In this document: positions 1-64,000 of the stretch, piece after piece
Layout of the letters: every line of letters begins with the position of its first letter
Numbering within the stretch: position 1 is the stretch's first letter
From: Paludibacteraceae bacterium
GTDB taxonomy: Bacteria > Bacteroidota > Bacteroidia > Bacteroidales > Paludibacteraceae
Assembly: GCA_017649925.1 (NCBI GenBank)
Contig: JAGCFX010000047.1
Coordinates: forward strand, 32,867 to 96,866
Direction of reading: 5' to 3'
DNA length: 64,000 bases
The notes under the pieces: model-generated
What the model saw: only the letters and a program-made list of their open reading frames with translations
The model's database searches: none
Told to the model about the DNA's origin: nothing
Program-made: the position numbers and the translations under genes

Positions 1-231
1 GGTGAGATAGAAGGTATTCGTTGGACGCGGCAGTGTATCGGACATTGGGCGCATGAGTTGGCGCCTATCGAGGAGAAATTACCGGAAGGAGTACTGAAAG
101 GATGGAAACTAGCGGGCGAGTTTGTGAATGACGAACCTTCTGCAACGGATACGGATATTTGGGCGATGGATCATCAGTTACTGGCCATCACGCCGCTGAG
201 TATTGATTGGACGCACTATGGATCGCTTTGA
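1..231 (+). CDS. surE: 5'/3'-nucleotidase SurE, C-terminal fragment
   Basis: The window opens inside this gene; 76 residues are readable in frame 1 up to TGA at 229-231. SurE dephosphorylates nucleoside monophosphates in the cytoplasm and is normally about 250 residues. The visible part matches the end of Bacteroidales SurE: a GEIEGIRWTRQ strand, then EFVNDEPSATDTDIWAM, then a strand with SIDWTHY. The DTD-W-A segment is typical of the family. The metal-binding N-terminus lies outside the window. The stop overlaps the start of the next gene by 14 nt, so the two are probably co-transcribed. A surE next to lpxB arrangement is familiar in this phylum, but here lpxB faces the other way. Confidence 0.8.
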   Translation, partial: GEIEGIRWTRQCIGHWAHELAPIEEKLPEGVLKGWKLAGEFVNDEPSATDTDIWAMDHQLLAITPLSIDWTHYGSL

Positions 232-496
232 TCGCTATTGGATAGGTGTTCTGGTCGGACTCATCTTGCCGGCTATCTTCGGAGTGACTTACATCGAGGT
301 GATGAACCTGTGGTATCCATTGCAGACGCTGCAGTTTGAGGCCGGAGGAGTGCTGAGTAAACTGCTGTTAGTCAGCGTGTTCCCGGACTTGGCGCTTATC
401 TTCGTTTTCTATACAACGGATACCTGGCGTCTGTCGAAAGGCGTCCTTATCGGAGCAATGCCGTATATATTGGCGGCACTTATAGTTTCGATGTGA
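218..496 (+). CDS. small three-segment membrane protein
   Basis: A protein of 92 residues starting at ATG 218; a TTG at 203 is possible but lies deeper inside surE. It begins MDRFDRYWIG and has about three hydrophobic segments (residues roughly 8-26, 44-64 and 74-91) joined by short polar turns, so it should be an inner membrane protein. No catalytic motif is visible and I do not recognise the family. It overlaps surE by 14 nt and is probably translated with it. Its last 17 nt overlap the end of lpxB on the opposite strand. The function is unknown. Confidence 0.6.
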   Translation: MDRFDRYWIGVLVGLILPAIFGVTYIEVMNLWYPLQTLQFEAGGVLSKLLLVSVFPDLALIFVFYTTDTWRLSKGVLIGAMPYILAALIVSM

Positions 497-1586
497 TGAT
501 GGCTGCGGCAGTTGCAGAGGCGGGTTGAGGACCCAAGAGAGAAGAGATGTTTTGGTAAGACGCAAGCATCTCTTTTTTGTATGCCTTATCCGTTAGTATG
601 CGCGATAGTTCAGTAGCGACCTTGTCTGCCGTGAAGTCGTTGGCCACGCATTCTTTGATGACCTCTTTGCCTGCGATGAGGTTCACCAATGTGAAATAAG
701 GAATCGAGAAAACGAGGGGTTGTGCCCATCGCAAAAATCCGAGCAGTCGAGAGCACGCCAAGTGGTAAACGGCTACTTGCGGGCAACCCAATAACGCCGT
801 TTCCAGGGTAGCGGTACCGGAATTGACAATCGCCGCTGTGGCTTGGTGGACGGTGCTGTAAGTATCACGCGTCAGTCGCTCGCCGTGCTGCAAATACGGA
901 GTATAGAAATCATTGTTGATAGCCGGTGCAGCGCAGACTATAAGCTGATAATCCGGAAAACGTCTGGCGGCCTCCAACATACGTGGCAGGCAATGACTCA
1001 CTTCGTTGGGACGCGAACCCGGCAGTAGCGCAATCGTCTGTGTTTTGTCAGTGGTATGGTCTGTGTGCTGTACTTCGGCAATCTCTTCCGCGGTCGGATT
1101 CCCCACATAAGTACACGTATAGCCGTAGCGGGCATAGAAATCCGGTTCAAAAGGCAGAATGCCCAGTACGCGATCGCAGAGACGGGCGATGGTATGAATG
1201 CGCCAACGCTTCCATGCCCATACTTTCGGCGGAATATAATAGTATATCTTGGTGTGTGGCAAATGGCGGCGGCAGAAGGCAGCTATCTTCAGATTGAAAG
1301 ACGGATAATCGATGAGGATCAATGCATCCGGTTGCTCTGCCAGCAATGCTTCGTGCGCAATGCGGAAGTTCTGCCTCACCTGTCCTATATTGCGCAGCAC
1401 GGTCACAAAGCCCATAAATGCCATATGCGAGATATGCCGATAGAGACGACACCCGGCAGCGACCATTTGGTCACCGCCGAGTCCCGCACATTGTGCTTTC
1501 GGGTCACGCTGCTTGATTTGCGCAATCAGCGCTGCGGCGTGCATATCTCCCGAAACCTCTCCGGCTATCAGAAAATACTTCGCCAT
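480..1586 (-). CDS. lpxB: lipid-A-disaccharide synthase
   Basis: LpxB (368 residues; family about 380) joins UDP-2,3-diacylglucosamine and lipid X to make the lipid A disaccharide at the inner membrane. It is a GT19 enzyme. The N-terminus MAKYFLIAGEVSGDMHAA carries the family GExSGD motif. Further signatures are GLGGDQM, FMGFVTVL, IDYPSFNLK, YYIPPKVWAWK and LLPGSRPNEV, with SGTATLETAL in the C-terminal domain. It starts 6 nt after the M16 peptidase stop and is the last gene of the rsfS-ftsH-M16-lpxB operon. lpxA, lpxC and lpxD lie together 25 kb away at 26-28.7 kb. Its last 17 nt overlap the convergent small membrane protein. Confidence 0.95.
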   Translation of the reverse strand: MAKYFLIAGEVSGDMHAAALIAQIKQRDPKAQCAGLGGDQMVAAGCRLYRHISHMAFMGFVTVLRNIGQVRQNFRIAHEALLAEQPDALILIDYPSFNLKIAAFCRRHLPHTKIYYYIPPKVWAWKRWRIHTIARLCDRVLGILPFEPDFYARYGYTCTYVGNPTAEEIAEVQHTDHTTDKTQTIALLPGSRPNEVSHCLPRMLEAARRFPDYQLIVCAAPAINNDFYTPYLQHGERLTRDTYSTVHQATAAIVNSGTATLETALLGCPQVAVYHLACSRLLGFLRWAQPLVFSIPYFTLVNLIAGKEVIKECVANDFTADKVATELSRILTDKAYKKEMLASYQNISSLLGPQPASATAAAIITSKL

Positions 1587-1592
1587 GCGCCG

Positions 1593-4394
1593 TTATTCAG
1601 GGAACATCACCACTTCAAACACATTGCCGGAAGATACCAGTTTCTTCAGCGTGTTCTGTACCGTTTCACCCGTGATGGCTTCTACGGCAGGCTTGTAATC
1701 GTGAATGTTATTGTCGCCGTACATATAGTACATGTAGAGCGACTGACGCCAGTAGGAGTTCTTCTCCAGGTCTTCCTGGTAGTCTTTCAGCATTGACTCT
1801 TTCTCTTTCTGCAGGTCGCTTGCCAACGGACCGTTATCAATGATGGTCTGCACTTCCTCATGGATGATCTCCATCAGTCGTGCCTGCTTGTTCGGATCGG
1901 TATCGAATTGCATAATCAGCCCTGCGTAGGGTGTAGGAGCTGCCATCATGTAGCCGTATGTTCCTACGCCATACGAACCGCCTTCGCGCTCACGGATGGA
2001 CTCCAGATAACGCGTGCTTAGAATCCGACCGATGATCTCCATATTCAGGTCATTCGCCATCGTGTACGGCATATCGTATGAGGTGTACTGAATGCGGTTG
2101 GACGCTGTGGTTGTCTCCATCGAACGGCTGAAATAGTTCTTCTGTTTGCCGAGCGTTACGGTGATATGGTGGTTAACAATCTCCTCTCGGCTCTTTTTCG
2201 TCTTCAGACCGCCAAGCCATTGGCATATCATAGCTTCCACTTGCGGGTCCTCCGGATTGATATTGCCTACGAATACAAACGTGAAATCTGCCGGATTGGC
2301 AAACCGCGCTTTATATACCGCCAGGGCTTTGTCCAGATTAGCGCGCTTAAGCATCGTGGTGTCGAAGAGGATTGTACGCTCCGAGTGGTTGGTGCTCATC
2401 ACCTGAATCGAATCATAGAAAGTGGTCTTGGGGTTCTTGTCGCGGTTAATCAACTGATTCCGCAGCAGTGCCATCAAAGTTTCATAGGCCTGTTCGTCGC
2501 GACGCGGAGCCGTGAAATAGAGATAGGTCAGTTGTAACATCGTCTCCAGATCTTTGATGCTGGAAGAGCCGTGAATACGCTCTACGTTCTCCGATATCTC
2601 CGGTTTTACGGACACCGTTTTGCCCGCCAGTGCTTTCTCCAACTGGGTGGCATTGAAACGACCGATACCCGCATATTCGATGATATAGGTTGCCACTTCT
2701 GCGGACGGCAGGTCTTCTGTCTTCACTTGCGAAAGACCGCCTTTGGAGAATGCCTGCATCAAGATCTCGTCTGCTTTGAACTCCGTCGGATGGAAGACCA
2801 CTTTGATGCCATTGCTCAGCACCCATTCCGTGGACTCGATATCTTCGTTGCGTTTGATACTTTTGATTTTTCCTTTGCGCGGGGCTTTCTTAACCAGCTC
2901 GGAGTCAATCGTCTCCTCTTCCGGCGCCTCGATAGCCAACTCACTCTGACCCGTCAACGCGGCCAGAATAGTTTCCTCGGTTGGGATGTTCACTCCCTCT
3001 TTCTGTGGACCGGAGATAGCTACAGTCGGGTTAGGATGAATCAGTGCTTTCGCAACGTTATTCACCGTTTCCAAGGAAACCATCGGCAATACGGCTTGCA
3101 CAAACTCATATTCCCATTGTGCGCCGGGCATCGACTCGCCGTCCTCGAAATGACGGATGCACTCGCGCGCCAAAGCGATGTTCTTGCGGGTGTTGCGCTC
3201 ATTGAAGTATTTCTCCATTGAGTTTTGTTTCTCGCTCTTCACGCGCTCCAACTCGGCACTCGTGAAACCGTAACGATGCATCTTCTCCAATTGGAAAATC
3301 AGGTCATTGAATGCTTCTGTCTCACGTCCCTCTTTCGGAATAGCTATGCCGTAAAAAGCGTCCATTTTTTTCGCTGCCTCGCCATAATAACACCCTGCAC
3401 CGGTAAACGAAGCTTTTGGATCAAGCGCCAGTTCCGAGAAACGGTTGTCCAGCATGTTGCAAGCCAACTCGCGCACCAACTTAAGCATGTATTCCTGCGC
3501 TGTGCCCTGCAATGCTTCCGGCAGTTGGTCAAACTTATACTCCAGCGTGATGCGGCTGCCTTCCGCTTCCGGATCCGTCACGATAGCTACCAAAGGCTTA
3601 TCGTTGTGATTGACGGTATAGAGAGGCCGCTCGCCGAAGTTCTTACGACGCGGCACTTCTGCCCACAGTGCTTTTATCTTCGCTTCAATGCTATCCACGT
3701 TAATATCACCTACTACGATGATAGCCTGGTTGTCCGGACCGTACCATTTATGATAGTAGTCGCGCAGCGCCTGGTATTCGAAGTTATTGATAACGGCAGT
3801 ATCGCCGATCACGTCGCGCTTTGCATACTGCGTGCCGGGATACATCTTTGCTTGCATCTGCGTCCAAATACGACGACTGGCAGTACGGCGTGTGCGCCAC
3901 TCTTCCAAGATCACACCGCGCTCGGCGTCAATCTCTTCCGGCAGCAGTGACAAGGCACAACTCCAGTCGTGCATCACCAGCAACGCACTATCGATGATTC
4001 CTTCGCGATAAGTAGGCACGTCACTCAAACGGTAAACGGTCTCGTCAATGGATGTGTAGGCATTGATGTTTCCGCCGAAGTTCACACCGATGGATTCGAA
4101 ATAATTAATGATTCCCTTGCCCTCAAAATGCTCCGTTCCGTTGAAAGCCATATGCTCCAGGAAATGCGCCAGACCGTTCTGATGGTCCTCTTCCAGAATA
4201 GCGCCCACAGCCTGCGCGATATGGAATTCGCAACGTTGTTTGGGTTGCTCGTTGTGACGGATGTAATAGGTCAATCCGTTGTCTAACTTGCCGTAACGGA
4301 CCTCCGGGTCTATCGGCAGTTTCTCCGGCGCTTCTTGCGCCCACACCATTGTTGCTGCGCACAGCAGCATCAAGTTAAGCAGTAGTTTTCTCAT
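1593..4394 (-). CDS. secreted M16 family zinc metallopeptidase
   Basis: A protein of 933 residues. I chose the ATG at 4394 because [20 protein letters not shown] is a clean signal peptide (cut after about residue 20); the frame stays open further upstream inside ftsH. The inverted zinc motif HFLEH of M16 proteases is at residues 77-81, within GLAHFLEHMAFNG. The second glutamate is expected in the stretch around EEIDAERGVILEEW. A second M16-like half follows without HxxEH, as is usual in PqqL-type paired-domain proteins. It should act in the periplasm on peptides. The start overlaps the end of ftsH by 20 nt, which suggests coupled expression with the membrane protease. The substrate cannot be told from the sequence. 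Confidence 0.92.
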   Translation of the reverse strand: MRKLLLNLMLLCAATMVWAQEAPEKLPIDPEVRYGKLDNGLTYYIRHNEQPKQRCEFHIAQAVGAILEEDHQNGLAHFLEHMAFNGTEHFEGKGIINYFESIGVNFGGNINAYTSIDETVYRLSDVPTYREGIIDSALLVMHDWSCALSLLPEEIDAERGVILEEWRTRRTASRRIWTQMQAKMYPGTQYAKRDVIGDTAVINNFEYQALRDYYHKWYGPDNQAIIVVGDINVDSIEAKIKALWAEVPRRKNFGERPLYTVNHNDKPLVAIVTDPEAEGSRITLEYKFDQLPEALQGTAQEYMLKLVRELACNMLDNRFSELALDPKASFTGAGCYYGEAAKKMDAFYGIAIPKEGRETEAFNDLIFQLEKMHRYGFTSAELERVKSEKQNSMEKYFNERNTRKNIALARECIRHFEDGESMPGAQWEYEFVQAVLPMVSLETVNNVAKALIHPNPTVAISGPQKEGVNIPTEETILAALTGQSELAIEAPEEETIDSELVKKAPRKGKIKSIKRNEDIESTEWVLSNGIKVVFHPTEFKADEILMQAFSKGGLSQVKTEDLPSAEVATYIIEYAGIGRFNATQLEKALAGKTVSVKPEISENVERIHGSSSIKDLETMLQLTYLYFTAPRRDEQAYETLMALLRNQLINRDKNPKTTFYDSIQVMSTNHSERTILFDTTMLKRANLDKALAVYKARFANPADFTFVFVGNINPEDPQVEAMICQWLGGLKTKKSREEIVNHHITVTLGKQKNYFSRSMETTTASNRIQYTSYDMPYTMANDLNMEIIGRILSTRYLESIREREGGSYGVGTYGYMMAAPTPYAGLIMQFDTDPNKQARLMEIIHEEVQTIIDNGPLASDLQKEKESMLKDYQEDLEKNSYWRQSLYMYYMYGDNNIHDYKPAVEAITGETVQNTLKKLVSSGNVFEVVMFPE

Positions 4395-6402
4395 TATCGT
4401 CTTTCTTTTTACGTGTTCTTTTCTTGGGTTTCTCCGCTTCTGCGAGTGCGGCATTCTCTTCTAGCAACTCGTCGCCGCGGCTCTTCCATGGTCTCGGACC
4501 GAGGATGCTCGCCACATCTTCGCTGGTGATCACCTCGCGCTCTATAAGCAGTTGTGCCAACTGATGATGACCGTCTGCGTGCTCCGTCAGTATCTGTTTG
4601 GCACGAGCCATCTGGTCCGCAATGATGCGTTTTGTCTCTTCATCAATCAGTTTCGCTGTTTCCTCCGAATAAGGCTTCACAAAGCCGTAGTCATAGCGAC
4701 CCGTGGAGTCATAGAAACTGACATCTTTGAGTTTGTCACTCATACCATAGAATGCCACCATCGAGTATGCCTGTTTGGTAGCGCGCTCCAAGTCGTTGAG
4801 CGCACCGGTGGATGTCTGCTCCAGGAACAGTTGCTCGGCAGCACGGCCGCCCAACAGCGAACAGAGTTCGTCCAAAATATGCTCTTCGTTGGTTAGCTGA
4901 CGTTCTTCCGGCAGATACCATGCAGCACCTAACGCTACGCCGCGCGGCACGATTGTTACTTTCACTAACGGATTTGCCCAACGCAGCATCCAACTGATGG
5001 TCGCGTGACCTGCTTCGTGATAGGCGATGGACTTCTTTTCCTCGTCGGTCATGATCTTGTTCTTGCGCTCCAAACCACCTACGATTCTATCCACGGCGTC
5101 CATGAAATCCTGTTTGGTCACTTTCTTTCGTCCGCCGCGAGCAGCTATCAATGCCGCCTCGTTACATACGTTTGCTATGTCCGCACCTGAGAATCCTGGA
5201 GTCTGTTTGCTCAAAAAGTCCACATCTACACTATCATCCAGTTTGATTGGGCGCAGGTGCACTTGGAATATCTCCTTGCGTTCCTGCAAGTCCGGCAACT
5301 CGACATGTATCTGTCTGTCAAAACGCCCTGCACGCAGCAGCGCTGCGTCTAGCACATCGGCGCGGTTAGTAGCTGCGAGGATGATAACACCGCTATTGGT
5401 GCCGAATCCGTCCATCTCCGTCAGCAACTGGTTCAGCGTGCTCTCGCGCTCGTCGTTACCGCCGGTCATCACACTCTTGCCTCGCGCCCGACCGATGGCA
5501 TCTATCTCATCGATGAAGATGATGGCAGGCGCTTTCTCTTTTGCTTGACGGAAAAGATCGCGCACACGACTTGCACCAACGCCCACGAACATCTCCACGA
5601 AATCACTACCCGACATCGAGAAGAACGGCACGTCCGCTTCGCCTGCTACAGCTTTCGCCAGCAACGTCTTACCGGTTCCCGGAGGACCTACCAGCAATGC
5701 GCCTTTCGGTATCTTAGCGCCTATCTCCGTGTATTTCTTCGGATTCTTCAGGAACTCCACGATCTCCTGCACTTCCTGTTTGGCGCCGTAAAGACCCGCT
5801 ACGTCTTGGAATGTCACTTTGTCCTTTTTATCCTTGTCAAACAGTTGTGCCTGCGCCTTGCCTACACCGAAGATTCCGCCGATACCGCCGGAACTGCCGA
5901 CGCCGCGACTCATATACACAAAGAACAATATGATGAGCACGAACGGAAGCACGTTCACCAGTATCAGATACCAGTAGTCATGCGATTTGCTGAACGTCAC
6001 GTCTATCGCCGCTTGTCCCTCCGCCTTACGGTTCGCATTCACGCCGTCCATGAACTTCGAGAACTCCTCAACGGATGGTACTTGCGTGCGGAGAATGCCT
6101 TTCGCACGCTCGCCGTCACCTTGTGTTCCGAAGACCAAGGTATAACTCTGAGGTTTTACATGTGCTTTTGCTTGTAAGTCGTCCGTCACATCGATCTTAT
6201 CAATTGCGCCGGCTTCCACATAAGCCGTCAACTTGGTATAACTCAATGACTTGCTTGACCCGCCATCCTCTTTGTTGCCAAAGAAATAATATCCCAGCAA
6301 TACGAATGCCAGGGTATAAAACAAGAAGCTGAGCCATCTCCGTGGCTTGCCGGGTTGCTGTCCTTTACGCTGCGGCTGCTGCCGCTTGTTGTTTTCTGCC
6401 AT
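4375..6402 (-). CDS. ftsH: ATP-dependent zinc metalloprotease FtsH
   Basis: FtsH (675 residues) is a membrane-bound hexameric AAA+ protease that degrades misfolded membrane proteins and regulators. Visible parts in order: a basic N-terminus, membrane helix 1 (about 23-41), a periplasmic domain, helix 2 (about 145-163), Walker A GPPGTGKT (239-246), Walker B IIFIDEID (about 294-301), the sensor region LAATNRAD, the arginine-finger stretch AGRFDR, and the zinc site HEAGH (462-466). The tail is charged ([13 protein letters not shown]). It begins 2 nt after rsfS and overlaps the M16 peptidase at its end. The rsfS-ftsH pair is common in Bacteroidales. Confidence 0.98.
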
Positions 6403-6404
6403 AA

Positions 6405-6770
6405 TTACAATAATTCAGGAAGTTCTGTGACCTTTCCGTCCGCCCACAGATGCTCTATGTCATAGAATGCCCGCGGTTCACGCTGCATCACATGGACAAA
6501 AATCGTGCCGTAGTCCAATGCTATCCATTCTGCATTCTCCTGCCCCGCCACGCTCAACGGATGCACATGTGTCTCGGTGCGCACGATATCATCTATCTCG
6601 TCCGCTATCGCCGATACCTGCGTGTTACTCTGCCCCTCGCAGATGATCATCATCTCCACCGGTGCTTCTTTAATCTTCCGCAAGTCAATCGTCACGATGC
6701 GCTGTCCCTTGCGATTTCGGATACCTTCAATAATGGTATCCATCAATTTCTTTGTCGTTATCTCTTTCAT
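6405..6770 (-). CDS. rsfS: ribosome silencing factor RsfS
   Basis: RsfS (Iojap/RsfS family, 121 residues) binds ribosomal protein L14 and blocks subunit joining when nutrients are short. I chose ATG 6770 (MKEITTKKLMDTIIEGIR); eight extra residues upstream fall in the promoter region. Family marks are the segment KAPVE-like KEAPVEMMIICEG, the SNTQVSAIADEI helix and the WIALDYGTIFVHVM strand ahead of REPRAFYDIEHLW. It heads the operon with ftsH, the M16 peptidase and lpxB, and is preceded by a good promoter at 6792-6823. Confidence 0.93.
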   Translation of the reverse strand: MKEITTKKLMDTIIEGIRNRKGQRIVTIDLRKIKEAPVEMMIICEGQSNTQVSAIADEIDDIVRTETHVHPLSVAGQENAEWIALDYGTIFVHVMQREPRAFYDIEHLWADGKVTELPELL

Positions 6771-6791
6771 TTTTAAAAACCTTTGCGGCTG

Positions 6792-6823
6792 CAAAGGTAC
6801 TACAAAAAAATGACATACGCAAG
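6792..6823 (-). promoter_or_regulatory. promoter of the rsfS-ftsH-M16-lpxB operon
   Basis: On the minus strand the -7 box TACCTTTG (6792-6799) is preceded by CTTG (6820-6823) with a 20-nt spacer. The bases after the -7 box read GCAGCCG, as in other promoters of this window. An inverted repeat ACCTTTGC/GCAAAGGT (6779-6786 and 6791-6798) spans the -7 box and the start region. Confidence 0.75.
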
Positions 6824-6842
6824 GGTTTGTGTATTTTTACAC

Positions 6843-6872
6843 AAAAAAAGAGCCGCTCAGTGTGAGCGACTC
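6843..6872 (-). terminator. intrinsic terminator of the BspA-type gene
   Basis: Read on the minus strand this is a hairpin GAGTCGCTCA / TGAGCGGCTC followed by seven T. It lies 90 nt past the stop of the 6963-9218 gene. The core is the same as in the terminator at 10277-10303. Confidence 0.8.
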
Positions 6873-6962
6873 TCAAAAATTATAAGGAATAAATACAACA
6901 TTGTGCTCTCGATGAAAGTGCGATATGCCTCCGATGAGAGCTCGTTAGGAATTTAGAACATT

Positions 6963-9218
6963 CTACTTGATCAGTTTTCCTTGGGCATCGTAGGTATGCT
7001 CGCCGCGGAGGATGAGGACTTGACCATCACGGAGGACCTTTTGCATATTCTCGTTGGACTCCGTTTGGTCAACACCTTGCGAGGAAGGCATGGTGAAATC
7101 TATGGACTTTGTGAAAAGAACAGAATCATCATTCTTCTTGGCCGTTATTGTATAGGTGTATTTAGCACCCGCCTCTAAGCCTTCAACTTTATATCTCCAT
7201 CCTTTGGCAGTTTGCGTAGCGGCAGGAGTTTGACGGCTTTCTCCATTGCGGGAAGGCATGTAATATCTTTTGGAAATGAGTAAACCGTTTTCATCGAACT
7301 CAAGTGTACAGATCAATTCGCCGTTTTTCTTGATGTCAATCGTATAGACAACTGCATTCTCAACTGCAGGCCACTCTAATATAACACTATTATCCTCTGA
7401 CGGAGTCGCAGTCACATTAGATGTCGCAGTTTCGTCTGCGCATGAAACGGGTAAAATATATCCAAAGGCGTCCCAATGGGATGCTGTTTTGTATAACTCA
7501 ATACTTTGAGCCGGCACATACAATGGTATATAAAAACGAGTCTCATCAAAAACTGAATTGTCTTTTGGCACTGGAGGTGTACTTGCCAAACATGTCACAG
7601 AGGTTAAACTCGTGCAAAACATAAAAGCATAATACCCCAAACTAGTTACGCTATTGCCAATTACCACAGAGTTTAAACCGCCGCAACTTTCAAAAGCACG
7701 GTCTCCAATGCTTTTGACGCTATTGGGGATCGTCACAGATCTCACCGACATGTGATAGCAGATATCTTCCGGAATCTCCTCTACACCATTTCCAAAAACA
7801 AAGGAAGTTACTTGAGTTCCAAAATGATAGCAATTGCAATTTTTAGCATTCCATACCACGGAAGTAAAGTTGCCTCCTTTGAAAGCATCTTGTCCAATAC
7901 TTTTGAGGCTGTAGGGAATAGTTATAGAAGTCATCAAACCGGTACTCTCTTTAAATGCTTCATCCCCAATGCTTTCAACCGAATTCTCCAAGGTGAGAGA
8001 GGTTAAACTAGAGCATCCGCCGAAAGCAGACCGACCGATATTCGTGGCGCCGACAACTACTGAGGTTAAACCTGTACAGTTAAGGAAGGCCTCAGTTTTG
8101 ATACTTGTAACATTATTGGGGATTTCGATAGAGGTCAAACCTGTGCAGCCTTTAAAAGCCCCCTTTTCAATGCTTTCAACCGAATTTCCAATCGCTACAG
8201 AGGTTAAACTATTGCAACCATAGAAAGCATACTCTCCAATGCTTGTGACGCTATTGCCAATAGTCACAGAGGTCAAACTGCGGCAATGATAGAAAGCATG
8301 CCCTCCAATGCTTGTGACGCTATTGGGAATTTCAATAGAGGTCAATCCAGTGCAACCCCAGAAAGCCTCCTCACCAATACTTGTGACGCTATTGGGAATT
8401 TCAATAGAGGTCAATCCAGTGCAACTAGCGAAAGCAGAAACTCCTATGCATTCAACGGAATTCTCAATAGTCACTGAGGTCAATCCGCTGCAACCAGAGA
8501 AAGTGAGCCGCCCCGTGTTTTTGGCGCCGATAATAACAGAGGTCAAACCATAACAATAACAGAAAGCCCAATCTCCAATGCTTGTGACGCTATTGGGAAT
8601 TGTCACAGAGACCAAACTGCTGTCGTTCTCGAAAGCCTGCTTTCCAATGCTTTCAACCGAATTTTCCAGAGTCAGAGAGGTCAAACCGGTACAATCTTTG
8701 AATGCATAATCTCCTATACTAGTGACGCCAATGATAACAGAAGTTAAACTTCTGCAACCATAGAAAGCATGGTCTCCAATGCTTGTGACACTATTGGGAA
8801 TTTCAATAGAGGTCAAACTAGCGCAACTATAGAAAGCACTATTTCCAATGCTTGTGACGCTATTTCCTATCGTCACAGAGGTCATACCGTAGCAATAAGC
8901 GAAAGCATTTTCTCCAATGCTTGTGACGCTATTGGGAATAGTTACTGAAGTTAAATCACGGCATTCATAGAAAGCATTTTCCCCAACGCTTGTGACGTTA
9001 TATGTTTCAGAATTATAAGTTATTGAAGCAGGAATAACTACTGCGCCGGAATATTCATTTGAATAGGTACTAGGCTTACTTCCACGATATGTAACCGAAG
9101 CCGTTTTAGTACTACTATCAAAATCGTACCAGATTCCGTCCACTTGTGTGTTAGAGGCTAAAATTGTTCCTGCGCTTGCAACAAGCGCGAGGAAAAGTGT
9201 AAAGATTTTTGTTTTCAT
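6963..9218 (-). CDS. secreted BspA-type leucine-rich repeat protein with IRDGQ-like C-terminal tail
   Basis: A protein of 751 residues with a signal peptide (MKTKIFTLFLALVASAGTILAS). Residues about 60-560 hold some twenty LRR_5 (BspA/TpLRR) repeats of 23 residues with the pattern LTSVTIPNSVTSIGxxAFxxC. A fibronectin-like domain follows (about 590-700: TATPSEDNSVILEWPAV ... YTITAKK). The protein ends with the tail KVLRDGQVLILRGEHTY-DAQGKLIK, which is shared in pattern with four other secreted proteins of the window. BspA proteins elsewhere bind host matrix proteins or other bacteria; that role is inferred here. It begins 24 nt after the DUF2971 gene and is followed by a strong terminator. The 69-nt DNA repeats could change copy number by recombination. 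Confidence 0.9.
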   Translation of the reverse strand: MKTKIFTLFLALVASAGTILASNTQVDGIWYDFDSSTKTASVTYRGSKPSTYSNEYSGAVVIPASITYNSETYNVTSVGENAFYECRDLTSVTIPNSVTSIGENAFAYCYGMTSVTIGNSVTSIGNSAFYSCASLTSIEIPNSVTSIGDHAFYGCRSLTSVIIGVTSIGDYAFKDCTGLTSLTLENSVESIGKQAFENDSSLVSVTIPNSVTSIGDWAFCYCYGLTSVIIGAKNTGRLTFSGCSGLTSVTIENSVECIGVSAFASCTGLTSIEIPNSVTSIGEEAFWGCTGLTSIEIPNSVTSIGGHAFYHCRSLTSVTIGNSVTSIGEYAFYGCNSLTSVAIGNSVESIEKGAFKGCTGLTSIEIPNNVTSIKTEAFLNCTGLTSVVVGATNIGRSAFGGCSSLTSLTLENSVESIGDEAFKESTGLMTSITIPYSLKSIGQDAFKGGNFTSVVWNAKNCNCYHFGTQVTSFVFGNGVEEIPEDICYHMSVRSVTIPNSVKSIGDRAFESCGGLNSVVIGNSVTSLGYYAFMFCTSLTSVTCLASTPPVPKDNSVFDETRFYIPLYVPAQSIELYKTASHWDAFGYILPVSCADETATSNVTATPSEDNSVILEWPAVENAVVYTIDIKKNGELICTLEFDENGLLISKRYYMPSRNGESRQTPAATQTAKGWRYKVEGLEAGAKYTYTITAKKNDDSVLFTKSIDFTMPSSQGVDQTESNENMQKVLRDGQVLILRGEHTYDAQGKLIK
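8311..8425 (-). repeat. near-identical 69-nt tandem repeats inside the LRR gene
   Basis: A block of 46 nt at 8311-8356 recurs unchanged at 8380-8425, an offset of exactly 69 nt (one 23-residue repeat). Looser copies continue on both sides through about 7650-8990. Confidence 0.85.
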
Positions 9219-9242
9219 AATGATTAAGAATTTAAATTGTTA

Positions 9243-9869
9243 CTATATGCGATTGCGTAATTTGCTTACTTTAAAAGAATAGTTCTGCGCTATACACCTC
9301 CAACAGCGCATCTCCTCCTTCGGCATATTTCTGCCTAAATAAACAGCAGAAATATTGACATCCATAAATGCATCATTTTGATTATCATTAACTTTTTTCA
9401 TAAAACGAATTTCTTCTTCCTTTTCGTATTCTTCTTTTCTACTACGTTTCCTTTTGTGCAATAAAGCAAATTGAACCTGCTCATTCAAACTAAGTCCTTC
9501 AAAAACATTTTTGACACTGACAGGCAATCCGTCAACGTACTTTACTTTGTTAATAGATACAGTCGAATCATTGCAAGTAAACGCAATACACAAACCCATT
9601 CCATCTTGCGCAAATCTACTCCACATATACTGATTATACAATTTGTTTGAGGCGCATCCTATCATATAAGTTTTTTTCTCACGTTTCAATCTTGCCCTAA
9701 AAATATCATCTAAAGGTTTATCTAGAAGAAAATGACCTTCCTTCTTATCATTAATTCCGCTTACTTTCGTGTACGGACACATGTAGATTTTTTGTGTAAT
9801 GAGTGCTTGCCTACAATATTTTCGTTTTTTGTTGGACGAAAGGTTGTAAAATTTATAATATGTCTTCAT
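9243..9869 (-). CDS. DUF2971-like protein
   Basis: A protein of 208 residues that begins MKTYYKFYNL. The centre MWSRFAQDGMGLCIAFTC fits the DUF2971 signature (W-S-x-[YF]-A-x-x-x-x-G-[LF]-C-I-x-F). The acidic KEEEIRFMKK near residue 155 fits the second conserved block (E-x-E-x-R), and GINDKKEG resembles the N-terminal NDPFE site. The function of DUF2971 is not known; members are often found among accessory genes. The gene is clearly richer in A+T than its neighbours and has many AAA and AAT codons, which hints at transfer. It lies between the RNA candidate upstream and the BspA gene 24 nt downstream, and I see no clear promoter of its own. Confidence 0.65.
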   Translation of the reverse strand: MKTYYKFYNLSSNKKRKYCRQALITQKIYMCPYTKVSGINDKKEGHFLLDKPLDDIFRARLKREKKTYMIGCASNKLYNQYMWSRFAQDGMGLCIAFTCNDSTVSINKVKYVDGLPVSVKNVFEGLSLNEQVQFALLHKRKRSRKEEYEKEEEIRFMKKVNDNQNDAFMDVNISAVYLGRNMPKEEMRCWRCIAQNYSFKVSKLRNRI

Positions 9870-9942
9870 TGTATTATGCCCTAAATTCGTGACGGGCGCA
9901 ACTTAAAATGGTTAAGTGTTATTGTTGAACGTATATACACAT

Positions 9943-9989
9943 AAAAAGCGTAGACCTCGTGTTGCTTACTCACAACTTGAGGTCTTCGC
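9943..9989 (-). terminator. intrinsic terminator of the RNA candidate
   Basis: On the minus strand a long hairpin, GCG-A-AGACCTC with GAGGTCT-A-CGC and an inner GTTG/CAAC, is followed by five T (9943-9947). Confidence 0.8.
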
Positions 9990-10229
9990 ATTACCTTAAT
10001 AGTCAAATAAACAACAGGAAACCTACGCCGATATGACAAACTGCTCCGCCGGAAATGGCAAAGCAGGTGTTCTGTCACACCCATAGGCATCTATTGCTCA
10101 CTTTGATTTTGACTATTAATTCTGAAAGTTGCGAAGTTTCAAGTTGTCAAACACAAAGCGTCAATAAACGCTATCAATATGTTCAAACCTACCCATTACG
10201 AAGAGACACATCCCTCCAGCGTAGATTTT
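9943..10229 (-). ncRNA. candidate structured non-coding RNA with own promoter and terminator
   Basis: This 290-nt stretch carries no convincing gene. On the minus strand it has a promoter (10236-10267), then a 12-bp perfect closing stem (9996-10007 with 10108-10119). The stem encloses a large internal loop and a rod made of three stems: 10022-10027/10082-10087, 10032-10038/10073-10079 and 10041-10050/10057-10066, with a 6-nt apical loop at 10051-10056. A separate terminator hairpin follows (9943-9989). Four pairs in the rod are G-U on the minus strand but C/A mismatches on the plus strand, so the RNA should be read leftward. The shape (closing stem, central bubble, apical rod) resembles 6S RNA, but I cannot name it from sequence alone. 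The short open frames across it look like chance. Confidence 0.55.
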
Positions 10230-10235
10230 CGGCTG

Positions 10236-10267
10236 CAAAATTACAAATAATTTTTGATATGTGCAAA
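10236..10267 (-). promoter_or_regulatory. promoter of the RNA candidate
   Basis: On the minus strand TTTG (10264-10267) and TAATTTTG (10236-10243) are 20 nt apart, followed by GCAGCCGA as in the feoB and parE promoters. It lies just past the terminator of the preceding operon, so it starts a new transcript. Confidence 0.75.
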
Positions 10268-10276
10268 TAAAAGTGC

Positions 10277-10303
10277 AAAAAAGCCGCTCAATATGAGCGA
10301 CTT
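10277..10303 (-). terminator. terminator that overlaps the last codons of the 10288-12087 gene
   Basis: On the minus strand AGTCGCTCA / TGAGCGGCT with a 3-nt loop is followed by six T. The TGA stop codon at 10288-10290 begins the right arm, and the left arm encodes Ser-Arg-Ser. The core is the same as in the terminator at 6843-6872. Confidence 0.8.
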
Positions 10304-12087
10304 CCTTGTACATTGTATATTTTTCCGTTGTACATCAGATAGAGTTGTCCGTCACGGATGAACTTTGTAGCCTCTCCCGACCTCCCCTGAAGGGAAGGGG
10401 ATTCAATATCCTCAGGATCAGGATCTGTAGGGTCAGTTGGATCTGTCGGGTCCGGATCTTCTGGATTAGGGTCATCCGGCATCTCTCCGCTATGCGCATT
10501 ACCAACCATCCGAATGGATGCTAAACCGCCGTCGCCGCTGCTCTGCGCAGAAGCGATGGTCAGCATAAAGGGTGCATCCTGCTTCACGGCGAGGGTTACG
10601 CCTGCTTTCACGAACTTGGTCTTGGAGCCGAACTCCACGCCATTGATATAGAAACGGACGTTACGCTCATTATTGCCGCCGGCTTTCAAAATGACGGTAT
10701 CGCATGCCGGTAAAAAGAGTTCCACATGTGTCTTGCCGGCTATCTCGCGGCTGTAGTCATCGTCGGTCTTGGAGAACTTCCATTTCTTGGTGCTGTCCCA
10801 TCCGTAAGCACTCTTTATCCAACTGCCTTCTGAGCCGTCAAACACCATTTCTTTGTCCGTAAAGGCGACCGGCATAACAGCTTTGATTTCCATCGTATAG
10901 GTGTCTGCTGTGCCTTTGAGCGGCGTGACGGTCACGTTGTTATCAGTCTGCAGCCATGTAGCACCTTCGCTCAGCAGGTAACTCTTCACGGTCGGAGCCG
11001 TCTGTCCTGCCAGATACCAACCGCGGATGATTGTCTCGCCTTCGTTGATATAAGCGCTGTAACTATTGGATAAGATGACCTCATGAATCTCTTTCAGCGT
11101 GGAGTCAATCGCCGTCTCTTCCGGGTCAGTAGGATCAGTAGGGTCCGGATCTTCGGGCGTGGACGAACCACCGCCGCGCACGTACTTATAGATAGGTGTA
11201 TCTTTCTTGCTGTCGCTGGTAGTATAGAAGGTGTCCGAATCAGCCCATGCCAACGATTCGCCCTGTTCCTCTTTCTTGTACGCCGCCACCTGCACAGGAC
11301 GCCGTTTGGCGGTCTCGCTGAGGCTTTCCGAACCTTGGCGTTCCCATAGCAACACGTATTTCTGATTCTTGACGGCCATCCATTTGCCGTCCGGCGTGAT
11401 ATCGCCGCCACAGCATAGTTCAAAAGCCGAACCGGTACCCAAATCGCACACTTTGGTCAGCATCTGCAAATTGGTGCCGTAGTCGGTCTTGAAAGGCAGT
11501 TTGAACAATGCGCAAGGATCACCTTCTACTTTATCAACAATGTATAGCATTTGCTCCACATTGTCATACATCAGAGTCTCTGTGTTATGCGCCTTGCCGT
11601 CAGGATAGCCGAAACGGATATAACTCACGTTCATCGTCTGTGTGCCGCTTGCAATAGCAGGCTCTTCGAAGAAATAGATGTAATACTGGTCCTTATACTC
11701 CAATTCGTTGTCGCCGATAGCGCCGAGGAACACGTAGTTCTTGCCGCCGTAGATACCCGTGGCGATATCTTCCCAGTCGTCGCGGTCGGAACTGCCGCTG
11801 TTGATATTCAGCGTCATCGTCAACGTGCCGTCCGGCTTGATAGCGACTAACCGGCGGTTCTCGTCAAGGTTCTCGTCGCCATGAGCCCAGAGATAACCTG
11901 CAGTGGTGCGCGAACAAGCCATTCCACTCGTCTCTTTCATCGTCTTCTTGCCCATCGTACCGCATTCGGTGCGTGTGAACTCGTTGTTTAGTTCCAGGGA
12001 AGTGCCATCGTAATTGATGCCGCTTGCCGACCATACTGTAGAGGCGATCAATAGCCCCAATGCAGCTGTACAAACTCTTTTTTTCAT
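10288..12087 (-). CDS. secreted propeller-like protein with DPTDPT linkers and C-terminal RDGQ tail
   Basis: A protein of 599 residues from ATG 12087, giving a signal peptide MKKRVCTAALGLLIASTVWS; the longer upstream frame runs into msrA. Residues about 25-300 look like a beta-propeller (repeated strands such as LVAIKPDGTLTMTL, GGDITPDGKWMAV, LLWERQG). An acidic proline linker follows (PEDPDPTDPTDPEE), then a domain with an HVELFLPACDTVILKAGG strand that may bind carbohydrate. A second DPTDP linker leads to the tail KFIRDGQLYLMYNGKIY-NVQG-SRSY. The linkers are 9-nt repeats at DNA level. A GC-rich intergenic-type repeat (10370-10401) encodes SPSLQGRSGEA just before the tail. The gene starts 13 nt after msrA and is the last gene of the tdk operon. 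Exported role unknown. Confidence 0.85.
   Translation of the reverse strand: MKKRVCTAALGLLIASTVWSASGINYDGTSLELNNEFTRTECGTMGKKTMKETSGMACSRTTAGYLWAHGDENLDENRRLVAIKPDGTLTMTLNINSGSSDRDDWEDIATGIYGGKNYVFLGAIGDNELEYKDQYYIYFFEEPAIASGTQTMNVSYIRFGYPDGKAHNTETLMYDNVEQMLYIVDKVEGDPCALFKLPFKTDYGTNLQMLTKVCDLGTGSAFELCCGGDITPDGKWMAVKNQKYVLLWERQGSESLSETAKRRPVQVAAYKKEEQGESLAWADSDTFYTTSDSKKDTPIYKYVRGGGSSTPEDPDPTDPTDPEETAIDSTLKEIHEVILSNSYSAYINEGETIIRGWYLAGQTAPTVKSYLLSEGATWLQTDNNVTVTPLKGTADTYTMEIKAVMPVAFTDKEMVFDGSEGSWIKSAYGWDSTKKWKFSKTDDDYSREIAGKTHVELFLPACDTVILKAGGNNERNVRFYINGVEFGSKTKFVKAGVTLAVKQDAPFMLTIASAQSSGDGGLASIRMVGNAHSGEMPDDPNPEDPDPTDPTDPTDPDPEDIESPSLQGRSGEATKFIRDGQLYLMYNGKIYNVQGSRSY
10370..10401 (+). repeat. 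GC-rich repeat inserted in frame
   Basis: A C-rich block with a CCCCT-GAA-GGG core matches, with small changes, the intergenic copy at 63258-63291. Here it is inside the coding region and read through in frame. Confidence 0.7.
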
Positions 12088-12100
12088 GATAGATATATAT

Positions 12101-12610
12101 TTATATTTTTGCTTTTCGTGCGAAGTCAAATAATGCTTTCGGCAAGTGGCAGTAGCCGTCGGGATGTTTGTCCAAATAGTCCTGATGGAACTCATCCGCG
12201 GGATAGAAATTCTGCAAGGGCAGTTTCTCCACCACTAGAGGCTGCGTGTACTTGCTCTGTTCTTCCGCATAGACTTGGGTAATTGTCGACAGGTCTGCCT
12301 CATCCGTATAATAGATGCCTGTGCGGTAGCGAGTGCCCTCATCGTGGCCTTGTTTGTTCAGGCTGAGCGGGTCGATGGCGACAAAGAACATCCGTAGCAA
12401 GAATGCCAGACTTACCTTGTCCGAGTCATACATCACATGCACGGTCTCGGCATAGCCGGTAGTGTCGGTATAAACCTGCTCGTAAGTCGGGTTCTCGGTC
12501 TGCCCGTTAGCAAAACCCACTTCGGTCTCAACGACTCCGACTACCTGTTTGAAGAAATGCTCCGTGCCCCAGAAGCACCCTCCTGCTAAATATATGTGTT
12601 TGAGCATCAT
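12101..12610 (-). CDS. msrA: peptide-methionine (S)-S-oxide reductase MsrA
   Basis: MsrA (169 residues) repairs the S form of methionine sulfoxide in proteins. The active site AGGCFWGTEHFF is at residues about 9-20 with the catalytic cysteine in GCFWG. Other family parts are VVGVVETEVGFANG, PTYEQVYTDTTGYAE and the C-terminal FYPADEFHQDYLDKHPDGYC. No MsrB domain is fused. Two adjacent ATGs (12610 and 12607) are both possible starts. The gene lies near the end of the tdk operon, between a 73-residue ORF and a secreted protein. Its neighbours do not suggest a special partner for the reductase. Confidence 0.96.
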   Translation of the reverse strand: MMLKHIYLAGGCFWGTEHFFKQVVGVVETEVGFANGQTENPTYEQVYTDTTGYAETVHVMYDSDKVSLAFLLRMFFVAIDPLSLNKQGHDEGTRYRTGIYYTDEADLSTITQVYAEEQSKYTQPLVVEKLPLQNFYPADEFHQDYLDKHPDGYCHLPKALFDFARKAKI

Positions 12611-12649
12611 TTTGTCCGCTGGGCTTTCCGCTTTACAACATCGTTTTTT

Positions 12650-12871
12650 TTATACTAATTGATTCAGTTGATCATCTCTAATAATCTTTGGAGCAGACTT
12701 GCCTGCCAATACCAGTATCTTTTTACCGTCGCGGTAGATGTGTAACTGCCGCGAACGAACTACGGCCGTTAATGTCGGATTGGTTTCAATCTGCTCACGG
12801 ATGGCTTGATATTCGCCTTCAAACAACTTTCGCTGCAAGTGGCTGCACATGTTTGTGGTGTCGATTATCAT
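12650..12871 (-). CDS. small conserved-looking protein of unknown function
   Basis: A protein of 73 residues beginning MIIDTTNMCSHLQRKLF. The ATG sits 1 nt after the stop of the hydrolase gene, so it is clearly in the same operon. It is probably cytosolic: an amphipathic N-terminal helix, then a beta-hairpin RQLHIYRDGKKILVLAG and a polar end. There is no signal peptide, membrane segment or metal site. I do not recognise the family. Codon use agrees with its neighbours, which supports a real gene. Confidence 0.55.
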   Translation of the reverse strand: MIIDTTNMCSHLQRKLFEGEYQAIREQIETNPTLTAVVRSRQLHIYRDGKKILVLAGKSAPKIIRDDQLNQLV

Positions 12872-12872
12872 A

Positions 12873-13616
12873 TTATTTAACTCCTGAAATATCAGTTATT
12901 CGTTTGGCTACCTCGTCGGGATGGTCGACAAGCAGTTGCCCATGATTCATACCATCAAAGATCTGCACTTGTGCATTTGGGTACAAAGTCAGCAAATGTT
13001 TAGCCTGCGGTTTGGCGACAAAGGCTTCTTTGGTACCATACCAGAAATGAATATCTTTCCCCGATATACTCTTTAACTTGTTGGTATAGACGGATTTATA
13101 GCCGTCTAATACGGCTTGTTTGCCGCCATATGGCCAAGTCTTTCGGCATTCGTCTAATAGTACATCGAAATAGTGCGAGTGGAAGATGAACTTCCAAAAT
13201 CCCGTCCAATGGTAGCACGTCCATACATTAGCGGCTTGGTAGTAGCGTAGCGGATTGACAAGCCAATTCGGCAATGGTAATAACGGCGCTGCATCCAAGA
13301 TCGCATGGTCGATCACTATCTCATTTCGCTCCAATATACGCGAGAGAATCTTTCCGCCGAGCGACAATCCATACGCACAATCGAGACGGCCGTTGTAGTT
13401 GACTTTGATACACTCAATCACTTGTGCCGCTTGGTCGTCTACAGACGTGAAACGAGTATGTTTGCCCAATGTAAAACCGTCCACTTCGGCGGCAATGATA
13501 CGGAACTTGTCTTCCATCAACCGGATAAGCGGAAGGAAGATCTCATATGACACTCCCAAGCCGGGAATGAGTAATAATGTCGGGGCTTTTTCGTTGCCAA
13601 AAATCTGGAAGTTCAT
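12873..13616 (-). CDS. alpha/beta hydrolase
   Basis: A protein of 247 residues with the alpha/beta hydrolase fold: LLLIPGLGVSYEIF gives the oxyanion region, and GLSLGG (about residues 93-98) the nucleophile elbow with its serine. An acidic residue near DIHFWYGTKE and the histidine in GMNHGQLL complete the triad. No signal peptide is present. The protein could be an esterase or a lipase-like hydrolase; the sequence gives no substrate. It is 10 nt downstream of the macro-like gene and 1 nt upstream of the 73-residue ORF in the tdk operon. Confidence 0.85.
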   Translation of the reverse strand: MNFQIFGNEKAPTLLLIPGLGVSYEIFLPLIRLMEDKFRIIAAEVDGFTLGKHTRFTSVDDQAAQVIECIKVNYNGRLDCAYGLSLGGKILSRILERNEIVIDHAILDAAPLLPLPNWLVNPLRYYQAANVWTCYHWTGFWKFIFHSHYFDVLLDECRKTWPYGGKQAVLDGYKSVYTNKLKSISGKDIHFWYGTKEAFVAKPQAKHLLTLYPNAQVQIFDGMNHGQLLVDHPDEVAKRITDISGVK

Positions 13617-13626
13617 ATCACGTTTT

Positions 13627-14016
13627 TTATTCTTTGTTCAACTCTCTCCAGCCATTAGGTAGCGAAACGTTTTCCATCTCGCAGGCGGCTTTGAACAAGG
13701 GTGCTATCGCTTCGTTGGTAAAGCCTGCTATACCACAACCGATACGGGTGACACGGAAGAGCAGTTCGGGATGTTGTCTCGCGTACTCAATAAACTCATC
13801 CACATACGGACGGATGGTATCAACGCCGCCTTGCATGGTCGGGATGGCATAGCATTGTCCGGTTCTCCCGACACCAACTCCCATTTCTGCGCCAAACAGC
13901 ATGTGCGCCATGCGCGCTGCACCTCCGCCATGCATTCCGGCAAGGTTGCTACCAAACACGAAAATCTCATTCGGTTTGAGACTCGTGATATATTCCGGTG
14001 TGACTCGTAGTGTCAT
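13627..14016 (-). CDS. macro-domain-like protein (FGSNLAG family)
   Basis: A protein of 129 residues. The start has the motif IFVFGSNLAGMHGGGAAR, followed by GVGVGRTGQCYAIPT and the C-terminal VTRIGCGIAGF. This glycine-rich pattern is that of the small bacterial and phage proteins related to macro domains (the A1S_2505-like family), where the first loop resembles an ADP-ribose-binding loop. Binding of ADP-ribose or another nucleotide is inferred. The ATG overlaps the stop of the alcohol dehydrogenase gene (ATGA), so the two are translationally coupled, which suggests a link to NAD(P) chemistry. Confidence 0.75.
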   Translation of the reverse strand: MTLRVTPEYITSLKPNEIFVFGSNLAGMHGGGAARMAHMLFGAEMGVGVGRTGQCYAIPTMQGGVDTIRPYVDEFIEYARQHPELLFRVTRIGCGIAGFTNEAIAPLFKAACEMENVSLPNGWRELNKE

Positions 14017-15161
14017 AAACTTTCTTTGAGTATCTCTTTGATATCTTCAGGTTTGAGATCGAGATAACCGGCAGGGAAGATCTCCGTTGTAGAAACGATA
14101 TCATCAATCATCTCGGGTGTCGCACCGATTTCTGTAATGGTGAGCGGAAGACCAATCTCCATCATCCATTTCTTGAGAGCCTCAAGTCCTTCTTCGGCCG
14201 TCTGTACGCCCCATACATTGCGGGCGAAACGCTCGAACTTAGCTCTACCTTTCTTCATCGCACGGCGGTAATACGCCATCGAACAAGCTGCCAAGCAATA
14301 ACCATGCGGCGCATGAGTCCAAGCACCTAACGAATGACCAATCATATGCACCATCCAGTCTTCCGACTTGCCGCATTTGATAAGGGTGTTCAACGCCCAG
14401 GTAGCGGTCCACATGATGTTACTCCGCGCCTCGTAATTCTGCGGGTCTTTAACTGCTGCCCGCGAAGCGACGATGAGACCGCGCATCAGTCCCTCGGAGA
14501 TATAATCGCTCGTGTTATCATCGAAATCGGAGAAGTATTGCTCAAAAATATGATTCATAATATCATAGATACCGGCTTTCATCTGTTCGAGCGGCACGGT
14601 CATCGTATAACGCGGATTTAGTATCGAAAACTTAGGCATTAGACGACTATCGAACACATGCCCAGTTTTGAAATTACTTGCCGCATCTGTTATCACACAT
14701 CCGCCGTTCATCTCAGAGCCTGTGCCTGCCATCGTTAGAATGCAACCTACGGGCAGAATGCGTTGCTCTGCGCTCGGTTGATGACCTTCGAGCCAGAACT
14801 CTTTCCAGTAGTCGCCATCAAAGAAGACGGAAGCCGCTACTCCTTTGGAGTAATCGCAGACACTACCGCCTCCGAGAGCCAGAATCCAATCCACCTTATT
14901 GTCTCGCGCGAAACGCACACCTTCGTGAAGTTTCTCAAGCGTCGGGTTGGACATTACGCCCGGGTTCTCGATGATAGTCTTTCCGCCTTCACGCAGGATG
15001 GTGACGACTGCGTCGTAGATGCCGTTGCGTTTGACGCTACCGCTACCGTAGTTGAGTAACACGCGCTCACCGAAGTTCTTTAACTCATCTTTGAGGTAGT
15101 TCAAAGACTCTTCTCCGAAATACAATTTCGTCGGGTTGTAATACTTAAAATTGCCTTGCAT
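14013..15161 (-). CDS. iron-containing alcohol dehydrogenase
   Basis: A protein of 382 residues of the group III iron-dependent alcohol dehydrogenases, closest in look to butanol dehydrogenase/YqhD types that reduce aldehydes with NADPH or NADH. Signs are the N-terminal YYNPTKLYFGEES, the nucleotide loop ALGGGSVCDYSKG (about 94-106), TMAGTGSEMNGG, and the metal-ligand stretch MVHMIGHSLGAWTHAPHGY with three histidines. It is cytosolic. The gene overlaps the macro-like gene by 4 nt and follows the SDR gene by 7 nt. The substrate is not clear. Confidence 0.92.
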   Translation of the reverse strand: MQGNFKYYNPTKLYFGEESLNYLKDELKNFGERVLLNYGSGSVKRNGIYDAVVTILREGGKTIIENPGVMSNPTLEKLHEGVRFARDNKVDWILALGGGSVCDYSKGVAASVFFDGDYWKEFWLEGHQPSAEQRILPVGCILTMAGTGSEMNGGCVITDAASNFKTGHVFDSRLMPKFSILNPRYTMTVPLEQMKAGIYDIMNHIFEQYFSDFDDNTSDYISEGLMRGLIVASRAAVKDPQNYEARSNIMWTATWALNTLIKCGKSEDWMVHMIGHSLGAWTHAPHGYCLAACSMAYYRRAMKKGRAKFERFARNVWGVQTAEEGLEALKKWMMEIGLPLTITEIGATPEMIDDIVSTTEIFPAGYLDLKPEDIKEILKESL

Positions 15162-15168
15162 AGTTATT

Positions 15169-16203
15169 TTACTGTTTCAATATTCCTTCCTCTTGCATCC
15201 ATCGGATATGGTCTGCGATTGTCTCTTTGTACGGACGGGTGTGGTAACCGAGTTCTTTTTGCGCCTTTGTAGCGTCAAAGCAGTTATTGCGCGCTACGTT
15301 GATAAGGTAAAAAGTGGTCAGTATCGGCTTTCTGCCTGTCAGTTTGGCGAGACGCTCCATGATCTTGACTCCTATCATCACCACGGGAAGCGGGAAGAAG
15401 ATCCGTATCTTTCTGCCACCTGCAGCACCGAGCGCCATGTTGCTGAACTGTTTGAAGGAAACAGGTTTGTTCGCCAGTATATAACATTCTCCGTCACGCC
15501 CTTTCTCCGCCGCGCTAATCAGACTCGCCGCCAGATCGCGCACGTCGCACAGGTTGAAGTCGCACTCCAGTCCCATGCGCAACTCTCCCCGTACTATCCG
15601 CGCAAGGGTCTGTGTTATCTCGCCACGCGCATAGTCGCCGGGACCCATGATGGCACTTGGATGCACAATGCTGGCATGCAGCCCTTGCTCGCGACAGGCA
15701 TCCAAAACGGCTTGGCTCGCCAACGCTTTGCTCTGCGAATAGCAACCCGGCACCAACGATGCGTCGAAATGGTCAATCTCTTTGATGGCCGTTCCGCGAG
15801 GCTGGTCCGGAATAGCACCCGTACTGGAACAATAGACCATACGCTTGATACCCGGAGAGGTCAAACATAACTCGATGATGTTTCGCGTACCGCCTACGTT
15901 GACATCCATCACTTTTTGACTCCAGTCGGGATTACTGGTTACGATGCTCGCTATATGCAATACGTACGCCTCTGCACCTTTCGGCAAGCGAAAAAACGGC
16001 TCCAGACTCGCTTTCTGCGTCAGGTCGCCTTCATAGATCTCTACTTCAACCGGCAGATATTTCCGTGCAGGGTCATTGGTAAGAATGAACGCACGCACTT
16101 TCGCGCCCTGCCGGACAAGTTGTTTGGTCACCGTCAGCCCCAGGTATCCCGCAGCGCCTGTGACTAAGTAATATGTTTCCTTTTTCAGTTCGACACGTTC
16201 CAT
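15169..16203 (-). CDS. NAD(P)-dependent epimerase/dehydratase (extended SDR)
   Basis: A protein of 344 residues with an extended short-chain dehydrogenase fold. The Rossmann motif is VTGAAGYLG (about residues 14-22), the acidic DLTQ follows, and the catalytic pair is in YSQSKA with the upstream serine in YCSSTGA. SAIMGPGDY marks the substrate side, as in dihydroflavonol-reductase-like and sugar epimerase proteins. A hydrophobic stretch near residue 270 (IFFPLPVVMIGVKIM) may touch the membrane. Likely a reductase or dehydratase of unknown substrate. It lies between the nucleoside kinase (3 nt) and the alcohol dehydrogenase (7 nt). Confidence 0.88.
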   Translation of the reverse strand: MERVELKKETYYLVTGAAGYLGLTVTKQLVRQGAKVRAFILTNDPARKYLPVEVEIYEGDLTQKASLEPFFRLPKGAEAYVLHIASIVTSNPDWSQKVMDVNVGGTRNIIELCLTSPGIKRMVYCSSTGAIPDQPRGTAIKEIDHFDASLVPGCYSQSKALASQAVLDACREQGLHASIVHPSAIMGPGDYARGEITQTLARIVRGELRMGLECDFNLCDVRDLAASLISAAEKGRDGECYILANKPVSFKQFSNMALGAAGGRKIRIFFPLPVVMIGVKIMERLAKLTGRKPILTTFYLINVARNNCFDATKAQKELGYHTRPYKETIADHIRWMQEEGILKQ

Positions 16204-16206
16204 TTG

Positions 16207-17154
16207 TCATCCTACATTGAACTGGCTGCCGCCGATGAACTCGCGCAAGATGGAGGTACGCGGGATATACGAAGCTTCGAGTCCTTCAAAGAAATTGAGG
16301 TAATACAGTAGCCGTTCTGCCACTTTGTATTCCTTTGCGGTAACGGGCACGGTCTGCAAAGCCGTCTCAACCTTATAACGCATGGCAGGTAACTCATAGT
16401 TCATGGAAGTGTCGAACTCAGCATCCGCTTCAATACGGAAGGGCTCAATCCATTTCACTTCGCCTTCCACTACCGACGGCCAAGAGGCTATCGTCTGTTG
16501 GGGACTTTTTCCTCGCGTGCGCAAATCCCGACTCATGCGGCGCAGCAGACGATGCACATACGTTGGCACCCATCGTTCGCCATCCAGAGATACACCACTC
16601 ATCGGCGCGGTATAAATCTTATATTTGCAATTCTGGTCGATATGCTCGGTTAGAAGAGGGTTGAGTGCATGAATGCCTTCCAGCACCATGATGGTGTCAT
16701 CTTCCAAACGCAAGGTATCACCCAGATATTCGCGCCGCTCTTCGGCGAAGTTAAAGGTGGGCAATGCAATCTCTTTGCCCGCGATCAGTGCTTTCAGGTC
16801 CTCCTCCAGTTGCGCCAGATCAATCGCTTCAACCGACTCGTAGTCTTTCTTTCCATCCGCATCAAGAGGAGTGAACTCGCCATTCACATACCAGTTATCC
16901 AACGACAATGCCACGGGCTGTTTGCCTTGTGCCAACAACTCCAGACACAGGCGATGGCTCGTGCTCGTTTTTCCACTCGAACTCGGTCCGGCAATCAGCA
17001 CTACCCGTACTTCCGATCGGGAACAGATATCCTTAGCAATACGCGTCAACTGGTCCGTATGGTATTGCTCTCCTTCCTCTACCAGTTGTTTGGCATGACC
17101 GGACTCGATCATCTCATTGATATACGCCACGCGGCGTTTTGATTCTTCTATCAT
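16207..17154 (-). CDS. uridine kinase-like nucleoside kinase
   Basis: A protein of 315 residues; I chose ATG 17154, 4 nt after priA. The P-loop is LIAGPSSSGKTSTSHRL (Walker A GPSSSGKT), followed by SLDNWYVN, the substrate strand LPTFNFAEE, and LEGIHALNP as the Walker B-like region. This fits the phosphoribulokinase/uridine kinase family, which phosphorylates uridine or a related nucleoside. It lacks the long TGS/ThrRS-like N-terminal half seen in many Bacteroidales homologues of about 550 residues. Its position between priA and tdk fits nucleoside salvage. Confidence 0.85.
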   Translation of the reverse strand: MIEESKRRVAYINEMIESGHAKQLVEEGEQYHTDQLTRIAKDICSRSEVRVVLIAGPSSSGKTSTSHRLCLELLAQGKQPVALSLDNWYVNGEFTPLDADGKKDYESVEAIDLAQLEEDLKALIAGKEIALPTFNFAEERREYLGDTLRLEDDTIMVLEGIHALNPLLTEHIDQNCKYKIYTAPMSGVSLDGERWVPTYVHRLLRRMSRDLRTRGKSPQQTIASWPSVVEGEVKWIEPFRIEADAEFDTSMNYELPAMRYKVETALQTVPVTAKEYKVAERLLYYLNFFEGLEASYIPRTSILREFIGGSQFNVG

Positions 17155-17158
17155 AGTT

Positions 17159-19195
17159 TTATTGCGGGTCAACATCCGCTATTAGTTTCGTATTTTTGTT
17201 CGATGAAGTAATCGTTCCCTTTACGGGATAAGACATCGAGAAAATATGCTCAACGGCTTCTTTGATTCGCCGCTTTGCTTCGTCCATATTCGCCCCTTGC
17301 TCAATACGCAGTGTCAGTTCGCGAATGGTATAGACCTGTACACGCTCCACGGCAGGAATAATCACGGCAGAGACGCGGTTTCCGAAGATCTTTCGTAAGT
17401 GCGTCTGCAGTTGTGTTGCTACCGCTTGCACTCGCGCACCGTTATGGTCACGCAGTTGAAGCCGAATTATCCGATGAAATGGGGGATAATTGAATAGTTT
17501 GCGCTCTGCTATCTGATGTTGATACAGCGCTTCATAGTCATGTCTTTGCACCATTCCCAACACTACATTCTTCGGATCAAACGTCTGTATCCAAACTTCT
17601 CCTTTCGTGCCTTTTCTGCCTGCCCTTCCCGCTACTTGCTCTAACATCTGATAGGCACGTTCGTATGCTCGGAAATCCGGTTGGTTGAAGAGCGGATCAG
17701 CATTGAGCACCGCTACCAGACGTACATCATCGAAATGCAAACCTTTGGTCACCATTTGCGTGCCGACCAGTATATCGCACTCATGATTGGCGAAGGCATT
17801 GATGATATCCTGATAGGCGGATTTGTTGTGCGTGGTATCGAGGTCCATACGCAATACCCGCGCTTCGGGAAACAGTTGCTGTATCTCGTCTTCTATCCGC
17901 TCCGTGCCAAACCCCATTGCTTTTAATTCTCCGCCGCACTGCGGACATACGGGCGGTATCGGTGCATGATAACCGCAGTAGTGGCATCGCAATTCCTTGG
18001 CGCGCATATGGAGAGTCATCGGCACATCGCATTGCACGCACCGCGGCGGCTGACCGCATTGCGTACATTGTAACTGCGGCGCATAGCCACGTCGGTTTTG
18101 GAAGAGAATGACCTGTTTATGGTCTGCCAGACATTCCCGGATACGAGCTACCAGCGGGTCACTGAAATGCCCATACATCTCCTTGCGGTTATATTGCTGT
18201 CTCAAATCAACGAGTTTGATATCCGGCAGTTCGACACCTCCGAATCGCTCCGTCAGCGTCACCAGTCCATACACTCCTTTTTGCGCCAAATAGTACGATT
18301 CCATCGAGGGTGTTGCTGTTCCCAACAGAACCTTAGCACCTTGTGCTTGCGCCTGCACGATAGCCGCTGCGCGGGCATGATAACGCGGGGCAGGTTCAGT
18401 TTGTTTGTAACTGGGGTCATGCTCTTCATCCACAATCACCAGTCCTATATTCGGTATTGGCAAAAAGATCGCACTTCGCGCACCTATCACCACGTGCGGT
18501 TCGGGTCGCGCTGCAGCATGGTAAAGATCTTCGCGCTCCGCATCCGTAAAGCGGCTGTGATATACAGTCAGCCGGTCTCCGAAGATGCACTGCAGACGAC
18601 TCGTCAGTTGTGTGGTCAAAGCGATTTCCGGCACTAGATACAGCACATTCTTTCCTGCCTGCAGTTGCGATTGGATAAGGTGAATGTATATGTCCGTCTT
18701 GCCACTGGAAGTGACGCCGTGCAGCAATACAATGGTTTTGCCTTGTTGCCAAAAAGTCTCGATTTCATCGGCACTTTTCCGCTGTGCGGGAGACAAATCA
18801 TGCATGGGTTCTATCGGTCCCGTATATGGTGCGACATGCGTGCGACGACGTTTGGGCGGGTCCAACAACCGTTTGTCCAATCCGGACGGCAAAGCGGCGG
18901 ACATCACCTCTCCCAAGGTACACATATAATATCCGCTCATCCATTGCCAGAGATCCAACTGCTCTTTGGAAACGACAGGTGCCGTTTCGCTGACGGCGAT
19001 GATAGGTTTGATCTTTGATACAAAGACTTCATCCACCGGTTCCGTATGTTCGCGCAGCACTATTCCCCGCACTTCTTTTTTCATCAGCGGCACCACTACT
19101 CGCGTGCCGACAACGGGCATAGACAAACCATCCGGGACGCTATAGGTATAGCAATCTCGGATGGCCAACGGTAATATGATGTCAACAAACCTCAC
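17159..19195 (-). CDS. priA: primosomal protein N' (PriA helicase)
   Basis: PriA (about 678 residues) restarts stalled replication forks. The protein begins with [20 protein letters not shown], so the start must be GTG 19195 or TTG 19201; there is no ATG near it, and both overlap the end of tdk. Order: N-terminal DNA-binding domain, Walker A GVTSSGKT, the DEEHDPSYK box, then the zinc-binding insert with CTQC, CVQC, CHYC and CPQC pairs, and C-terminal helicase motifs [17 protein letters not shown] and QVAGRAGR. It is part of the tdk operon. Confidence 0.95.
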
Positions 19196-19772
19196 TTGCA
19201 ATGGCTTTGTTGTAACAAGCGCGGCAGAGCGGTTCGTAACTATCCGTTTCGCCCAGCAGCACCCGTTTATCCGACGCCACGAGACGATGGCTGACGTACG
19301 CCAGATCGCCGCAGTGTACGCAGATGGCATGCGTCTTATATACATCTTCCGCTATCGCCATCAATGCCGGCATCGGACCGAAAGGAACACCCTTAAAGTC
19401 CATATCCAGACCTGCTACAATGACACGGATACCGCGCTCCGCCAACTGCTTGCATACGTCCACGATACCCATATCGAAGAACTGCGCCTCGTCAATACCC
19501 ACCACATCGATATCATCCGCCATAAGCAGGATATTCTGGCTGCTATCCACGGGAGTAGATTGGATAACGTTACGATCATGACTCACGACATCCTCTTCGC
19601 TATAACGCACATCAATAGCAGGCTTGTAAATCTCCACCCGCTGTTTGGCAAACTTGGCGCGTTTCATGCGGCGGATCAGCTCTTCCGTCTTTCCGCTGAA
19701 CATCGAACCGCATACCACTTCAATCGATCCCCGGCGTTGAACCGGTCCTTGTGTGTCTCGTTCTGAAAACAT
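19182..19772 (-). CDS. tdk: thymidine kinase
   Basis: Tdk (196 residues) phosphorylates thymidine in the salvage pathway. It is a type II enzyme: P-loop [14 protein letters not shown] (about 22-35), Walker B-like [10 protein letters not shown], the [10 protein letters not shown] lasso region, and zinc cysteines in CVHCGD and CRAC. It is the first gene of a ten-gene leftward operon with a strong promoter at 19799-19830. Its end overlaps the start of priA. Confidence 0.97.
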
Positions 19773-19798
19773 ATCTGTATGGAATTCTATTCTGACTG

Positions 19799-19830
19799 CA
19801 AAAGTAGTAAAAATATTTTATATGTGCAAA
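19799..19830 (-). promoter_or_regulatory. promoter of the tdk operon
   Basis: On the minus strand TTTG (19827-19830), 20 nt, TACTTTTG (19799-19806). It is divergent from the aroB promoter; the two -33 boxes are 5 nt apart. Confidence 0.8.
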
Positions 19831-19835
19831 TAAAA

Positions 19836-19867
19836 TTTGCATAATTGAAAATTTTATAGTAATTTTG
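19836..19867 (+). promoter_or_regulatory. promoter of aroB
   Basis: TTTG (19836-19839), 20 nt, TAATTTTG (19860-19867). The aroB ATG at 19877 is only 9 nt past the -7 box, so the mRNA should have almost no leader. Confidence 0.8.
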
Positions 19868-19876
19868 CAGGCGAAT

Positions 19877-20893
19877 ATGATATACAAAGACATAAATAAT
19901 GCATTGACGCGAATCACTCGCTCCTACGAACAAGTGGTTGCAGTGGCGGATGTGAAGCTTCAGAAAAATGATTTTCACTTACCGACTTTATGGCTGGAGA
20001 CAAGTGAGGAACGGAAGAGTTTGCAGACCATAGAGGAGATTTGGTATTTTCTGTTTGCACAAGGAGTGACGCGTCGCGGTTTGCTCGTTGCTATCGGCGG
20101 TGGTGTGCTGACCGACCTTGCGGGTTTTGCTGCAGCAACCTACAAGCGCGGCATTGACTATGTCAATATACCAACCACTCTATTAGCCATGGTAGATGCC
20201 TCATCGGGCGGAAAGACAGGCTTTAACTATCATGGTTTAAAGAACAGCGTAGGTGCTTTTCATGCTCCGAAAGAAACGCTTATATGCCCGCAATGGCTCA
20301 AGACACTGCCATCCGATGAGTTTCTCAGCGGTTTCGGCGAGATGCTGAAGACCGGACTGATAGAGGAATCGGGAAAACTCTGGCCTCAACTATTACAATA
20401 CGACCTGGAGACTATGGATGTTGAGACGCTGACTCCTCTAATTGAAACGTGTGTGCGCGCGAAGGAACAGATTGTTACGGCTGATCCGCACGAAGAAGGA
20501 TTGCGTAAGATACTGAACTTCGGTCATACGTTCGGTCATGCGCTGGAAGAGGCTCAAAGTGTCAATCGTCCATCATCCAAGCGCCCATTGCTTCACGGCT
20601 ACGCCGTGTTGTACGGTTTGATAGCCGAACTATACCTGAGTGTTACCAAACTCGGCTGTCCGCGCGAGCCGCTGCAACAATTGACGCAACTGATGCTGCA
20701 TTATTACGGTCGGCCTCAATGCAATTGTTCCGACCGCGAACAGTTGATTGCTCTCATGCAACAGGACAAAAAGAATGAGCGCACAGCCGAGATCAACTGT
20801 ACGCTCCTTCACGATGTCGGTTCGCCCGTCATCAATCAGGTCATTACACCCGCTGAAGCGAATGAAGCCTTAGAGTATCTTTTCTCCCTGTAA
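19877..20893 (+). CDS. aroB: 3-dehydroquinate synthase
   Basis: AroB (338 residues) closes the ring in step two of the shikimate pathway, using NAD and a metal ion. Family motifs: AIGGGVLTDLAGFAA, GIDYVNIPTTLLAMVD, SSGGKTGFN, SGFGEMLKTG and the metal-site stretch NFGHTFGHALE. I chose ATG 19877 because the longer frame begins with TTG inside the -7 box. The gene stands alone with its own promoter. Its last 24 nt overlap the end of the secreted protein gene on the other strand. Confidence 0.97.
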   Translation: MIYKDINNALTRITRSYEQVVAVADVKLQKNDFHLPTLWLETSEERKSLQTIEEIWYFLFAQGVTRRGLLVAIGGGVLTDLAGFAAATYKRGIDYVNIPTTLLAMVDASSGGKTGFNYHGLKNSVGAFHAPKETLICPQWLKTLPSDEFLSGFGEMLKTGLIEESGKLWPQLLQYDLETMDVETLTPLIETCVRAKEQIVTADPHEEGLRKILNFGHTFGHALEEAQSVNRPSSKRPLLHGYAVLYGLIAELYLSVTKLGCPREPLQQLTQLMLHYYGRPQCNCSDREQLIALMQQDKKNERTAEINCTLLHDVGSPVINQVITPAEANEALEYLFSL

Positions 20894-22906
20894 GGTATAA
20901 AGTCCGTTTTCTGTTTGCACCAACACTACGCCATCACGCATGATAAGGCGTGCGTTACTACCGGTAGATGTGTTGTTAAGACCTTCTTCCGAATCAGTTG
21001 GATCCGTTGGGTCAGTAGGATCTGTCGGGTCGGTGGGTTCGGAATAGTTCTCCTGTTTGACGATATACAGCGTTACCACGTCATAATCATAGCTGACGAT
21101 GACATAGGTTTTTGTCGGCACGTCTTTTGTGAAACTCGACAAGTTGAACTTATTTGTTACGGCATACTCTTTGCCTTTGTAGGTCAGGGCAGTCCAACTG
21201 CTGACTACGGCACTATCCAACAGCAGATAACGGCACACGTCCGCCGAATCGATGACTGCCGGTGCTTCTTCAGGCAGCACTTCTGCGTTCTTGCCTATCT
21301 TGAATTGCTCTGACGGCGAGATCTCCGGCACGCCGAAATAATTGATATACCGTCCCGTCACACCTGACAGCGGGTCGCCGGCTTTGACGTCTGCGCCGAA
21401 ACGCTTGCCTGTCTCACCATTACCGCGGTCGAAGAGCAACATGCTACCCGTCTCATCGCGCACATAAATATAATTGTCAAATTTCTTGGTCACCACCACG
21501 TCCTTCAGATAAACAATCGTGTAATCTTCTTGCGTCACGGCTTGGTTGATTGCCATCGGCGCAAGGCGGTGCAGAATGATTGAGACGCTCGTTGTCGCGC
21601 TGCCGGAACTCAATACCAGTGTGTCAATGTATGTGCCCACGTTCGGAGCATTGTAGGAAATCGTCAGATTATCTCCATCGCGATCGATCGTCGCTGCAGA
21701 AAGCGAGAAGATATCGCCGTGCTTGAGCGTAGCCGAAATATCTTGCGTTAATTTATTGGCATTGACGGCAATCGTTCGTTTGCCAGTCGGTTCAATCATT
21801 GTTCCGAAATTGACGAACGGCGCCACAATAGCCTCTACGTCACCGATAGCTTCTGTGCGGCGATATAGACAAACGGGTGTCTGCGAGCGGTCGGCATAGC
21901 AAGCAAAGAGCGTCGGATTGTTTGATGCGTTGTATTGAATGATCTTACCCACACTATTGCCGAGGTTGGTGATGACTGCTTCTCCTCCATTCTCAATGAC
22001 AATTGACCAATAGCCGTAGTTGCCGTAGGTTTTCTCATCCACTACGTCAGTCCATAACGCCAGACGATTCTTCGTCTTTCCTCCTGAAGCTACCAGATAG
22101 GCTTCTTCATAACGAATCTCGTCTTGGAAGATAAAGGATTTTTGCCCGTTCAAATCGGCGATTCTTAATGTATAGATCGCGCGATCGTCGGGTTCCACCG
22201 TGTTGCGGTCATTGGAGTATTTTCCGGCGATGGCATGAATATTATTCACACTCTCATATTCGTCAAAATATCCCATGATATAGTTCACGCCGTTCTTGGA
22301 GACGCCGAAAATGACTTGGTCGGAATCCTGCAACTGATTCACATCCGTAACGAGTTGATAACTATCCATCGTGAAGGCGGAACTACCCGCTGCCGAACGG
22401 ATAGAGATGGTGTTGATATAGATGGCATTTTCCGAGCAGTCTACCCAGAATTTGATCTTGCCGCTCTGCGGTGTGGTGTATAGGATAATTGAGTCGCGAT
22501 TCCATACGCCTTCTCCACTCGCCGCGGGTTTATTGACGGTAATGGTCTGCTCCGAGTTACTGCCTACTTGCACATGAATAACACCTTTGCCATTACTGCT
22601 GTTTTGGCAGAAATTGATAGTAACACGTCTTACGTCCGTAAACTCTTTTACTGATGTTGCGCCTGCAGTAGACGTGCCTTTTTTGACGCCCACACCGCAC
22701 GAATAGAGACGTCCGTCAGCCGCAGATCGACCAGCGCTGTATTCAGAAGCTGCGCTATCACATTTCCATCCGTCGGTAGTACCATCGCATACGGTGGCAT
22801 CAATCTTACTCTTCCATTCTTTGGATGTGAAGGTGTAAGTCGTTATGCCCGCCATCATAGTCAGCGAGACGAGCATAGAACATAGCGTAAAGAGAATCTT
22901 TTTCAT
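20870..22906 (-). CDS. secreted multidomain protein with DPTDPT linker and RDG tail
   Basis: A protein of 678 residues with a signal peptide (MKKILFTLCSMLVSLTMMA). Residues about 20-170 form a beta-rich domain (TITVNKPAASGEGVWNRDS) that may bind ligand. A second part (YQLVTDVNQLQDSDQVIFGV) is the same kind of module as in the 1709-residue protein. Then come a chaperone-like beta domain (TIDRDGDNLTISYNAP) and an OB-fold-like region (TIVYLKDVVVTKKFDNYIYV-RDETG). A (PTD)n linker leads to the tail RLIMRDGVVLVQTENGLY-TLQGEKIL. It starts 11 nt after phoH, so it is the last gene of the lpx-glnS-phoH run. Its 3' end overlaps aroB by 24 nt. Function unknown; probably surface or extracellular. Confidence 0.85.
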   Translation of the reverse strand: MKKILFTLCSMLVSLTMMAGITTYTFTSKEWKSKIDATVCDGTTDGWKCDSAASEYSAGRSAADGRLYSCGVGVKKGTSTAGATSVKEFTDVRRVTINFCQNSSNGKGVIHVQVGSNSEQTITVNKPAASGEGVWNRDSIILYTTPQSGKIKFWVDCSENAIYINTISIRSAAGSSAFTMDSYQLVTDVNQLQDSDQVIFGVSKNGVNYIMGYFDEYESVNNIHAIAGKYSNDRNTVEPDDRAIYTLRIADLNGQKSFIFQDEIRYEEAYLVASGGKTKNRLALWTDVVDEKTYGNYGYWSIVIENGGEAVITNLGNSVGKIIQYNASNNPTLFACYADRSQTPVCLYRRTEAIGDVEAIVAPFVNFGTMIEPTGKRTIAVNANKLTQDISATLKHGDIFSLSAATIDRDGDNLTISYNAPNVGTYIDTLVLSSGSATTSVSIILHRLAPMAINQAVTQEDYTIVYLKDVVVTKKFDNYIYVRDETGSMLLFDRGNGETGKRFGADVKAGDPLSGVTGRYINYFGVPEISPSEQFKIGKNAEVLPEEAPAVIDSADVCRYLLLDSAVVSSWTALTYKGKEYAVTNKFNLSSFTKDVPTKTYVIVSYDYDVVTLYIVKQENYSEPTDPTDPTDPTDPTDSEEGLNNTSTGSNARLIMRDGVVLVQTENGLYTLQGEKIL

Positions 22907-22917
22907 GGTATGTTTGT

Positions 22918-23847
22918 TTATTTTTCGTTATATGCCGCCACGATATGTTTGACGAGCGGATGGCGGACGATATCTTTCTCGTTGAACTCAATGATTCGTA
23001 TGCCTTTGATGTTTTTGAATCGCTCCATAGCATCGCGAAGTCCGGATTTCTGCGTCGGCGGCAGGTCAATCTGCGTCATGTCGCCGGTTACAATCATCTT
23101 ACCGCCAAAACCAAGGCGTGTGAGGAACATCTTGAGTTGCAGCGTAGTGGTATTTTGCGCCTCATCAAGAATAACGACGGCATCGGAGAGTGTGCGTCCG
23201 CGCATGAAGGCTAACGGAGCAATCTGAATCGTACCTTTCTCCATATATTCCGTCAATTTGGCGGCCGGAATCATATCTTGCAGCGCATCATAAAGCGGTT
23301 GCAGGTACGGATCGATTTTCTCTTTCATGTCTCCCGGTAGAAAACCGAGTTTCTCTCCGGCTTCAACGGCAGGACGGGAAAGGATGATTCGTCTCACTTC
23401 ACGGTTTTTGAGTGCGCGTACGGCCAATGCGATAGCCGTGTATGTCTTACCGCTACCGGCAGGTCCGACGGCAAAGAGCAAGTCATTCTCTTCATACGCC
23501 TCAACGAGTGCGCGCTGATTGGTAGAGCGGGCATAGATAGACTTGCCGTTCACGCCATGCAAGATCAGATTATCGGTGGCCGACTCGTGCGGTTTATCAC
23601 CATGCAGCAACATCAGGATATCCTGTTCCGTCAGGCGATTATTGCGGATACAGAACTCCTCGCATCGTTGCAGCGCATCCTCAAAACGCGCAATGGCAGC
23701 TTCGGGTCCTGCTACTTTGACCTGATAGCCACGCGCTACAACCCGTAAGTCGGGGTGCTGGTCTTTCAGGCAAAGCATATTCGCATTATTCACACCGTAA
23801 AAGGTCGGTGTATCGAGGGCATCGTTGAGAGTAATGATTGTTTCCAT
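22918..23847 (-). CDS. PhoH family ATPase
   Basis: A protein of 309 residues of the PhoH/YbeZ group, cytosolic P-loop ATPases linked to RNA and ribosome maintenance. The N-terminal domain (FYGVNNANMLCLKD) resembles Bacteroidales homologues, which supports the 23847 start even though it overlaps the previous gene by 62 nt. Walker A is FAVGPAGSGKTYTAIALA, then RRIILSRPAVEAGEKLGFLPG (split in the family as SRPAVEAGE and LGFLPGD), and Walker B VVILDEAQN. No ybeY is beside it here. Confidence 0.93.
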   Translation of the reverse strand: METIITLNDALDTPTFYGVNNANMLCLKDQHPDLRVVARGYQVKVAGPEAAIARFEDALQRCEEFCIRNNRLTEQDILMLLHGDKPHESATDNLILHGVNGKSIYARSTNQRALVEAYEENDLLFAVGPAGSGKTYTAIALAVRALKNREVRRIILSRPAVEAGEKLGFLPGDMKEKIDPYLQPLYDALQDMIPAAKLTEYMEKGTIQIAPLAFMRGRTLSDAVVILDEAQNTTTLQLKMFLTRLGFGGKMIVTGDMTQIDLPPTQKSGLRDAMERFKNIKGIRIIEFNEKDIVRHPLVKHIVAAYNEK

Positions 23848-24202
23848 CTATACAAATTGTCTGTCCTCCGTTACAGAGCAGCAGATAAGGCACATTCAGT
23901 TTTCTATTATACGTAACGGCTTGGTCGAGTGTTTTTTGCGTTAAAGGCACAGTCTCGGCTTTGCATTCAATGAGCATCAACGGTTGTGTCAGCCGGTCAT
24001 ATACCACGGCATCACATCTTTTTTTTGCTTCTCCGACCGTAATTGCTGTTTCAACGGCAATAAGTGAAGCGGGATAGTCAAGTTCGCTTACCATGCGATG
24101 GAGCAACTGCTGCCGTACCCATTCTTCCGGCGTCAGGCGTACCCATCGATGCCGCCATTCGCAGAAGATCTGCTCTTTGCCGTTGAAAATGCGCGTTTTC
24201 AC
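23786..24202 (-). CDS. HsdR N-terminal-like PD-(D/E)xK protein
   Basis: A protein of 138 residues that resembles the N-terminal nuclease domain of type I restriction enzyme R subunits. The nuclease core is KRCDAVVYD followed by LMLIECKA, that is the D...ExK pattern at about residues 63 and 79-81, after SLIAVETAI. No methylase, specificity subunit or helicase is nearby, so it is not a restriction system here. Stand-alone proteins of this type are common in Bacteroidales; their role is not clear. It overlaps glnS by 4 nt and phoH by 62 nt. Confidence 0.8.
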   Translation of the reverse strand: MKTRIFNGKEQIFCEWRHRWVRLTPEEWVRQQLLHRMVSELDYPASLIAVETAITVGEAKKRCDAVVYDRLTQPLMLIECKAETVPLTQKTLDQAVTYNRKLNVPYLLLCNGGQTICIDGNNHYSQRCPRYTDLLRCE

Positions 24203-25920
24203 TTAAGATAGTTATCTTTTAATGAGCAGGTACGGTTGAGAATCAGTTTGTCTGCCGTTGTATCGGGATCCACAACGAAGTAGCCCTGTTTGAGCAACTG
24301 GTAATGGTTCTCTTGCTCAATACCGTCTTTGAGAATCGGCGCATGCAGTTCGCTGCGTAGCGAGCCTTCTATCTTGATATTCTTGACAATCAGACTCTCC
24401 GGATTCAGCAAGTCACGGAAATCACCTTCTTCTGCGGCAGGATTCTCAACGGCAAAGAGTCGGTCATACAGACGCACTTCAGCATCAAGCGCAGAGTTGC
24501 ATTCTACCCAGTTGATGGTTGCTTTGGTCTTACGGTTTCCGCCTTCCGTTCCTGATTTGGAATTCGGGTCATAGGTTGCGTAAACGGTTGTTATATTGCC
24601 GTTTGTATCTTTCTCGCAGCCTGTGGCTTGGATGATATAAGACGATTTGAGCCGCACCTCACGACCACCGGGGCTGAGGCGGTAGAACTTATTATCTGCT
24701 TCTTCAAGGAAGTCTCCGCGTTCAATCCACAGTTCACGTCCGAACTTCATCTCTCTCGTGCCGAGTTCTTCATGTCCGTCGATATTCTCTGCAATGAGTG
24801 TCTCGCCTTCACCTTCATAATTGGTGATGATGAGTTTAACCGGATCAAAGATAGCGCAAACACGCGGAGCGGTCTCTTTAAGATCCTCACGAATGACATG
24901 TTCCAATAAGCCCTGGTCAATCATTCCTTCCACTTTCGTATAGCCGATCTTGTCCATGAAAGAGCGGATAGCTTGCGGCGTGTAACCGCGGCGACGGAGA
25001 CCGCAGACAGTCGGCATGCGCGGGTCATCCCAACCGGCTACGAGACCTTCTTGCACAAGCTGCAGCATCTTACGTTTTGACATCACAGTATAAGTGATGT
25101 TGAGTCGGTTAAACTCACGCTGTTTCGGGCGATAGTCCGGGCCGTAAGGCGACAATCCGCAGAAATTAGGTCCGCTGAACTGGTCAATGAAATAATCGTA
25201 TAACGGACGGTGAACCTCAAACTCCAGCGTACAGATAGAGTGCGTTACGCCTTCAAAATAATCGGACTGTCCGTGCGCAAAGTCATACATCGGATATACA
25301 TTCCATTTGCGTCCCGTACGGTGATGCGGGTGGCTGGTGATAATACGATACATGATCGGGTCACGGAAATGCATGTTCGGATTTGCCATGTCAATCTTAG
25401 CGCGCAACACCATCTTTCCTTCCTCTATCTCGCCGCGCTGCATGGCTTCAAAAAGTTGTAAGTTCTCTTCGATGGGTCTATCGCGGAACGGCGAAGCGAC
25501 ACCGGGTTCGGTAGGCGTTCCTTTCTGCTCTGCAATCTGTTCAGCCGTCTGCTCATCGACATACGCTTTGCCGGCTTTGATGAAACGGATAGCGAGGTCG
25601 TAGAGTTGCTGGAAATAATCCGAGGCGTAGAAGATCTTGCCCCATTTGAAGCCCAGCCAAGCGATATCGCGCTCGATGGTTTCTACATATTCGGTGTCCT
25701 CTTTGGCCGGGTTGGTGTCGTCAAAACGCAGGTTGCAGACACCGTGATATTTCTCCGCGATGCCGAAGTCCATGCAGATAGCTTTGACGTGTCCTATATG
25801 CAGATAGCCGTTAGGCTCCGGCGGGAAACGTGTTTGAATACGTCCATCGTTCACTCCTTCAGCCAAGTCTTTTTCTACGATTTGCTCAATGAAATTGAGA
25901 CTTTTTTCCTCGTTGTCCAT
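24199..25920 (-). CDS. glnS: glutaminyl-tRNA synthetase
   Basis: GlnRS (573 residues) charges tRNA-Gln. It is a class I enzyme: the HIGH motif is in PPEPNGYLHIGHVKAI (about 33-48), the tRNA-binding FDDTNPAKE follows, and the KMSKS loop is VMSKRKML. The C-terminal beta-barrel anticodon-binding domains are complete. Its presence shows direct charging of tRNA-Gln. It lies 98 nt after lpxA, with a short tandem repeat in the gap, and overlaps the nuclease-like gene by 4 nt. No promoter of the usual form is seen in the gap. Confidence 0.98.
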   Translation of the reverse strand: MDNEEKSLNFIEQIVEKDLAEGVNDGRIQTRFPPEPNGYLHIGHVKAICMDFGIAEKYHGVCNLRFDDTNPAKEDTEYVETIERDIAWLGFKWGKIFYASDYFQQLYDLAIRFIKAGKAYVDEQTAEQIAEQKGTPTEPGVASPFRDRPIEENLQLFEAMQRGEIEEGKMVLRAKIDMANPNMHFRDPIMYRIITSHPHHRTGRKWNVYPMYDFAHGQSDYFEGVTHSICTLEFEVHRPLYDYFIDQFSGPNFCGLSPYGPDYRPKQREFNRLNITYTVMSKRKMLQLVQEGLVAGWDDPRMPTVCGLRRRGYTPQAIRSFMDKIGYTKVEGMIDQGLLEHVIREDLKETAPRVCAIFDPVKLIITNYEGEGETLIAENIDGHEELGTREMKFGRELWIERGDFLEEADNKFYRLSPGGREVRLKSSYIIQATGCEKDTNGNITTVYATYDPNSKSGTEGGNRKTKATINWVECNSALDAEVRLYDRLFAVENPAAEEGDFRDLLNPESLIVKNIKIEGSLRSELHAPILKDGIEQENHYQLLKQGYFVVDPDTTADKLILNRTCSLKDNYLK

Positions 25921-25950
25921 TATTGATGTTGTTTAGTATATTTATCGAAT

Positions 25951-25994
25951 CACGCAATAACCACGCAATAATCGCGCAATAATCACCCAATGTT
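25951..25994. repeat. four 11-nt tandem repeats between lpxA and glnS
   Basis: Units at 25951, 25962, 25973 and 25984 follow CACGCAATAAT with a few changes, the last one degraded. They lie just upstream of glnS. Confidence 0.8.
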
Positions 25995-26018
25995 GCTCCG
26001 TTGCAGGCCTTATTTTTC

Positions 26019-26735
26019 CTAGGCTCTCACAATACCTCTGGTGGATTTCTTGATGAAATCGACTATTGTATCCCGTTCTGCGGACGCAGGCACGTTAGCT
26101 TCGATGTGCGCCAAGGCCTGTGTGGTATTCATACCTCCCTGATAGATTATACGATAGACTTCTTGGATCGTATGAATCTGTTCGGGCGTGAAGCCGCGTC
26201 GGTTGAGTCCGATGGAGTTGATGCCACAGAAAGCAATGGGTTCGCGTGCCACTACGGCGTACGGCGGAACATCTTTGTTGACCTTCGAGCCGCCTTGAAT
26301 CATGACATGCGCGCCGATGCGTCCGAACTGATGAACAAGTGTGCCACCGCCGATGATAGCGAAATCGTCCACTTCCACTTCGCCAGCCAACTGCGTACAA
26401 TTGGACATGATGATGTTATCATGCAAAATACAATCATGCGCGATATGGCAGTAAGCCATGATAAGATTGTTGTTTCCGACGACGGTCTTACCTTTACTGG
26501 CCGTGCCGCGATGAACGGTGACGAACTCACGCAAGACGCAGTTATCGCCTATGACAACCCATGTTTCCTCTCCGCGGAACTTGAGATCCTGCGGGATGCA
26601 ACCGATTACTGCGTGCGGGAACACATGGCAGTTATCGCCAAGAATCACATTGTCATCGATGTACGCAAAGGCGTCTATCGTCACGTTTTTCCCGATTTGT
26701 GCTTTCGGGCTCACGTAGGCTAATGGAGATATCAT
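26019..26735 (-). CDS. lpxA: UDP-N-acetylglucosamine acyltransferase
   Basis: LpxA (238 residues) adds the first 3-hydroxyacyl chain in lipid A synthesis. Its left-handed beta-helix shows as hexapeptide repeats (ISPLAYVSPKAQIGKNVTI, VVIGDNCVLREFVTVHRG, IIGGGTLVHQFGRIG). The catalytic histidine lies in the AYCHIAHDC segment. The C-terminal helical part has GLNRRGFTPEQI. It starts on the base after the lpxC stop, so it is coupled to lpxC. Confidence 0.97.
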   Translation of the reverse strand: MISPLAYVSPKAQIGKNVTIDAFAYIDDNVILGDNCHVFPHAVIGCIPQDLKFRGEETWVVIGDNCVLREFVTVHRGTASKGKTVVGNNNLIMAYCHIAHDCILHDNIIMSNCTQLAGEVEVDDFAIIGGGTLVHQFGRIGAHVMIQGGSKVNKDVPPYAVVAREPIAFCGINSIGLNRRGFTPEQIHTIQEVYRIIYQGGMNTTQALAHIEANVPASAERDTIVDFIKKSTRGIVRA

Positions 26736-27638
26736 TTATTCACTTAAAATTTGGTTTCTTAATCTGCGGACACATTGGGTATTGAATGTATGTCCGGGTT
26801 TGTAAGCCACGACGCGTCCCTGGATACGGAGTCCAAGAAGCGAGAGGTCGCCGATGACGTCAAGCAGTTTATGGCGCGCGGGTTCGTTGGGATAGTTCAG
26901 CGGCGAGAGATAGCCGAGTTTTGTGGCATCCAAATGCGGCTGTCCCAACTTATCACAGAAATAATCCATTCCGGACTGCGAGAGTTCGGTCTCATAAATG
27001 ACTAGCGCATTCTTTAGATCGCCGCCTTTGATAAGTCCCACGCGTAGCAGTGGTTCTATCTCCCGCACGAAGCAGAACGTCCGCGCCGCCGCTACTTCCT
27101 TAGGATAGTCGGCGAGGTTCTTGAGCGAAGCATGTTGCTCGCGCAGCAAGTTCGACTGGAAGGCGATGGTCACATCCACCTCATAATGATCGCAAGGCTC
27201 AATACGCATGATATGGCCGTGCTCGGAGATATACTCAACGGGTTCCGTAACGATATAGATGTTTTGCTCGGCATCCTGTTCCACCAGTCCTACGCGTTGG
27301 ATCTCATTCACAAACGGTTTGGCACTGCCGTCGAGGATCGGCATTTCCGGTGCATCCACATCAATGATACAGTTGTCCACCCCAAGGGCATAAAGCGCAC
27401 TCAACGCATGCTCCACGGTGGAAATCTTCCATTTACCATGCTCCAACACCGTGCCACGTTCCGTTCCAGAGACATAGTCCGCCAAAGCCTGGTAACAAGG
27501 CTGTTTGGGCAAGTCCACGCGGCGTAGGCAAACGCCTGTATTCGGCTCTGCGGGATGGAAAGTAGCGGTAATGAAAAGCCCCGTGTGGAGGCCCACCGAA
27601 CTGAGGGTAAAGGATTCTTTTATTGTATGTTGTTTCAT
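26736..27638 (-). CDS. lpxC: UDP-3-O-acyl-N-acetylglucosamine deacetylase, without FabZ domain
   Basis: LpxC (300 residues) is the zinc deacetylase that commits to lipid A synthesis. Motifs: SSVGLHTG at the N-terminus, STVEHALSALYALGVDN with the first zinc histidine, APEMPILDGSA, and the H-x-x-x-D zinc ligands in RHKLLDVIGDL. The expected general base lies in GHTFNT. In most Bacteroidota known to me LpxC is fused to the dehydratase FabZ (about 460 residues). Here it stops after the LpxC fold, and lpxA begins on the next base. It overlaps lpxD by 4 nt. Confidence 0.96.
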   Translation of the reverse strand: MKQHTIKESFTLSSVGLHTGLFITATFHPAEPNTGVCLRRVDLPKQPCYQALADYVSGTERGTVLEHGKWKISTVEHALSALYALGVDNCIIDVDAPEMPILDGSAKPFVNEIQRVGLVEQDAEQNIYIVTEPVEYISEHGHIMRIEPCDHYEVDVTIAFQSNLLREQHASLKNLADYPKEVAAARTFCFVREIEPLLRVGLIKGGDLKNALVIYETELSQSGMDYFCDKLGQPHLDATKLGYLSPLNYPNEPARHKLLDVIGDLSLLGLRIQGRVVAYKPGHTFNTQCVRRLRNQILSE

Positions 27639-28666
27639 TTCTTTTCCAGTTCGTTAAGACGTTTCATAATGTCCGGCAGTTGTTTGAATCCCACTGCGGC
27701 GCGGCGGAAGATAGAGGCGTCAATAGCCGGCGATCCGATGTACATTCCGGGTTTGCGAACGCTTCCTGAGATACCTGCCTGCGCACCGAAGATACAGTTG
27801 TCGGCAATCTCAATATGTCCCGCAGCTCCCACCTGTCCGGTAAGAATACAGTGTTTTCCTATCTTGGTGCTTCCTGCGATGCCTACTTGTGCGCAGAGGA
27901 AAGTCGATTCGCCCACTTCCACATTATGCGCCACTTGCACGAGATTGTCGATCTTAGCATTCTTGTGCACAATTGTGCTGCCCATCATCGCACGGTCTAT
28001 CGTCGTATTGGCGCCAACCTCCACGTCATCTTCAATAATCACGTTTCCTATCTGCGGGATTTTCTGGTTCACGCCTTGTGCGTCAGGTTCAAAGCCAAAT
28101 CCGTCCGAACCAATGACTACTCCCGCGTGCAAGATACATTGTTTGCCGATTACAGAGTGCGCGTACACTTTCGCGCCCGCGTAGAGAATGGTGCCGTCGC
28201 CGATGGTAACATTATCGCCAATAAAAACGTTCGGATATATCTGTACGCCTGCACCGAGACGGACGTTCTTGCCAATATACGCAAATGCGCCGATATATGC
28301 ATCTTCCGGAATGGTAACTCCTTCGCTGATGAAACACGGCTGCTCAGTACCTTTGCGCGGAGGATTCATCGCTTTTGATACCATCGTGAGCAACTGTCCC
28401 ATGGCTCCGCGGGCATTGTCCACGAGGATAATGGAGAGTTGAGAATTGAGAGTTGAAAGTTGTTCGTTACTAATGAGAGATTTGGTGACAAGCACCACAC
28501 CCGCTTTTGTTGTTGCGAGGAACGGCAGGTATTTCTCTTCTGTGATGAAAGCCAAATGCTGCGGCTGTGCACTCTCTATCGGCGCTACGTCGCGTACGGT
28601 TGCATTGGCGTTTCCTATCAACTTGCCGCCCAAGACGGCTGCTATCTGTTGCGCACTAAATTCCAT
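27635..28666 (-). CDS. lpxD: UDP-3-O-acylglucosamine N-acyltransferase
   Basis: LpxD (343 residues) adds the second 3-hydroxyacyl chain in lipid A synthesis. The N-terminal uridine-binding domain (ISNEQ and around IESAQPQHLAFITEEKY) is followed by many hexapeptide repeats (IGAFAYIGKNVRLGAGVQI, VQVAHNVEVGESTFLCAQ) and a C-terminal helix. The HNVEVG stretch carries the catalytic histidine region. In the N-terminal domain the segment NEQLSTLNSQLS is encoded by a 7-nt repeat (28436-28463), which looks like an in-frame insertion. It overlaps the HD gene by 11 nt and lpxC by 4 nt. Confidence 0.96.
   Translation of the reverse strand: MEFSAQQIAAVLGGKLIGNANATVRDVAPIESAQPQHLAFITEEKYLPFLATTKAGVVLVTKSLISNEQLSTLNSQLSIILVDNARGAMGQLLTMVSKAMNPPRKGTEQPCFISEGVTIPEDAYIGAFAYIGKNVRLGAGVQIYPNVFIGDNVTIGDGTILYAGAKVYAHSVIGKQCILHAGVVIGSDGFGFEPDAQGVNQKIPQIGNVIIEDDVEVGANTTIDRAMMGSTIVHKNAKIDNLVQVAHNVEVGESTFLCAQVGIAGSTKIGKHCILTGQVGAAGHIEIADNCIFGAQAGISGSVRKPGMYIGSPAIDASIFRRAAVGFKQLPDIMKRLNELEKK
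28436..28463 (+). repeat. 7-nt tandem repeat inside lpxD
   Basis: Four units of the form GARTTGA (28436, 28443, 28450, 28457) lie in the coding frame of lpxD and encode the Gln-Leu-Ser/Asn-rich segment. Confidence 0.8.
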
Positions 28667-29888
28667 TTTCTCTGTATTTGAACAAATATCGTTTAATCGG
28701 TTTCCGCGTCAGTGCCGCGAGGTCCAAGATCTCGCTGGCTTGTGCAATATCGCGTACCGTGCCATCGGAATAGAGGATATCTATCGAATCGTCTTTCTCC
28801 GAGTAGGTGTTGCTCGTTGAGACATGTTCGGACCACATATACTGCGCATCGCTCTCGCTGATACCCAACGCTGCGGCATATTGCTTATTCAGTTCCGTCT
28901 GCTGTGCCGCCGTCAGCGGTTCAGAGAGTAGTTCGCCGCGGAAGAGTTGACGGTTGATAAACGAACGGCTGAGTTCGCTCAGCACTTTGTCGTCACTCGC
29001 AATCCATGCCTTGATGGCGGAGAGTACATCGTTATCATCGAGCAGTGCATATTGGTCCAACGCTTCGCTCTGCGGCGCAAACATATTGACTGTTACCTGC
29101 TGATAAAGGAAGTACCGCAATGCGGGCGAGCAGAAGAGTTCTTTGCCGCCACGAGCCAGTTCTTTCGCGCGCGAGAGGATTTTGATGAGGTGCTGCTCGG
29201 CAGCTACGGAAGTCTTATGCAGATAAACCTGCCAGTACATCAGTCGGCGTGCTACAAGGAATTTCTCTACAGAGTAGATACCTTTTATTTGCACCACGAG
29301 TCGATCGTCGCGCACATCGAGCATTTTCAGTAATCGTTCGCTTGCTACGCGCCCTTCCTGCACGCCCGTGAAGAACGAGTCTCGGCAGAGATAGTCCATG
29401 CGATCTACGTCCAACTGGCTGCTGATCAACTGATGCAGGAAATGCTTCGAATACTCGTTCTTGAAAATGGCAATAGCCATATCCAGTTGACCGCCCAAAT
29501 CCAAGTTGATGCGCTGCATCATCAATAGCGAGATATCTTCATGCGTAACGCCATCAACCAACGTATGCTCTAACACATGCGAGAAAGGTCCGTGACCGAT
29601 GTCATGGAGCAAAATGGCAATCATCGCTGCCGTCTCTTCCGTTTCCGTGATTTCAAGTCCCTTCAGCCGCAGCGACAGTATCGCCTCGTGCATCAAGTGC
29701 ATCGCACCCAACGAGTGGCTGAAACGGCTGTGTTGCGCACCCGGGTACACCAAATAGGACAGGCCCAATTGACGAATTCTGTTCAATCGCTGCACGTACG
29801 GATGCTGCAGCACATCGTATATCAAATCGTTCGGAATAGATAGGAAACCGAACACCGGATCGTTAATAATCTTTCGCTTGTTAGCCAT
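28656..29888 (-). CDS. HD domain phosphohydrolase
   Basis: A protein of 410 residues of the HD superfamily, close to dGTPase-like proteins (YdhJ type). The metal site is made by HSRFSHSLGAMHLMHEA and LLHDIGHGPFSHVLEH, giving the H...HD...D pattern. A later DRMDYLCRDSFFTG region is family-typical. It is cytosolic. Its substrate may be a nucleotide, but this cannot be told. It is the first gene of the lpxD-lpxC-lpxA run, with a promoter at 29907-29938. Confidence 0.9.
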   Translation of the reverse strand: MANKRKIINDPVFGFLSIPNDLIYDVLQHPYVQRLNRIRQLGLSYLVYPGAQHSRFSHSLGAMHLMHEAILSLRLKGLEITETEETAAMIAILLHDIGHGPFSHVLEHTLVDGVTHEDISLLMMQRINLDLGGQLDMAIAIFKNEYSKHFLHQLISSQLDVDRMDYLCRDSFFTGVQEGRVASERLLKMLDVRDDRLVVQIKGIYSVEKFLVARRLMYWQVYLHKTSVAAEQHLIKILSRAKELARGGKELFCSPALRYFLYQQVTVNMFAPQSEALDQYALLDDNDVLSAIKAWIASDDKVLSELSRSFINRQLFRGELLSEPLTAAQQTELNKQYAAALGISESDAQYMWSEHVSTSNTYSEKDDSIDILYSDGTVRDIAQASEILDLAALTRKPIKRYLFKYRENGI

Positions 29889-29906
29889 GATTTATAAAAA
29901 AGCGTG

Positions 29907-29938
29907 CAAAGTTACAAAAAATAAATGACATACGCAAG
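29907..29938 (-). promoter_or_regulatory. promoter of the HD-lpx operon
   Basis: On the minus strand CTTG (29935-29938), 20 nt, TAACTTTG (29907-29914). The CTTG box is also the loop of the terminator hairpin at 29915-29948. Confidence 0.7.
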
Positions 29939-29948
29939 CGTATGCCAT
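29915..29948 (-). terminator. hairpin ending the 29978-35494 transcript
   Basis: On the minus strand a 10-bp stem around CATACG/CGTATG (29925-29934 with 29939-29948, one G-U) is followed by a T-rich stretch. Confidence 0.6.
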
Positions 29949-29977
29949 TCTTTTCTCCAAATTTAATTAAAATTGTC

Positions 29978-30352
29978 TTAAATAGTATGCTTTTTGCGGT
30001 ATATTGCGTAAGCGACGAACATCAAAGCAAAAAGGACAAACGGAATTTCACCTATCGGCGCTGCATCACCAGCAAACGGATCGGGTGGGAGGTCTCCGCC
30101 GACTCGTCTCGGACCAGAAGAAGTGGCGGGACTATATGATTGTCCCGGAGTATAGGCATGGCCATAATCATCTACGGGCTGAACCGTAGTCTGGAAATGT
30201 CCGTTTGCCAATTGATGCTGCATTTGTATTACCTGTTGTGCTTGCGATGTGCGGGGCGTCATCGGGACTTGTACCTCAAATGACATCGCCCAAACCGCTG
30301 CAGTGAGCAGTAATAAACAGACTAATACTATGTTTCTATGCGTTATCCGCAA
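29978..30352 (-). CDS. small exported protein with C-terminal membrane anchor
   Basis: A protein of 124 residues. It has a signal peptide (residues about 1-23, ending LLLLTAAVWA), a polar middle rich in Gln, Thr and Pro, and a C-terminal unit DAAPIGEIPFVLFALMFVAY followed by Ile and RKKHTI. That is a PIG-like motif, one hydrophobic helix and a short basic end, the layout of a membrane-anchored or sorted protein. It is 12 nt downstream of the 1709-residue protein and should be on the same mRNA. I do not recognise a named family; the unit resembles C-terminal ends of other small Bacteroidales proteins. A role beside the large secreted protein is likely but unproven. Confidence 0.65.
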   Translation of the reverse strand: MRITHRNIVLVCLLLLTAAVWAMSFEVQVPMTPRTSQAQQVIQMQHQLANGHFQTTVQPVDDYGHAYTPGQSYSPATSSGPRRVGGDLPPDPFAGDAAPIGEIPFVLFALMFVAYAIYRKKHTI

Positions 30353-30364
30353 TATAACAGGTGG

Positions 30365-33300
30365 TTATTTCACTTGTGTGCCGACTGCATTATACATCTT
30401 GTCATCATAGATGATAAAGAGTTGTCCGTCGCGAATAATTTTGCGTGGTTGTCCGGCGCAGTGAGTTTCGTTATTGTCAATATCTGTTGCTATTTGTGGT
30501 TCTTCTTTTGCTCGACGAACGAGAAGTAAGAATCGGTCGTTAAGCATTCCGCCATCGGCAGTAAATACATAATTGGAGTGTAATAAATCCGTAGATGTTT
30601 GTTCTTGAATATCAATCAATTGCAATGTATCTACCGCCGAGATGTTGTACTGCTTTGCATCAAAGGCGAATGTATATGTACCGAAGGAAGGAAGCATTAC
30701 CCCTACAGGTATTGCATCCACTGCATCTTCGTCAGATAGGGCATGGAACGCCAGTTCGTTTCTCGCCGTATCCAAGGTGTACAGATTGAGACGGCCGTTA
30801 TTGAACATTTTCTGCAAATCTGCGCCAATCTCATAAGCCTTTGTATATTCTTCCGCAAGCACTATTCCCGTGCGATCCGACTGATCATTGCCGGTTAATG
30901 TGATACCGGTTCGAACAGGTTTGTCTTCTGCTTGCAAGAAACGTTTGTATGCCGGCATAGCCGAGACATTCATATTGCTCTCGAATTTCAAACCAGACCC
31001 CGAGTTAATTTGTACGAAGACTGCTTGGAACGGGCGAAGCGTTTTGCTTGAAGCCAATTCTTGCGAGTAGGTGTTCTCTTCCGGGTCAAAAAGAGTGACA
31101 TATGGCACTTCCGTGGGACGTCCTTCGTCAAGAATCCAGAATCGTGTCCAAACACCATCCACAATCTCTTTTTTCCATGCGCCATTTCGCAATCCTGTAA
31201 CTGTTCCTGTTGCATAGGAGTGCATGTAGGGGTTACCAATGAGGTTCCAGCCGGCATGTACGTCGTTACGCGGATTACTTACAGACGAAGCCACAACACT
31301 GCTTACTTTGTATCCTCCGTCACGCTCTTGCGGAAGCCATGTAGCCACAGGCGGTCTCATCGTAAAACGGTAGACGCGTTTTTTGTGCGTGTAAGGTTGC
31401 CCGCTGTGAGTCTGTCCGTTATAATTGATATGTGCCTGATTGTCTATACCAAACAGGTATCCTTGACCGTATTTCATCGTATAGTCATTTCCGGTAGCCG
31501 CCACTTTCGTCCAATACGGGTAGTTCTGTACGCCGGCATTCGCATCATCAGCGCGATGAGCGCCATCATAGTAATACACGAAGAAATTTGTATTATAAGC
31601 AGGGATACCGCCGTTAGCGGCTACGTTGGAGTAAGAAATCTCCTGCAGTTGCGTATTAAACGGCAATGCCACCCAATAGAAGCGATCTTCCGGAATGCGC
31701 AAATCATAATACATTTCTTCGTTCTTTAGAATGATAGAGCCGGAGTTGTTCAGAGTGACAGACGGAGCACTTTGGTCACCATTGGCGTCTAATACCAACG
31801 AATTGACGGTCAAAGTTACACCATTGCTTACATTCAGTCCTGCGCCATCCTGTACCGTAAGTGTATGTACGCGCCGGTTCTCGCTGATTGTCAGCGTGTC
31901 ACCTGTCATTATGACCACGTCGCAAGAGGAACAATCGTCTCCACCGAAGAGAGTAGAAGAAGTCATGTTCTGATCTACGATGTACGGGATTTTGAGAACG
32001 GTGGTCTTGTCAGCCCATGTAACGGATTGTGGCGAACAAGGTGCCAATTCCGGATCTGACGGATTATATTTGAAGGTAAATGTACCTTCTTCGTCGTTAA
32101 AAGCAGGATAACCGATGGCACCAGCCATAGTAGGATCGCCATCCAGCACATAAGATTCGACGGTAACAAAGCCTCCATCCGGCGTGATGGCCCAATGGAT
32201 AGCATCCACGTCTTCTATACAAGAAGGATACGTATGGTAAACTGCTTCCTGTTGATAGAAATACAGACCTGCAGATCCTGCAGTGGCGTAATCGACCAAG
32301 TGGAAATAAGTGCCGGAATATCCCAAGTATTTCACACCCTCATTGGAGCCAAGATAGTTCTTATTGGAACGCACTACCACTTTTTCTCCGACCATGGTTA
32401 TCAGGAAATTGTCATATGCACCATCATCCGCGGGTGTAAGACGTGCGTAATCGTCTCCGTCATGGCTACTCAAATCCAGGAACACTTCGTTGGCATGATT
32501 ATATAATTCATGCTCTCCGGCCCTTCCTTGTAAACGCCAATCAATGGTTTCGTCAGTATTGGTAATCACGTTTCCGGAAGGAGAAACGGTAACCGCCGCT
32601 ATATAATTGGAGTTATAAGGAGTATTACTCAATGCCTTGTTGTTTGCGCCATTCGTAATGATGTAGTTGACTCCCATTTTCAGTTCATCCGTAGAGGATA
32701 TCTTCTTGTAGGTATCTTCGCGCACATAATAAACAGCATATAAAGTAGAATTGTTGGATGTCAGCGAATAGTGAGAACCGGCGGGATATAAATCCACCGT
32801 CAAAGCGTCGGACTCATCTGTAATCGGCGCTTTTGCCCAACCGGCAAAGGTCCAACCTTCTTTGGCACAGTCGGAGTTTACGTACGCATTGGGCAATACA
32901 ATATCTGCGTAAGCATATTCTTCAGTCAGCGATGAGGCTCCGGAAGTACCATTACCTGCGTCAAAATAAACAGTAAACGGATCGCAGTGCGGCCATGATG
33001 TGAATTCTTTCATCTGGCGATACAGGAAACATTGCACGTTGCTGGAAGTGCTTGCCGAGAATTTGGTGCCATCGTAATACAGATAGCGACCGGAGGTGTT
33101 GCCTTGTATGCTGAGGTTTAATGCAGAGGCTGAACGGGTTACTGTAAATTCCGTAGCAGTCGCATTGGTTGTCAGTGCACCGGAACCGGTGTTGATGTTC
33201 AAATATTTGCCAACAGAATCATTATAGAATGTCCATGCATTCTCACTGCCCCCTAATTGCCACATAACGGCAGAATCGCGGGCGATGATATACCATGAAC

Positions 33301-35494
33301 TGCCATCCTGCGGAGATTCTGCTACGGCAGCACTTAGCGTAGTTGCATTATATGGTTCTGCGCTTATTTCATAATCATATGCTCCGGTATAGTATGTGAT
33401 AACGTAATTGTCACCCACCACCATGTTGGTCGGATAGGAAATAATACGGAATTTTTCTATTTTGCGTTTATATACGGCAAATAAGTTTACTCCGTCTCTG
33501 GAAGGAACGTAATGCCCGTTATGCAAACCGGTAAATTCCGCCTCTTCAACAGATGCCAAATCGCCGCCTTCCAACCATCCGACAAACTCCCATCCTTCGT
33601 CCGGGCAACGCGGTGTGGCTGATGGCAGGTAGAAACCTGCACCTGCGCCATCTTCTTTCCGTTCTTCAGTTACCCGCCCTGCAATGCCGCCGATGTTTCC
33701 ACCGCAAGCATTGAGTGTGATGGTGTATTCTGTACAGTGCGGATAAGAAGTGTAAGTGGATATTGTGGCGGTGGTTTTTTTGAATATGTAAAACATATAT
33801 TGAGCACTGGCGTTTTCATAATTCCAAAATTCCCCATCTTGATAAACCAACCGATTGTTGCCATTGGATATCGCCCATCTTTCTCCACTTAAATTTAAAG
33901 TGAGTGCAACTCTGTCTCCGATAATCTTCCAATCCCAAGGGTCTTTGTTTTTAGCGCGTGTTTTACTTGGATTTATATACAAAGAGGCATTTCCTTCGCT
34001 TCGAAGCCGTCGGTTAGGATTGTCCCATCTCCATTCGTATTGTGCCTCTTGAGCTCCGATAATTTCACCTGCGGTATTTACTACTACAGAAGCATCGGCA
34101 AATACGCCATAGTAATGATTTGTGCCATCCCATGGAGAAGAAGGTACTTGATTGTTGCTTAGTGGATAATAATTGTCTCCGTCTTTGGCTACAATAAGAT
34201 ATATCCCATTGTTATCAAGCGGTGATGTGGTAACTTTTGTATATGCTGTGGTAGAGACGGATTTTGCGTATACGGCATATAGTTTCTCTCCATTGAAGGC
34301 GGGGTGGTACACCGAACCCGCAGCATGTAGCCCACCCGGCAAGGTTGATGTTCCTTGAATAGGCGTCTCGGTACTCCAACCGGCAAAGGTCCATCCTTCG
34401 CAATCAACGCCCGCAGGTCTTGAGGCAGACGGAAGTATAATACCTGCGCCGGGATTCGTCTCTGTGGAATCAACGGTGTGGTTGGCGGAAGTTCCAATGA
34501 AACCATCAATAGCATCCAAATGAATTGTCCAATCTTCGCAATTGGGGTAAGAGGTGTATGCCGATTCTTTTTTGAAAAGGTAAAAATTCCATGTATTATA
34601 CGTTAGTGTTTGGAAATAATCGTCGTCGTCGTCGCTATATGTCAGACAATACCCATTATCAGCACGGAAATTGAACACACCATTTGCCGCAGAAATGGCA
34701 AATGTGTTGCCGGTAGCCGCTAAGAGGTGATCATTGTAGTCGGGGGTATATTCGTATAGATTGTTGTTGTATACAAAAGCGGCATCGGCATAGTTGCTGC
34801 TGATGTTCAATGATTGGCTGTTGAAATTATTGGTAAGAGTCCATGCATCCTCGTCCCCTCCCAATGTCCATACAATGGCATCATTCGGATTATCCAAAGC
34901 GCCGCCATCCGGGTAAACCTGTTCTGCCGACAAATGGTAGCGTGTGGCGTATATATCACAATCTTCATATCTAGCAGGTCTTGTTGAAACCTGAATAGAA
35001 GCAACGTCCCCCGTTGCATATACGTAATAAGATTCGCTTTCTGAGTTTCCCAGCGCAAAATAAGACGGGCCGTAGTAAACATCTCCGTCCCATTCGTAGA
35101 AACAGGTTAGCACATATTGGTCGCCGGCATGAAGGTCTTTTACGGACGTGATGCGCGTGAAACGGTTGGCTGCAATGCCGGTCTTCTGATAAACAGCATA
35201 GAAATTGACGTTCTTTGTCGGATTTACCGACGTAACAATTGATGAAGTCGGATTTTCGTCTGCAGCAACAGGGCTTCCTTTTTTCCAGCCAATGAAGTTA
35301 TAGTCACGGCAACCGGTTACAGAAATACCGCGGTTAGACAAAATGGTATCCAATCTATATGATTGACCCGACTGAGCTTCGTATGTCAGTATGTTATGGC
35401 CGTCCGCATTGAAACTCAGAAGAACGACCTCGGCGAAAGCGGACGAGAGAGTCGTCAGAAGAGCTATCGCCAGTGTGTATATACGCGTTCTCAT
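30365..35494 (-). CDS. very large secreted repeat protein with IRDGQ tail
   Basis: A protein of 1709 residues with a signal peptide (MRTRIYTLAIALLTTLSSAFA). At least four cycles pair two modules: a GWxFxGW ... LYAVY module like the Listeria-Bacteroides repeat (for example CEGWTFAGWSTETP, REGWEF-like CPDEGWEFVGWLEGG), and a beta-rich module with YVIT or YIIT near its start (DQYVLTCFYE, DNYVITYYTG, VNYIITNGAN). Near residue 1200 a parallel beta-helix-like part follows (LTVQDGAGLNVSNGVTLTV), then a domain with HAGWNLIGNPYMHSY, typical of type IX-secreted proteins. It ends RKIIRDGQLFIIYDDKMY-NAVGTQVK. It has its own promoter and a 110-nt leader with a hairpin. A surface adhesin or glycan-binding role is a guess. 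Confidence 0.88.
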   Translation of the reverse strand: MRTRIYTLAIALLTTLSSAFAEVVLLSFNADGHNILTYEAQSGQSYRLDTILSNRGISVTGCRDYNFIGWKKGSPVAADENPTSSIVTSVNPTKNVNFYAVYQKTGIAANRFTRITSVKDLHAGDQYVLTCFYEWDGDVYYGPSYFALGNSESESYYVYATGDVASIQVSTRPARYEDCDIYATRYHLSAEQVYPDGGALDNPNDAIVWTLGGDEDAWTLTNNFNSQSLNISSNYADAAFVYNNNLYEYTPDYNDHLLAATGNTFAISAANGVFNFRADNGYCLTYSDDDDDYFQTLTYNTWNFYLFKKESAYTSYPNCEDWTIHLDAIDGFIGTSANHTVDSTETNPGAGIILPSASRPAGVDCEGWTFAGWSTETPIQGTSTLPGGLHAAGSVYHPAFNGEKLYAVYAKSVSTTAYTKVTTSPLDNNGIYLIVAKDGDNYYPLSNNQVPSSPWDGTNHYYGVFADASVVVNTAGEIIGAQEAQYEWRWDNPNRRLRSEGNASLYINPSKTRAKNKDPWDWKIIGDRVALTLNLSGERWAISNGNNRLVYQDGEFWNYENASAQYMFYIFKKTTATISTYTSYPHCTEYTITLNACGGNIGGIAGRVTEERKEDGAGAGFYLPSATPRCPDEGWEFVGWLEGGDLASVEEAEFTGLHNGHYVPSRDGVNLFAVYKRKIEKFRIISYPTNMVVGDNYVITYYTGAYDYEISAEPYNATTLSAAVAESPQDGSSWYIIARDSAVMWQLGGSENAWTFYNDSVGKYLNINTGSGALTTNATATEFTVTRSASALNLSIQGNTSGRYLYYDGTKFSASTSSNVQCFLYRQMKEFTSWPHCDPFTVYFDAGNGTSGASSLTEEYAYADIVLPNAYVNSDCAKEGWTFAGWAKAPITDESDALTVDLYPAGSHYSLTSNNSTLYAVYYVREDTYKKISSTDELKMGVNYIITNGANNKALSNTPYNSNYIAAVTVSPSGNVITNTDETIDWRLQGRAGEHELYNHANEVFLDLSSHDGDDYARLTPADDGAYDNFLITMVGEKVVVRSNKNYLGSNEGVKYLGYSGTYFHLVDYATAGSAGLYFYQQEAVYHTYPSCIEDVDAIHWAITPDGGFVTVESYVLDGDPTMAGAIGYPAFNDEEGTFTFKYNPSDPELAPCSPQSVTWADKTTVLKIPYIVDQNMTSSTLFGGDDCSSCDVVIMTGDTLTISENRRVHTLTVQDGAGLNVSNGVTLTVNSLVLDANGDQSAPSVTLNNSGSIILKNEEMYYDLRIPEDRFYWVALPFNTQLQEISYSNVAANGGIPAYNTNFFVYYYDGAHRADDANAGVQNYPYWTKVAATGNDYTMKYGQGYLFGIDNQAHINYNGQTHSGQPYTHKKRVYRFTMRPPVATWLPQERDGGYKVSSVVASSVSNPRNDVHAGWNLIGNPYMHSYATGTVTGLRNGAWKKEIVDGVWTRFWILDEGRPTEVPYVTLFDPEENTYSQELASSKTLRPFQAVFVQINSGSGLKFESNMNVSAMPAYKRFLQAEDKPVRTGITLTGNDQSDRTGIVLAEEYTKAYEIGADLQKMFNNGRLNLYTLDTARNELAFHALSDEDAVDAIPVGVMLPSFGTYTFAFDAKQYNISAVDTLQLIDIQEQTSTDLLHSNYVFTADGGMLNDRFLLLVRRAKEEPQIATDIDNNETHCAGQPRKIIRDGQLFIIYDDKMYNAVGTQVK

Positions 35495-35552
35495 AGAAAA
35501 AAGTGAGTTAGTCTTTTTATATCAAATTTGCGACCCTAATAAAAACACAAAC

Positions 35553-35580
35553 ACGCGGCATCTCGGTAAGAGACCAGCGT
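35553..35580 (-). other. hairpin in the leader of the 1709-residue protein mRNA
   Basis: On the minus strand ACGC/GCGT, GG/CC and TCTC/GAGA pair around a 5-nt loop, with small bulges. It lies between the promoter and the start codon; no regulator can be named. Confidence 0.45.
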
Positions 35581-35610
35581 AATTCAGGTAAATAGGGCTA
35601 AACTTGGGCG

Positions 35611-35642
35611 CAAAGGTACAATATTTTTCTGAAATATGCAAA
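35611..35642 (-). promoter_or_regulatory. promoter of the 1709-residue protein gene
   Basis: On the minus strand TTTG (35639-35642), 20 nt, TACCTTTG (35611-35618). Between 35643 and 35816 I see no gene or clear element. Confidence 0.8.
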
Positions 35643-35816
35643 TTTTTTTACGAAAAAGACGCAAATTTGTGCATATTTGTCATGTACGCATAACAAAAGC
35701 AGGATCCAAAATCACAGGATATATACATAGTATATATAAGGCGAGTGGGATACGATATTGGCTCGACAAGCGCAGCACACTGTCTCTATGTGCGAAGCAT
35801 CGAACGGTGTAATTAC

Positions 35817-35855
35817 AAAAAAATCCCACATACGCGGAGGCATGCAGGATTTTTT
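35817..35855. terminator. terminator after the 896-residue protein gene
   Basis: AAAAAAATCC (35817-35826) pairs with GGATTTTTT (35847-35855). The A and T runs on both sides let it work for either strand; the leftward gene at 35878 is the likely user. Confidence 0.7.
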
Positions 35856-35877
35856 AAAAATTAGATTACGGGATAGT

Positions 35878-38568
35878 TTACTTAACCAATGCACCTTGGA
35901 TGGTGTAAATGCGCTCGCCGCGGATGATAAACAACTGTCCGTCACGAATAACCTTAACCGCTTTCTCTGCAGGAACAAATGTATTCTCTACATCGGTCGG
36001 GAAATCCGCATTCTTGCCAATCCAAATATGAGTGCGATCTGAACCATCAAAATAGCTGCCCTCCCAGGTGAGCATAGGCCATGTGGGGGCATCGTAACGC
36101 AATGCAACGCCAGCCCCAAGAGTCAATTGATTACAATTGATCGCAACAAGGGAGGGATCGCAATCCTCGATAGCGGCGCGCAAATCTGCGTTATTGACCG
36201 TCAAGTGGCCTACAATCATTCCAATGGAGATGGCTGCTGCAGCGGCGTGGTGGGTAGTAGCAAGCAACGTCATGTCTTTCACGCCTAGGTTTTCTGAATA
36301 GAGATCGATAGGCATGAAGGCAGAACCGTCTGCTTCTACGTCAATAGATAAATAGGGCGCAGAACCGGAACCTACAATGTCTAAATCAACCATCGAACTG
36401 ATACCATGGATTTGGTCACACGAAATAACACTCGTTCCTTTTACCTCAATAGTCAATTTGTCATCAGGGATAGTAAGTGCATAAATAGCGTTAGCCGCTG
36501 CTGTAATAATCCTTGCATTGTCAAGCGTCAGTTTCTTGTTGGCTTCATCATAACTGATTTTGCCGTCACCCAAAATATCGCTCTTGTTCAGTTTTGTCAC
36601 ATTTACACCGGCAACTTGTAATGAGGCACTGTTATCCAAATCCTTGGCAACGAAAACTACTTCGCGAATTTTATCTGAGCTTGCTGTTTTCCATTCTACC
36701 TCGTGCGTGCTGGTATTGATTTGCAAATCCAGACCATCCAATTCGATGTTCTCGTTTAATTCAACAGGTACGTTCTCTAAAATGTCAGCGGAAGTACTGG
36801 TATTGGCATTGCTAACAACAAGATTGGCATTAACGATTAGTTTCTTGGCTTTGATAGCCGGAGCATCGAGATAAGTAGATTCTCCCCAGAGGCTGAATTT
36901 ATTGACACCACGGAATTCCACATCAGCGCCGGTGGCATCAATGATTGCTTCCTGATCGTTATTATCTGACCTCATGTTAATTGTGCCGGTGGTAGAACCC
37001 ATTTTGCTGATAATAGTCAGTTTGTGGTCTGTTCCATTAGTCATCTTAATAACCTCGTTATCATCAGAATAAACAGAACCTGGAATACCTTCAAATACAA
37101 TCGTTAAGTCTTGGTCGTCAACCTCCACTGTTGGAGTAGTCGAGCCTATATCCAGATCGGCTCCTTCCGCAACAGTCAGCGTTTGGGTGTTGTGATTATA
37201 ACTGATTTTTCCGTTTCCCATAATATCCGACGCATTGTAAGGGAATACAGGAATGGCATTTACACTGAGGGGATAGCCATCCGTATTAATCTCAATCGTC
37301 GTCATTGGCGAACAAGACGGTTCGCACATAGATTGGTCGATGAAGCCGCCATCATAGGGATCGAAAATGAACGGACCGCTTCCCATGCCTACAACTGCGC
37401 AATTCTCATAGTTGACACTTGCAACACCGCTAACATTCTCCATCTCAACGTGACTGTTGATGAAAGACAAGTTGACGGCGCCGGAACCTACCCCTTCCTT
37501 TTGAATGGAATAAGCACTGCCACCAAAAGTCATGATATTGGCTTTGTCGAAAATGATTGTAATGGCACTTGTGCCCGGCTCTGCTACGAGCGCACTTGCA
37601 TAGGCCGTAGTAATACTTGTTTCGGGTCCGCCGGTGATTGTTAGGTTGGCTGTTGTTTTAATAACAGGCTTTGTGTCGTTGTTAATGCTTTTGTAAGTCC
37701 CGCCCTGCAACGACAATGTGGCGGGAGTAGAGAAAGTTAAGAATGCTTCATCTCCGGTAGACGAGATGTTCTCGTCCTTTAGCGTCAGGATTTTCTTGGA
37801 AGCATCCCATGTGTCGCCTACACCGTTTTGCAGCACGTCATTAACGGTATAGTTGGTGATCGGTTGACCCAAAATCAGCACGTCTGAAATCTCTTCAACG
37901 GACATCCCCGGCGCAATAATCATGTGGTTGTGATCGGCTATACCATTCGGGTTGTTCTGCAAATCATACACAAGCATTGTCTCTGTATAAGATATACTAC
38001 TCTTACTACAGCCAATGCCCCTATCATCTATGCCGCCCTGAGCATCTATGAAAGAACCTGCTTTCGCATTAAGCGCACTACAATCAATAGCATCGTCAGA
38101 ATCACTGGTGGCTTTAACCTTTAGGCCATCAATGTGCAATTCCTGTTGCGTACCGCTACCAAAAGCTTTAATGGCAGCACCACCCGAACCTGTATGATTC
38201 AGATTACTTACTTCCAACTCTGGGTTTTGACCAAATCCAACAATGTTTGTACGTGCTACTTGGCTATAGATAGCTCCTGCTTTAGAAGTTCCATCCAAAA
38301 TAATCGAACATTTGCCGACAACATAGATGGAGAATTCAGAGTCATCAGTCCAAGCTGGATGATACCAGATACTTCCTGTGAGATGGGCATTAGATAGTGT
38401 CAAAATGTGTGTATCGTCATCATAAGACACCGTACCATCACCGAGCACATCGTCTTCGTTGGCATCGGTGACAACAACATCCGCAACTGATAGCGGATAA
38501 TCCGTTGCCATCAAATTGACGGTCAGCAGCATCATTGCTGCAAAGAGAAATAGTTTTTTCATAAGCAT
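35878..38568 (-). CDS. large secreted protein with repeated beta modules and IRDGQ tail
   Basis: A protein of 896 residues with a signal peptide (MKKLFLFAAMMLLTVNLMA, from the second Met). Three copies of one motif mark repeated modules: DVLGDGTVSYDDDTHILTLS (about residue 40), DIMGNGKISYNHNTQTLTVA (about 465) and DILGDGKISYDEANKKLTLD (about 695). Between them lie beta-helix-like stretches (HELHID, LTIISKMGSTTGTINM). The D-x-x-G-D/N-G-x-[IV]-S-Y motif looks like a calcium loop, but binding is not shown. It ends KVIRDGQLFIIRGERIY-TIQGALVK. Promoter at 38646-38677 and terminator at 35817 make it a single-gene unit. Function unknown, probably surface or extracellular. Confidence 0.87.
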   Translation of the reverse strand: MLMKKLFLFAAMMLLTVNLMATDYPLSVADVVVTDANEDDVLGDGTVSYDDDTHILTLSNAHLTGSIWYHPAWTDDSEFSIYVVGKCSIILDGTSKAGAIYSQVARTNIVGFGQNPELEVSNLNHTGSGGAAIKAFGSGTQQELHIDGLKVKATSDSDDAIDCSALNAKAGSFIDAQGGIDDRGIGCSKSSISYTETMLVYDLQNNPNGIADHNHMIIAPGMSVEEISDVLILGQPITNYTVNDVLQNGVGDTWDASKKILTLKDENISSTGDEAFLTFSTPATLSLQGGTYKSINNDTKPVIKTTANLTITGGPETSITTAYASALVAEPGTSAITIIFDKANIMTFGGSAYSIQKEGVGSGAVNLSFINSHVEMENVSGVASVNYENCAVVGMGSGPFIFDPYDGGFIDQSMCEPSCSPMTTIEINTDGYPLSVNAIPVFPYNASDIMGNGKISYNHNTQTLTVAEGADLDIGSTTPTVEVDDQDLTIVFEGIPGSVYSDDNEVIKMTNGTDHKLTIISKMGSTTGTINMRSDNNDQEAIIDATGADVEFRGVNKFSLWGESTYLDAPAIKAKKLIVNANLVVSNANTSTSADILENVPVELNENIELDGLDLQINTSTHEVEWKTASSDKIREVVFVAKDLDNSASLQVAGVNVTKLNKSDILGDGKISYDEANKKLTLDNARIITAAANAIYALTIPDDKLTIEVKGTSVISCDQIHGISSMVDLDIVGSGSAPYLSIDVEADGSAFMPIDLYSENLGVKDMTLLATTHHAAAAAISIGMIVGHLTVNNADLRAAIEDCDPSLVAINCNQLTLGAGVALRYDAPTWPMLTWEGSYFDGSDRTHIWIGKNADFPTDVENTFVPAEKAVKVIRDGQLFIIRGERIYTIQGALVK

Positions 38569-38621
38569 AAATTTTTAAGTTAGTATTTCAGTTAATTGAG
38601 TTCCAAGAGAAGCACAAAAAA

Positions 38622-38645
38622 CAGCGCATATTCAATATTGCGCTG
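38622..38645 (-). other. hairpin at the 5' end of the 896-residue protein mRNA
   Basis: CAGCGC (38622-38627) pairs with GCGCTG (38640-38645) and ATATT with AATAT inside. It touches the -7 box, so the mRNA would begin within or just at this hairpin. Confidence 0.55.
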
Positions 38646-38677
38646 CAAAGATACGACATTTTTCCGACATATGCAAA
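38646..38677 (-). promoter_or_regulatory. promoter of the 896-residue protein gene
   Basis: On the minus strand TTTG (38674-38677), 20 nt, TATCTTTG (38646-38653). Confidence 0.8.
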
Positions 38678-38692
38678 TATTTATTGCATTTT

Positions 38693-40393
38693 TTAGAAAA
38701 AAGTGCCGATTTGATACACGGAAAATGAAACAATCCAGGCGAGGAGAAGCGAATGGAAGACCATAAACCATGCCCACTGCCAACCAGCTTCGCGGCGCAG
38801 CGTAACGATTGTGGCTACGCACGGGAAATAGAGCAGCACAAACAGCATGAACGTGAAGGCTGTCAACGGCGTGAAGCCGGCTGCACTGATATCTCCGCCG
38901 TAGAGGATGGCAAGTGTGGAGACGATGGCTTCTTTTGCCGGCAGACCAGTCAATAGACAGACGGACATCTTCCAGTCAAAACCAAGGGGTTCGAGAATCG
39001 GAGAGATAAACTGCCCGATGGAGGCCAGATAGGAATGCTCCAAATCGTTGAGGTCCTGGTTCGGGAAATATTCCAGCGCCCAGATGATAATGGATGCCCA
39101 GATGATAACCGTACAAATTTTTTGCAGGTAGTCCGCCACTTTCTCCCATATATGCGCAAGAGCGACACGTAGTTTTGGGAGTTTGAATACCGGCAGCTCG
39201 TTAACCGTATCGTCTGCATCTTGTCTGAACCATCGTGTGCGCTTCATGACGAGCGCAAAGAGAACGGAGAGGCAGATGCCGATGGCATAGAGCGAAATCA
39301 TGACGAGTGCCTTATGCCGCGCGAAGAACGTATCGACGAACAGCATATAAACCGGGAGTCGAGCAGAGCAGGACATGAAAGGCACCATGAGCATTGTTAG
39401 CACGCGGTCTTTCGGGTTTTGTATGTCCTTCGCCGCCATGATAGCCGGTACATTGCATCCGAAGCCCATCAGCATCGGGATAAAGCTACGGCCGTGCAGA
39501 CCGATGCGGTGCATGATGGTATCCATGATATAGGCTTCACGCGCCATGTAGCCGGAGTCTTCCATCAGCGAGATGAAAAAGAACAGAATGATGATATTCG
39601 GTAGAAAAGCGATAACAGCGCCAACACCTTGCAGCACGCCGTCCACGAGCAGTCCGCGAAACCATCCTCCGTCCGTCCATATGCCGTTGATCCATTCTGT
39701 CAAGGCATCTATGCCATATGCAATCCATTCTTGCGGATAAGCGCCGATGGTAAAAGTACACCAAAAGACGAAATAGAGAATCGCCATCATGATCGGGAAA
39801 CCCAGCCACGGATTGGTCAGCACTTTATCGATGCGTTCCAGTCGCGTCTGATGCTTGTCATCCTTTGCGTGGGTGAGTGTTTGTGTAAGGATACCATGCA
39901 CATAGGCACGATAGGTATCTTCATCTTCCTGATCACGAAGGTGGTAGATAGGGTGCGCCGAAGAAGCGGGCTTGTGAATGACCTGTTCTACCAGATCCAG
40001 ACACTCGGGCAAACCCATCTGTTTGCGCACCGAGACCAAACAAGTCGGAACGCCGATAAGTTGTTGCAGTTTCGGCAAATCGAGCGAGTGGTCGGTTTTT
40101 AGTAACAAGTCATAACGACCGATGGCAATGACGATCTTCTCTTGCTCATCGATGATATGCGGTGTGAGCATCAGTGACTCTTCCAATCGCGTGGAATCAA
40201 CCACTTGCAGCACCACATCATAGGTATGCCCATGCAGTTCGTCGGGATGAAAGACCTCGACAAACTCAATGCGATGAGCATCTGTAGAGTGATTGGCAAG
40301 GCGCTGATCTACAATATCTTGCAGCGCATGGCTCAACGAACTCTTCCCGCTCTGCGGAAGACCGATGACGGCTATTTTATGCAGCTCGCTCAT
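38693..40393 (-). CDS. feoB: ferrous iron transporter FeoB with degraded G domain
   Basis: FeoB-like membrane protein of 566 residues (usual length 650-850). The transport half is well kept: GYMAREAYIMD, FGCNVPAIMAAK, the gate motif SCSARLPVYMLF and the second gate YFPCVATIVTLRREAGW. The N-terminal GTPase domain is short. G1 is present as GLPQSGKS (11-18) and a G5-like SVRKQMG remains. The switch region with G3 (DLPG-x-YSL in the family) is missing and replaced by EVFHPDELHG, and G4 (N-x-x-D) reads IGRYD (91-95). GTP hydrolysis is therefore doubtful. No FeoA domain is fused or adjacent. The gene has its own promoter with a palindrome at the -33 box. Confidence 0.88.
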   Translation of the reverse strand: MSELHKIAVIGLPQSGKSSLSHALQDIVDQRLANHSTDAHRIEFVEVFHPDELHGHTYDVVLQVVDSTRLEESLMLTPHIIDEQEKIVIAIGRYDLLLKTDHSLDLPKLQQLIGVPTCLVSVRKQMGLPECLDLVEQVIHKPASSAHPIYHLRDQEDEDTYRAYVHGILTQTLTHAKDDKHQTRLERIDKVLTNPWLGFPIMMAILYFVFWCTFTIGAYPQEWIAYGIDALTEWINGIWTDGGWFRGLLVDGVLQGVGAVIAFLPNIIILFFFISLMEDSGYMAREAYIMDTIMHRIGLHGRSFIPMLMGFGCNVPAIMAAKDIQNPKDRVLTMLMVPFMSCSARLPVYMLFVDTFFARHKALVMISLYAIGICLSVLFALVMKRTRWFRQDADDTVNELPVFKLPKLRVALAHIWEKVADYLQKICTVIIWASIIIWALEYFPNQDLNDLEHSYLASIGQFISPILEPLGFDWKMSVCLLTGLPAKEAIVSTLAILYGGDISAAGFTPLTAFTFMLFVLLYFPCVATIVTLRREAGWQWAWFMVFHSLLLAWIVSFSVYQIGTFF

Positions 40394-40412
40394 TACTTTT
40401 TCAAATCGGCTG

Positions 40413-40444
40413 CAAAATTACTGCTTTTTATGCATGTACACAAT
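40413..40444 (-). promoter_or_regulatory. promoter of feoB
   Basis: On the minus strand ATTG (40441-40444), 20 nt, TAATTTTG (40413-40420), then GCAGCCGATTT, which also follows the parE -7 box. Confidence 0.7.
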
Positions 40445-40461
40445 CCCTAAAAGTAGGGATT
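40442..40461. promoter_or_regulatory. perfect inverted repeat at the feoB -33 box
   Basis: AATCCCTA (40442-40449) and TAGGGATT (40454-40461) around a 4-nt centre. No T run follows on either strand, so an operator is as likely as a pepD transcript hairpin. Confidence 0.5.
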
Positions 40462-40469
40462 CCTCATTT

Positions 40470-41903
40470 TTACAGCATTTTGAGTGTTTGGCAGAGCCAT
40501 TGATAACAACGCTCAGTGCTGGAGATAGAGAGTCGTTCTTGCGGCGAGTGTACACCATACATCTGCGGACCGATGGAAACCATGTCGAGGTACGGGTATT
40601 TCTCAAGGAAAAGACCGCATTCCAGTCCTGCGTGAATAGCCAACACTTCGGGTTGGGATTTAAAGAGGTCGATGTATGCTTTTTTGACCACTTCGAGCAG
40701 CGGCGAGTTCGGATTCGGTGCCCATCCGGGATAGCCGTCGCCGTGCGTTACCTCGTCGCAAGCAAGTGAGAGCGCCTGTTCCACCGCCCATTTGAGATGA
40801 TGCTTGGCGGGCTCTTTGGACGAGCGCTGAGAAGTGTTGACTTCGATGTATCCGTCGCGCATTTTGATTGATGCGAGGTTGGTGGAAGTCTCTACAAGTC
40901 CCGGCATTTCGTGACTCATGGCGATCATGCCGTGCGGGCATTCGCAGAGTGCCATAATCAGGCGGTAGGCTTTGTCGGCGGGGATAAAAGTATCGGGCAT
41001 GTCGCATGTCTCGAGTTCGAGGCGCATGTCTTTTTCCACTTCTCCGAAAACGCCTTCCATCTGTGCGGAGAAATTATTCCAATCGATGCGGATCTGCTCT
41101 TTGTATGCCATTGGTATGGCAATGACGGCTTCTGCTTCGCGTGCGATGGCGTTGCGCAGATTACCGCCGTTGATGGAAGCGAGTTGAATCTCTGTCTGCG
41201 GCCAGATGCGCGCCAAGAACCAGACAATGAGTTGGTTGGCATTTGCACGACCTTTGTTAATGTCATCACCGGAGTGACCGCCGATCAGTCCGCTTACACT
41301 CAGGCAAACACCTAACATTTCACCTTTCGCCTTTAACCTTTCGCCCTTATAATGCATCTTCGCGAGAGTATCGATACCGCCGGCGCAGCCGATGAAGATC
41401 TGCCCGTCATCCTCGGAGTCTAAGTTGATGAGTCGTTTGCTTTTCAGTACTCCATCTTTGAGTTTCTCGGCGCCCGTCAGTCCCGTTTCTTCATCTACGG
41501 TGAAGAGGCATTCGATGGCGGGATGCGGCAACTCCTGGTCCGTAATGGCAGCCAATGCCATGGCGATGCCGATGCCGTTGTCTGCGCCGAGAGTGGTGCC
41601 CTTGGCTTTAAGGAAGTCTCCATCGACAAACGTCTCGATAGGATCTTTAAGGAAATCATGCTGAACGTCTCCGTTTTTTTCTGCTACCATATCCATATGT
41701 GCCTGAAGAATAACACCTTCGTGGTTTTCATAACCCGGTGTGGCCGGCACGCGCATAATGACATTCATCGCCTCGTCGGCGAGGTGCTCGATATGATGGG
41801 CTGCAGCGAAATCGCACAGCCACTTACTGATTTTCTCCTCATGTTTGGAGGGACGGGGCACTTTGCAAATCTCTGCAAAGATGTCAAATACTCTGTTGCT
41901 CAT
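40470..41903 (-). CDS. pepD: aminoacyl-histidine dipeptidase PepD
   Basis: PepD (477 residues), an M20 family zinc dipeptidase of the cytoplasm that cleaves Xaa-His and other dipeptides. Metal-site stretches: VILQAHMDMVAE (first His and its Asp), GTTLGADNGIGIAMALA, FTVDEETGLTGAE with the catalytic Glu pair, and LINLDSEDDG. GGHSGDDI and the C-terminal HAGLECGLF complete the pattern. The loop YKGERLKAKGEML before GVCLSVSGL is encoded by a short simple repeat (41322-41348). It overlaps the MATE gene by 20 nt and is its partner on one mRNA. Confidence 0.95.
   Translation of the reverse strand: MSNRVFDIFAEICKVPRPSKHEEKISKWLCDFAAAHHIEHLADEAMNVIMRVPATPGYENHEGVILQAHMDMVAEKNGDVQHDFLKDPIETFVDGDFLKAKGTTLGADNGIGIAMALAAITDQELPHPAIECLFTVDEETGLTGAEKLKDGVLKSKRLINLDSEDDGQIFIGCAGGIDTLAKMHYKGERLKAKGEMLGVCLSVSGLIGGHSGDDINKGRANANQLIVWFLARIWPQTEIQLASINGGNLRNAIAREAEAVIAIPMAYKEQIRIDWNNFSAQMEGVFGEVEKDMRLELETCDMPDTFIPADKAYRLIMALCECPHGMIAMSHEMPGLVETSTNLASIKMRDGYIEVNTSQRSSKEPAKHHLKWAVEQALSLACDEVTHGDGYPGWAPNPNSPLLEVVKKAYIDLFKSQPEVLAIHAGLECGLFLEKYPYLDMVSIGPQMYGVHSPQERLSISSTERCYQWLCQTLKML
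41322..41348 (+). repeat. simple repeat inside pepD
   Basis: Imperfect copies of CCTTTCGCCTTTAA-type units, in frame, encode the GERLKAKGE loop. Repeats of this kind are common between genes in Bacteroidales. Confidence 0.65.
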
Positions 41904-43290
41904 ATTTTAATCGTTTTAGTTGTCTGTTGAACCGAATATGGAAAAGCACGGCGGGTATGGCGAGTGCAATCACAAAGGCAATCCACATACCCTTTGCACC
42001 GAGTCCAAGCGGGAAAGTAAGGGTAAGTCCAAGCGGCAATGCCACGGCGATGTATGCAAAAAGTGCAATCCGCATCGGTACGCGCACATCTTGAATTCCT
42101 CGTAACATTGCCGCGCCTACACACTGCAAGCCATCGGCATATTGAAGAGTGCCGGCAATGACGAGTAATGTTGAAGCAATAGGTATCACTTCAGGGTCTT
42201 CAGTAAAGATATAAGGAATGACATTACGCCCGAAAATCATGATTGCAGCGCCGATGGTATTCATCAGCAAGCATAGATGAATGGATGCATGACTCGCCAT
42301 TCGTACAGCCTGTAAGTCACCTTTGCCGAGTTGGTGCGATACACGAATAGTGGTAGCAGCGCCGATGCCTGTCGCCAACATAAATGTGAGGTCCGCCATC
42401 TGGTTAGCGATATGATGCGCGGCGAGTGCCTCTTTGTTGATCCATCCGATGATGACGAACGAGGCAGTGAAGAGAAATGCTTCTGCGAACGATTGCAGGC
42501 CAATCGGCGTTCCGATGGCAATCAGGTGCTCTATTTCACGACGCGTGACGAGTCGGCTTTTGATGGCGGTCAAGTACCTTCGCCATTCGGACTTGAATAG
42601 CATAGCAACAAAGAAACACACCGGCATTAGGCAACGGGCAATCAGACTGGCCCAGCCTGCTCCTTCCGCGCCCCTGGGTTCCAATCCCCAATGTCCGAAA
42701 ATAAAAATCCAGTTAAGGAAGATATTGAGCAGGTTACAGCCGATGGTGATGAGCATGGCAACCACTGTGTTCCCGAGTCCTTCAAGGAACTGTTTGCTGA
42801 AGCAGAACAACAGGAACGGAACAATGGAAAGCACAATAAGAATATAGTACGGGCGCGCACACGAGACCACTTCGGGTTCTTGACCAAAGGCTTCAAGGAA
42901 CGGAATACAAGGCGCGAGAAGTACTAAAGAGACAAAACACATAAGCGCTGTAAATACCAATCCGTTAATAAGATACGATGTTATCTGCTCGTGCTTGTGA
43001 GCGATTTCTTCATCCGTTGTCCCTTGCGCCAAAAGTTTCTCTAACCGACCGTGAACATGTCCGACAAGTGGTGTAATACCCATCAACGCACCCATGGAAA
43101 AAACCATGACGGTAAAAAAGAGTGCATTCGAGAAACTGACGGCCGCCAGATCCGTTGTGCCGAAATGGCCTACCATGATCGAATCCGCCAAACCGACCAT
43201 CGCCGCTCCAAACTGCGTCAGCATAACGGGAAAAGCAACTTTCAAGTTCCGTTTGTAATAGGGCCAATATGTGCGAAAAGAATAGGTCAT
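41884..43290 (-). CDS. MATE family efflux transporter
   Basis: A protein of 468 residues with about twelve membrane helices. MATE family segments are FPVMLTQFGAAMVGLADSIMVGHFGTTDLAAVSF at the N-terminus (read as two parts, MLTQFGAAMVGLAD and MVGHFGTTDLAAVS), EGLGNTVVAMLI in the middle, and GLQSFAEAFLF at the start of the second half. MATE proteins export drugs or metabolites against a Na+ or H+ gradient; the substrate is unknown. It is divergent from the yhcH operon and shares a palindromic promoter region with it. Confidence 0.93.
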   Translation of the reverse strand: MTYSFRTYWPYYKRNLKVAFPVMLTQFGAAMVGLADSIMVGHFGTTDLAAVSFSNALFFTVMVFSMGALMGITPLVGHVHGRLEKLLAQGTTDEEIAHKHEQITSYLINGLVFTALMCFVSLVLLAPCIPFLEAFGQEPEVVSCARPYYILIVLSIVPFLLFCFSKQFLEGLGNTVVAMLITIGCNLLNIFLNWIFIFGHWGLEPRGAEGAGWASLIARCLMPVCFFVAMLFKSEWRRYLTAIKSRLVTRREIEHLIAIGTPIGLQSFAEAFLFTASFVIIGWINKEALAAHHIANQMADLTFMLATGIGAATTIRVSHQLGKGDLQAVRMASHASIHLCLLMNTIGAAIMIFGRNVIPYIFTEDPEVIPIASTLLVIAGTLQYADGLQCVGAAMLRGIQDVRVPMRIALFAYIAVALPLGLTLTFPLGLGAKGMWIAFVIALAIPAVLFHIRFNRQLKRLKYEQQSI

Positions 43291-43306
43291 ATAATAAATT
43301 CGGGCA

Positions 43307-43338
43307 CAAAAGTACTAAAAAATTTGCATATATGCAAA
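43307..43338 (-). promoter_or_regulatory. promoter of the MATE-pepD operon
   Basis: On the minus strand TTTG (43335-43338), 20 nt, TACTTTTG (43307-43314). Its -33 box is one end of the palindrome TTTGCATATATGCAAA (43323-43338). Confidence 0.8.
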
Positions 43339-43354
43339 AAAAATTGTAATTTTG
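43323..43354 (+). promoter_or_regulatory. promoter of the yhcH-glgB-cysS operon
   Basis: TTTG (43323-43326), 20 nt, TAATTTTG (43347-43354). Its -33 box is the other end of the same 16-nt palindrome. Confidence 0.8.
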
Positions 43355-43385
43355 CGGCGATTTTGTATAACAAAATATTTTTACT

Positions 43386-43841
43386 ATGATACTCGACAAA
43401 TTAGAGAATGCCGATTGGTACTATGAGAGTGTACCAGGATTGGAGCAATTCATGAAGTTTTTCCGTGACAATGACCTTGAGGAAATGCCGGCGTGTAAGA
43501 TATTCTTGGACGGCAATGACCTAATTGTGAACATCAATGATTTCAAGGGCAAAGAGGAATCCAAATGCCGCATGGAGGCACACAAGGATTATCTGGATAT
43601 TCAGATTCCGCTGGGCGAAGACGAGGTGATGGGCTGGAAGGCACAGGTGGATTGTCAGACCGTGACGCAAGAGTACGACGAAGGCAAGGATGTGGAGTTC
43701 TACGGCGATAAAGCGACGGCTAAGTTTACTGTGCCCGCCGGTCATTTCGCTGTTTTCTTCCCCTCCGATGCACACCAACCGGGTATCGCACCGGGTAAAG
43801 AGTACCGTAAAATCATCGTCAAAGCACGTGTAAACTCGTAA
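43386..43841 (+). CDS. YhcH/YjgK/YiaL family protein
   Basis: A protein of 151 residues of the YhcH/YjgK/YiaL (DUF386) cupin family. The pattern is ICK-like KIFLDGNDLIVNIND, then EAHKDYLDIQIPL with the metal-site His and Asp, and a C-terminal AVFFPSDAHQPGI with the second His. Members act on sugars or sialic acid derivatives or bind them; the exact role is open. It heads an operon with glgB and nagB, which fits carbohydrate handling. Confidence 0.92.
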   Translation: MILDKLENADWYYESVPGLEQFMKFFRDNDLEEMPACKIFLDGNDLIVNINDFKGKEESKCRMEAHKDYLDIQIPLGEDEVMGWKAQVDCQTVTQEYDEGKDVEFYGDKATAKFTVPAGHFAVFFPSDAHQPGIAPGKEYRKIIVKARVNS

Positions 43842-43861
43842 AATATTAAATCACTAATACT

Positions 43862-45919
43862 ATGGCAAAGAAAGAAAAACACTTAAAGATTGTAGAGCGT
43901 GATCCATATCTGCAGCCTTATGAGGGCGCATTGCAGGCACGTGCGGATTATGCGGCTCGTAAGGAACAGGAGATCACCGGCGGCAAGTCCTTGGCTGATT
44001 GGGCGAGCGGTTATCTGTATTTCGGATTGCATCATACGAAGGATGGCTGGGTGTTGCGTGAATGGGCACCGAATGCAACTGCTATCTATATCAAAGGCGA
44101 CATGAATGGTTGGCAGAAGGACGAGAACTATCGTCTGCAGCCGGTGGGCAATGGCGTTTGGGAAGCCAAACTGCCGGAGAACGCATTGAAACACGAGCAG
44201 TTGTACAAACTGTTGGTGGAATGGAACGGCGGCTACGGAGAGCGCATCCCGAGTTATGTGCGCCGCGTGGTTCAAGACGAGCAAACGAAGATCTTCTCTG
44301 CGCAAGTATGGAATGAGCCCGAGTATAAGTGGAAGAACAAAGGCAAGAAATTGAAAGAGAAGGGCGGGCTCTATATCTACGAATGCCATATCGGTATGTC
44401 GTCCGAGCAGGACAAAGTCAATTCGTACGAGGAGTTTCGTCGCGATGTGCTACCGCGAATCGACAAACTGGGGTATAACTGCGTGCAGATAATGGCCATT
44501 CAGGAGCACCCGTACTACGGTTCGTTTGGCTATCATGTGTCGAACTTCTTCGCTGCCAGCAGTCGTTTCGGTACGCCGAATGAATTAAAGGCGCTGATTG
44601 ACGATGCGCACGGTCGCGGAATGCATGTGATCATGGACCTTGTGCACAGCCATGCTGTGAAGAACGAACTCGAAGGGCTGGGAAACTTCGACGGAACGGG
44701 TTATCAGTATTTCCATGATGGCGGTCGTCGTGAGCACCCGGCATGGGATAGTCTGTGCTTCAACTACGGCAAGAATGAAGTGCTGCATTTCCTGCTGAGC
44801 AACTGTAAGTTCTGGCTTGATGAATACGATTTTGACGGATATCGCTTTGACGGCGTGACATCGATGATCTATCGCAGCCATGGTCTGGGTGAAGATTTCA
44901 ACGGCTATCCGAGTTATTTCAACGGCAACGAAGACGGTGATGCGCTGATGTATCTGACGCTTGCCAATAAGGTCATTCACGAAGTGAAACCCGAAGCCAT
45001 CACTATCGCCGAAGAGATGTCCGGAATGCCGGGATTGGCTGCGGCTATCGAAGATGGCGGTGTTGGCTTCGATTACCGTCTGGCGATGGGTATTCCTGAT
45101 TTCTGGATCAAGTATATCAAGGAAGTGAAGGACGAGGACTGGAAAGCCGGTCATATCCTGTTCGAGATGACCAACCGTCGTGAGGACGAGAAGACCATCA
45201 GTTATGCGGAGAGTCATGATCAGGCGCTGGTGGGCGACAAGACGATTATCTTCCGCCTTGTAGATGCCGATATGTATTGGCATTTCGAGCATGGTCATTC
45301 GACCTATATGGCCGATCGCGGTATTGCGCTGCATAAGATGATCCGTCTTGTGACAGCCTCTACCATCAACGGCGGATACCTCAACTTCATGGGTAATGAG
45401 TTCGGCCATCCGGAATGGATTGATTTCCCGCGTGAGGGTAACGGCTGGAGTTACAAGTATGCCCGTCGTCAGTGGAGTCTGGTGGACAATCCAAACTATT
45501 TCTTCGCGGACCTCAATCGTTTCGATGAACAGATGATTCACTTGCTCAAGAAGCATATTCTGATTCAAAACCCGACGGCGGAGGAGAAGAAATACAACGT
45601 CGGCAAGCACCTGCCGTGGGTGATGAAATGGTGGGACAACGAGGGCGACCAAGTAGTGGCTTATTCGCGCAACGACCTGCTGTTTATCTTCAACTGGAAC
45701 GGTCAGAAGTCATTCGCCGATTACGGCATGCTGGTGCCCGAAGGCAAATATAAAGTGGTGCTCAATACCGATGCCAAAGAGTTCGCCGGCTTCGGGCTTA
45801 GCGATGATTCGGTGGAGCATTTTACGGAACATGACGGTTTATATGCCAAGGATGGCAAGGGTTGGCTGAAGATGTATCTGCCGGCTCGTAGCGCTGTAGT
45901 TTTACAAAAAGTAGACTGA
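43862..45919 (+). CDS. glgB: 1,4-alpha-glucan branching enzyme
   Basis: GlgB (685 residues), a GH13 enzyme of the eukaryote-like type, which makes alpha-1,6 branches in glycogen. The CBM48 domain (about 50-150: VLREWAPNATAIYIKGDMNGW) is followed by the barrel with IMAIQEHPYYGSFGYH, VIMDLVHSH, DGYRFDGVTSM (nucleophile Asp), ITIAEEMSGMPG (acid Glu) and YAESHDQALVGD. It ends with the C-terminal beta domain. Together with the GT5-like synthase at 58 kb it indicates glycogen storage. The gene lies between yhcH (20 nt) and the thioredoxin lipoprotein (1 nt). Confidence 0.97.
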   Translation: MAKKEKHLKIVERDPYLQPYEGALQARADYAARKEQEITGGKSLADWASGYLYFGLHHTKDGWVLREWAPNATAIYIKGDMNGWQKDENYRLQPVGNGVWEAKLPENALKHEQLYKLLVEWNGGYGERIPSYVRRVVQDEQTKIFSAQVWNEPEYKWKNKGKKLKEKGGLYIYECHIGMSSEQDKVNSYEEFRRDVLPRIDKLGYNCVQIMAIQEHPYYGSFGYHVSNFFAASSRFGTPNELKALIDDAHGRGMHVIMDLVHSHAVKNELEGLGNFDGTGYQYFHDGGRREHPAWDSLCFNYGKNEVLHFLLSNCKFWLDEYDFDGYRFDGVTSMIYRSHGLGEDFNGYPSYFNGNEDGDALMYLTLANKVIHEVKPEAITIAEEMSGMPGLAAAIEDGGVGFDYRLAMGIPDFWIKYIKEVKDEDWKAGHILFEMTNRREDEKTISYAESHDQALVGDKTIIFRLVDADMYWHFEHGHSTYMADRGIALHKMIRLVTASTINGGYLNFMGNEFGHPEWIDFPREGNGWSYKYARRQWSLVDNPNYFFADLNRFDEQMIHLLKKHILIQNPTAEEKKYNVGKHLPWVMKWWDNEGDQVVAYSRNDLLFIFNWNGQKSFADYGMLVPEGKYKVVLNTDAKEFAGFGLSDDSVEHFTEHDGLYAKDGKGWLKMYLPARSAVVLQKVD

Positions 45920-45920
45920 T

Positions 45921-46442
45921 ATGAGAAAAAGTTTATTGATTATTATGGCAGTGGCGTTAGTGTTTGCGGGCTGCCATAAGCAACCGGCCAAAGAGGCGGA
46001 GAAACAAGCCATAGACACGACGGCTGTCGTGGTAACGGACGAGAATATGTATATCGACATCACCGGTCTGACAATGGAAGGCACGGAGTTGTCGCTCAGC
46101 GAGTTAGTGGGCAAGACGGACTATGTGTTGCTCGATTTCTGGGCATCGTGGTGCGGTCCTTGCCGCCGGTTTATCCCTGTGCTCCGTGATTTTTATCAGC
46201 GCTTCGGAGGTGAGCATCTGGAGATCCTCAGTTGCAGTGTGGACCAGGATGAGCAAGCCTGGCGTACGGCGATGCTCGAGGAACGACTTCCTTGGCCGTG
46301 TGTCCGCGAGGATGCCGAGCATCTCTGTTCCGATAAGTACAATGTGCAGTATATCCCTCACATCGTGCTGATTGATAAGGACGGACATATCGTCGCAGTC
46401 AACCCCGAAGAACCTGAATTGGAAGAACTTTTATTAAATTAA
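45921..46442 (+). CDS. TlpA-like thioredoxin-fold lipoprotein
   Basis: A protein of 173 residues with a lipoprotein signal (VALVFAGC, lipidated Cys about residue 18). The thioredoxin domain has WASWCGPCRRF with the CxxC active site near residues 75-78 and the cis-Pro in QYIPHIVLIDKDG. It should sit in the periplasm and reduce or exchange disulfides. It is part of the glgB-nagB-cysS operon and starts 1 nt after glgB. Confidence 0.9.
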   Translation: MRKSLLIIMAVALVFAGCHKQPAKEAEKQAIDTTAVVVTDENMYIDITGLTMEGTELSLSELVGKTDYVLLDFWASWCGPCRRFIPVLRDFYQRFGGEHLEILSCSVDQDEQAWRTAMLEERLPWPCVREDAEHLCSDKYNVQYIPHIVLIDKDGHIVAVNPEEPELEELLLN

Positions 46443-46448
46443 ACATAT

Positions 46449-47258
46449 ATGCGAGTAATTATTGAACCTTCGTATGACCTGCTGAGCCAGTGGGCTGCGA
46501 ATTTTGTAGCAAAACGAATCAATGAGTTTGAGCCCAAAGAGAGCAAACCGTTTGTTCTTGGTCTCCCGACAGGCAGTTCGCCGCTCGGCATGTACAAACA
46601 TCTGATCGAACTCAACAAAGCCGGAAAAGTATCTTTCCGCAACGTCGTAACATTCAACATGGACGAGTATGTTAACCTGCCGGAAGATCACCCGGAGAGC
46701 TATCACAGTTTCATGTGGAATAACTTCTTCAGCCATATCGACATCCGCAAAGAGAACGTCAATATTCTAAACGGCAACGCACCCGACTTGGCTGCTGAGT
46801 GCGCACGTTATGAGGCGAAGATCAAACAGTTCGGCGGTATTCATCTGTTCCTCGGCGGTATCGGTCCGGACGGACATATCGCATTCAACGAACCGGGTTC
46901 ATCGCTCTCCAGCCGCACCCGTAAGAAAGAGCTGACCACCGATACCATCATCGCCAACAGCCGTTTCTTCGAGAACGATGTTAATAAAGTGCCCAAGACT
47001 GCCCTCACCGTAGGTGTAGGCACCGTCATGGATGCGCAGGAAGTGCTGATTGTAGTGAATGGACATAACAAAGCCCGCGCACTGCAACATGCTATCGAAG
47101 AGCCGATTAGCCACATGTGGACCGTTTCCGCGCTCCAGATGCACCAGCACGGCATCATCGTCTGCGACGAGGCTGCTTGCGAGGAACTCAAACTTGGCAC
47201 CTTCAAATACTTCAAAGACATAGAGAAGAACAATCTTGACCCGAACACATTGTTATAA
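46449..47258 (+). CDS. nagB: glucosamine-6-phosphate deaminase
   Basis: NagB (269 residues) turns glucosamine-6-phosphate into fructose-6-phosphate and ammonia. Motifs: [26 protein letters not shown] with the catalytic Asp, [17 protein letters not shown] (His region), and the C-terminal SALQMHQHG. Length and pattern are those of the short bacterial form. It is 6 nt after the thioredoxin lipoprotein and overlaps cysS by 1 nt. Confidence 0.97.
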
Positions 47259-48721
47259 TGCTGGAAATCTATAATTCGTTAACGCGATTCAAAGAGACGT
47301 TCAAACCCCTGCACGAAGGGCATGTGGGTATGTATGTCTGCGGGCCGACGGTCTATGGCGATGCGCATCTCGGGCATGCCCGTCCGGCAATCACGTTTGA
47401 CATCCTCTATCGCTATCTGCAGCACCTTGGTTACAAAGTGCGCTATGTGCGTAATATCACGGATGTCGGGCACCTTGAGCACGATGCGGATGAAGGTGAG
47501 GACAAGATAGCCAAGAAAGCGCGACTCGAGCAACTCGAGCCGATGGAGGTCGTGCAGTTCTATACCAACCGTTACCATCGTGATATGGCGGCGCTGAATG
47601 TGCTGCCACCGTCCATCGAGCCGCACGCCAGCGGACATATCATCGAGCAGATTGCGTTTGTGCAGAAGATTCTCGACAACGGATATGCGTACGTATCCAA
47701 CGGCTCCGTGTATATGGACGTGGAGAAATACGCCAAGGACTATCCTTACGGCAAACTCTCCGGACGTAACTTGAACGACATCGTTACCGAGACGCGCGAA
47801 CTGGACGGACAGGATGAGAAGATACATTCGTACGACTTCGCTCTATGGAAAAAAGCTTCTCCGGAACATATCATGCATTGGCCGAGTCCATGGTCGGAAG
47901 GTTTCCCCGGATGGCATATGGAGTGCTCCACGATGGGCACGAAGTACCTCGGCGAGCAGTTCGATATCCACGGCGGCGGACTCGATCTTATCTTCCCGCA
48001 CCACGAGGCAGAAATAGCGCAGAGTTGCGCGGCATTAGGTCATGAGACCGTTCATTACTGGATGCATAACAACATGATCACTATTGCCGGCAAGAAGATG
48101 GGTAAGAGCTACAATAACTTCATTACCCTCGAGCAGTTCTTCAGCGGCAACCATCCGCTGCTGAGCAAGCCTTTCGGTCCGATGGTCATTCGTTTCTTTA
48201 TCCTGCAAGCTCATTACCGTTCTACGGTTGACTTCTCTTCTGAAGCTCTCGAGGCAGCAGAGAAAGGGCTGCAGCGTATGCAAGAAGCCTATGCAAGATT
48301 GCAGAAACTGCAAGCAGGAAAGGAGACAACGGTAGAGATAGACAATCTCCGTCAGCGTTGTCAAGAAGCGATGGATGATGATCTCAATACGCCGTTCGTT
48401 ATCGCCGCCCTCTTCGATTCCACGCGCGCCATCAACACCGTTCATGACGGCAAAGGCACTATCAGCGAAGCTGATCTCAAAGAACTGCGTGACGTTTGGC
48501 AGACTTTCGCCATCGACATCCTCGGCCTGCGTCTGGACGCAAACAACGAAGACAACGGAAAGCTCAAGGCGTTCCATAGCGCTATTGACCTGCTGCTCAA
48601 CATCCGTCTTCAAGCCAAGCAGAACAAGGACTGGGCAACATCCGATAAGATCCGCAACGAACTGACCGATCTCGGTTTCCAAATCAAAGATACGAAAGAT
48701 GGCTTTGAGTGGAGTATTTGA
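47258..48721 (+). CDS. cysS: cysteinyl-tRNA synthetase
   Basis: CysRS (487 residues), class I. The first motif is [15 protein letters not shown] (HLGH form of HIGH), with zinc-ligand Cys in MYVCGPTV and WHMECSTM. The KMSKS loop is KKMGKSYNN, a variant with Gly that is usual in this phylum. The C-terminal helical domain follows. Its ATG overlaps the nagB stop (TAATG). Confidence 0.97.
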
Positions 48722-49382
48722 CAGAATAGGGAGTAAAGTGCTGCTTTGCTCCTTATTCTTAATCTTTTGTGCGTGCGGTCAGAAACAACCGGAGCAACTG
48801 CCGGAAGACAATCTCGTTGCCTATCCCGGTAGGACATTCAGTTACAAACTTAAATTCAACGACCTGCAGTCCAAGCAACATGATGTGGCTTGCCGCATCG
48901 GTCTTCCTCGCCCGCCTAAAGATCGCGACGATGCTGCCTCCATGCGTAAGCAACTGGTGGAGATAAAGACCAATGACAACTATATCGTTGACAGTCTGAC
49001 GCATTCAGTGCCATATCTGATTCCGTCCGCCAAACGCGAACTGGATTCCATCGGTGCCGAATGGGCGGATATTCTCAAACGTAACAATCTCCCGCATTAT
49101 CGATTCTATGTAACCTCCGTGCTGCGTACGCAGGAAGACATCAAGTATCTGCAGCGCAGCGGCAATATCAATTCCGTCACGCAGAGTTGTCATTGCTATG
49201 GCACGACGTTCGACCTCGCGTATATGCGCTATGATAAGGTAACGCGTACGCGCGACTATATGCACGAAGACAACCTCAAGTTAGTCTTGGGGCAGGTGCT
49301 GCTGAATCATCAGCGGGCGGGAAAAATCTTTGTGAAATACGAGGCCAAGCAGAGTTGTTTTCACATCACTGTGCGGCGGTAG
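48699..49382 (+). CDS. DUF5715-like lipoprotein
   Basis: A protein of 227 residues with a lipoprotein signal ([12 protein letters not shown], Cys at about residue 26). The start overlaps cysS by 23 nt. The C-terminal part has [19 protein letters not shown] and [13 protein letters not shown], which resembles the fold of M15-type peptidases (T-S-x-R-T ... H-x-x-G-x-x-x-D). That fits DUF5715, a Bacteroidales family. A cell-wall peptidase role is an inference. Its last 17 nt overlap the convergent small Cys-rich gene. Confidence 0.75.
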
Positions 49383-49551
49383 ATTTTTTATCGCAGACAT
49401 CCATCAAACTGCAATCGGAACAGGAGTCATTACAGTCTTTTTTCGGGACCTCTGACCCTTGATTTTTTTTCTTTGCTTTGATGCGCTCGTTTATCTCAAT
49501 CAATGCGAGGATACAAAGCGCCATCACTATGAAGGCAATGAGTGCTTTCAT
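49366..49551 (-). CDS. small membrane protein with Cys-rich cytosolic tail
   Basis: A protein of 61 residues: one membrane helix (about 2-20, [18 protein letters not shown]), a basic stretch (KAKKKNQ), and a Cys cluster C-x3-C-x2-C-x5-C ([14 protein letters not shown]). The layout resembles FeoB-associated Cys-rich proteins and could hold an Fe-S cluster or zinc. Its ATG overlaps the parE stop by 4 nt, so it is in the parE operon. The function is unknown. Confidence 0.65.
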
Positions 49552-51467
49552 GCTTCCTCGAAATCGTCTACGCGGTCTTCTTCGATGACGAGATTGTCGA
49601 TGATAAACTGTTGGCGTTCGGTGGTGTTTTTGCCCATGTAGTATGCGAGCAGTTCGTTCACCGCGTCTTCTTTGCGCAGCGTCACTTGGTCAAGACGGAT
49701 ACCGGCGCCGATGAAGCCTTTGAACTCGTCCGGAGAAATCTCGCCCAGTCCTTTGAATCGCGTGATCTCCGGTGTCTTGATCTTCGCAATCGCTTTCTGG
49801 CGTTCCTCTTCGGAGTAGCAATATATCGTCTGGTTCTTGTCCTTCACGCGGAAGAGCGGTGTCTGCAGAATATAGACGTGCCCTTTCTTGACGAGATCAG
49901 GGAAGAACTGCAGGAAGAATGTCAACATCAGCAGACGGATATGCATACCGTCCACATCGGCATCGGTAGCGATAATCACTTTGTTGTAGCGCAACTCATC
50001 CAGTCCGTCTTCGATATTCAGCGCGGATTGCAGACAATTGAACTCCTCGTTCTCATAGACCACTTTTTTGGTCAGTCCAAAGCAGTTGAGCGGCTTGCCT
50101 CGAAGCGAGAAGACAGCTTGTGTGCGCACGTCACGACTCTTGGTGATTGAGCCCGACGCCGAGAGACCCTCAGTGATGAAGATGCAACTCTCCAGACGCA
50201 AATCGTCATCCGCTTCTTTGGAACTCTTGACGGGTTTGGAATCGTTGAGGTGAATCTGACAGTCACGCAGTTTGGGATTGTTGACGAGGTTCTTTTTGGT
50301 CCGTTCGCGAGCTTCTTTGCTTACTGCGGCGATGGCTTTGCGCTCCTTCTCGCTTTCTTGAATCTTCTGCAGCATGATCTCCACGGTCTGCGGAGTCTTA
50401 TGCAGATAGTTATCCAGTTGCTGCTTGACGAAGTCATTGACAAATTTATTCACGCTCACACCGCCGGTAGGCGCCATATCTTTGGAGCCTAACTTCACTT
50501 TGGTCTGGCTCTCGAACACAGGTTCTTCTACGTTGATGGCAATTGCGCCGACTACACCGTTACGGATATCCGCGAGTTCCTGATTCTTGTTGAAAAACTC
50601 CTTGATGGTACGTCCTATCGCTTCGCGATAAGCAGCTTGGTGTGTGCCGCCCTGAATGGTATGCTGACCGTTAACGAACGAGTAGTACTCGTCGCCGTTC
50701 TGATCTGTATGCGTGAGAGCAATCTCGATATCTTCGCCTACGATATGAATAATCGGATAGAGCGGATTGACCGTCATATTCTTCGTCAGCAGATCCAGCA
50801 GTCCGTTCTTTGAAACGAATTTCTTGCCGTTATAGACGAGCGTCAGACCCGTATTGAGATATGCGTAGTTGCGTAGCAACTCCTCGATATAATCATCGCG
50901 GAAATGGTAGTTCTCGAATAGTCCTTTGCTGTCATCCGGCACGAACTCGATGATCGTGCCTCGCTTCTCCGGACCGTTGTAGTTCTGAATGCCCGTATCG
51001 CTTGTCAGTTTGCCTTGTGCGAACTCTGCTTTGCGCGTCTTTCCCTCACGGAATGATTCTACGGAGAAATAGCCTGAGAGCGCATTGACAGCCTTCGTTC
51101 CCACACCATTCAGACCCACGGATTTCTTGAAGGCTTTGCTATCGTATTTACCGCCGGTGTTAAGTACGCTGACCACTTCCACCAACTTGCCCAATGGGAT
51201 ACCGCGACCGTAGTCGCGCACGCGAACGCGACCGTCCACCACATCGACCTCAATCACCTTGCCTTCACCCATGCGGAACTCGTCAATCGAGTTATCGATA
51301 CTCTCTTTGATGAGCACGTAGATACCGTCATCCGAATGACTGCCGTCGCCTAACTTACCGATATACATACCCGGACGACGACGGATATGCTCCATGTCAT
51401 CAAGGTGGATAATGTTCTCGTCGCCGTACTCCACGGCCGCCAAATTTATCTCGTCTAATTCTGCCAT
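49548..51467 (-). CDS. parE: DNA topoisomerase IV subunit B
   Basis: ParE (639 residues from ATG 51467; the frame stays open upstream through the promoter). It is the ATPase subunit of a type IIA topoisomerase. GHKL motifs: [55 protein letters not shown]. The TOPRIM part has [12 protein letters not shown] and [34 protein letters not shown]-like sequence near the start ([15 protein letters not shown]) fits ParE better than GyrB. A parC gene is not in the window. Promoter at 51485-51515. Confidence 0.93.
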
Positions 51468-51484
51468 ATTCTCAAAATCGGCTG

Positions 51485-51515
51485 CAAAGGTACAAAAAAA
51501 ACCGCAAATGACAAA
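51485..51515 (-). promoter_or_regulatory. promoter of parE
   Basis: On the minus strand TTTG (51512-51515), 19 nt, TACCTTTG (51485-51492), then GCAGCCGATTT. Confidence 0.75.
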
Positions 51516-51530
51516 ATAAATGCACAAAAA

Positions 51531-51562
51531 TTTGCATATATGATTTATTTTTTGTAATTTTG
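51531..51562 (+). promoter_or_regulatory. promoter of secDF-clpP-clpX
   Basis: TTTG (51531-51534), 20 nt, TAATTTTG (51555-51562), divergent from parE. The leader to ATG 51653 is about 85 nt. Confidence 0.8.
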
Positions 51563-51652
51563 CGCACTTTTTGTGTGTCGTGCGCGAGTGCATGCGCTGT
51601 GTACACGCGAAAAATAAGGCATATTAATAAAAAACAAATACAAAAAACAATT

Positions 51653-54600
51653 ATGCAAAACAAAGGACTTGTTAGAATTTTGGCGGTGTGCCTTGCCTTG
51701 GTATGCGCCTTCTACCTGTCGTTCTCTTTGGTGACGAGTCACTATGACAAGAAGGCCAAAGAGTATGCGGCAGGCGATGCAGCCAAAGAGTATCTGTATC
51801 TCGACTCTATTGCTGCGCAAAAAGTTTGGTTCGGTTACACGCTCAAAGAGTGCCGCGAGAAAGAGATTAACCTCGGTCTGGACTTGAAGGGCGGTATGAA
51901 CGTAACGATGGAAGTGTCTGTTCCGGACATCCTCGATGCGCTCAGCGGTCACAACCAATCGGAGAACTACAAGAAAGCTCTCGAAGCGGCCAAACTGAAA
52001 CAGAGATCAAGCGGTGCGGATTTCGTAACGCTCTTCATCGAGTCATTCAAAGAGATTGACCCGGAAGGACAGTTAGCGTCTATCTTCTCTACCTTTGAGT
52101 TGAAAGACAAAGTGACCCTTACTTCCACCAATGCAGAGGTGGAGAAAGTTATCCGCGAGGAGGTTGACGGTGCTATTCAGAACTCGTTCAACGTGCTCCG
52201 TACGCGTATTGACCGTTTCGGCGTTGTTCAGCCGAACATCCAGAAACTCGCTCAGCCGGGTCGTATCCTGATTGAGTTGCCGGGTATCAAAGAGCCGGAG
52301 CGTGTACGTAAACTGCTCCAGGGTTCTGCTAACCTTGAGTTCTGGGAGACCTATGAGTTCTCCGAGTTGCTGCCGACACTGGCGCAAATCAACCGTGAGT
52401 TCGCTGCTACCGAACCGCAAGAGGAGGCTAAAGCAGAGGAAGTGAAAGCCGAAGAGGCTCCGAAGACGGAGAACGACGAGCTGGCTTCTCTGGTAGAGAA
52501 CCTCGGAACGGACAGTGCTGCCGTAGAGGCTGATCAAGCTGCACAAGTGGCAGAGTACAAGAAGAACAACCCGCTCTTCGCTATTCTCAATCCGTCTGTT
52601 AGCGGTGCCGGTCAGGCCTATCGTGGTCCGGTAGCAGGTACCGTTCATTATACCGATACCGCAAAGGTAAGTGCGATGCTCAATTCGCAGATTGCCAAAG
52701 CTGTTCTGCCGCGTGACGTACGTTTCTACTGGACGGTTAAGGCTATTGACGATGCGAACGCATACTATCAGTTGGTATGTCTGAAAGCTCAACGTGACGG
52801 CCGCGCTTCTCTCGAAGGCGACGTGATCACTGACGCACGTGCTGACTTCTCGCAACTCAGCGCATATGCCAATGTATCGATGTCGATGAATGCTGAGGGT
52901 GCGAAAGCATGGCAGCGTATCACCAAAGACAATATCGGCAAGTCGGTAGCTATCGTGCTCGACGGCTATGTATATTCGTTCCCGACCGTACAGAATGAGA
53001 TCGCCGGCGGTAACAGCCAGATCACCGGTAACTTTACCGTAGAAGAGGCAAAAGACTTGGCTAACACCTTGAAGTCCGGTAAGATGCCGGCTCCTGCTCG
53101 TATCATCGAGGAGAGTGTGGTTGGTCCGTCTCTGGGGCGTGAGGCTATTCAGTCGGGTCTCTGGTCATTTGCACTGGGCTTCGTGCTGATCCTCCTCTAC
53201 ATGATCTTCTACTATGGTATGATCCCGGGTCTGATTGCCGATGCTGCGTTGGTTTGCAACGTATTCCTGTTGGTAGGTATCCTCTCTTCGTTCAGCGCCG
53301 TGCTGACCTTGCCGGGTATCGCAGGTATCGTGTTGACGATGGGTATGGCGGTTGATGCCAACGTGCTTATCTACGAGCGTATCCGTGAGGAGTTGCGTGC
53401 CGGAAAAGGTATGCGTAAGGCTATCGAGGACGGTTTCAAAGGTGCCATCACGGCTATTGTGGATGCGAACGTGACTTCGTTCCTGACAGGTGCTATCCTC
53501 GCTATCTTCGGTACCGGTCCTATCAAGGGCTTCGCTGTTACCTACATGATCGGTATCATTTCTTCGTTCCTCACGGCTGTGTTCATCACCCGTCTGTTGC
53601 TCGAGGACTATGCAAAACGCGACAATGCTAAAGAGCTCACCTTTACCACGAAACTGATGCAGAACTTCCTGCAGAATATCCATTTCGATTTTGTGAATGC
53701 ACGTAAGATTGCTTACTGCATCTCGGGTGTGATCATCATTTTCGCTGTACTGGGTCTTGACCCGCATATCTTCGGTAAACTGAACCTCGGTATCGATTTC
53801 TCCGGAGGACGTAACTATGTTGTTCGTTTTGATAACAATATCAATACCCAGGATGTACGCGAGAACTTGGATAACGTCTTCAAGGCAACACTGGAGGAGG
53901 ACGAGACCTTTGGTCTGAATGTCATCACCTTCGGTAACGACGCTAACCAGGTACGTATCTCCACCAACTATCGTATCCACGAGGAGACCGCTGAGGCGGA
54001 CGAGCAGATTGAGACATTGCTCTACGAGGGCTGCAAGCCGTTCTTGAGCGACGAGATCACGTTCGATGACTTCCGCTCCACCGACTCGAATGCCGAAGTA
54101 GGTATCATGTCGAGCCAGAAAGTGGGTCCGGCTATTGCAGACGATATCACCACCAGCGCTATCTGGGCTGTGCTCGCTGCGCTCGTTGTGATCTTCCTCT
54201 ATATCCTCTTGCGCTTCCGCAACTTTGCATACTCGGTAGGTGCATTGACCGCGTTGGCTCACGATACAGTGATCATCCTCGGTCTGTATGCTATCCTTTG
54301 GAAGGTGATGCCTTTCTCTATGGAGATTGACCAGGCATTCATCGCAGCTATCCTGACCGTTATCGGTTACTCTATCAACGATACCGTGGTCATCTTCGAC
54401 CGCGTGCGCGAGTACAACGGTCTCTATCCGAAACGCGAGCGCAAAGTGAATATCAACGATGCATTGAATAATACGCTGAGCCGTACGTTCTCGACTTCTA
54501 TGTCTACGTTCGTGGTATTGCTCGCTATCTTCATCTTCGGTGGCGAGACAATCCGTGGCTTCGTATTCGCATTGCTGATGGGTGTGATTGTCGGTACTTA

Positions 54601-54691
54601 TTCGTCTCTGTTCATCGCTTCGCCGATTGCTTATGATATCCAATTGGCACAAGCACGCCGTGCAGAGAAGAAAGCTGCTGCTAAAAAATGA
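51653..54691 (+). CDS. secDF: protein translocase subunit SecDF (fused)
   Basis: SecDF (1012 residues) uses the proton gradient to help proteins out of the SecYEG channel. I chose ATG 51653 ([17 protein letters not shown]). The SecD half has [15 protein letters not shown] after helix 1, a large periplasmic domain with an Ala/Glu-rich insert (about 260-305), and helices with [24 protein letters not shown]. The SecF half begins near residue 690 ([17 protein letters not shown]) and ends with helices holding [16 protein letters not shown]. Fusion of SecD and SecF is usual in Bacteroidota. clpP overlaps its end by 4 nt. Confidence 0.97.
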
Positions 54692-55374
54692 AAAATGATT
54701 TCTTGAAATTTGCCGCTGCGCAAGGCCTTAACTCCATGCATGTGGAGAAGGTCTTGTCGCAGAGTGCAGATACCGTACAGGGCTCGTATGGCTATATCTC
54801 GCCTACCATCCTCGAGGAGCGTCAACTGAATGTGACGCAGATGGATGTATTCAGCCGTTTAATGATGGACCGTGTTATTTTCCTCGGCACCGAGGTGAAC
54901 GATTATACGGCGAATGTTATTCAGGCGCAGTTGCTCTATCTGGACTCTGTGGATAGCGAGCGTGATATCAACCTGTATCTCAATACGCCGGGCGGTTCGG
55001 TATATGCCGGACTTGGTATCTATGATACGATGCAGTTCGTGAAAGCCAAAGTATCGACGATATGTACCGGTCTGGCGGCTTCCATGGGTGCTGTGTTGCT
55101 CGTGGCGGGCGAGAAAGGTATGCGCGCTGCATTGCCGCATAGCCGTATCATGATCCATCAGCCGCTTGGTGGCATTCAGGGACAGGCCAGCGATATCGAG
55201 ATTACCGCCAAAGAGATTCTCAAACTCAAAGAAGAACTCTATCAGATCATCTCCGAGAAATCCGGCAAGTCGATGGAGCAGATCCGTAAAGATGCGGACC
55301 GCGACCACTGGATGACAGCTGCGGAAGCATTGGAGTATGGCATGATTGACCGCGTATTCACGCGTAAAGAGTAA
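54688..55374 (+). CDS. clpP: ATP-dependent Clp protease proteolytic subunit
   Basis: ClpP (228 residues) forms the double-ring serine protease chamber. Catalytic residues: Ser132 in GLAASMGA, His157 in [10 protein letters not shown], and an Asp near 202. [17 protein letters not shown] is the strand next to the active site. The N-terminal 35 residues are longer than in E. coli, as is usual here. It overlaps secDF by 4 nt and clpX by 1 nt, so protease and unfoldase are made together. Confidence 0.97.
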
Positions 55375-56621
55375 TGGCTAAAAAGCAAAATCAAAAAACC
55401 TGCAGTTTCTGCGGTCGTTCGATGCCGGAGATGTTCTCCGGTGAAGGCGATGCGCTTATATGTTCGGAATGCATCGAGGCTGGTCATCGTATGGTGGCTG
55501 CTATGCCGAAGTCGATTGGCGGTGAAGAGGACGGACTGACGCTGGCTAATCTGCCGACGCCGCAGGCTATCAAGGATTTTCTGGACTTGTACGTCATCGG
55601 TCAGGATGAAGCCAAGCGCTATCTCTCCGTAGCGGTCTATAATCATTACAAGCGCGTGCTGCAGGAGATCAGCAACGACGATGTGGAGATAGAGAAGAGC
55701 AACATCCTGCTGGTCGGTTCTACCGGAACGGGCAAGACGCTGCTCGCGCGCACGATTGCCAAGATGCTGAAGGTTCCCTTCGCCATAGGCGATGCTACTT
55801 CTCTGACTCAAGCCGGCTATGTGGGTGAAGACGTGGAGACACTGCTTGTTCGTCTGCTGCAGGATACCAATTATGATGTAAAAAAAGCGCAACGCGGTAT
55901 CGTGTTTATCGACGAAATAGATAAGATTGCCCGCAAATCGGAGAACCCGTCCATCACCCGCGATGTGAGCGGAGAAGGTGTGCAGCAGAGTTTGCTGAAG
56001 ATGCTGGAGGGTTCGATCATCAATGTACCGCCACAAGGCGGACGTAAGCATCCGGAGCAGGAATGTATCCCTGTGGATACGAAAAATATCCTTTTCATCT
56101 GCGGCGGTGCTTTTGACGGCATCGAGCGTAAGATATCGCAGCGCATGAATACGCAGGCGGTAGGCTTTGCGGCGCAGGAACAGGCGGCGCAGGTGGACCG
56201 AGACAACTTACTGCAGTATATCGCGCCGCAGGACCTCAAGTCGTACGGACTGATTCCCGAGATCATTGGTCGTCTGCCGGTGCTCACGTATCTGCAACCG
56301 CTTAACCGCGAGGCGCTGCGTAATATCCTTACGGAGCCGAAGAACGCGCTTACCAAGCAGTACAAGAAACTGCTGGGCATGGATAATGTGACGCTCTCAT
56401 TCGCGGACGATGCATTGGATTATATCGTGGATAAGGCGCTGGAGTACAAACTCGGCGCACGCGGACTGAGAGGACTGATGGAGGCAGTGATGACGGATCT
56501 GATGTTCGAACTGCCGAACCACAAGCAGACAGGCAAACAGCAGTCGTTTACGGTCACCAAAGAATATGCGGAGCGGAAGTTGAGCCGCGAGAAGTTGGTA
56601 AGACTAAAGAATGCAGGATAA
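55374..56621 (+). CDS. clpX: ClpX ATPase, unfoldase of ClpXP
   Basis: ClpX (415 residues) unfolds substrates for ClpP. The N-terminal zinc finger has CSFCGRS and CSECIEAG. Walker A is [14 protein letters not shown], Walker [11 protein letters not shown], followed by [17 protein letters not shown]. The ClpP-binding loop region is near [10 protein letters not shown]-terminal domain with [14 protein letters not shown] ends the protein. The stop codon is part of the A run of the terminator at 56620-56651. Confidence 0.98.
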
Positions 56622-56651
56622 AAAAATGCGGCTATGCGCCGCTTTTTTTTT
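56620..56651. terminator. bidirectional terminator between clpX and the DUF4270 gene
   Basis: GCGGC (56628-56632) and GCCGC (56638-56642) with a 5-nt loop, seven A before and nine T after. It can stop clpX transcripts and the leftward DUF4270 transcript. Confidence 0.9.
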
Positions 56652-56654
56652 GTA

Positions 56655-58052
56655 TTAGAATCCACTGTAAACCAATTCCAGTTCCATACCGTTCTTGGCG
56701 GAGCGTATCTTGGTTGCCGATACCGTCTGCTGCTGTTTGACAGCGGAGACAGCGGTAGTCGATTGGGTGGTATAACTCGTCTCAATCGTTACCGGCACCA
56801 GCAGCATATTCAGAATGGAATCATTGAAGGCCTGACGCAGTTGGTTGGTTAGGAACTCCGACAGATCATAACTGTAGTAATAGATGACATTGCCTGCCGA
56901 ATCGGTGCTTTGCGTCAGTTGTCCCAGTAGTGCGCAGGTATCGGTCGGCAGCTCTTTATTCTTGAAGAATCGCTCCATACTGCTCTCGCGAATCAGCAGC
57001 ATATACGATGCCGGTTGCAGCCAGTCGTTGCGTTTGACGTTGCTCGCCGTGCCTTCATATACGTTCTCCACCGCCACGCGCACTTCCGCCTTGTTGACAT
57101 ACGGACGTTTCCAACCTACGTTGTCGAAAATCATCTCCTCAATGCGCTCCATCGGGAATCGCAGGCGCGTGTATACGCCCGCGGGCGCGATAATATAATT
57201 ATAGGTGTCGGAGTCTTTTTGCAGCGTCTCCACCCATTGTTTTTTGTCGCGGTATGCCACATGATTGATGGTGCGGACCTCTGAATTGGCATAGAACGCT
57301 TTCATGTCGCTCACAGTGGTATCGCGTCCTGCTTTCTGGTACGAGAAATGATAGTAAACGCCCAGCGCGATATCGGTGACATTCAGCACGGTGGACGAAC
57401 CGAACGATGTCTCGAGCAGCAAGCCATTGAATTGCTCATTGAATTTCTCCTGGCTTTCAAAAGCATTGATGGCCGCGAAATAGGCTTCAAAATCATCGTT
57501 CACGCGCATCCTGACCATCGGCACGTAGGTGCCGCTGCTATTGGCGACGGAGTCCATCTTCTCGGACGCAACCACGACGCGGCGATTGGTCAAAATACTC
57601 TTCTCGCGCGAACAGAAACGATTGATATCCAGGTCGGTAGGATAGGTGCCGGAGTATTGGAATGTACCTTTATCCAGCATATACGCATTGATAGCCATCG
57701 GCGCTTTGGCGTCTCCCACCCAGCTATGATACGAAACGAACAGACATATCGAATCCACGGCGTATCCCTCCGGATAGGAATAGCCTTCCGGACATGCCAG
57801 CTGCGTCAGAATAGATGCGCGCAGCAGACCGTAATCGGTTTCTATTTCGCCTAAGAGGAATGAATCGGCTTGCGAGATGATAGCGCGGCAACTGTCGATG
57901 CCGGAGGCAATGGAGAACGTATCTACCAGAACGATGATCTCATCCTCCTCGTTCAAAACCGACTGGCCCGTATTCGCCACATCGTCTTTGCAGGACGAGA
58001 AGGCGCATACCAGTCCGATTAACAACCCTATGAACGCGATGCGTTTATTCAT
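56655..58052 (-). CDS. DUF4270 family lipoprotein
   Basis: A protein of 465 residues from ATG 58052, with a lipoprotein signal (MNKRIAFIGLLIGLVCAFSSC, Cys at 21). The rest is beta-rich: FLLGEIETDYGLLRASILTQL near the start fits the DUF4270 family of outer membrane-associated Bacteroidota lipoproteins. Its place after a glycogen synthase-like gene is one I recall from other members of the phylum. The function is not known. It overlaps the synthase gene by 8 nt. Confidence 0.82.
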   Translation of the reverse strand: MNKRIAFIGLLIGLVCAFSSCKDDVANTGQSVLNEEDEIIVLVDTFSIASGIDSCRAIISQADSFLLGEIETDYGLLRASILTQLACPEGYSYPEGYAVDSICLFVSYHSWVGDAKAPMAINAYMLDKGTFQYSGTYPTDLDINRFCSREKSILTNRRVVVASEKMDSVANSSGTYVPMVRMRVNDDFEAYFAAINAFESQEKFNEQFNGLLLETSFGSSTVLNVTDIALGVYYHFSYQKAGRDTTVSDMKAFYANSEVRTINHVAYRDKKQWVETLQKDSDTYNYIIAPAGVYTRLRFPMERIEEMIFDNVGWKRPYVNKAEVRVAVENVYEGTASNVKRNDWLQPASYMLLIRESSMERFFKNKELPTDTCALLGQLTQSTDSAGNVIYYYSYDLSEFLTNQLRQAFNDSILNMLLVPVTIETSYTTQSTTAVSAVKQQQTVSATKIRSAKNGMELELVYSGF

Positions 58053-58890
58053 TATCCGTTTCTTTCGCAAGCAATGCCTCGAAAAAATCGAATTGCCGCT
58101 TGCATGCAGCCGTCAGGTCCTCTGTTGCTTCATAAGCCAAAATAGGCTTGCCTTTCGTCTCTGCATAATTGGCCACACGCTGGTTCGCTTTCGGCGTCGC
58201 ATATACGATAGCATCGGAGAAATCAACCGCCAGACGCATCAACTCTTCATATCCGACGGGGAAACCGGCGATGGATCGTACATCGGTGCTCGTGATGCCC
58301 TCCAAACGCAGTTTGTCTGCAAACTTGGTGGAGAAAGGTTTCTCGTATTCGTTATCGTCAATCATGAGCGCAATTTTCGCATTGGCGAAGAACGGCTCGT
58401 CGTTGAAGGCTTTCTTGAGATACATCGGAATGAGCGCACTCATCCATCCGGAGCACAGGATGATATCCGGCGTCCAGCGCAGTTTCTTCACCGTCTCGAT
58501 CACGCCGCGCGCATAGAAAATCACGCGGTCATCGTTGTCCGCGTACTCCACGCCGTTCTCGTCCGCAATGCCCTTGCGGCGGTGGAACAGATCATCGTTG
58601 TCGATGAAATAGATTTGGATACGCGCAGACTGAATCGACGCTACTTTGATGAGCAGCGGGTGGTCGGAGTCTTCGATGATCAGGTTCATACCTGAGAGAC
58701 GAATCACCTCGTGCAGTTGGTTGCGACGTTCATTGATCTCGCCGAACTTCGGCATGAACGTACGGGTCTCAAAACCGTGTCCCTGGAAATACTCCGGAAG
58801 CTGGCGATTCAGAAGGCGCATCGGCGTCTCTTCAGCCAGGTACGGATAGATCTCCTGAGAGATAAAAAGGATACGTTTGGGCTCTTTCAT
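58045..58890 (-). CDS. glycogen synthase-like protein (GT5 catalytic N-domain)
   Basis: A protein of 281 residues from ATG 58890 (MKEPKRILFISQEIYPYLAE); the much longer open frame upstream is only antisense of panC. It matches the N-terminal half of GT5 starch/glycogen synthases: ILFISQEIYPY, FMPKFGEINERRN, IYFIDNDDLFHR, and PDIILCSGWMSALIPMYLK. A C-terminal GT-B half is absent, as in the short Bacteroidota form. It may extend glucan from ADP- or UDP-glucose, in line with glgB at 43.9 kb, but with half the fold the activity is uncertain. Confidence 0.85.
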   Translation of the reverse strand: MKEPKRILFISQEIYPYLAEETPMRLLNRQLPEYFQGHGFETRTFMPKFGEINERRNQLHEVIRLSGMNLIIEDSDHPLLIKVASIQSARIQIYFIDNDDLFHRRKGIADENGVEYADNDDRVIFYARGVIETVKKLRWTPDIILCSGWMSALIPMYLKKAFNDEPFFANAKIALMIDDNEYEKPFSTKFADKLRLEGITSTDVRSIAGFPVGYEELMRLAVDFSDAIVYATPKANQRVANYAETKGKPILAYEATEDLTAACKRQFDFFEALLAKETDNE

Positions 58891-58916
58891 AAGCGTGTGC
58901 ACATTTTTTCGCAGTG

Positions 58917-58924
58917 CAAAATTA
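58917..58924 (-). promoter_or_regulatory. probable -7 box of the GT5-DUF4270 operon
   Basis: TAATTTTG on the minus strand, 27 nt before the start codon. The -33 position reads TTTC, so the match is weaker than for other promoters here. Confidence 0.5.
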
Positions 58925-58998
58925 CAAAAAAAAAATGACATTACGAAAAAAAAGAGAAAAAAAGTGACGAAAAATTTTATTTTTCGAGTATTTTTGAC

Positions 58999-59006
58999 TA
59001 TCTTTG
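58999..59006 (+). promoter_or_regulatory. probable -7 box of the panC operon
   Basis: TATCTTTG, 31 nt before the panC ATG. The -33 position is a plain T run (58975-58978) at 20 nt. Confidence 0.5.
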
Positions 59007-59037
59007 CACGTTTTTTTGAAAAATTCAACCCGTTTAT

Positions 59038-59901
59038 ATGAAAATTATCACTACTAAATCGGAATTGCAGGCCGCTGTACAGGCATGCAAAAAAGAGGGT
59101 AAAAAGATCGGTTTGGTGCCCACGATGGGTGCGTTGCATGCGGGTCATGCGTCGCTCGTGAAAAGAGCGGTGCGCGAGAACGATATCTGCGTGGTATCCG
59201 TTTTCGTCAACCCGACGCAGTTTAACAACAAAGAGGACCTCGCGAAGTACCCGCGTAACATTGAGCGCGATGCGGAGTTGCTCAGTTCCATCGGTGCGCA
59301 TTTCGTATTCGCGCCTACGCCGGAGGAGATGTATTCCGCCGAGGAGATGAATACCACGTTTGAGTTCGATTTCGCAGGTCTGGACAAGGTGATGGAAGGC
59401 AAGATGCGTCCCGGTCATTTCAACGGCGTGGTGCAGGTGGTCAGCCGTCTTTTCTATCTCGTGCAACCCGATAAGGCCTATTTCGGAGAGAAAGATTTTC
59501 AGCAGCTGGCGATTATCCATCATATGGTGGAGCGCAGTTCGATGGCGGGCACTTTCGGCAATCTGCAGATCATCGATTGTCCTATCGTACGTGAAGAGTC
59601 GGGTTTGGCACTCTCCAGCCGCAACGAGCGTCTGTCGGCGGAGGAGAAGCAAACGGCAGTGGAGATATCGAAAATTCTTTTCGAGTCCGTCAACTGGGCG
59701 GGTGACAAAGGAGCCACGGTGCCGAGCGTGCAGAAGCGCGTGATCAACGCCATCAATGCCGTACCGGGTTTGGAAGTCGAGTACTATGAGATAGTAGATC
59801 GGACGACCCTGCTGCCGACGGATACATTCAAACACGCAATCGGTTGTGTAACAGTTTATTGCGGCCCTGTTCGACTGATTGACAATATCATGTACGCATG
59901 A
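59038..59901 (+). CDS. panC: pantothenate synthetase
   Basis: PanC (287 residues) joins pantoate and beta-alanine with ATP. Motifs: LVPTMGALHAGHASLV (HIGH-like), VSVFVNPTQFNNKEDL, RPGHFNGVVQVVSRLF, FGEKDFQQLAIIHHM and LALSSRNERLS. Length is standard. It overlaps pdxB by 4 nt and starts the panC-pdxB-proS-DUF4294 group. Confidence 0.97.
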   Translation: MKIITTKSELQAAVQACKKEGKKIGLVPTMGALHAGHASLVKRAVRENDICVVSVFVNPTQFNNKEDLAKYPRNIERDAELLSSIGAHFVFAPTPEEMYSAEEMNTTFEFDFAGLDKVMEGKMRPGHFNGVVQVVSRLFYLVQPDKAYFGEKDFQQLAIIHHMVERSSMAGTFGNLQIIDCPIVREESGLALSSRNERLSAEEKQTAVEISKILFESVNWAGDKGATVPSVQKRVINAINAVPGLEVEYYEIVDRTTLLPTDTFKHAIGCVTVYCGPVRLIDNIMYA

Positions 59902-60932
59902 CGATTGTCGTCGATTCACAGATCCCTTTTTTCGTTGAGACGATCCATGACGGATGGCCTCAGGTGACGGTTCTCCCGCTGCGTGGCGAGGATATCACGG
60001 CTGCTGCCGTTCGCGATGCGGATGTGCTGGTTGTTCGTACGCGCACGCGGGTGGATGAGGCGTTGTTGCGGGACTCGAACGTACGGATGGTATGTACCGC
60101 CACCATCGGTTTTGACCATATCGATACCGCTTACTGCGAGTCGCACGGCATCCGGTGGATGTCCTGTCCCGGCTGCAATGCCCGGGCCGTATGCGATTAT
60201 ATCGAGGAAGCGCTCAACGAATATCATACAGCGCAGCGGTCTAACAGTGAAACGGTCCTACAGCCGAAGGCGGTCTTACAGCGTAGCGGTCTTGTTATAG
60301 GCATCGTCGGTGTAGGCCATGTGGGTTCATTGGTGGCGCAGATGGCGGAGAAACGGGGCATGAGCGTGCTGCTCAACGATCCGCCCATGCATATCGGCGT
60401 GGCGTTGGAAGAGATTGCGAGGCAGTGCGATATCATCACGTTCCATGTGCCGTTGGATGAGTCCACGTATCATCTGTGCGACGCGTCGTTTCTGGCGCAA
60501 TGCAAGCCCGGCGCACTTATCATCAATGCCGCACGCGGCGGAGTGGTGGACGAACAGGCATTGCTGCGAAGCGGACATCCTTTCATCCTCGATACATGGG
60601 AGAACGAACCGCACATCAACACCGCCGTGCTCGATAAGGCCTTGCTCGCCTCCATGCATATCGCCGGATACTCCGTAGAGGGCAAAAAAAACGCTACGCA
60701 GGCCTGTTTGGACGCAATTTCGGAAGAATTTTGCCTTCCGATTTTGAAATGTGAAAAAAAAGCAGTACCTTTGTGCCGGATTTTTAATCGAGAGCCTTGC
60801 GCTCGAGAAAAACATCGCTCCTTAGCGATTTCGGGGGATAACGCTCCCGGTTGGCTCATGCGGGTTAGCGAACAGCTGAAAGCGGCACCGCAGGATTTTG
60901 AACAATTACGCAAACAATATAAATTACGATAA
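59898..60932 (+). CDS. pdxB: erythronate-4-phosphate dehydrogenase
   Basis: PdxB (344 residues) carries out step two of pyridoxal phosphate synthesis. The 2-hydroxyacid dehydrogenase pattern is clear: TATIGFDHID, PGCNARAVCDYI, the NAD loop GIVGVGHVGSLVAQ, NAARGGVVDE and DTWENEP with the catalytic Glu; the expected His is in SMHIAGYS. The C-terminal dimerisation domain is short. Its stretch from about residue 285 to 320 (CRIFNREPCAREKHRSLAIS and on) has no likeness to the family and is encoded by a promoter-like and hairpin-rich piece of DNA. The last part, FEQLRKQYKLR, returns to the family pattern, so the frame is intact. Confidence 0.93.
   Translation: MTIVVDSQIPFFVETIHDGWPQVTVLPLRGEDITAAAVRDADVLVVRTRTRVDEALLRDSNVRMVCTATIGFDHIDTAYCESHGIRWMSCPGCNARAVCDYIEEALNEYHTAQRSNSETVLQPKAVLQRSGLVIGIVGVGHVGSLVAQMAEKRGMSVLLNDPPMHIGVALEEIARQCDIITFHVPLDESTYHLCDASFLAQCKPGALIINAARGGVVDEQALLRSGHPFILDTWENEPHINTAVLDKALLASMHIAGYSVEGKKNATQACLDAISEEFCLPILKCEKKAVPLCRIFNREPCAREKHRSLAISGDNAPGWLMRVSEQLKAAPQDFEQLRKQYKLR
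60743..60773 (+). promoter_or_regulatory. promoter inside pdxB, toward proS
   Basis: TTTG (60743-60746), 19 nt, TACCTTTG (60766-60773). The 24 nt at 60754-60777 are identical to those of the tRNA-Leu promoter (63065-63088). It would give proS a 150-nt leader. Confidence 0.65.
60788..60849 (+). other. three consecutive hairpins at the end of pdxB
   Basis: Hairpin 1: 60788-60792 with 60102-60106-type partner at 60802-60806 plus an inner pair. Hairpin 2: ATCGCT (60814-60819) with AGCGAT (60824-60829). Hairpin 3: CGGG (60832-60835) with CCCG (60846-60849). They lie between the internal promoter and proS and inside the pdxB frame. Confidence 0.5.
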
Positions 60933-62423
60933 ATGGCTAATTTCCAAAAATTGACTCCTCGCAGTGAGGATTATTCTAAGTGGTATAACGAGTTGGTCGT
61001 GAAGGCTGACCTGGCGGAGCAGAGTGCCGTACGCGGATGTATGGTGATCAAGCCGTATGGCTATGCCATATGGGAGACGATACAGACGGAACTGGACCGT
61101 CGTTTCAAGGAAAAGGGCGTGAAGAATGCCTATTTCCCGTTGTTGATTCCGAAGTCGTTCCTGAGCCGTGAGGCGGAGCACGTAGAGGGTTTTGCCAAAG
61201 AGTGTGCGGTGGTGACGCACCATCGTCTGATGAATGACCCGAACGGCAAGGGGGTCGTCGTGGACCCGCAGGCCAAACTGGAGGAAGAACTGATCATCCG
61301 TCCGACCTCGGAGACGATTATTTGGAGCACCTACAAGAACTGGATCTCGTCCTATCGCGACCTGCCGATATTGTGCAACCAATGGTGCAACGTGATGCGC
61401 TGGGAGATGCGTACGCGTCTGTTCCTGCGTACCGCGGAGTTCCTTTGGCAAGAGGGCCATACGGCGCATGAAACGAAAGAGGAGGCAGAGGATTACGCGC
61501 GTCAGATGCTCGATGTGTATGCCGATTTCGCGGAGAACGTGATGGCTATTCCGGTGGTGAAAGGTGTGAAGAGTCCGAACGAGCGTTTCGCCGGCGCACT
61601 CAATACCTATTGCATCGAAGCGCTGATGCAGGACGGCAAGGCGCTGCAGGCTGGTACGAGTCACTTCCTCGGGCAGAACTTCGCCAAGAGTTTTGACGTG
61701 CAGTTCCTCAGCAAAGAGAACAAATACGAATACGTATGGGCAACGAGTTGGGGCGTTTCCACGCGTCTGATGGGTGCGCTGATCATGACCCACAGCGATG
61801 ACAACGGACTCGTTCTGCCGCCGCATCTGGCACCGATACAGGTGGTCATCGTGCCTATCTTCAAGACTCCGGAGCAGCTGAACGCATTGATGGACAAACT
61901 CAACCCGATAGCCGACCAACTGAAGGCCCTTGGCATCCGCGTCAAAGTGGATACCGACGAGAAATATACGCCGGGATATAAGTTCGCGGACTATGAGTTG
62001 AAGGGTGTCCCGGTTCGTCTGGCGATGGGCGGTCGTGACCTCGAGAACGGTACGATAGAGATCGCGCGTCGCGATACGCAGACCAAAGAGACTATCTCGC
62101 TTGACGGCATTGTGGCTAAGATCCAGGCGCTGCTGGAGGAGATCCAGAAGAACCTGCTGACCAAAGCGCTCGACTTCCGTATCGCCGGCACCCGCGAGGT
62201 GAACAGTTACGACGAGTTCAAAGAGGAACTGAAGAAAGGCGGCTTCCTCTTGGCGCACTGGGATGGTACGGCGGAGACCGAGCAGCGTATCAAGGATGAG
62301 ACCAAGGCTACGATCCGTTGTATCCCCTTGGCTGACCTGCCGGGACATAAGAACGAACCGGGTAAGTGTATGGTCACGGGAAAACCGTCCGCAGGAAGGG
62401 TCATCTTTGCCCTCAATTATTAA
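60933..62423 (+). CDS. proS: prolyl-tRNA synthetase (short, archaeal/eukaryotic type)
   Basis: ProRS (496 residues), class II, of the short type without the editing insert of E. coli ProRS. Motif 1 region is [15 protein letters not shown], motif 2 [20 protein letters not shown], and motif 3 [19 protein letters not shown]. The anticodon-binding domain ([25 protein letters not shown]) and the C-terminal domain with [18 protein letters not shown] at the end follow. It begins on the base after the pdxB stop. Confidence 0.97.
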
Positions 62424-62453
62424 TTGGCACGAAATTTGTCAGTAGCCCTGTAG

Positions 62454-63035
62454 ATGAAACGACTACTGCGCATATGGCTTTTATTGGCAGTGAGCATTCC
62501 TATGTTCGCTGCTAATAACTATATGGACTCCTGCCTGATCAAGGTGGAGAACGGCGATACGCTCTATATGGCTTGGCTGCATGAGGTTTGGGTGTACCCG
62601 CCGATGAAGTTCAAGAATAAGAAACAGGAGCGGTTCTACTGGCGCACCGTGCGGGATGTGAAAAAATGCCTGCCGTACGCGAAGCGTATCACCATGGATA
62701 TGGCGTATGCGGACGAGGAACTTGCCAAACTGCCGGATGACAAGAGTCGCCGCAAATGGTGGCGGAAGTTCGAGCGCCAGCTGTACAAGAAATACGAGAA
62801 GGATTTCCGTAATATGTATGCCTCGCAGGGACGGATGCTGATGCTCCTGCTGGATAGGGAAACGGACCGCACAAGTTATGACCTGATCAAGCAATACAAG
62901 GGCAAGGCTGCGGCTAATTTCTGGCAGTTCGTAGCCAAACTATTCAAGAACGACCTGAAGGAGGAATACGATGCCAGTGATAAGGACCGCATCACCGAGC
63001 GGGTGATTAACCTTGTCGAGGCAGGGCAATTGTAA
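62454..63035 (+). CDS. DUF4294 family exported protein
   Basis: A protein of 193 residues with a signal peptide (MKRLLRIWLLLAVSIPMFAA). The middle has DTLYMAWLHEVWVYPPMKFKN, followed by a long helical part (RFYWRTVRDVKKCLPYAKRI and WWRKFERQLYKKYEKDFR). This fits DUF4294, a family found in Bacteroidota whose function is unknown. It probably acts in the periplasm. It is 30 nt after proS and likely on the same mRNA. Confidence 0.85.
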   Translation: MKRLLRIWLLLAVSIPMFAANNYMDSCLIKVENGDTLYMAWLHEVWVYPPMKFKNKKQERFYWRTVRDVKKCLPYAKRITMDMAYADEELAKLPDDKSRRKWWRKFERQLYKKYEKDFRNMYASQGRMLMLLLDRETDRTSYDLIKQYKGKAAANFWQFVAKLFKNDLKEEYDASDKDRITERVINLVEAGQL

Positions 63036-63052
63036 TGATTTTTGCAAAAAAA

Positions 63053-63084
63053 TTTGCACAATTCAAAAAAAAGCAGTACCTTTG
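63053..63084 (+). promoter_or_regulatory. promoter of tRNA-Leu
   Basis: TTTG (63053-63056), 20 nt, TACCTTTG (63077-63084), about 24 nt before the mature tRNA. Confidence 0.8.
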
Positions 63085-63107
63085 TGCCCGATTTGTGGAA
63101 ATCCATT

Positions 63108-63193
63108 GCCGCGATGTTGGAATTGGTAGACAAGAAAGACTTAAAATCTTTTGCCCAGTGATGGGCGTGCCGGTTCGACCCCGGCTCGCGGTA
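63108..63193 (+). tRNA. tRNA-Leu (anticodon UAA)
   Basis: An 86-nt cloverleaf with a long variable arm. The acceptor stem GCCGCGA pairs with TCGCGGT (one G-U) and the discriminator base is A. The anticodon stem AAAGA/TCTTT carries the loop CTTAAAA with anticodon TAA at 63142-63144. The T arm has GGTTCGACC. The 3' CCA is not encoded. Confidence 0.95.
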
Positions 63194-63208
63194 CTCATTT
63201 CCAAGACA

Positions 63209-63242
63209 AGAGAGAAGCTTTTCGGGCTTCTCTCTCTCTTTT
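63209..63242 (+). terminator. terminator of tRNA-Leu
   Basis: AGAGAGAAGC (63209-63218) pairs with GCTTCTCTCT (63226-63235) around a 7-nt loop, followed by six T (63237-63242). Confidence 0.85.
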
Positions 63243-63257
63243 CTCCCTTCCCCCCAG

Positions 63258-63291
63258 TTCCCCTCCTTTTAGGGAGGGGTTAGGGGTAGGC
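63258..63291. repeat. GC-rich inverted repeat, intergenic copy
   Basis: CCCCTCC and GGGAGGGG around a short A/T centre, extended by TAGGGGTAGGC. Read on the minus strand it aligns with the in-gene copy at 10370-10401. Confidence 0.7.
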
Positions 63292-63295
63292 TTTT

Positions 63296-63685
63296 TTAGC
63301 CATTGGCTTGTTCCCACGCGGCCTTCTCGAGCGACCAGAGGTACGAACGCATGGTCTTTTTGCCGTTCGGCTCGTCTTTCTGCGCCTTGAAGTTCGCGTT
63401 GTCGGTCGCGATCTTCGTCAAGTCTTTACGACGTGCAGCTACCGCTGCTGCAATCTCGCCGAACTTGTTCTGCGCTGCCAACTCGTCGGCCGAATACGGT
63501 GTGCTGCGGGTGATCGAACTCAGTCCGCGCAGGTACAATCGCGTACAGTTGGGGTTGGTGGTTGCGGCCTTTCTGTGCGTACCGAGAATCATCTTCTGGT
63601 CGCGTGCGTGAGCCGATTTCTTGTTGATGCGGGTTAATGCACCGCTGACGGTCTTGATCGCGTCAGCCCATTCTACTACTGCCAT
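63296..63685 (-). CDS. small conserved Bacteroidales-type protein
   Basis: A protein of 129 residues from ATG 63685 (MAVVEWADAIKTVSGALTRI). It has basic and Ala-rich helices: MILGTHRKAATTNPNCTRLY, then STPYSADELAAQNKFGEI, AAAVAARRKDLTKIATD, and GKKTMRSYLWSLEKAAWEQ at the end. I recall small uncharacterised Bacteroidales proteins with the segments GTHRxAATTNPNCTRLY and KKTMxSYLW, so it is likely real and conserved. No signal peptide or catalytic motif is visible. A nucleic acid-binding role would fit the charge but is a guess. Confidence 0.7.
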   Translation of the reverse strand: MAVVEWADAIKTVSGALTRINKKSAHARDQKMILGTHRKAATTNPNCTRLYLRGLSSITRSTPYSADELAAQNKFGEIAAAVAARRKDLTKIATDNANFKAQKDEPNGKKTMRSYLWSLEKAAWEQANG

Positions 63686-63733
63686 TCGCGTTCGGCAATC
63701 GATCGCAAAGACCAAACCGCTATGCTAATTGGT

Positions 63734-63814
63734 GGGGGCGACCGATGCCTCCGCTCTTAAGTCCACAAACAGCCAAAGGCTTCGGTTTGTGTCCTTAGGG
63801 GAGAAGGCTCCTCT
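63734..63814 (+). other. cluster of hairpins, possible structured RNA
   Basis: GGGGGC (63734-63739) with GCCTCC (63747-63752); CACAAAC-AGCC (63764-63774) with GGCT-GTTTGTG (63778-63791); AGGGGAG (63797-63803) with CTCCTCT (63808-63814). The G-U pairs favour the plus strand. No promoter of the usual form is seen before it. Confidence 0.35.
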
Positions 63815-63841
63815 ATGCCGATTGAGAGGGGTTAAGGTTGG

Positions 63842-64000
63842 TTAATAACTAAGATTTTTTTTCGCGTCGTAAGACTCAGTGGTCTTTGTCTGAATCATGA
63901 CGGATGTGTCGCCTTTTTGGTAGAACTCGGATTTGTTCGTGATAGTGCGCACTACGTTGCACGAAGAAAGTCCGAACGCTGCCCCGAGGGCTGTCAGTGC
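63842..64000 (-). CDS. small lipoprotein, C-terminal part
   Basis: The last 52 residues of a leftward gene that begins outside the window; the stop TAA is at 63842-63844. The visible part starts inside a lipoprotein signal (ALTALGAAFGLSSC) with the lipidated Cys, then NVVRTITNKSEFYQKGDTSV and a polar end KKNLSY. The mature protein would have only about 40 residues. I recall similar very small lipoproteins in Bacteroidales, without a known function. Confidence 0.75.
   Translation of the reverse strand, partial: ALTALGAAFGLSSCNVVRTITNKSEFYQKGDTSVMIQTKTTESYDAKKNLSY

Follow-up and report, generated by a model that had tools for sequence, protein, structure and literature searches.

A short C-terminal tail of exported proteins, probably a minimal type IX secretion signal, in a Paludibacteraceae-like genus

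Cargo of the type IX secretion system (T9SS) is recognised by C-terminal signals of several sequence-distinct kinds. The classic, or type A, signal (TIGR04183 / PF18962) stands after a linker and comprises 70–80 residues that form a seven-strand sandwich, with motifs A to E in order and motif E last; its motif B (Lβ3β4) has the pattern Y-x-x-x-G. Solved classic domains are reported to contain a four-strand sheet in the order β4-β3-β6-β7, and work on RgpB and PorU describes two elements as required, the motif B loop and the C-terminal strand (PMC11285876). Signals are not always exchangeable between species: the mirolase domain is reported to have failed in the T9SS of Porphyromonas gingivalis (PMC11285876). 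In HBP35 of P. gingivalis, translocation of a GFP fusion was reported to depend on the final 22 residues, which hold motifs D and E, and not on motifs A, B and C (PMC3120885). Type B (TIGR04131) and type C (NF033708, ChiA) signals are described as regions of about 100 residues (PMC10202324). P. intermedia is reported to have, alongside long signals, a short C-terminal domain of 43–55 residues in which motif D follows 1–6 residues after motif B and precedes motif E; cleavage is preferred at PT/GI, with Ile as the most conserved residue, and both cleavage and C-terminal glycosylation were seen by mass spectrometry for some of the cargo (PMC11969387). According to that study, long and short signals had been reported together in P. 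intermedia alone (PMC11969387).

Here we examined a window of 64,000 nucleotides (contig JAGCFX010000047.1, positions 32,867–96,866; C46 in our numbering) from the draft genome of a Paludibacteraceae bacterium, with an estimated contamination of 4.6 %. A sequence-only reading of this DNA had pointed to five secreted proteins with different main domains and a common tail of about 25 residues at their ends. The five ORFs, all on the minus strand, do end in the tail (Table 1), a simple heuristic finds a signal peptide in each, and D/P/T repeat linkers are present in two of them (those at 10288 and 20870). The ORF of cargo 2 is open from 10288 to 12195, but the start at 12087 given by that reading is preferred, as it yields MKKRVCTAALGLLIASTVWS. 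In Pfam, one protein has BspA-type leucine-rich repeats (LRR_5), one a Flg_new repeat, and three are without a hit over the cut-off. The residues R-D-G, Y and G are invariant across the five tails. In a regular-expression scan of window ORFs of at least 60 aa in six frames, the motif stood 4 residues from the ORF end in these five only; nine further matches were all internal. Among the best stretches at E ≤ 1, neither NCBIfam nor Pfam gave a match to the tail region of the five proteins.

Table 1. Tail-bearing proteins of the window, their tails and their predicted whole signals. Bit scores are from tail model A1, which was built from these five tails.
Feature	Position	Strand	Evidence
Cargo 1, protein with BspA-type leucine-rich repeats, a signal peptide and the short tail	6963..9218	-	LRR_5 E 4.7e-130; translation
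Cargo 1 tail, 31-residue HMM match, ends KVLRDGQVLILRGEHTYDAQGKLIK	6966..7058	-	G000:C46:39832-39924, 65.1 bits
Cargo 1 predicted whole signal, from cleavage-like Q/GVDQ	6966-7076	-	prediction
Cargo 2, secreted, with a D/P/T linker before the short tail (ORF open as far as 12195)	10288..12087	-	no Pfam over cut-off
Cargo 2 tail, ends KFIRDGQLYLMYNGKIYNVQGSRSY	10291..10383	-	C46:43157-43249, 65.2 bits
Cargo 2 predicted whole signal	10291-10410	-	prediction
Cargo 3, secreted, with PTDP repeats and the short tail	20870..22906	-	no Pfam over cut-off
Cargo 3 tail, ends LIMRDGVVLVQTENGLYTLQGEKIL	20873..20965	-	C46:53739-53831, 59.6 bits
Cargo 3 predicted whole signal	20873-20983	-	prediction
Cargo 4, secreted protein of 1709 aa with Flg_new/List_Bact repeat and short tail	30365..35494	-	Flg_new E 1.2e-6, over cut-off
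Cargo 4 tail, ends KIIRDGQLFIIYDDKMYNAVGTQVK	30368..30460	-	C46:63234-63326, 68.9 bits
Cargo 4 predicted whole signal	30368-30484	-	prediction
Cargo 5, secreted protein of 896 aa with short tail	35878..38568	-	no Pfam over cut-off
Cargo 5 tail, ends KVIRDGQLFIIRGERIYTIQGALVK	35881..35973	-	C46:68747-68839, 65.9 bits
Cargo 5 predicted whole signal	35881-35994	-	prediction

The tail is abundant in the window genome far beyond chance: A1 matched its 1.98 Mb at 89 places with E ≤ 10, of which 74 had E ≤ 0.001. Of the 89, 85 lie 0–11 residues before a stop codon; 84 of these were assembled as ORFs ending at most 11 residues past the match, and the ORF of the 85th (L097) ends 3 residues past it, cut by the contig end. 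The remaining four (L058, L090, L093 and L098) are not C-terminal. Nine of the 84 ORFs are open at the N-terminal end, and 68 of the 75 complete ones have a signal peptide, 64 of them by the heuristic, versus 4 of 32 other window ORFs (at least 280 aa, any frame), and four by eye (L033, L043, L083 and L086). The seven complete ORFs lacking one are an ORF of 169 aa and six fragments of 27–75 aa. A clearly cytosolic tail protein, which the sequence-only reading had named as evidence against its proposal, was not seen in this genome. The 78 assembled ORFs of at least 100 aa were aligned on the tail Tyr, with Lys at position -16 and Ile at -7 in 72 each; this alignment was anchored by a regular expression that requires the Gly and limits the position of the Tyr, and these two columns are conserved by construction. 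After removal of near-duplicates and odd ends, 66 of the 78 were kept in alignment A2, and 105 of 120 listed tails, those of relatives included, in the broader A4.

Over these 105 tails the residues K, I, Y and G are conserved at 90 % or more while the adjoining upstream linkers vary. Such conservation makes it very improbable that the tail has no sorting role and is a functionless relic or a structural C-terminal cap, a view for which the six fragments speak, since they hold a whole or partial tail with no protein in front. It is further opposed by the divergence of the tails at the DNA level: tails on unrelated bodies are at most 80 % identical in their final 75 bases, and in the 25 closest of these pairs the next 60 bases are 23–53 % identical, so the tails are not recent copies of one another. 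Spread as a mobile DNA cassette was rejected on the same comparison, in which 262 of 3003 pairs with related bodies had been set aside, because the tails do not exceed the 80 % given above and the DNA behind the stop codon is not shared.

None of the curated T9SS sorting-domain models matches the tails. The sequence-only reading had asked whether this might be an ordinary type IX domain, and the clean TIGR04183 hit that this would imply was not found: neither TIGR04183 nor TIGR04131 matched any of the 105 tails at E ≤ 1, nor do the five whole window proteins match TIGR04183 at that threshold. The type C model NF033708 gave a single match among the 105 (E 0.15), which is at chance level and below the cut-off, and a Pfam scan of the same tails gave chance-level matches only, with no T9SS sorting domain among the 25 families listed of 26. 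TIGR04183 itself finds 12 places in the window genome, 11 over the cut-off and that of PorU included, with zero overlap with the tail places. In the open-licence literature searched, which consisted of listings with the openings of abstracts, no description of the tail was found. Like type B and type C signals, which have other motifs than the tail, it would be a T9SS signal distinct in sequence from type A. Standard models thus appear to miss about 80 exported proteins of this genome, as would follow from a shortened tag of about 40 residues with its motifs in another order.

The machinery that would read such a signal is encoded in the genome, although, as had been observed, no translocon gene lies in the window. 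SprA/Sov (2666 bits) is on contig C83, and the PorU sortase (1015 bits) adjoins PorV (419 bits, positions 35123–36196) on contig C71. We also considered a further PorV-like shuttle reserved for the tail and rejected it, the paralogue on contig C61 being PorQ (306 bits). Upstream of the tail Lys, 57 of the 78 tails have the pattern [GAS]-[IVL]-[DENSQ], versus 576 of 2920 stretches from the interior of these proteins, and in 36 of these 57 it stands 12–13 residues before the Lys; another cleavage-like pattern occurs in 62 of the 78 versus 18 % of interior stretches. The Gly/Ala-Ile motif before most tails looks like a PorU cleavage site and, counted from it, the predicted signals of the window proteins are 37–40 residues long. 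The alternatives first put forward, that the tail is a shortened sorting signal or else a separate signal for attachment, are backed by the C-terminal position, the signal peptides, the lack of TIGR04183 and TIGR04131 matches and the encoded T9SS. Within this, the idea of a shortened signal holds in an amended form: the tail occurs throughout the genome and the genus, it ends in a block similar to motif B, and the unit predicted to be cleaved off comprises about 37–40 residues.

Among 295 genomes of the order, tails were numerous only in the window genome and its congener G245 (at least 27 each). Seven genomes outside the genus had one match each, six of them at or near the C-terminus of proteins with signal-like N-termini; the single match in G192 is not C-terminal. 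All nine tail-positive genomes have SprA and none of the 17 SprA-negative genomes has the tail, but SprA is present in 278 of the 295, so this co-occurrence, which the sequence-only reading had proposed as a check, is uninformative and was rejected as proof of a link to the T9SS. In a survey of 150 genomes of the family with the A4 model, 45 had at least one match, all 13 genomes of the genus among them, and outside the genus the highest counts were 15 and 11 (raw match counts here and below). Within the genus, 11 genomes have at least 39 tails each (the window genome plus 10 of its 12 sampled congeners) with 3–14 TIGR04183 matches, versus 11 and 9 tails in G392 and G402, where TIGR04183 matches number at least 36. 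The window genome itself has 84 tail proteins or fragments versus 12 classic hits, and G041, another member of the family, combines 67 classic domains with zero tail matches. In this group of gut bacteria the classic tag of 70–80 residues thus appears to have been replaced by a version of about 40.

A comparison at a single gene points the same way. The nearest named records of the subtilase P0001 are Paludibacteraceae and Bacteroidales metagenome-assembled genomes, many from rumen and one named from pig. Judged by eye, the tail terminates the protein at 68 of the 69 loci from close relatives; these loci come from fewer genomes, some being represented twice. In the exception, L240, the end resembles the short B-D-E signal. 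Homologues were found in 10 of 17 genomes searched, and the signal differs among them: that of G245 carries the tail, those of G109, G021, G002 and G201 (33–41 % identity) end in a long domain of the classic type (a TIGR04183 match in G201, by eye in the other three), and those of G293 and G111 have a short or medium B-D-E signal like that of P. intermedia. The homologues in G105, G151 and the SprA-negative G059 have no C-terminal signal, and a second homologue in G201 (L289) has another extension. Type A domain and tail therefore stand at the same place in homologous genes, with the machinery present.

Sequence evidence thus supports the view that the tail is, very probably, a lineage-specific minimal C-terminal signal of the T9SS, and that in one Paludibacteraceae-like genus it has for the most part taken the place of the type A domain: it is C-terminal on exported proteins of a T9SS-encoding genome, its abundance is inverse to that of the classic domain, different signals stand on a homologous gene, its end resembles motif B, and its predicted fold has three strands. 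A separate display or retention system, with another receptor or sortase that reads the tail while the T9SS serves classic-domain proteins only, is improbable. It would agree with the coexistence of both kinds of signal in all 13 sampled genomes of the genus and with the lack of any T9SS model matching the tails, whose link to PorV and PorU we infer; it is hard to square with the inverse counts between genomes of one genus, the different signals on one homologous gene, the motif B common to both signals, or the cleavage-like motif of the PT/GI kind reported for P. intermedia (PMC11969387).

The resemblance to motif B was measured with hhalign. Tail columns 22–31 align to motif B of 28 classic domains (the 28 of 40 loci that passed a regular expression) with score 20.1 and probability 47.7, and 0 of 100 column shuffles reached this score (mean 8.3, maximum 15.2). 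In 61 of the 78 tails the protein stops exactly 8 residues past the motif B Tyr, and there is therefore no space for motifs D and E after B. The N-terminal half of the tail scored 9.0 against the 28 classic domains, which is not significant (shuffles with mean 6.9 and maximum 12.2), and its direct kinship with classic D/E was rejected for this reason. These results suit a collinear truncation, in which the front part of a classic domain would have been cut after motif B, with loss of D and E, and PorV would read the motif B loop; so does a stretch similar to the tail, GKLNLVTIDKTLVL, upstream of motif B in the classic domain L119 of the window genome. Such a truncation, which bears on the order of the blocks and not on the sorting role, is a possible but doubtful explanation.

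Short B-D-E signals gave a different picture of the N-terminal half. Three short B-D-E ends used as queries found, at E ≤ 1, 53 matches in G111, 30 in G211 and 22 in G293, as well as 3 in the window genome and 4 in G245. Of 30 loci, 24 passed a regular expression and 23 were used after L319 was dropped; two of the three queries are in this set, as is one protein of the window genome. Motif B of the tail matches again (20.2), and the first half of the tail scored 17.6 against the D-E hairpin that follows B in these signals, above the maximum of 13.3 in 150 shuffles, which argues against truncation. With blocks cut by regular expression after the idea of a permutation had arisen, the native order B-D-E scored 19.7 and B-E-D 19.8. 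Orders that place a single block ahead of B both reached 23.7, while E-D-B scored 27.2 and D-E-B 30.1, which likewise argues against truncation; shuffles of the first 20 tail columns reached the E-D-B score in 2 of 200 cases and the D-E-B score in 0 of 200. Blocks of the 28 classic domains gained nothing from reordering in local mode (16.6–17.9 over all six orders), as truncation would predict, and showed a small preference in global mode (E-D-B 15.5 versus B-D-E 12.9). Since the classic blocks show no local preference, D/E-like sequence before B is backed by the short signals and not by the classic ones.

Two registers are available for this assignment: D-E-B scores higher, whereas the sheet order of solved domains would favour E-D-B. 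The requirement for motifs D and E reported for HBP35 (PMC3120885) also weighs against a truncation that loses them, and it counts against a T9SS role of the tail as well, since a signal with motif B at its very end departs from the rule known from that protein. The HBP35 and RgpB/PorU requirements, as reported, would both be satisfied only if the first two strands of the tail act as D and E. We thus favour, tentatively and at somewhat short of an even chance, a permuted three-strand minimal domain in which D/E-like strands precede B and the PorV-binding surface is kept, and to which the genus would have moved most of its cargo.

The fold predicted for the tail is a three-strand meander that ends in motif B. 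In an AlphaFold2 model of a 50-residue query from cargo 5 with the 105 tails, strands occupy residues 24–29, 32–37 and 40–42, with block-mean pLDDT values of 88, 95 and 96 over residues 21–50 and of 56–62 in the linker. The same three strands were predicted in the context of the subtilase (436–440, 443–448 and 451–453), using the P0001 stretch with 57 of its 69 loci (alignment A5); block means were 70–89, and pLDDT was partly below 50 in the linker. The predicted strands sit in the last ~27 residues and do not make up a seven-strand Ig-like sandwich. A fold search of the PDB with the tail model gave nothing significant: there were 217 matches with E ≤ 10, 50 of which were inspected, and not one reached E ≤ 0.001. 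A meander E-D-β3 followed by motif B would, judging from the sheet order of solved classic domains, put the three elements in their classic places.

The short domain of P. intermedia is the nearest described counterpart, to judge from the account given of it (PMC11969387). Both signals are short, occur on signal-peptide proteins of T9SS-encoding genomes alongside long signals, have three predicted strands and a motif B with an invariant Gly, and share a cleavage site of the Gly-Ile type, which for the tail is a motif present in 57–62 of the 78. They differ in length, the tail being predicted at ~37–40 residues, and in order and spacing, the tail ending in motif B where P. intermedia continues with D and E. 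Cleavage and glycosylation were observed for some cargo in that species; for the tail, cleavage and attachment are predicted. With the type A domain the tail shares the C-terminal position after a linker and the Y-x-x-x-G of motif B, and differs in having this motif last.

A plausible route follows from the preferred reading of the tail as a T9SS signal. The proteins would be brought to the periplasm by Sec through their signal peptides and would pass through the SprA/Sov translocon, to be collected by the PorV shuttle through the tail. The end of the tail would serve as motif B (Y-x-x-x-G-x-x-V-K), the loop which classic signals cannot do without, and the two preceding strands would probably stand in for D and E, which would imply a permuted order, with D/E before B. 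PorU may then cut at the [GA]-[IVL]-[DEN]-like motif ~12 residues ahead of the tail, and the cargo would be either released or joined to surface polysaccharide. Most cargo of the genus would have moved from the type A domain of 70–80 residues to this tail.

TIGR04183 is in common use for the prediction of T9SS cargo, for instance in a study of rumen Bacteroidetes (PMC5831590), and predictions based on it miss the tails. The f111 genomes and the genus with the tail would extend the coexistence of long and short signals beyond P. intermedia, the species to which the published account confines it (PMC11969387). If the signal works as proposed, its element of ~25 residues would be among the smallest T9SS signals and would bear on two questions raised in P. 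gingivalis, whether motif B or motifs D/E are recognised and whether the order of motifs matters; the series of classic, short B-D-E and B-last short signals at homologous genes makes these questions testable. A permutation, if true, would mean that PorV reads a three-dimensional surface rather than the order of the C-terminal sequence.

Six open reading frames of 27–75 aa in the window's own genome end in the tail, the C-terminal element of about 25 residues under study, without a preceding protein or signal peptide (L029, L044, L048, L051, L061 and L089, the last retaining only the final part of the tail); these are gene remnants, frameshifts or assembly errors. Elsewhere in this genome, the tail-bearing genes L037 and L059 are convergent and their stop codons meet, so that the tail-coding DNA of one gene immediately follows the stop of its partner.

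Several tail-bearing genes have a GC-rich, repeat-like stretch as the linker that joins the cleavage-like site to the tail; it encodes peptides such as SLQGRSGE, PSGEGWGE, SLKGRG and similar ones. The stretch appears to resemble an interspersed REP-like element, presumably inserted in frame.

Positions of the linker stretch and of the convergent gene pair
Feature	Location	Strand	Also in
GC-rich repeat-like linker	window 10371-10400	minus	L017, L018, L020, L021, L031, L087
Convergent tail-bearing genes L037 and L059	G000:C61:32732-32910		

Classic type A sorting domains (TIGR04183) predominate in two of the 13 sampled genomes of the window's genus, G392 and G402, which carry 11 and nine tails, respectively, and may represent an intermediate or reverted state. 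Six genomes outside the genus each have a single tail, placed at the C-terminus of a secreted protein or close to it (L170–L175, in G151, G108, G068, G201, G111 and G293), which hints at a low-level presence of the tail across the order. The carrier from G201, which we take to resemble C10 peptidases, contains PVNPETATTIAARYMG close to its N-terminus.

In G111, G211 and G293, three genomes of a different family (f111), many proteins terminate in short B-D-E signals that resemble the Prevotella intermedia type (loci L301–L330); at a threshold of E<=1, the matches number 53, 30 and 22, respectively. Classic domains were few in both f111 genomes checked (seven in G111 and one in G293). The P. intermedia-type signal may thus not be unique to that species.
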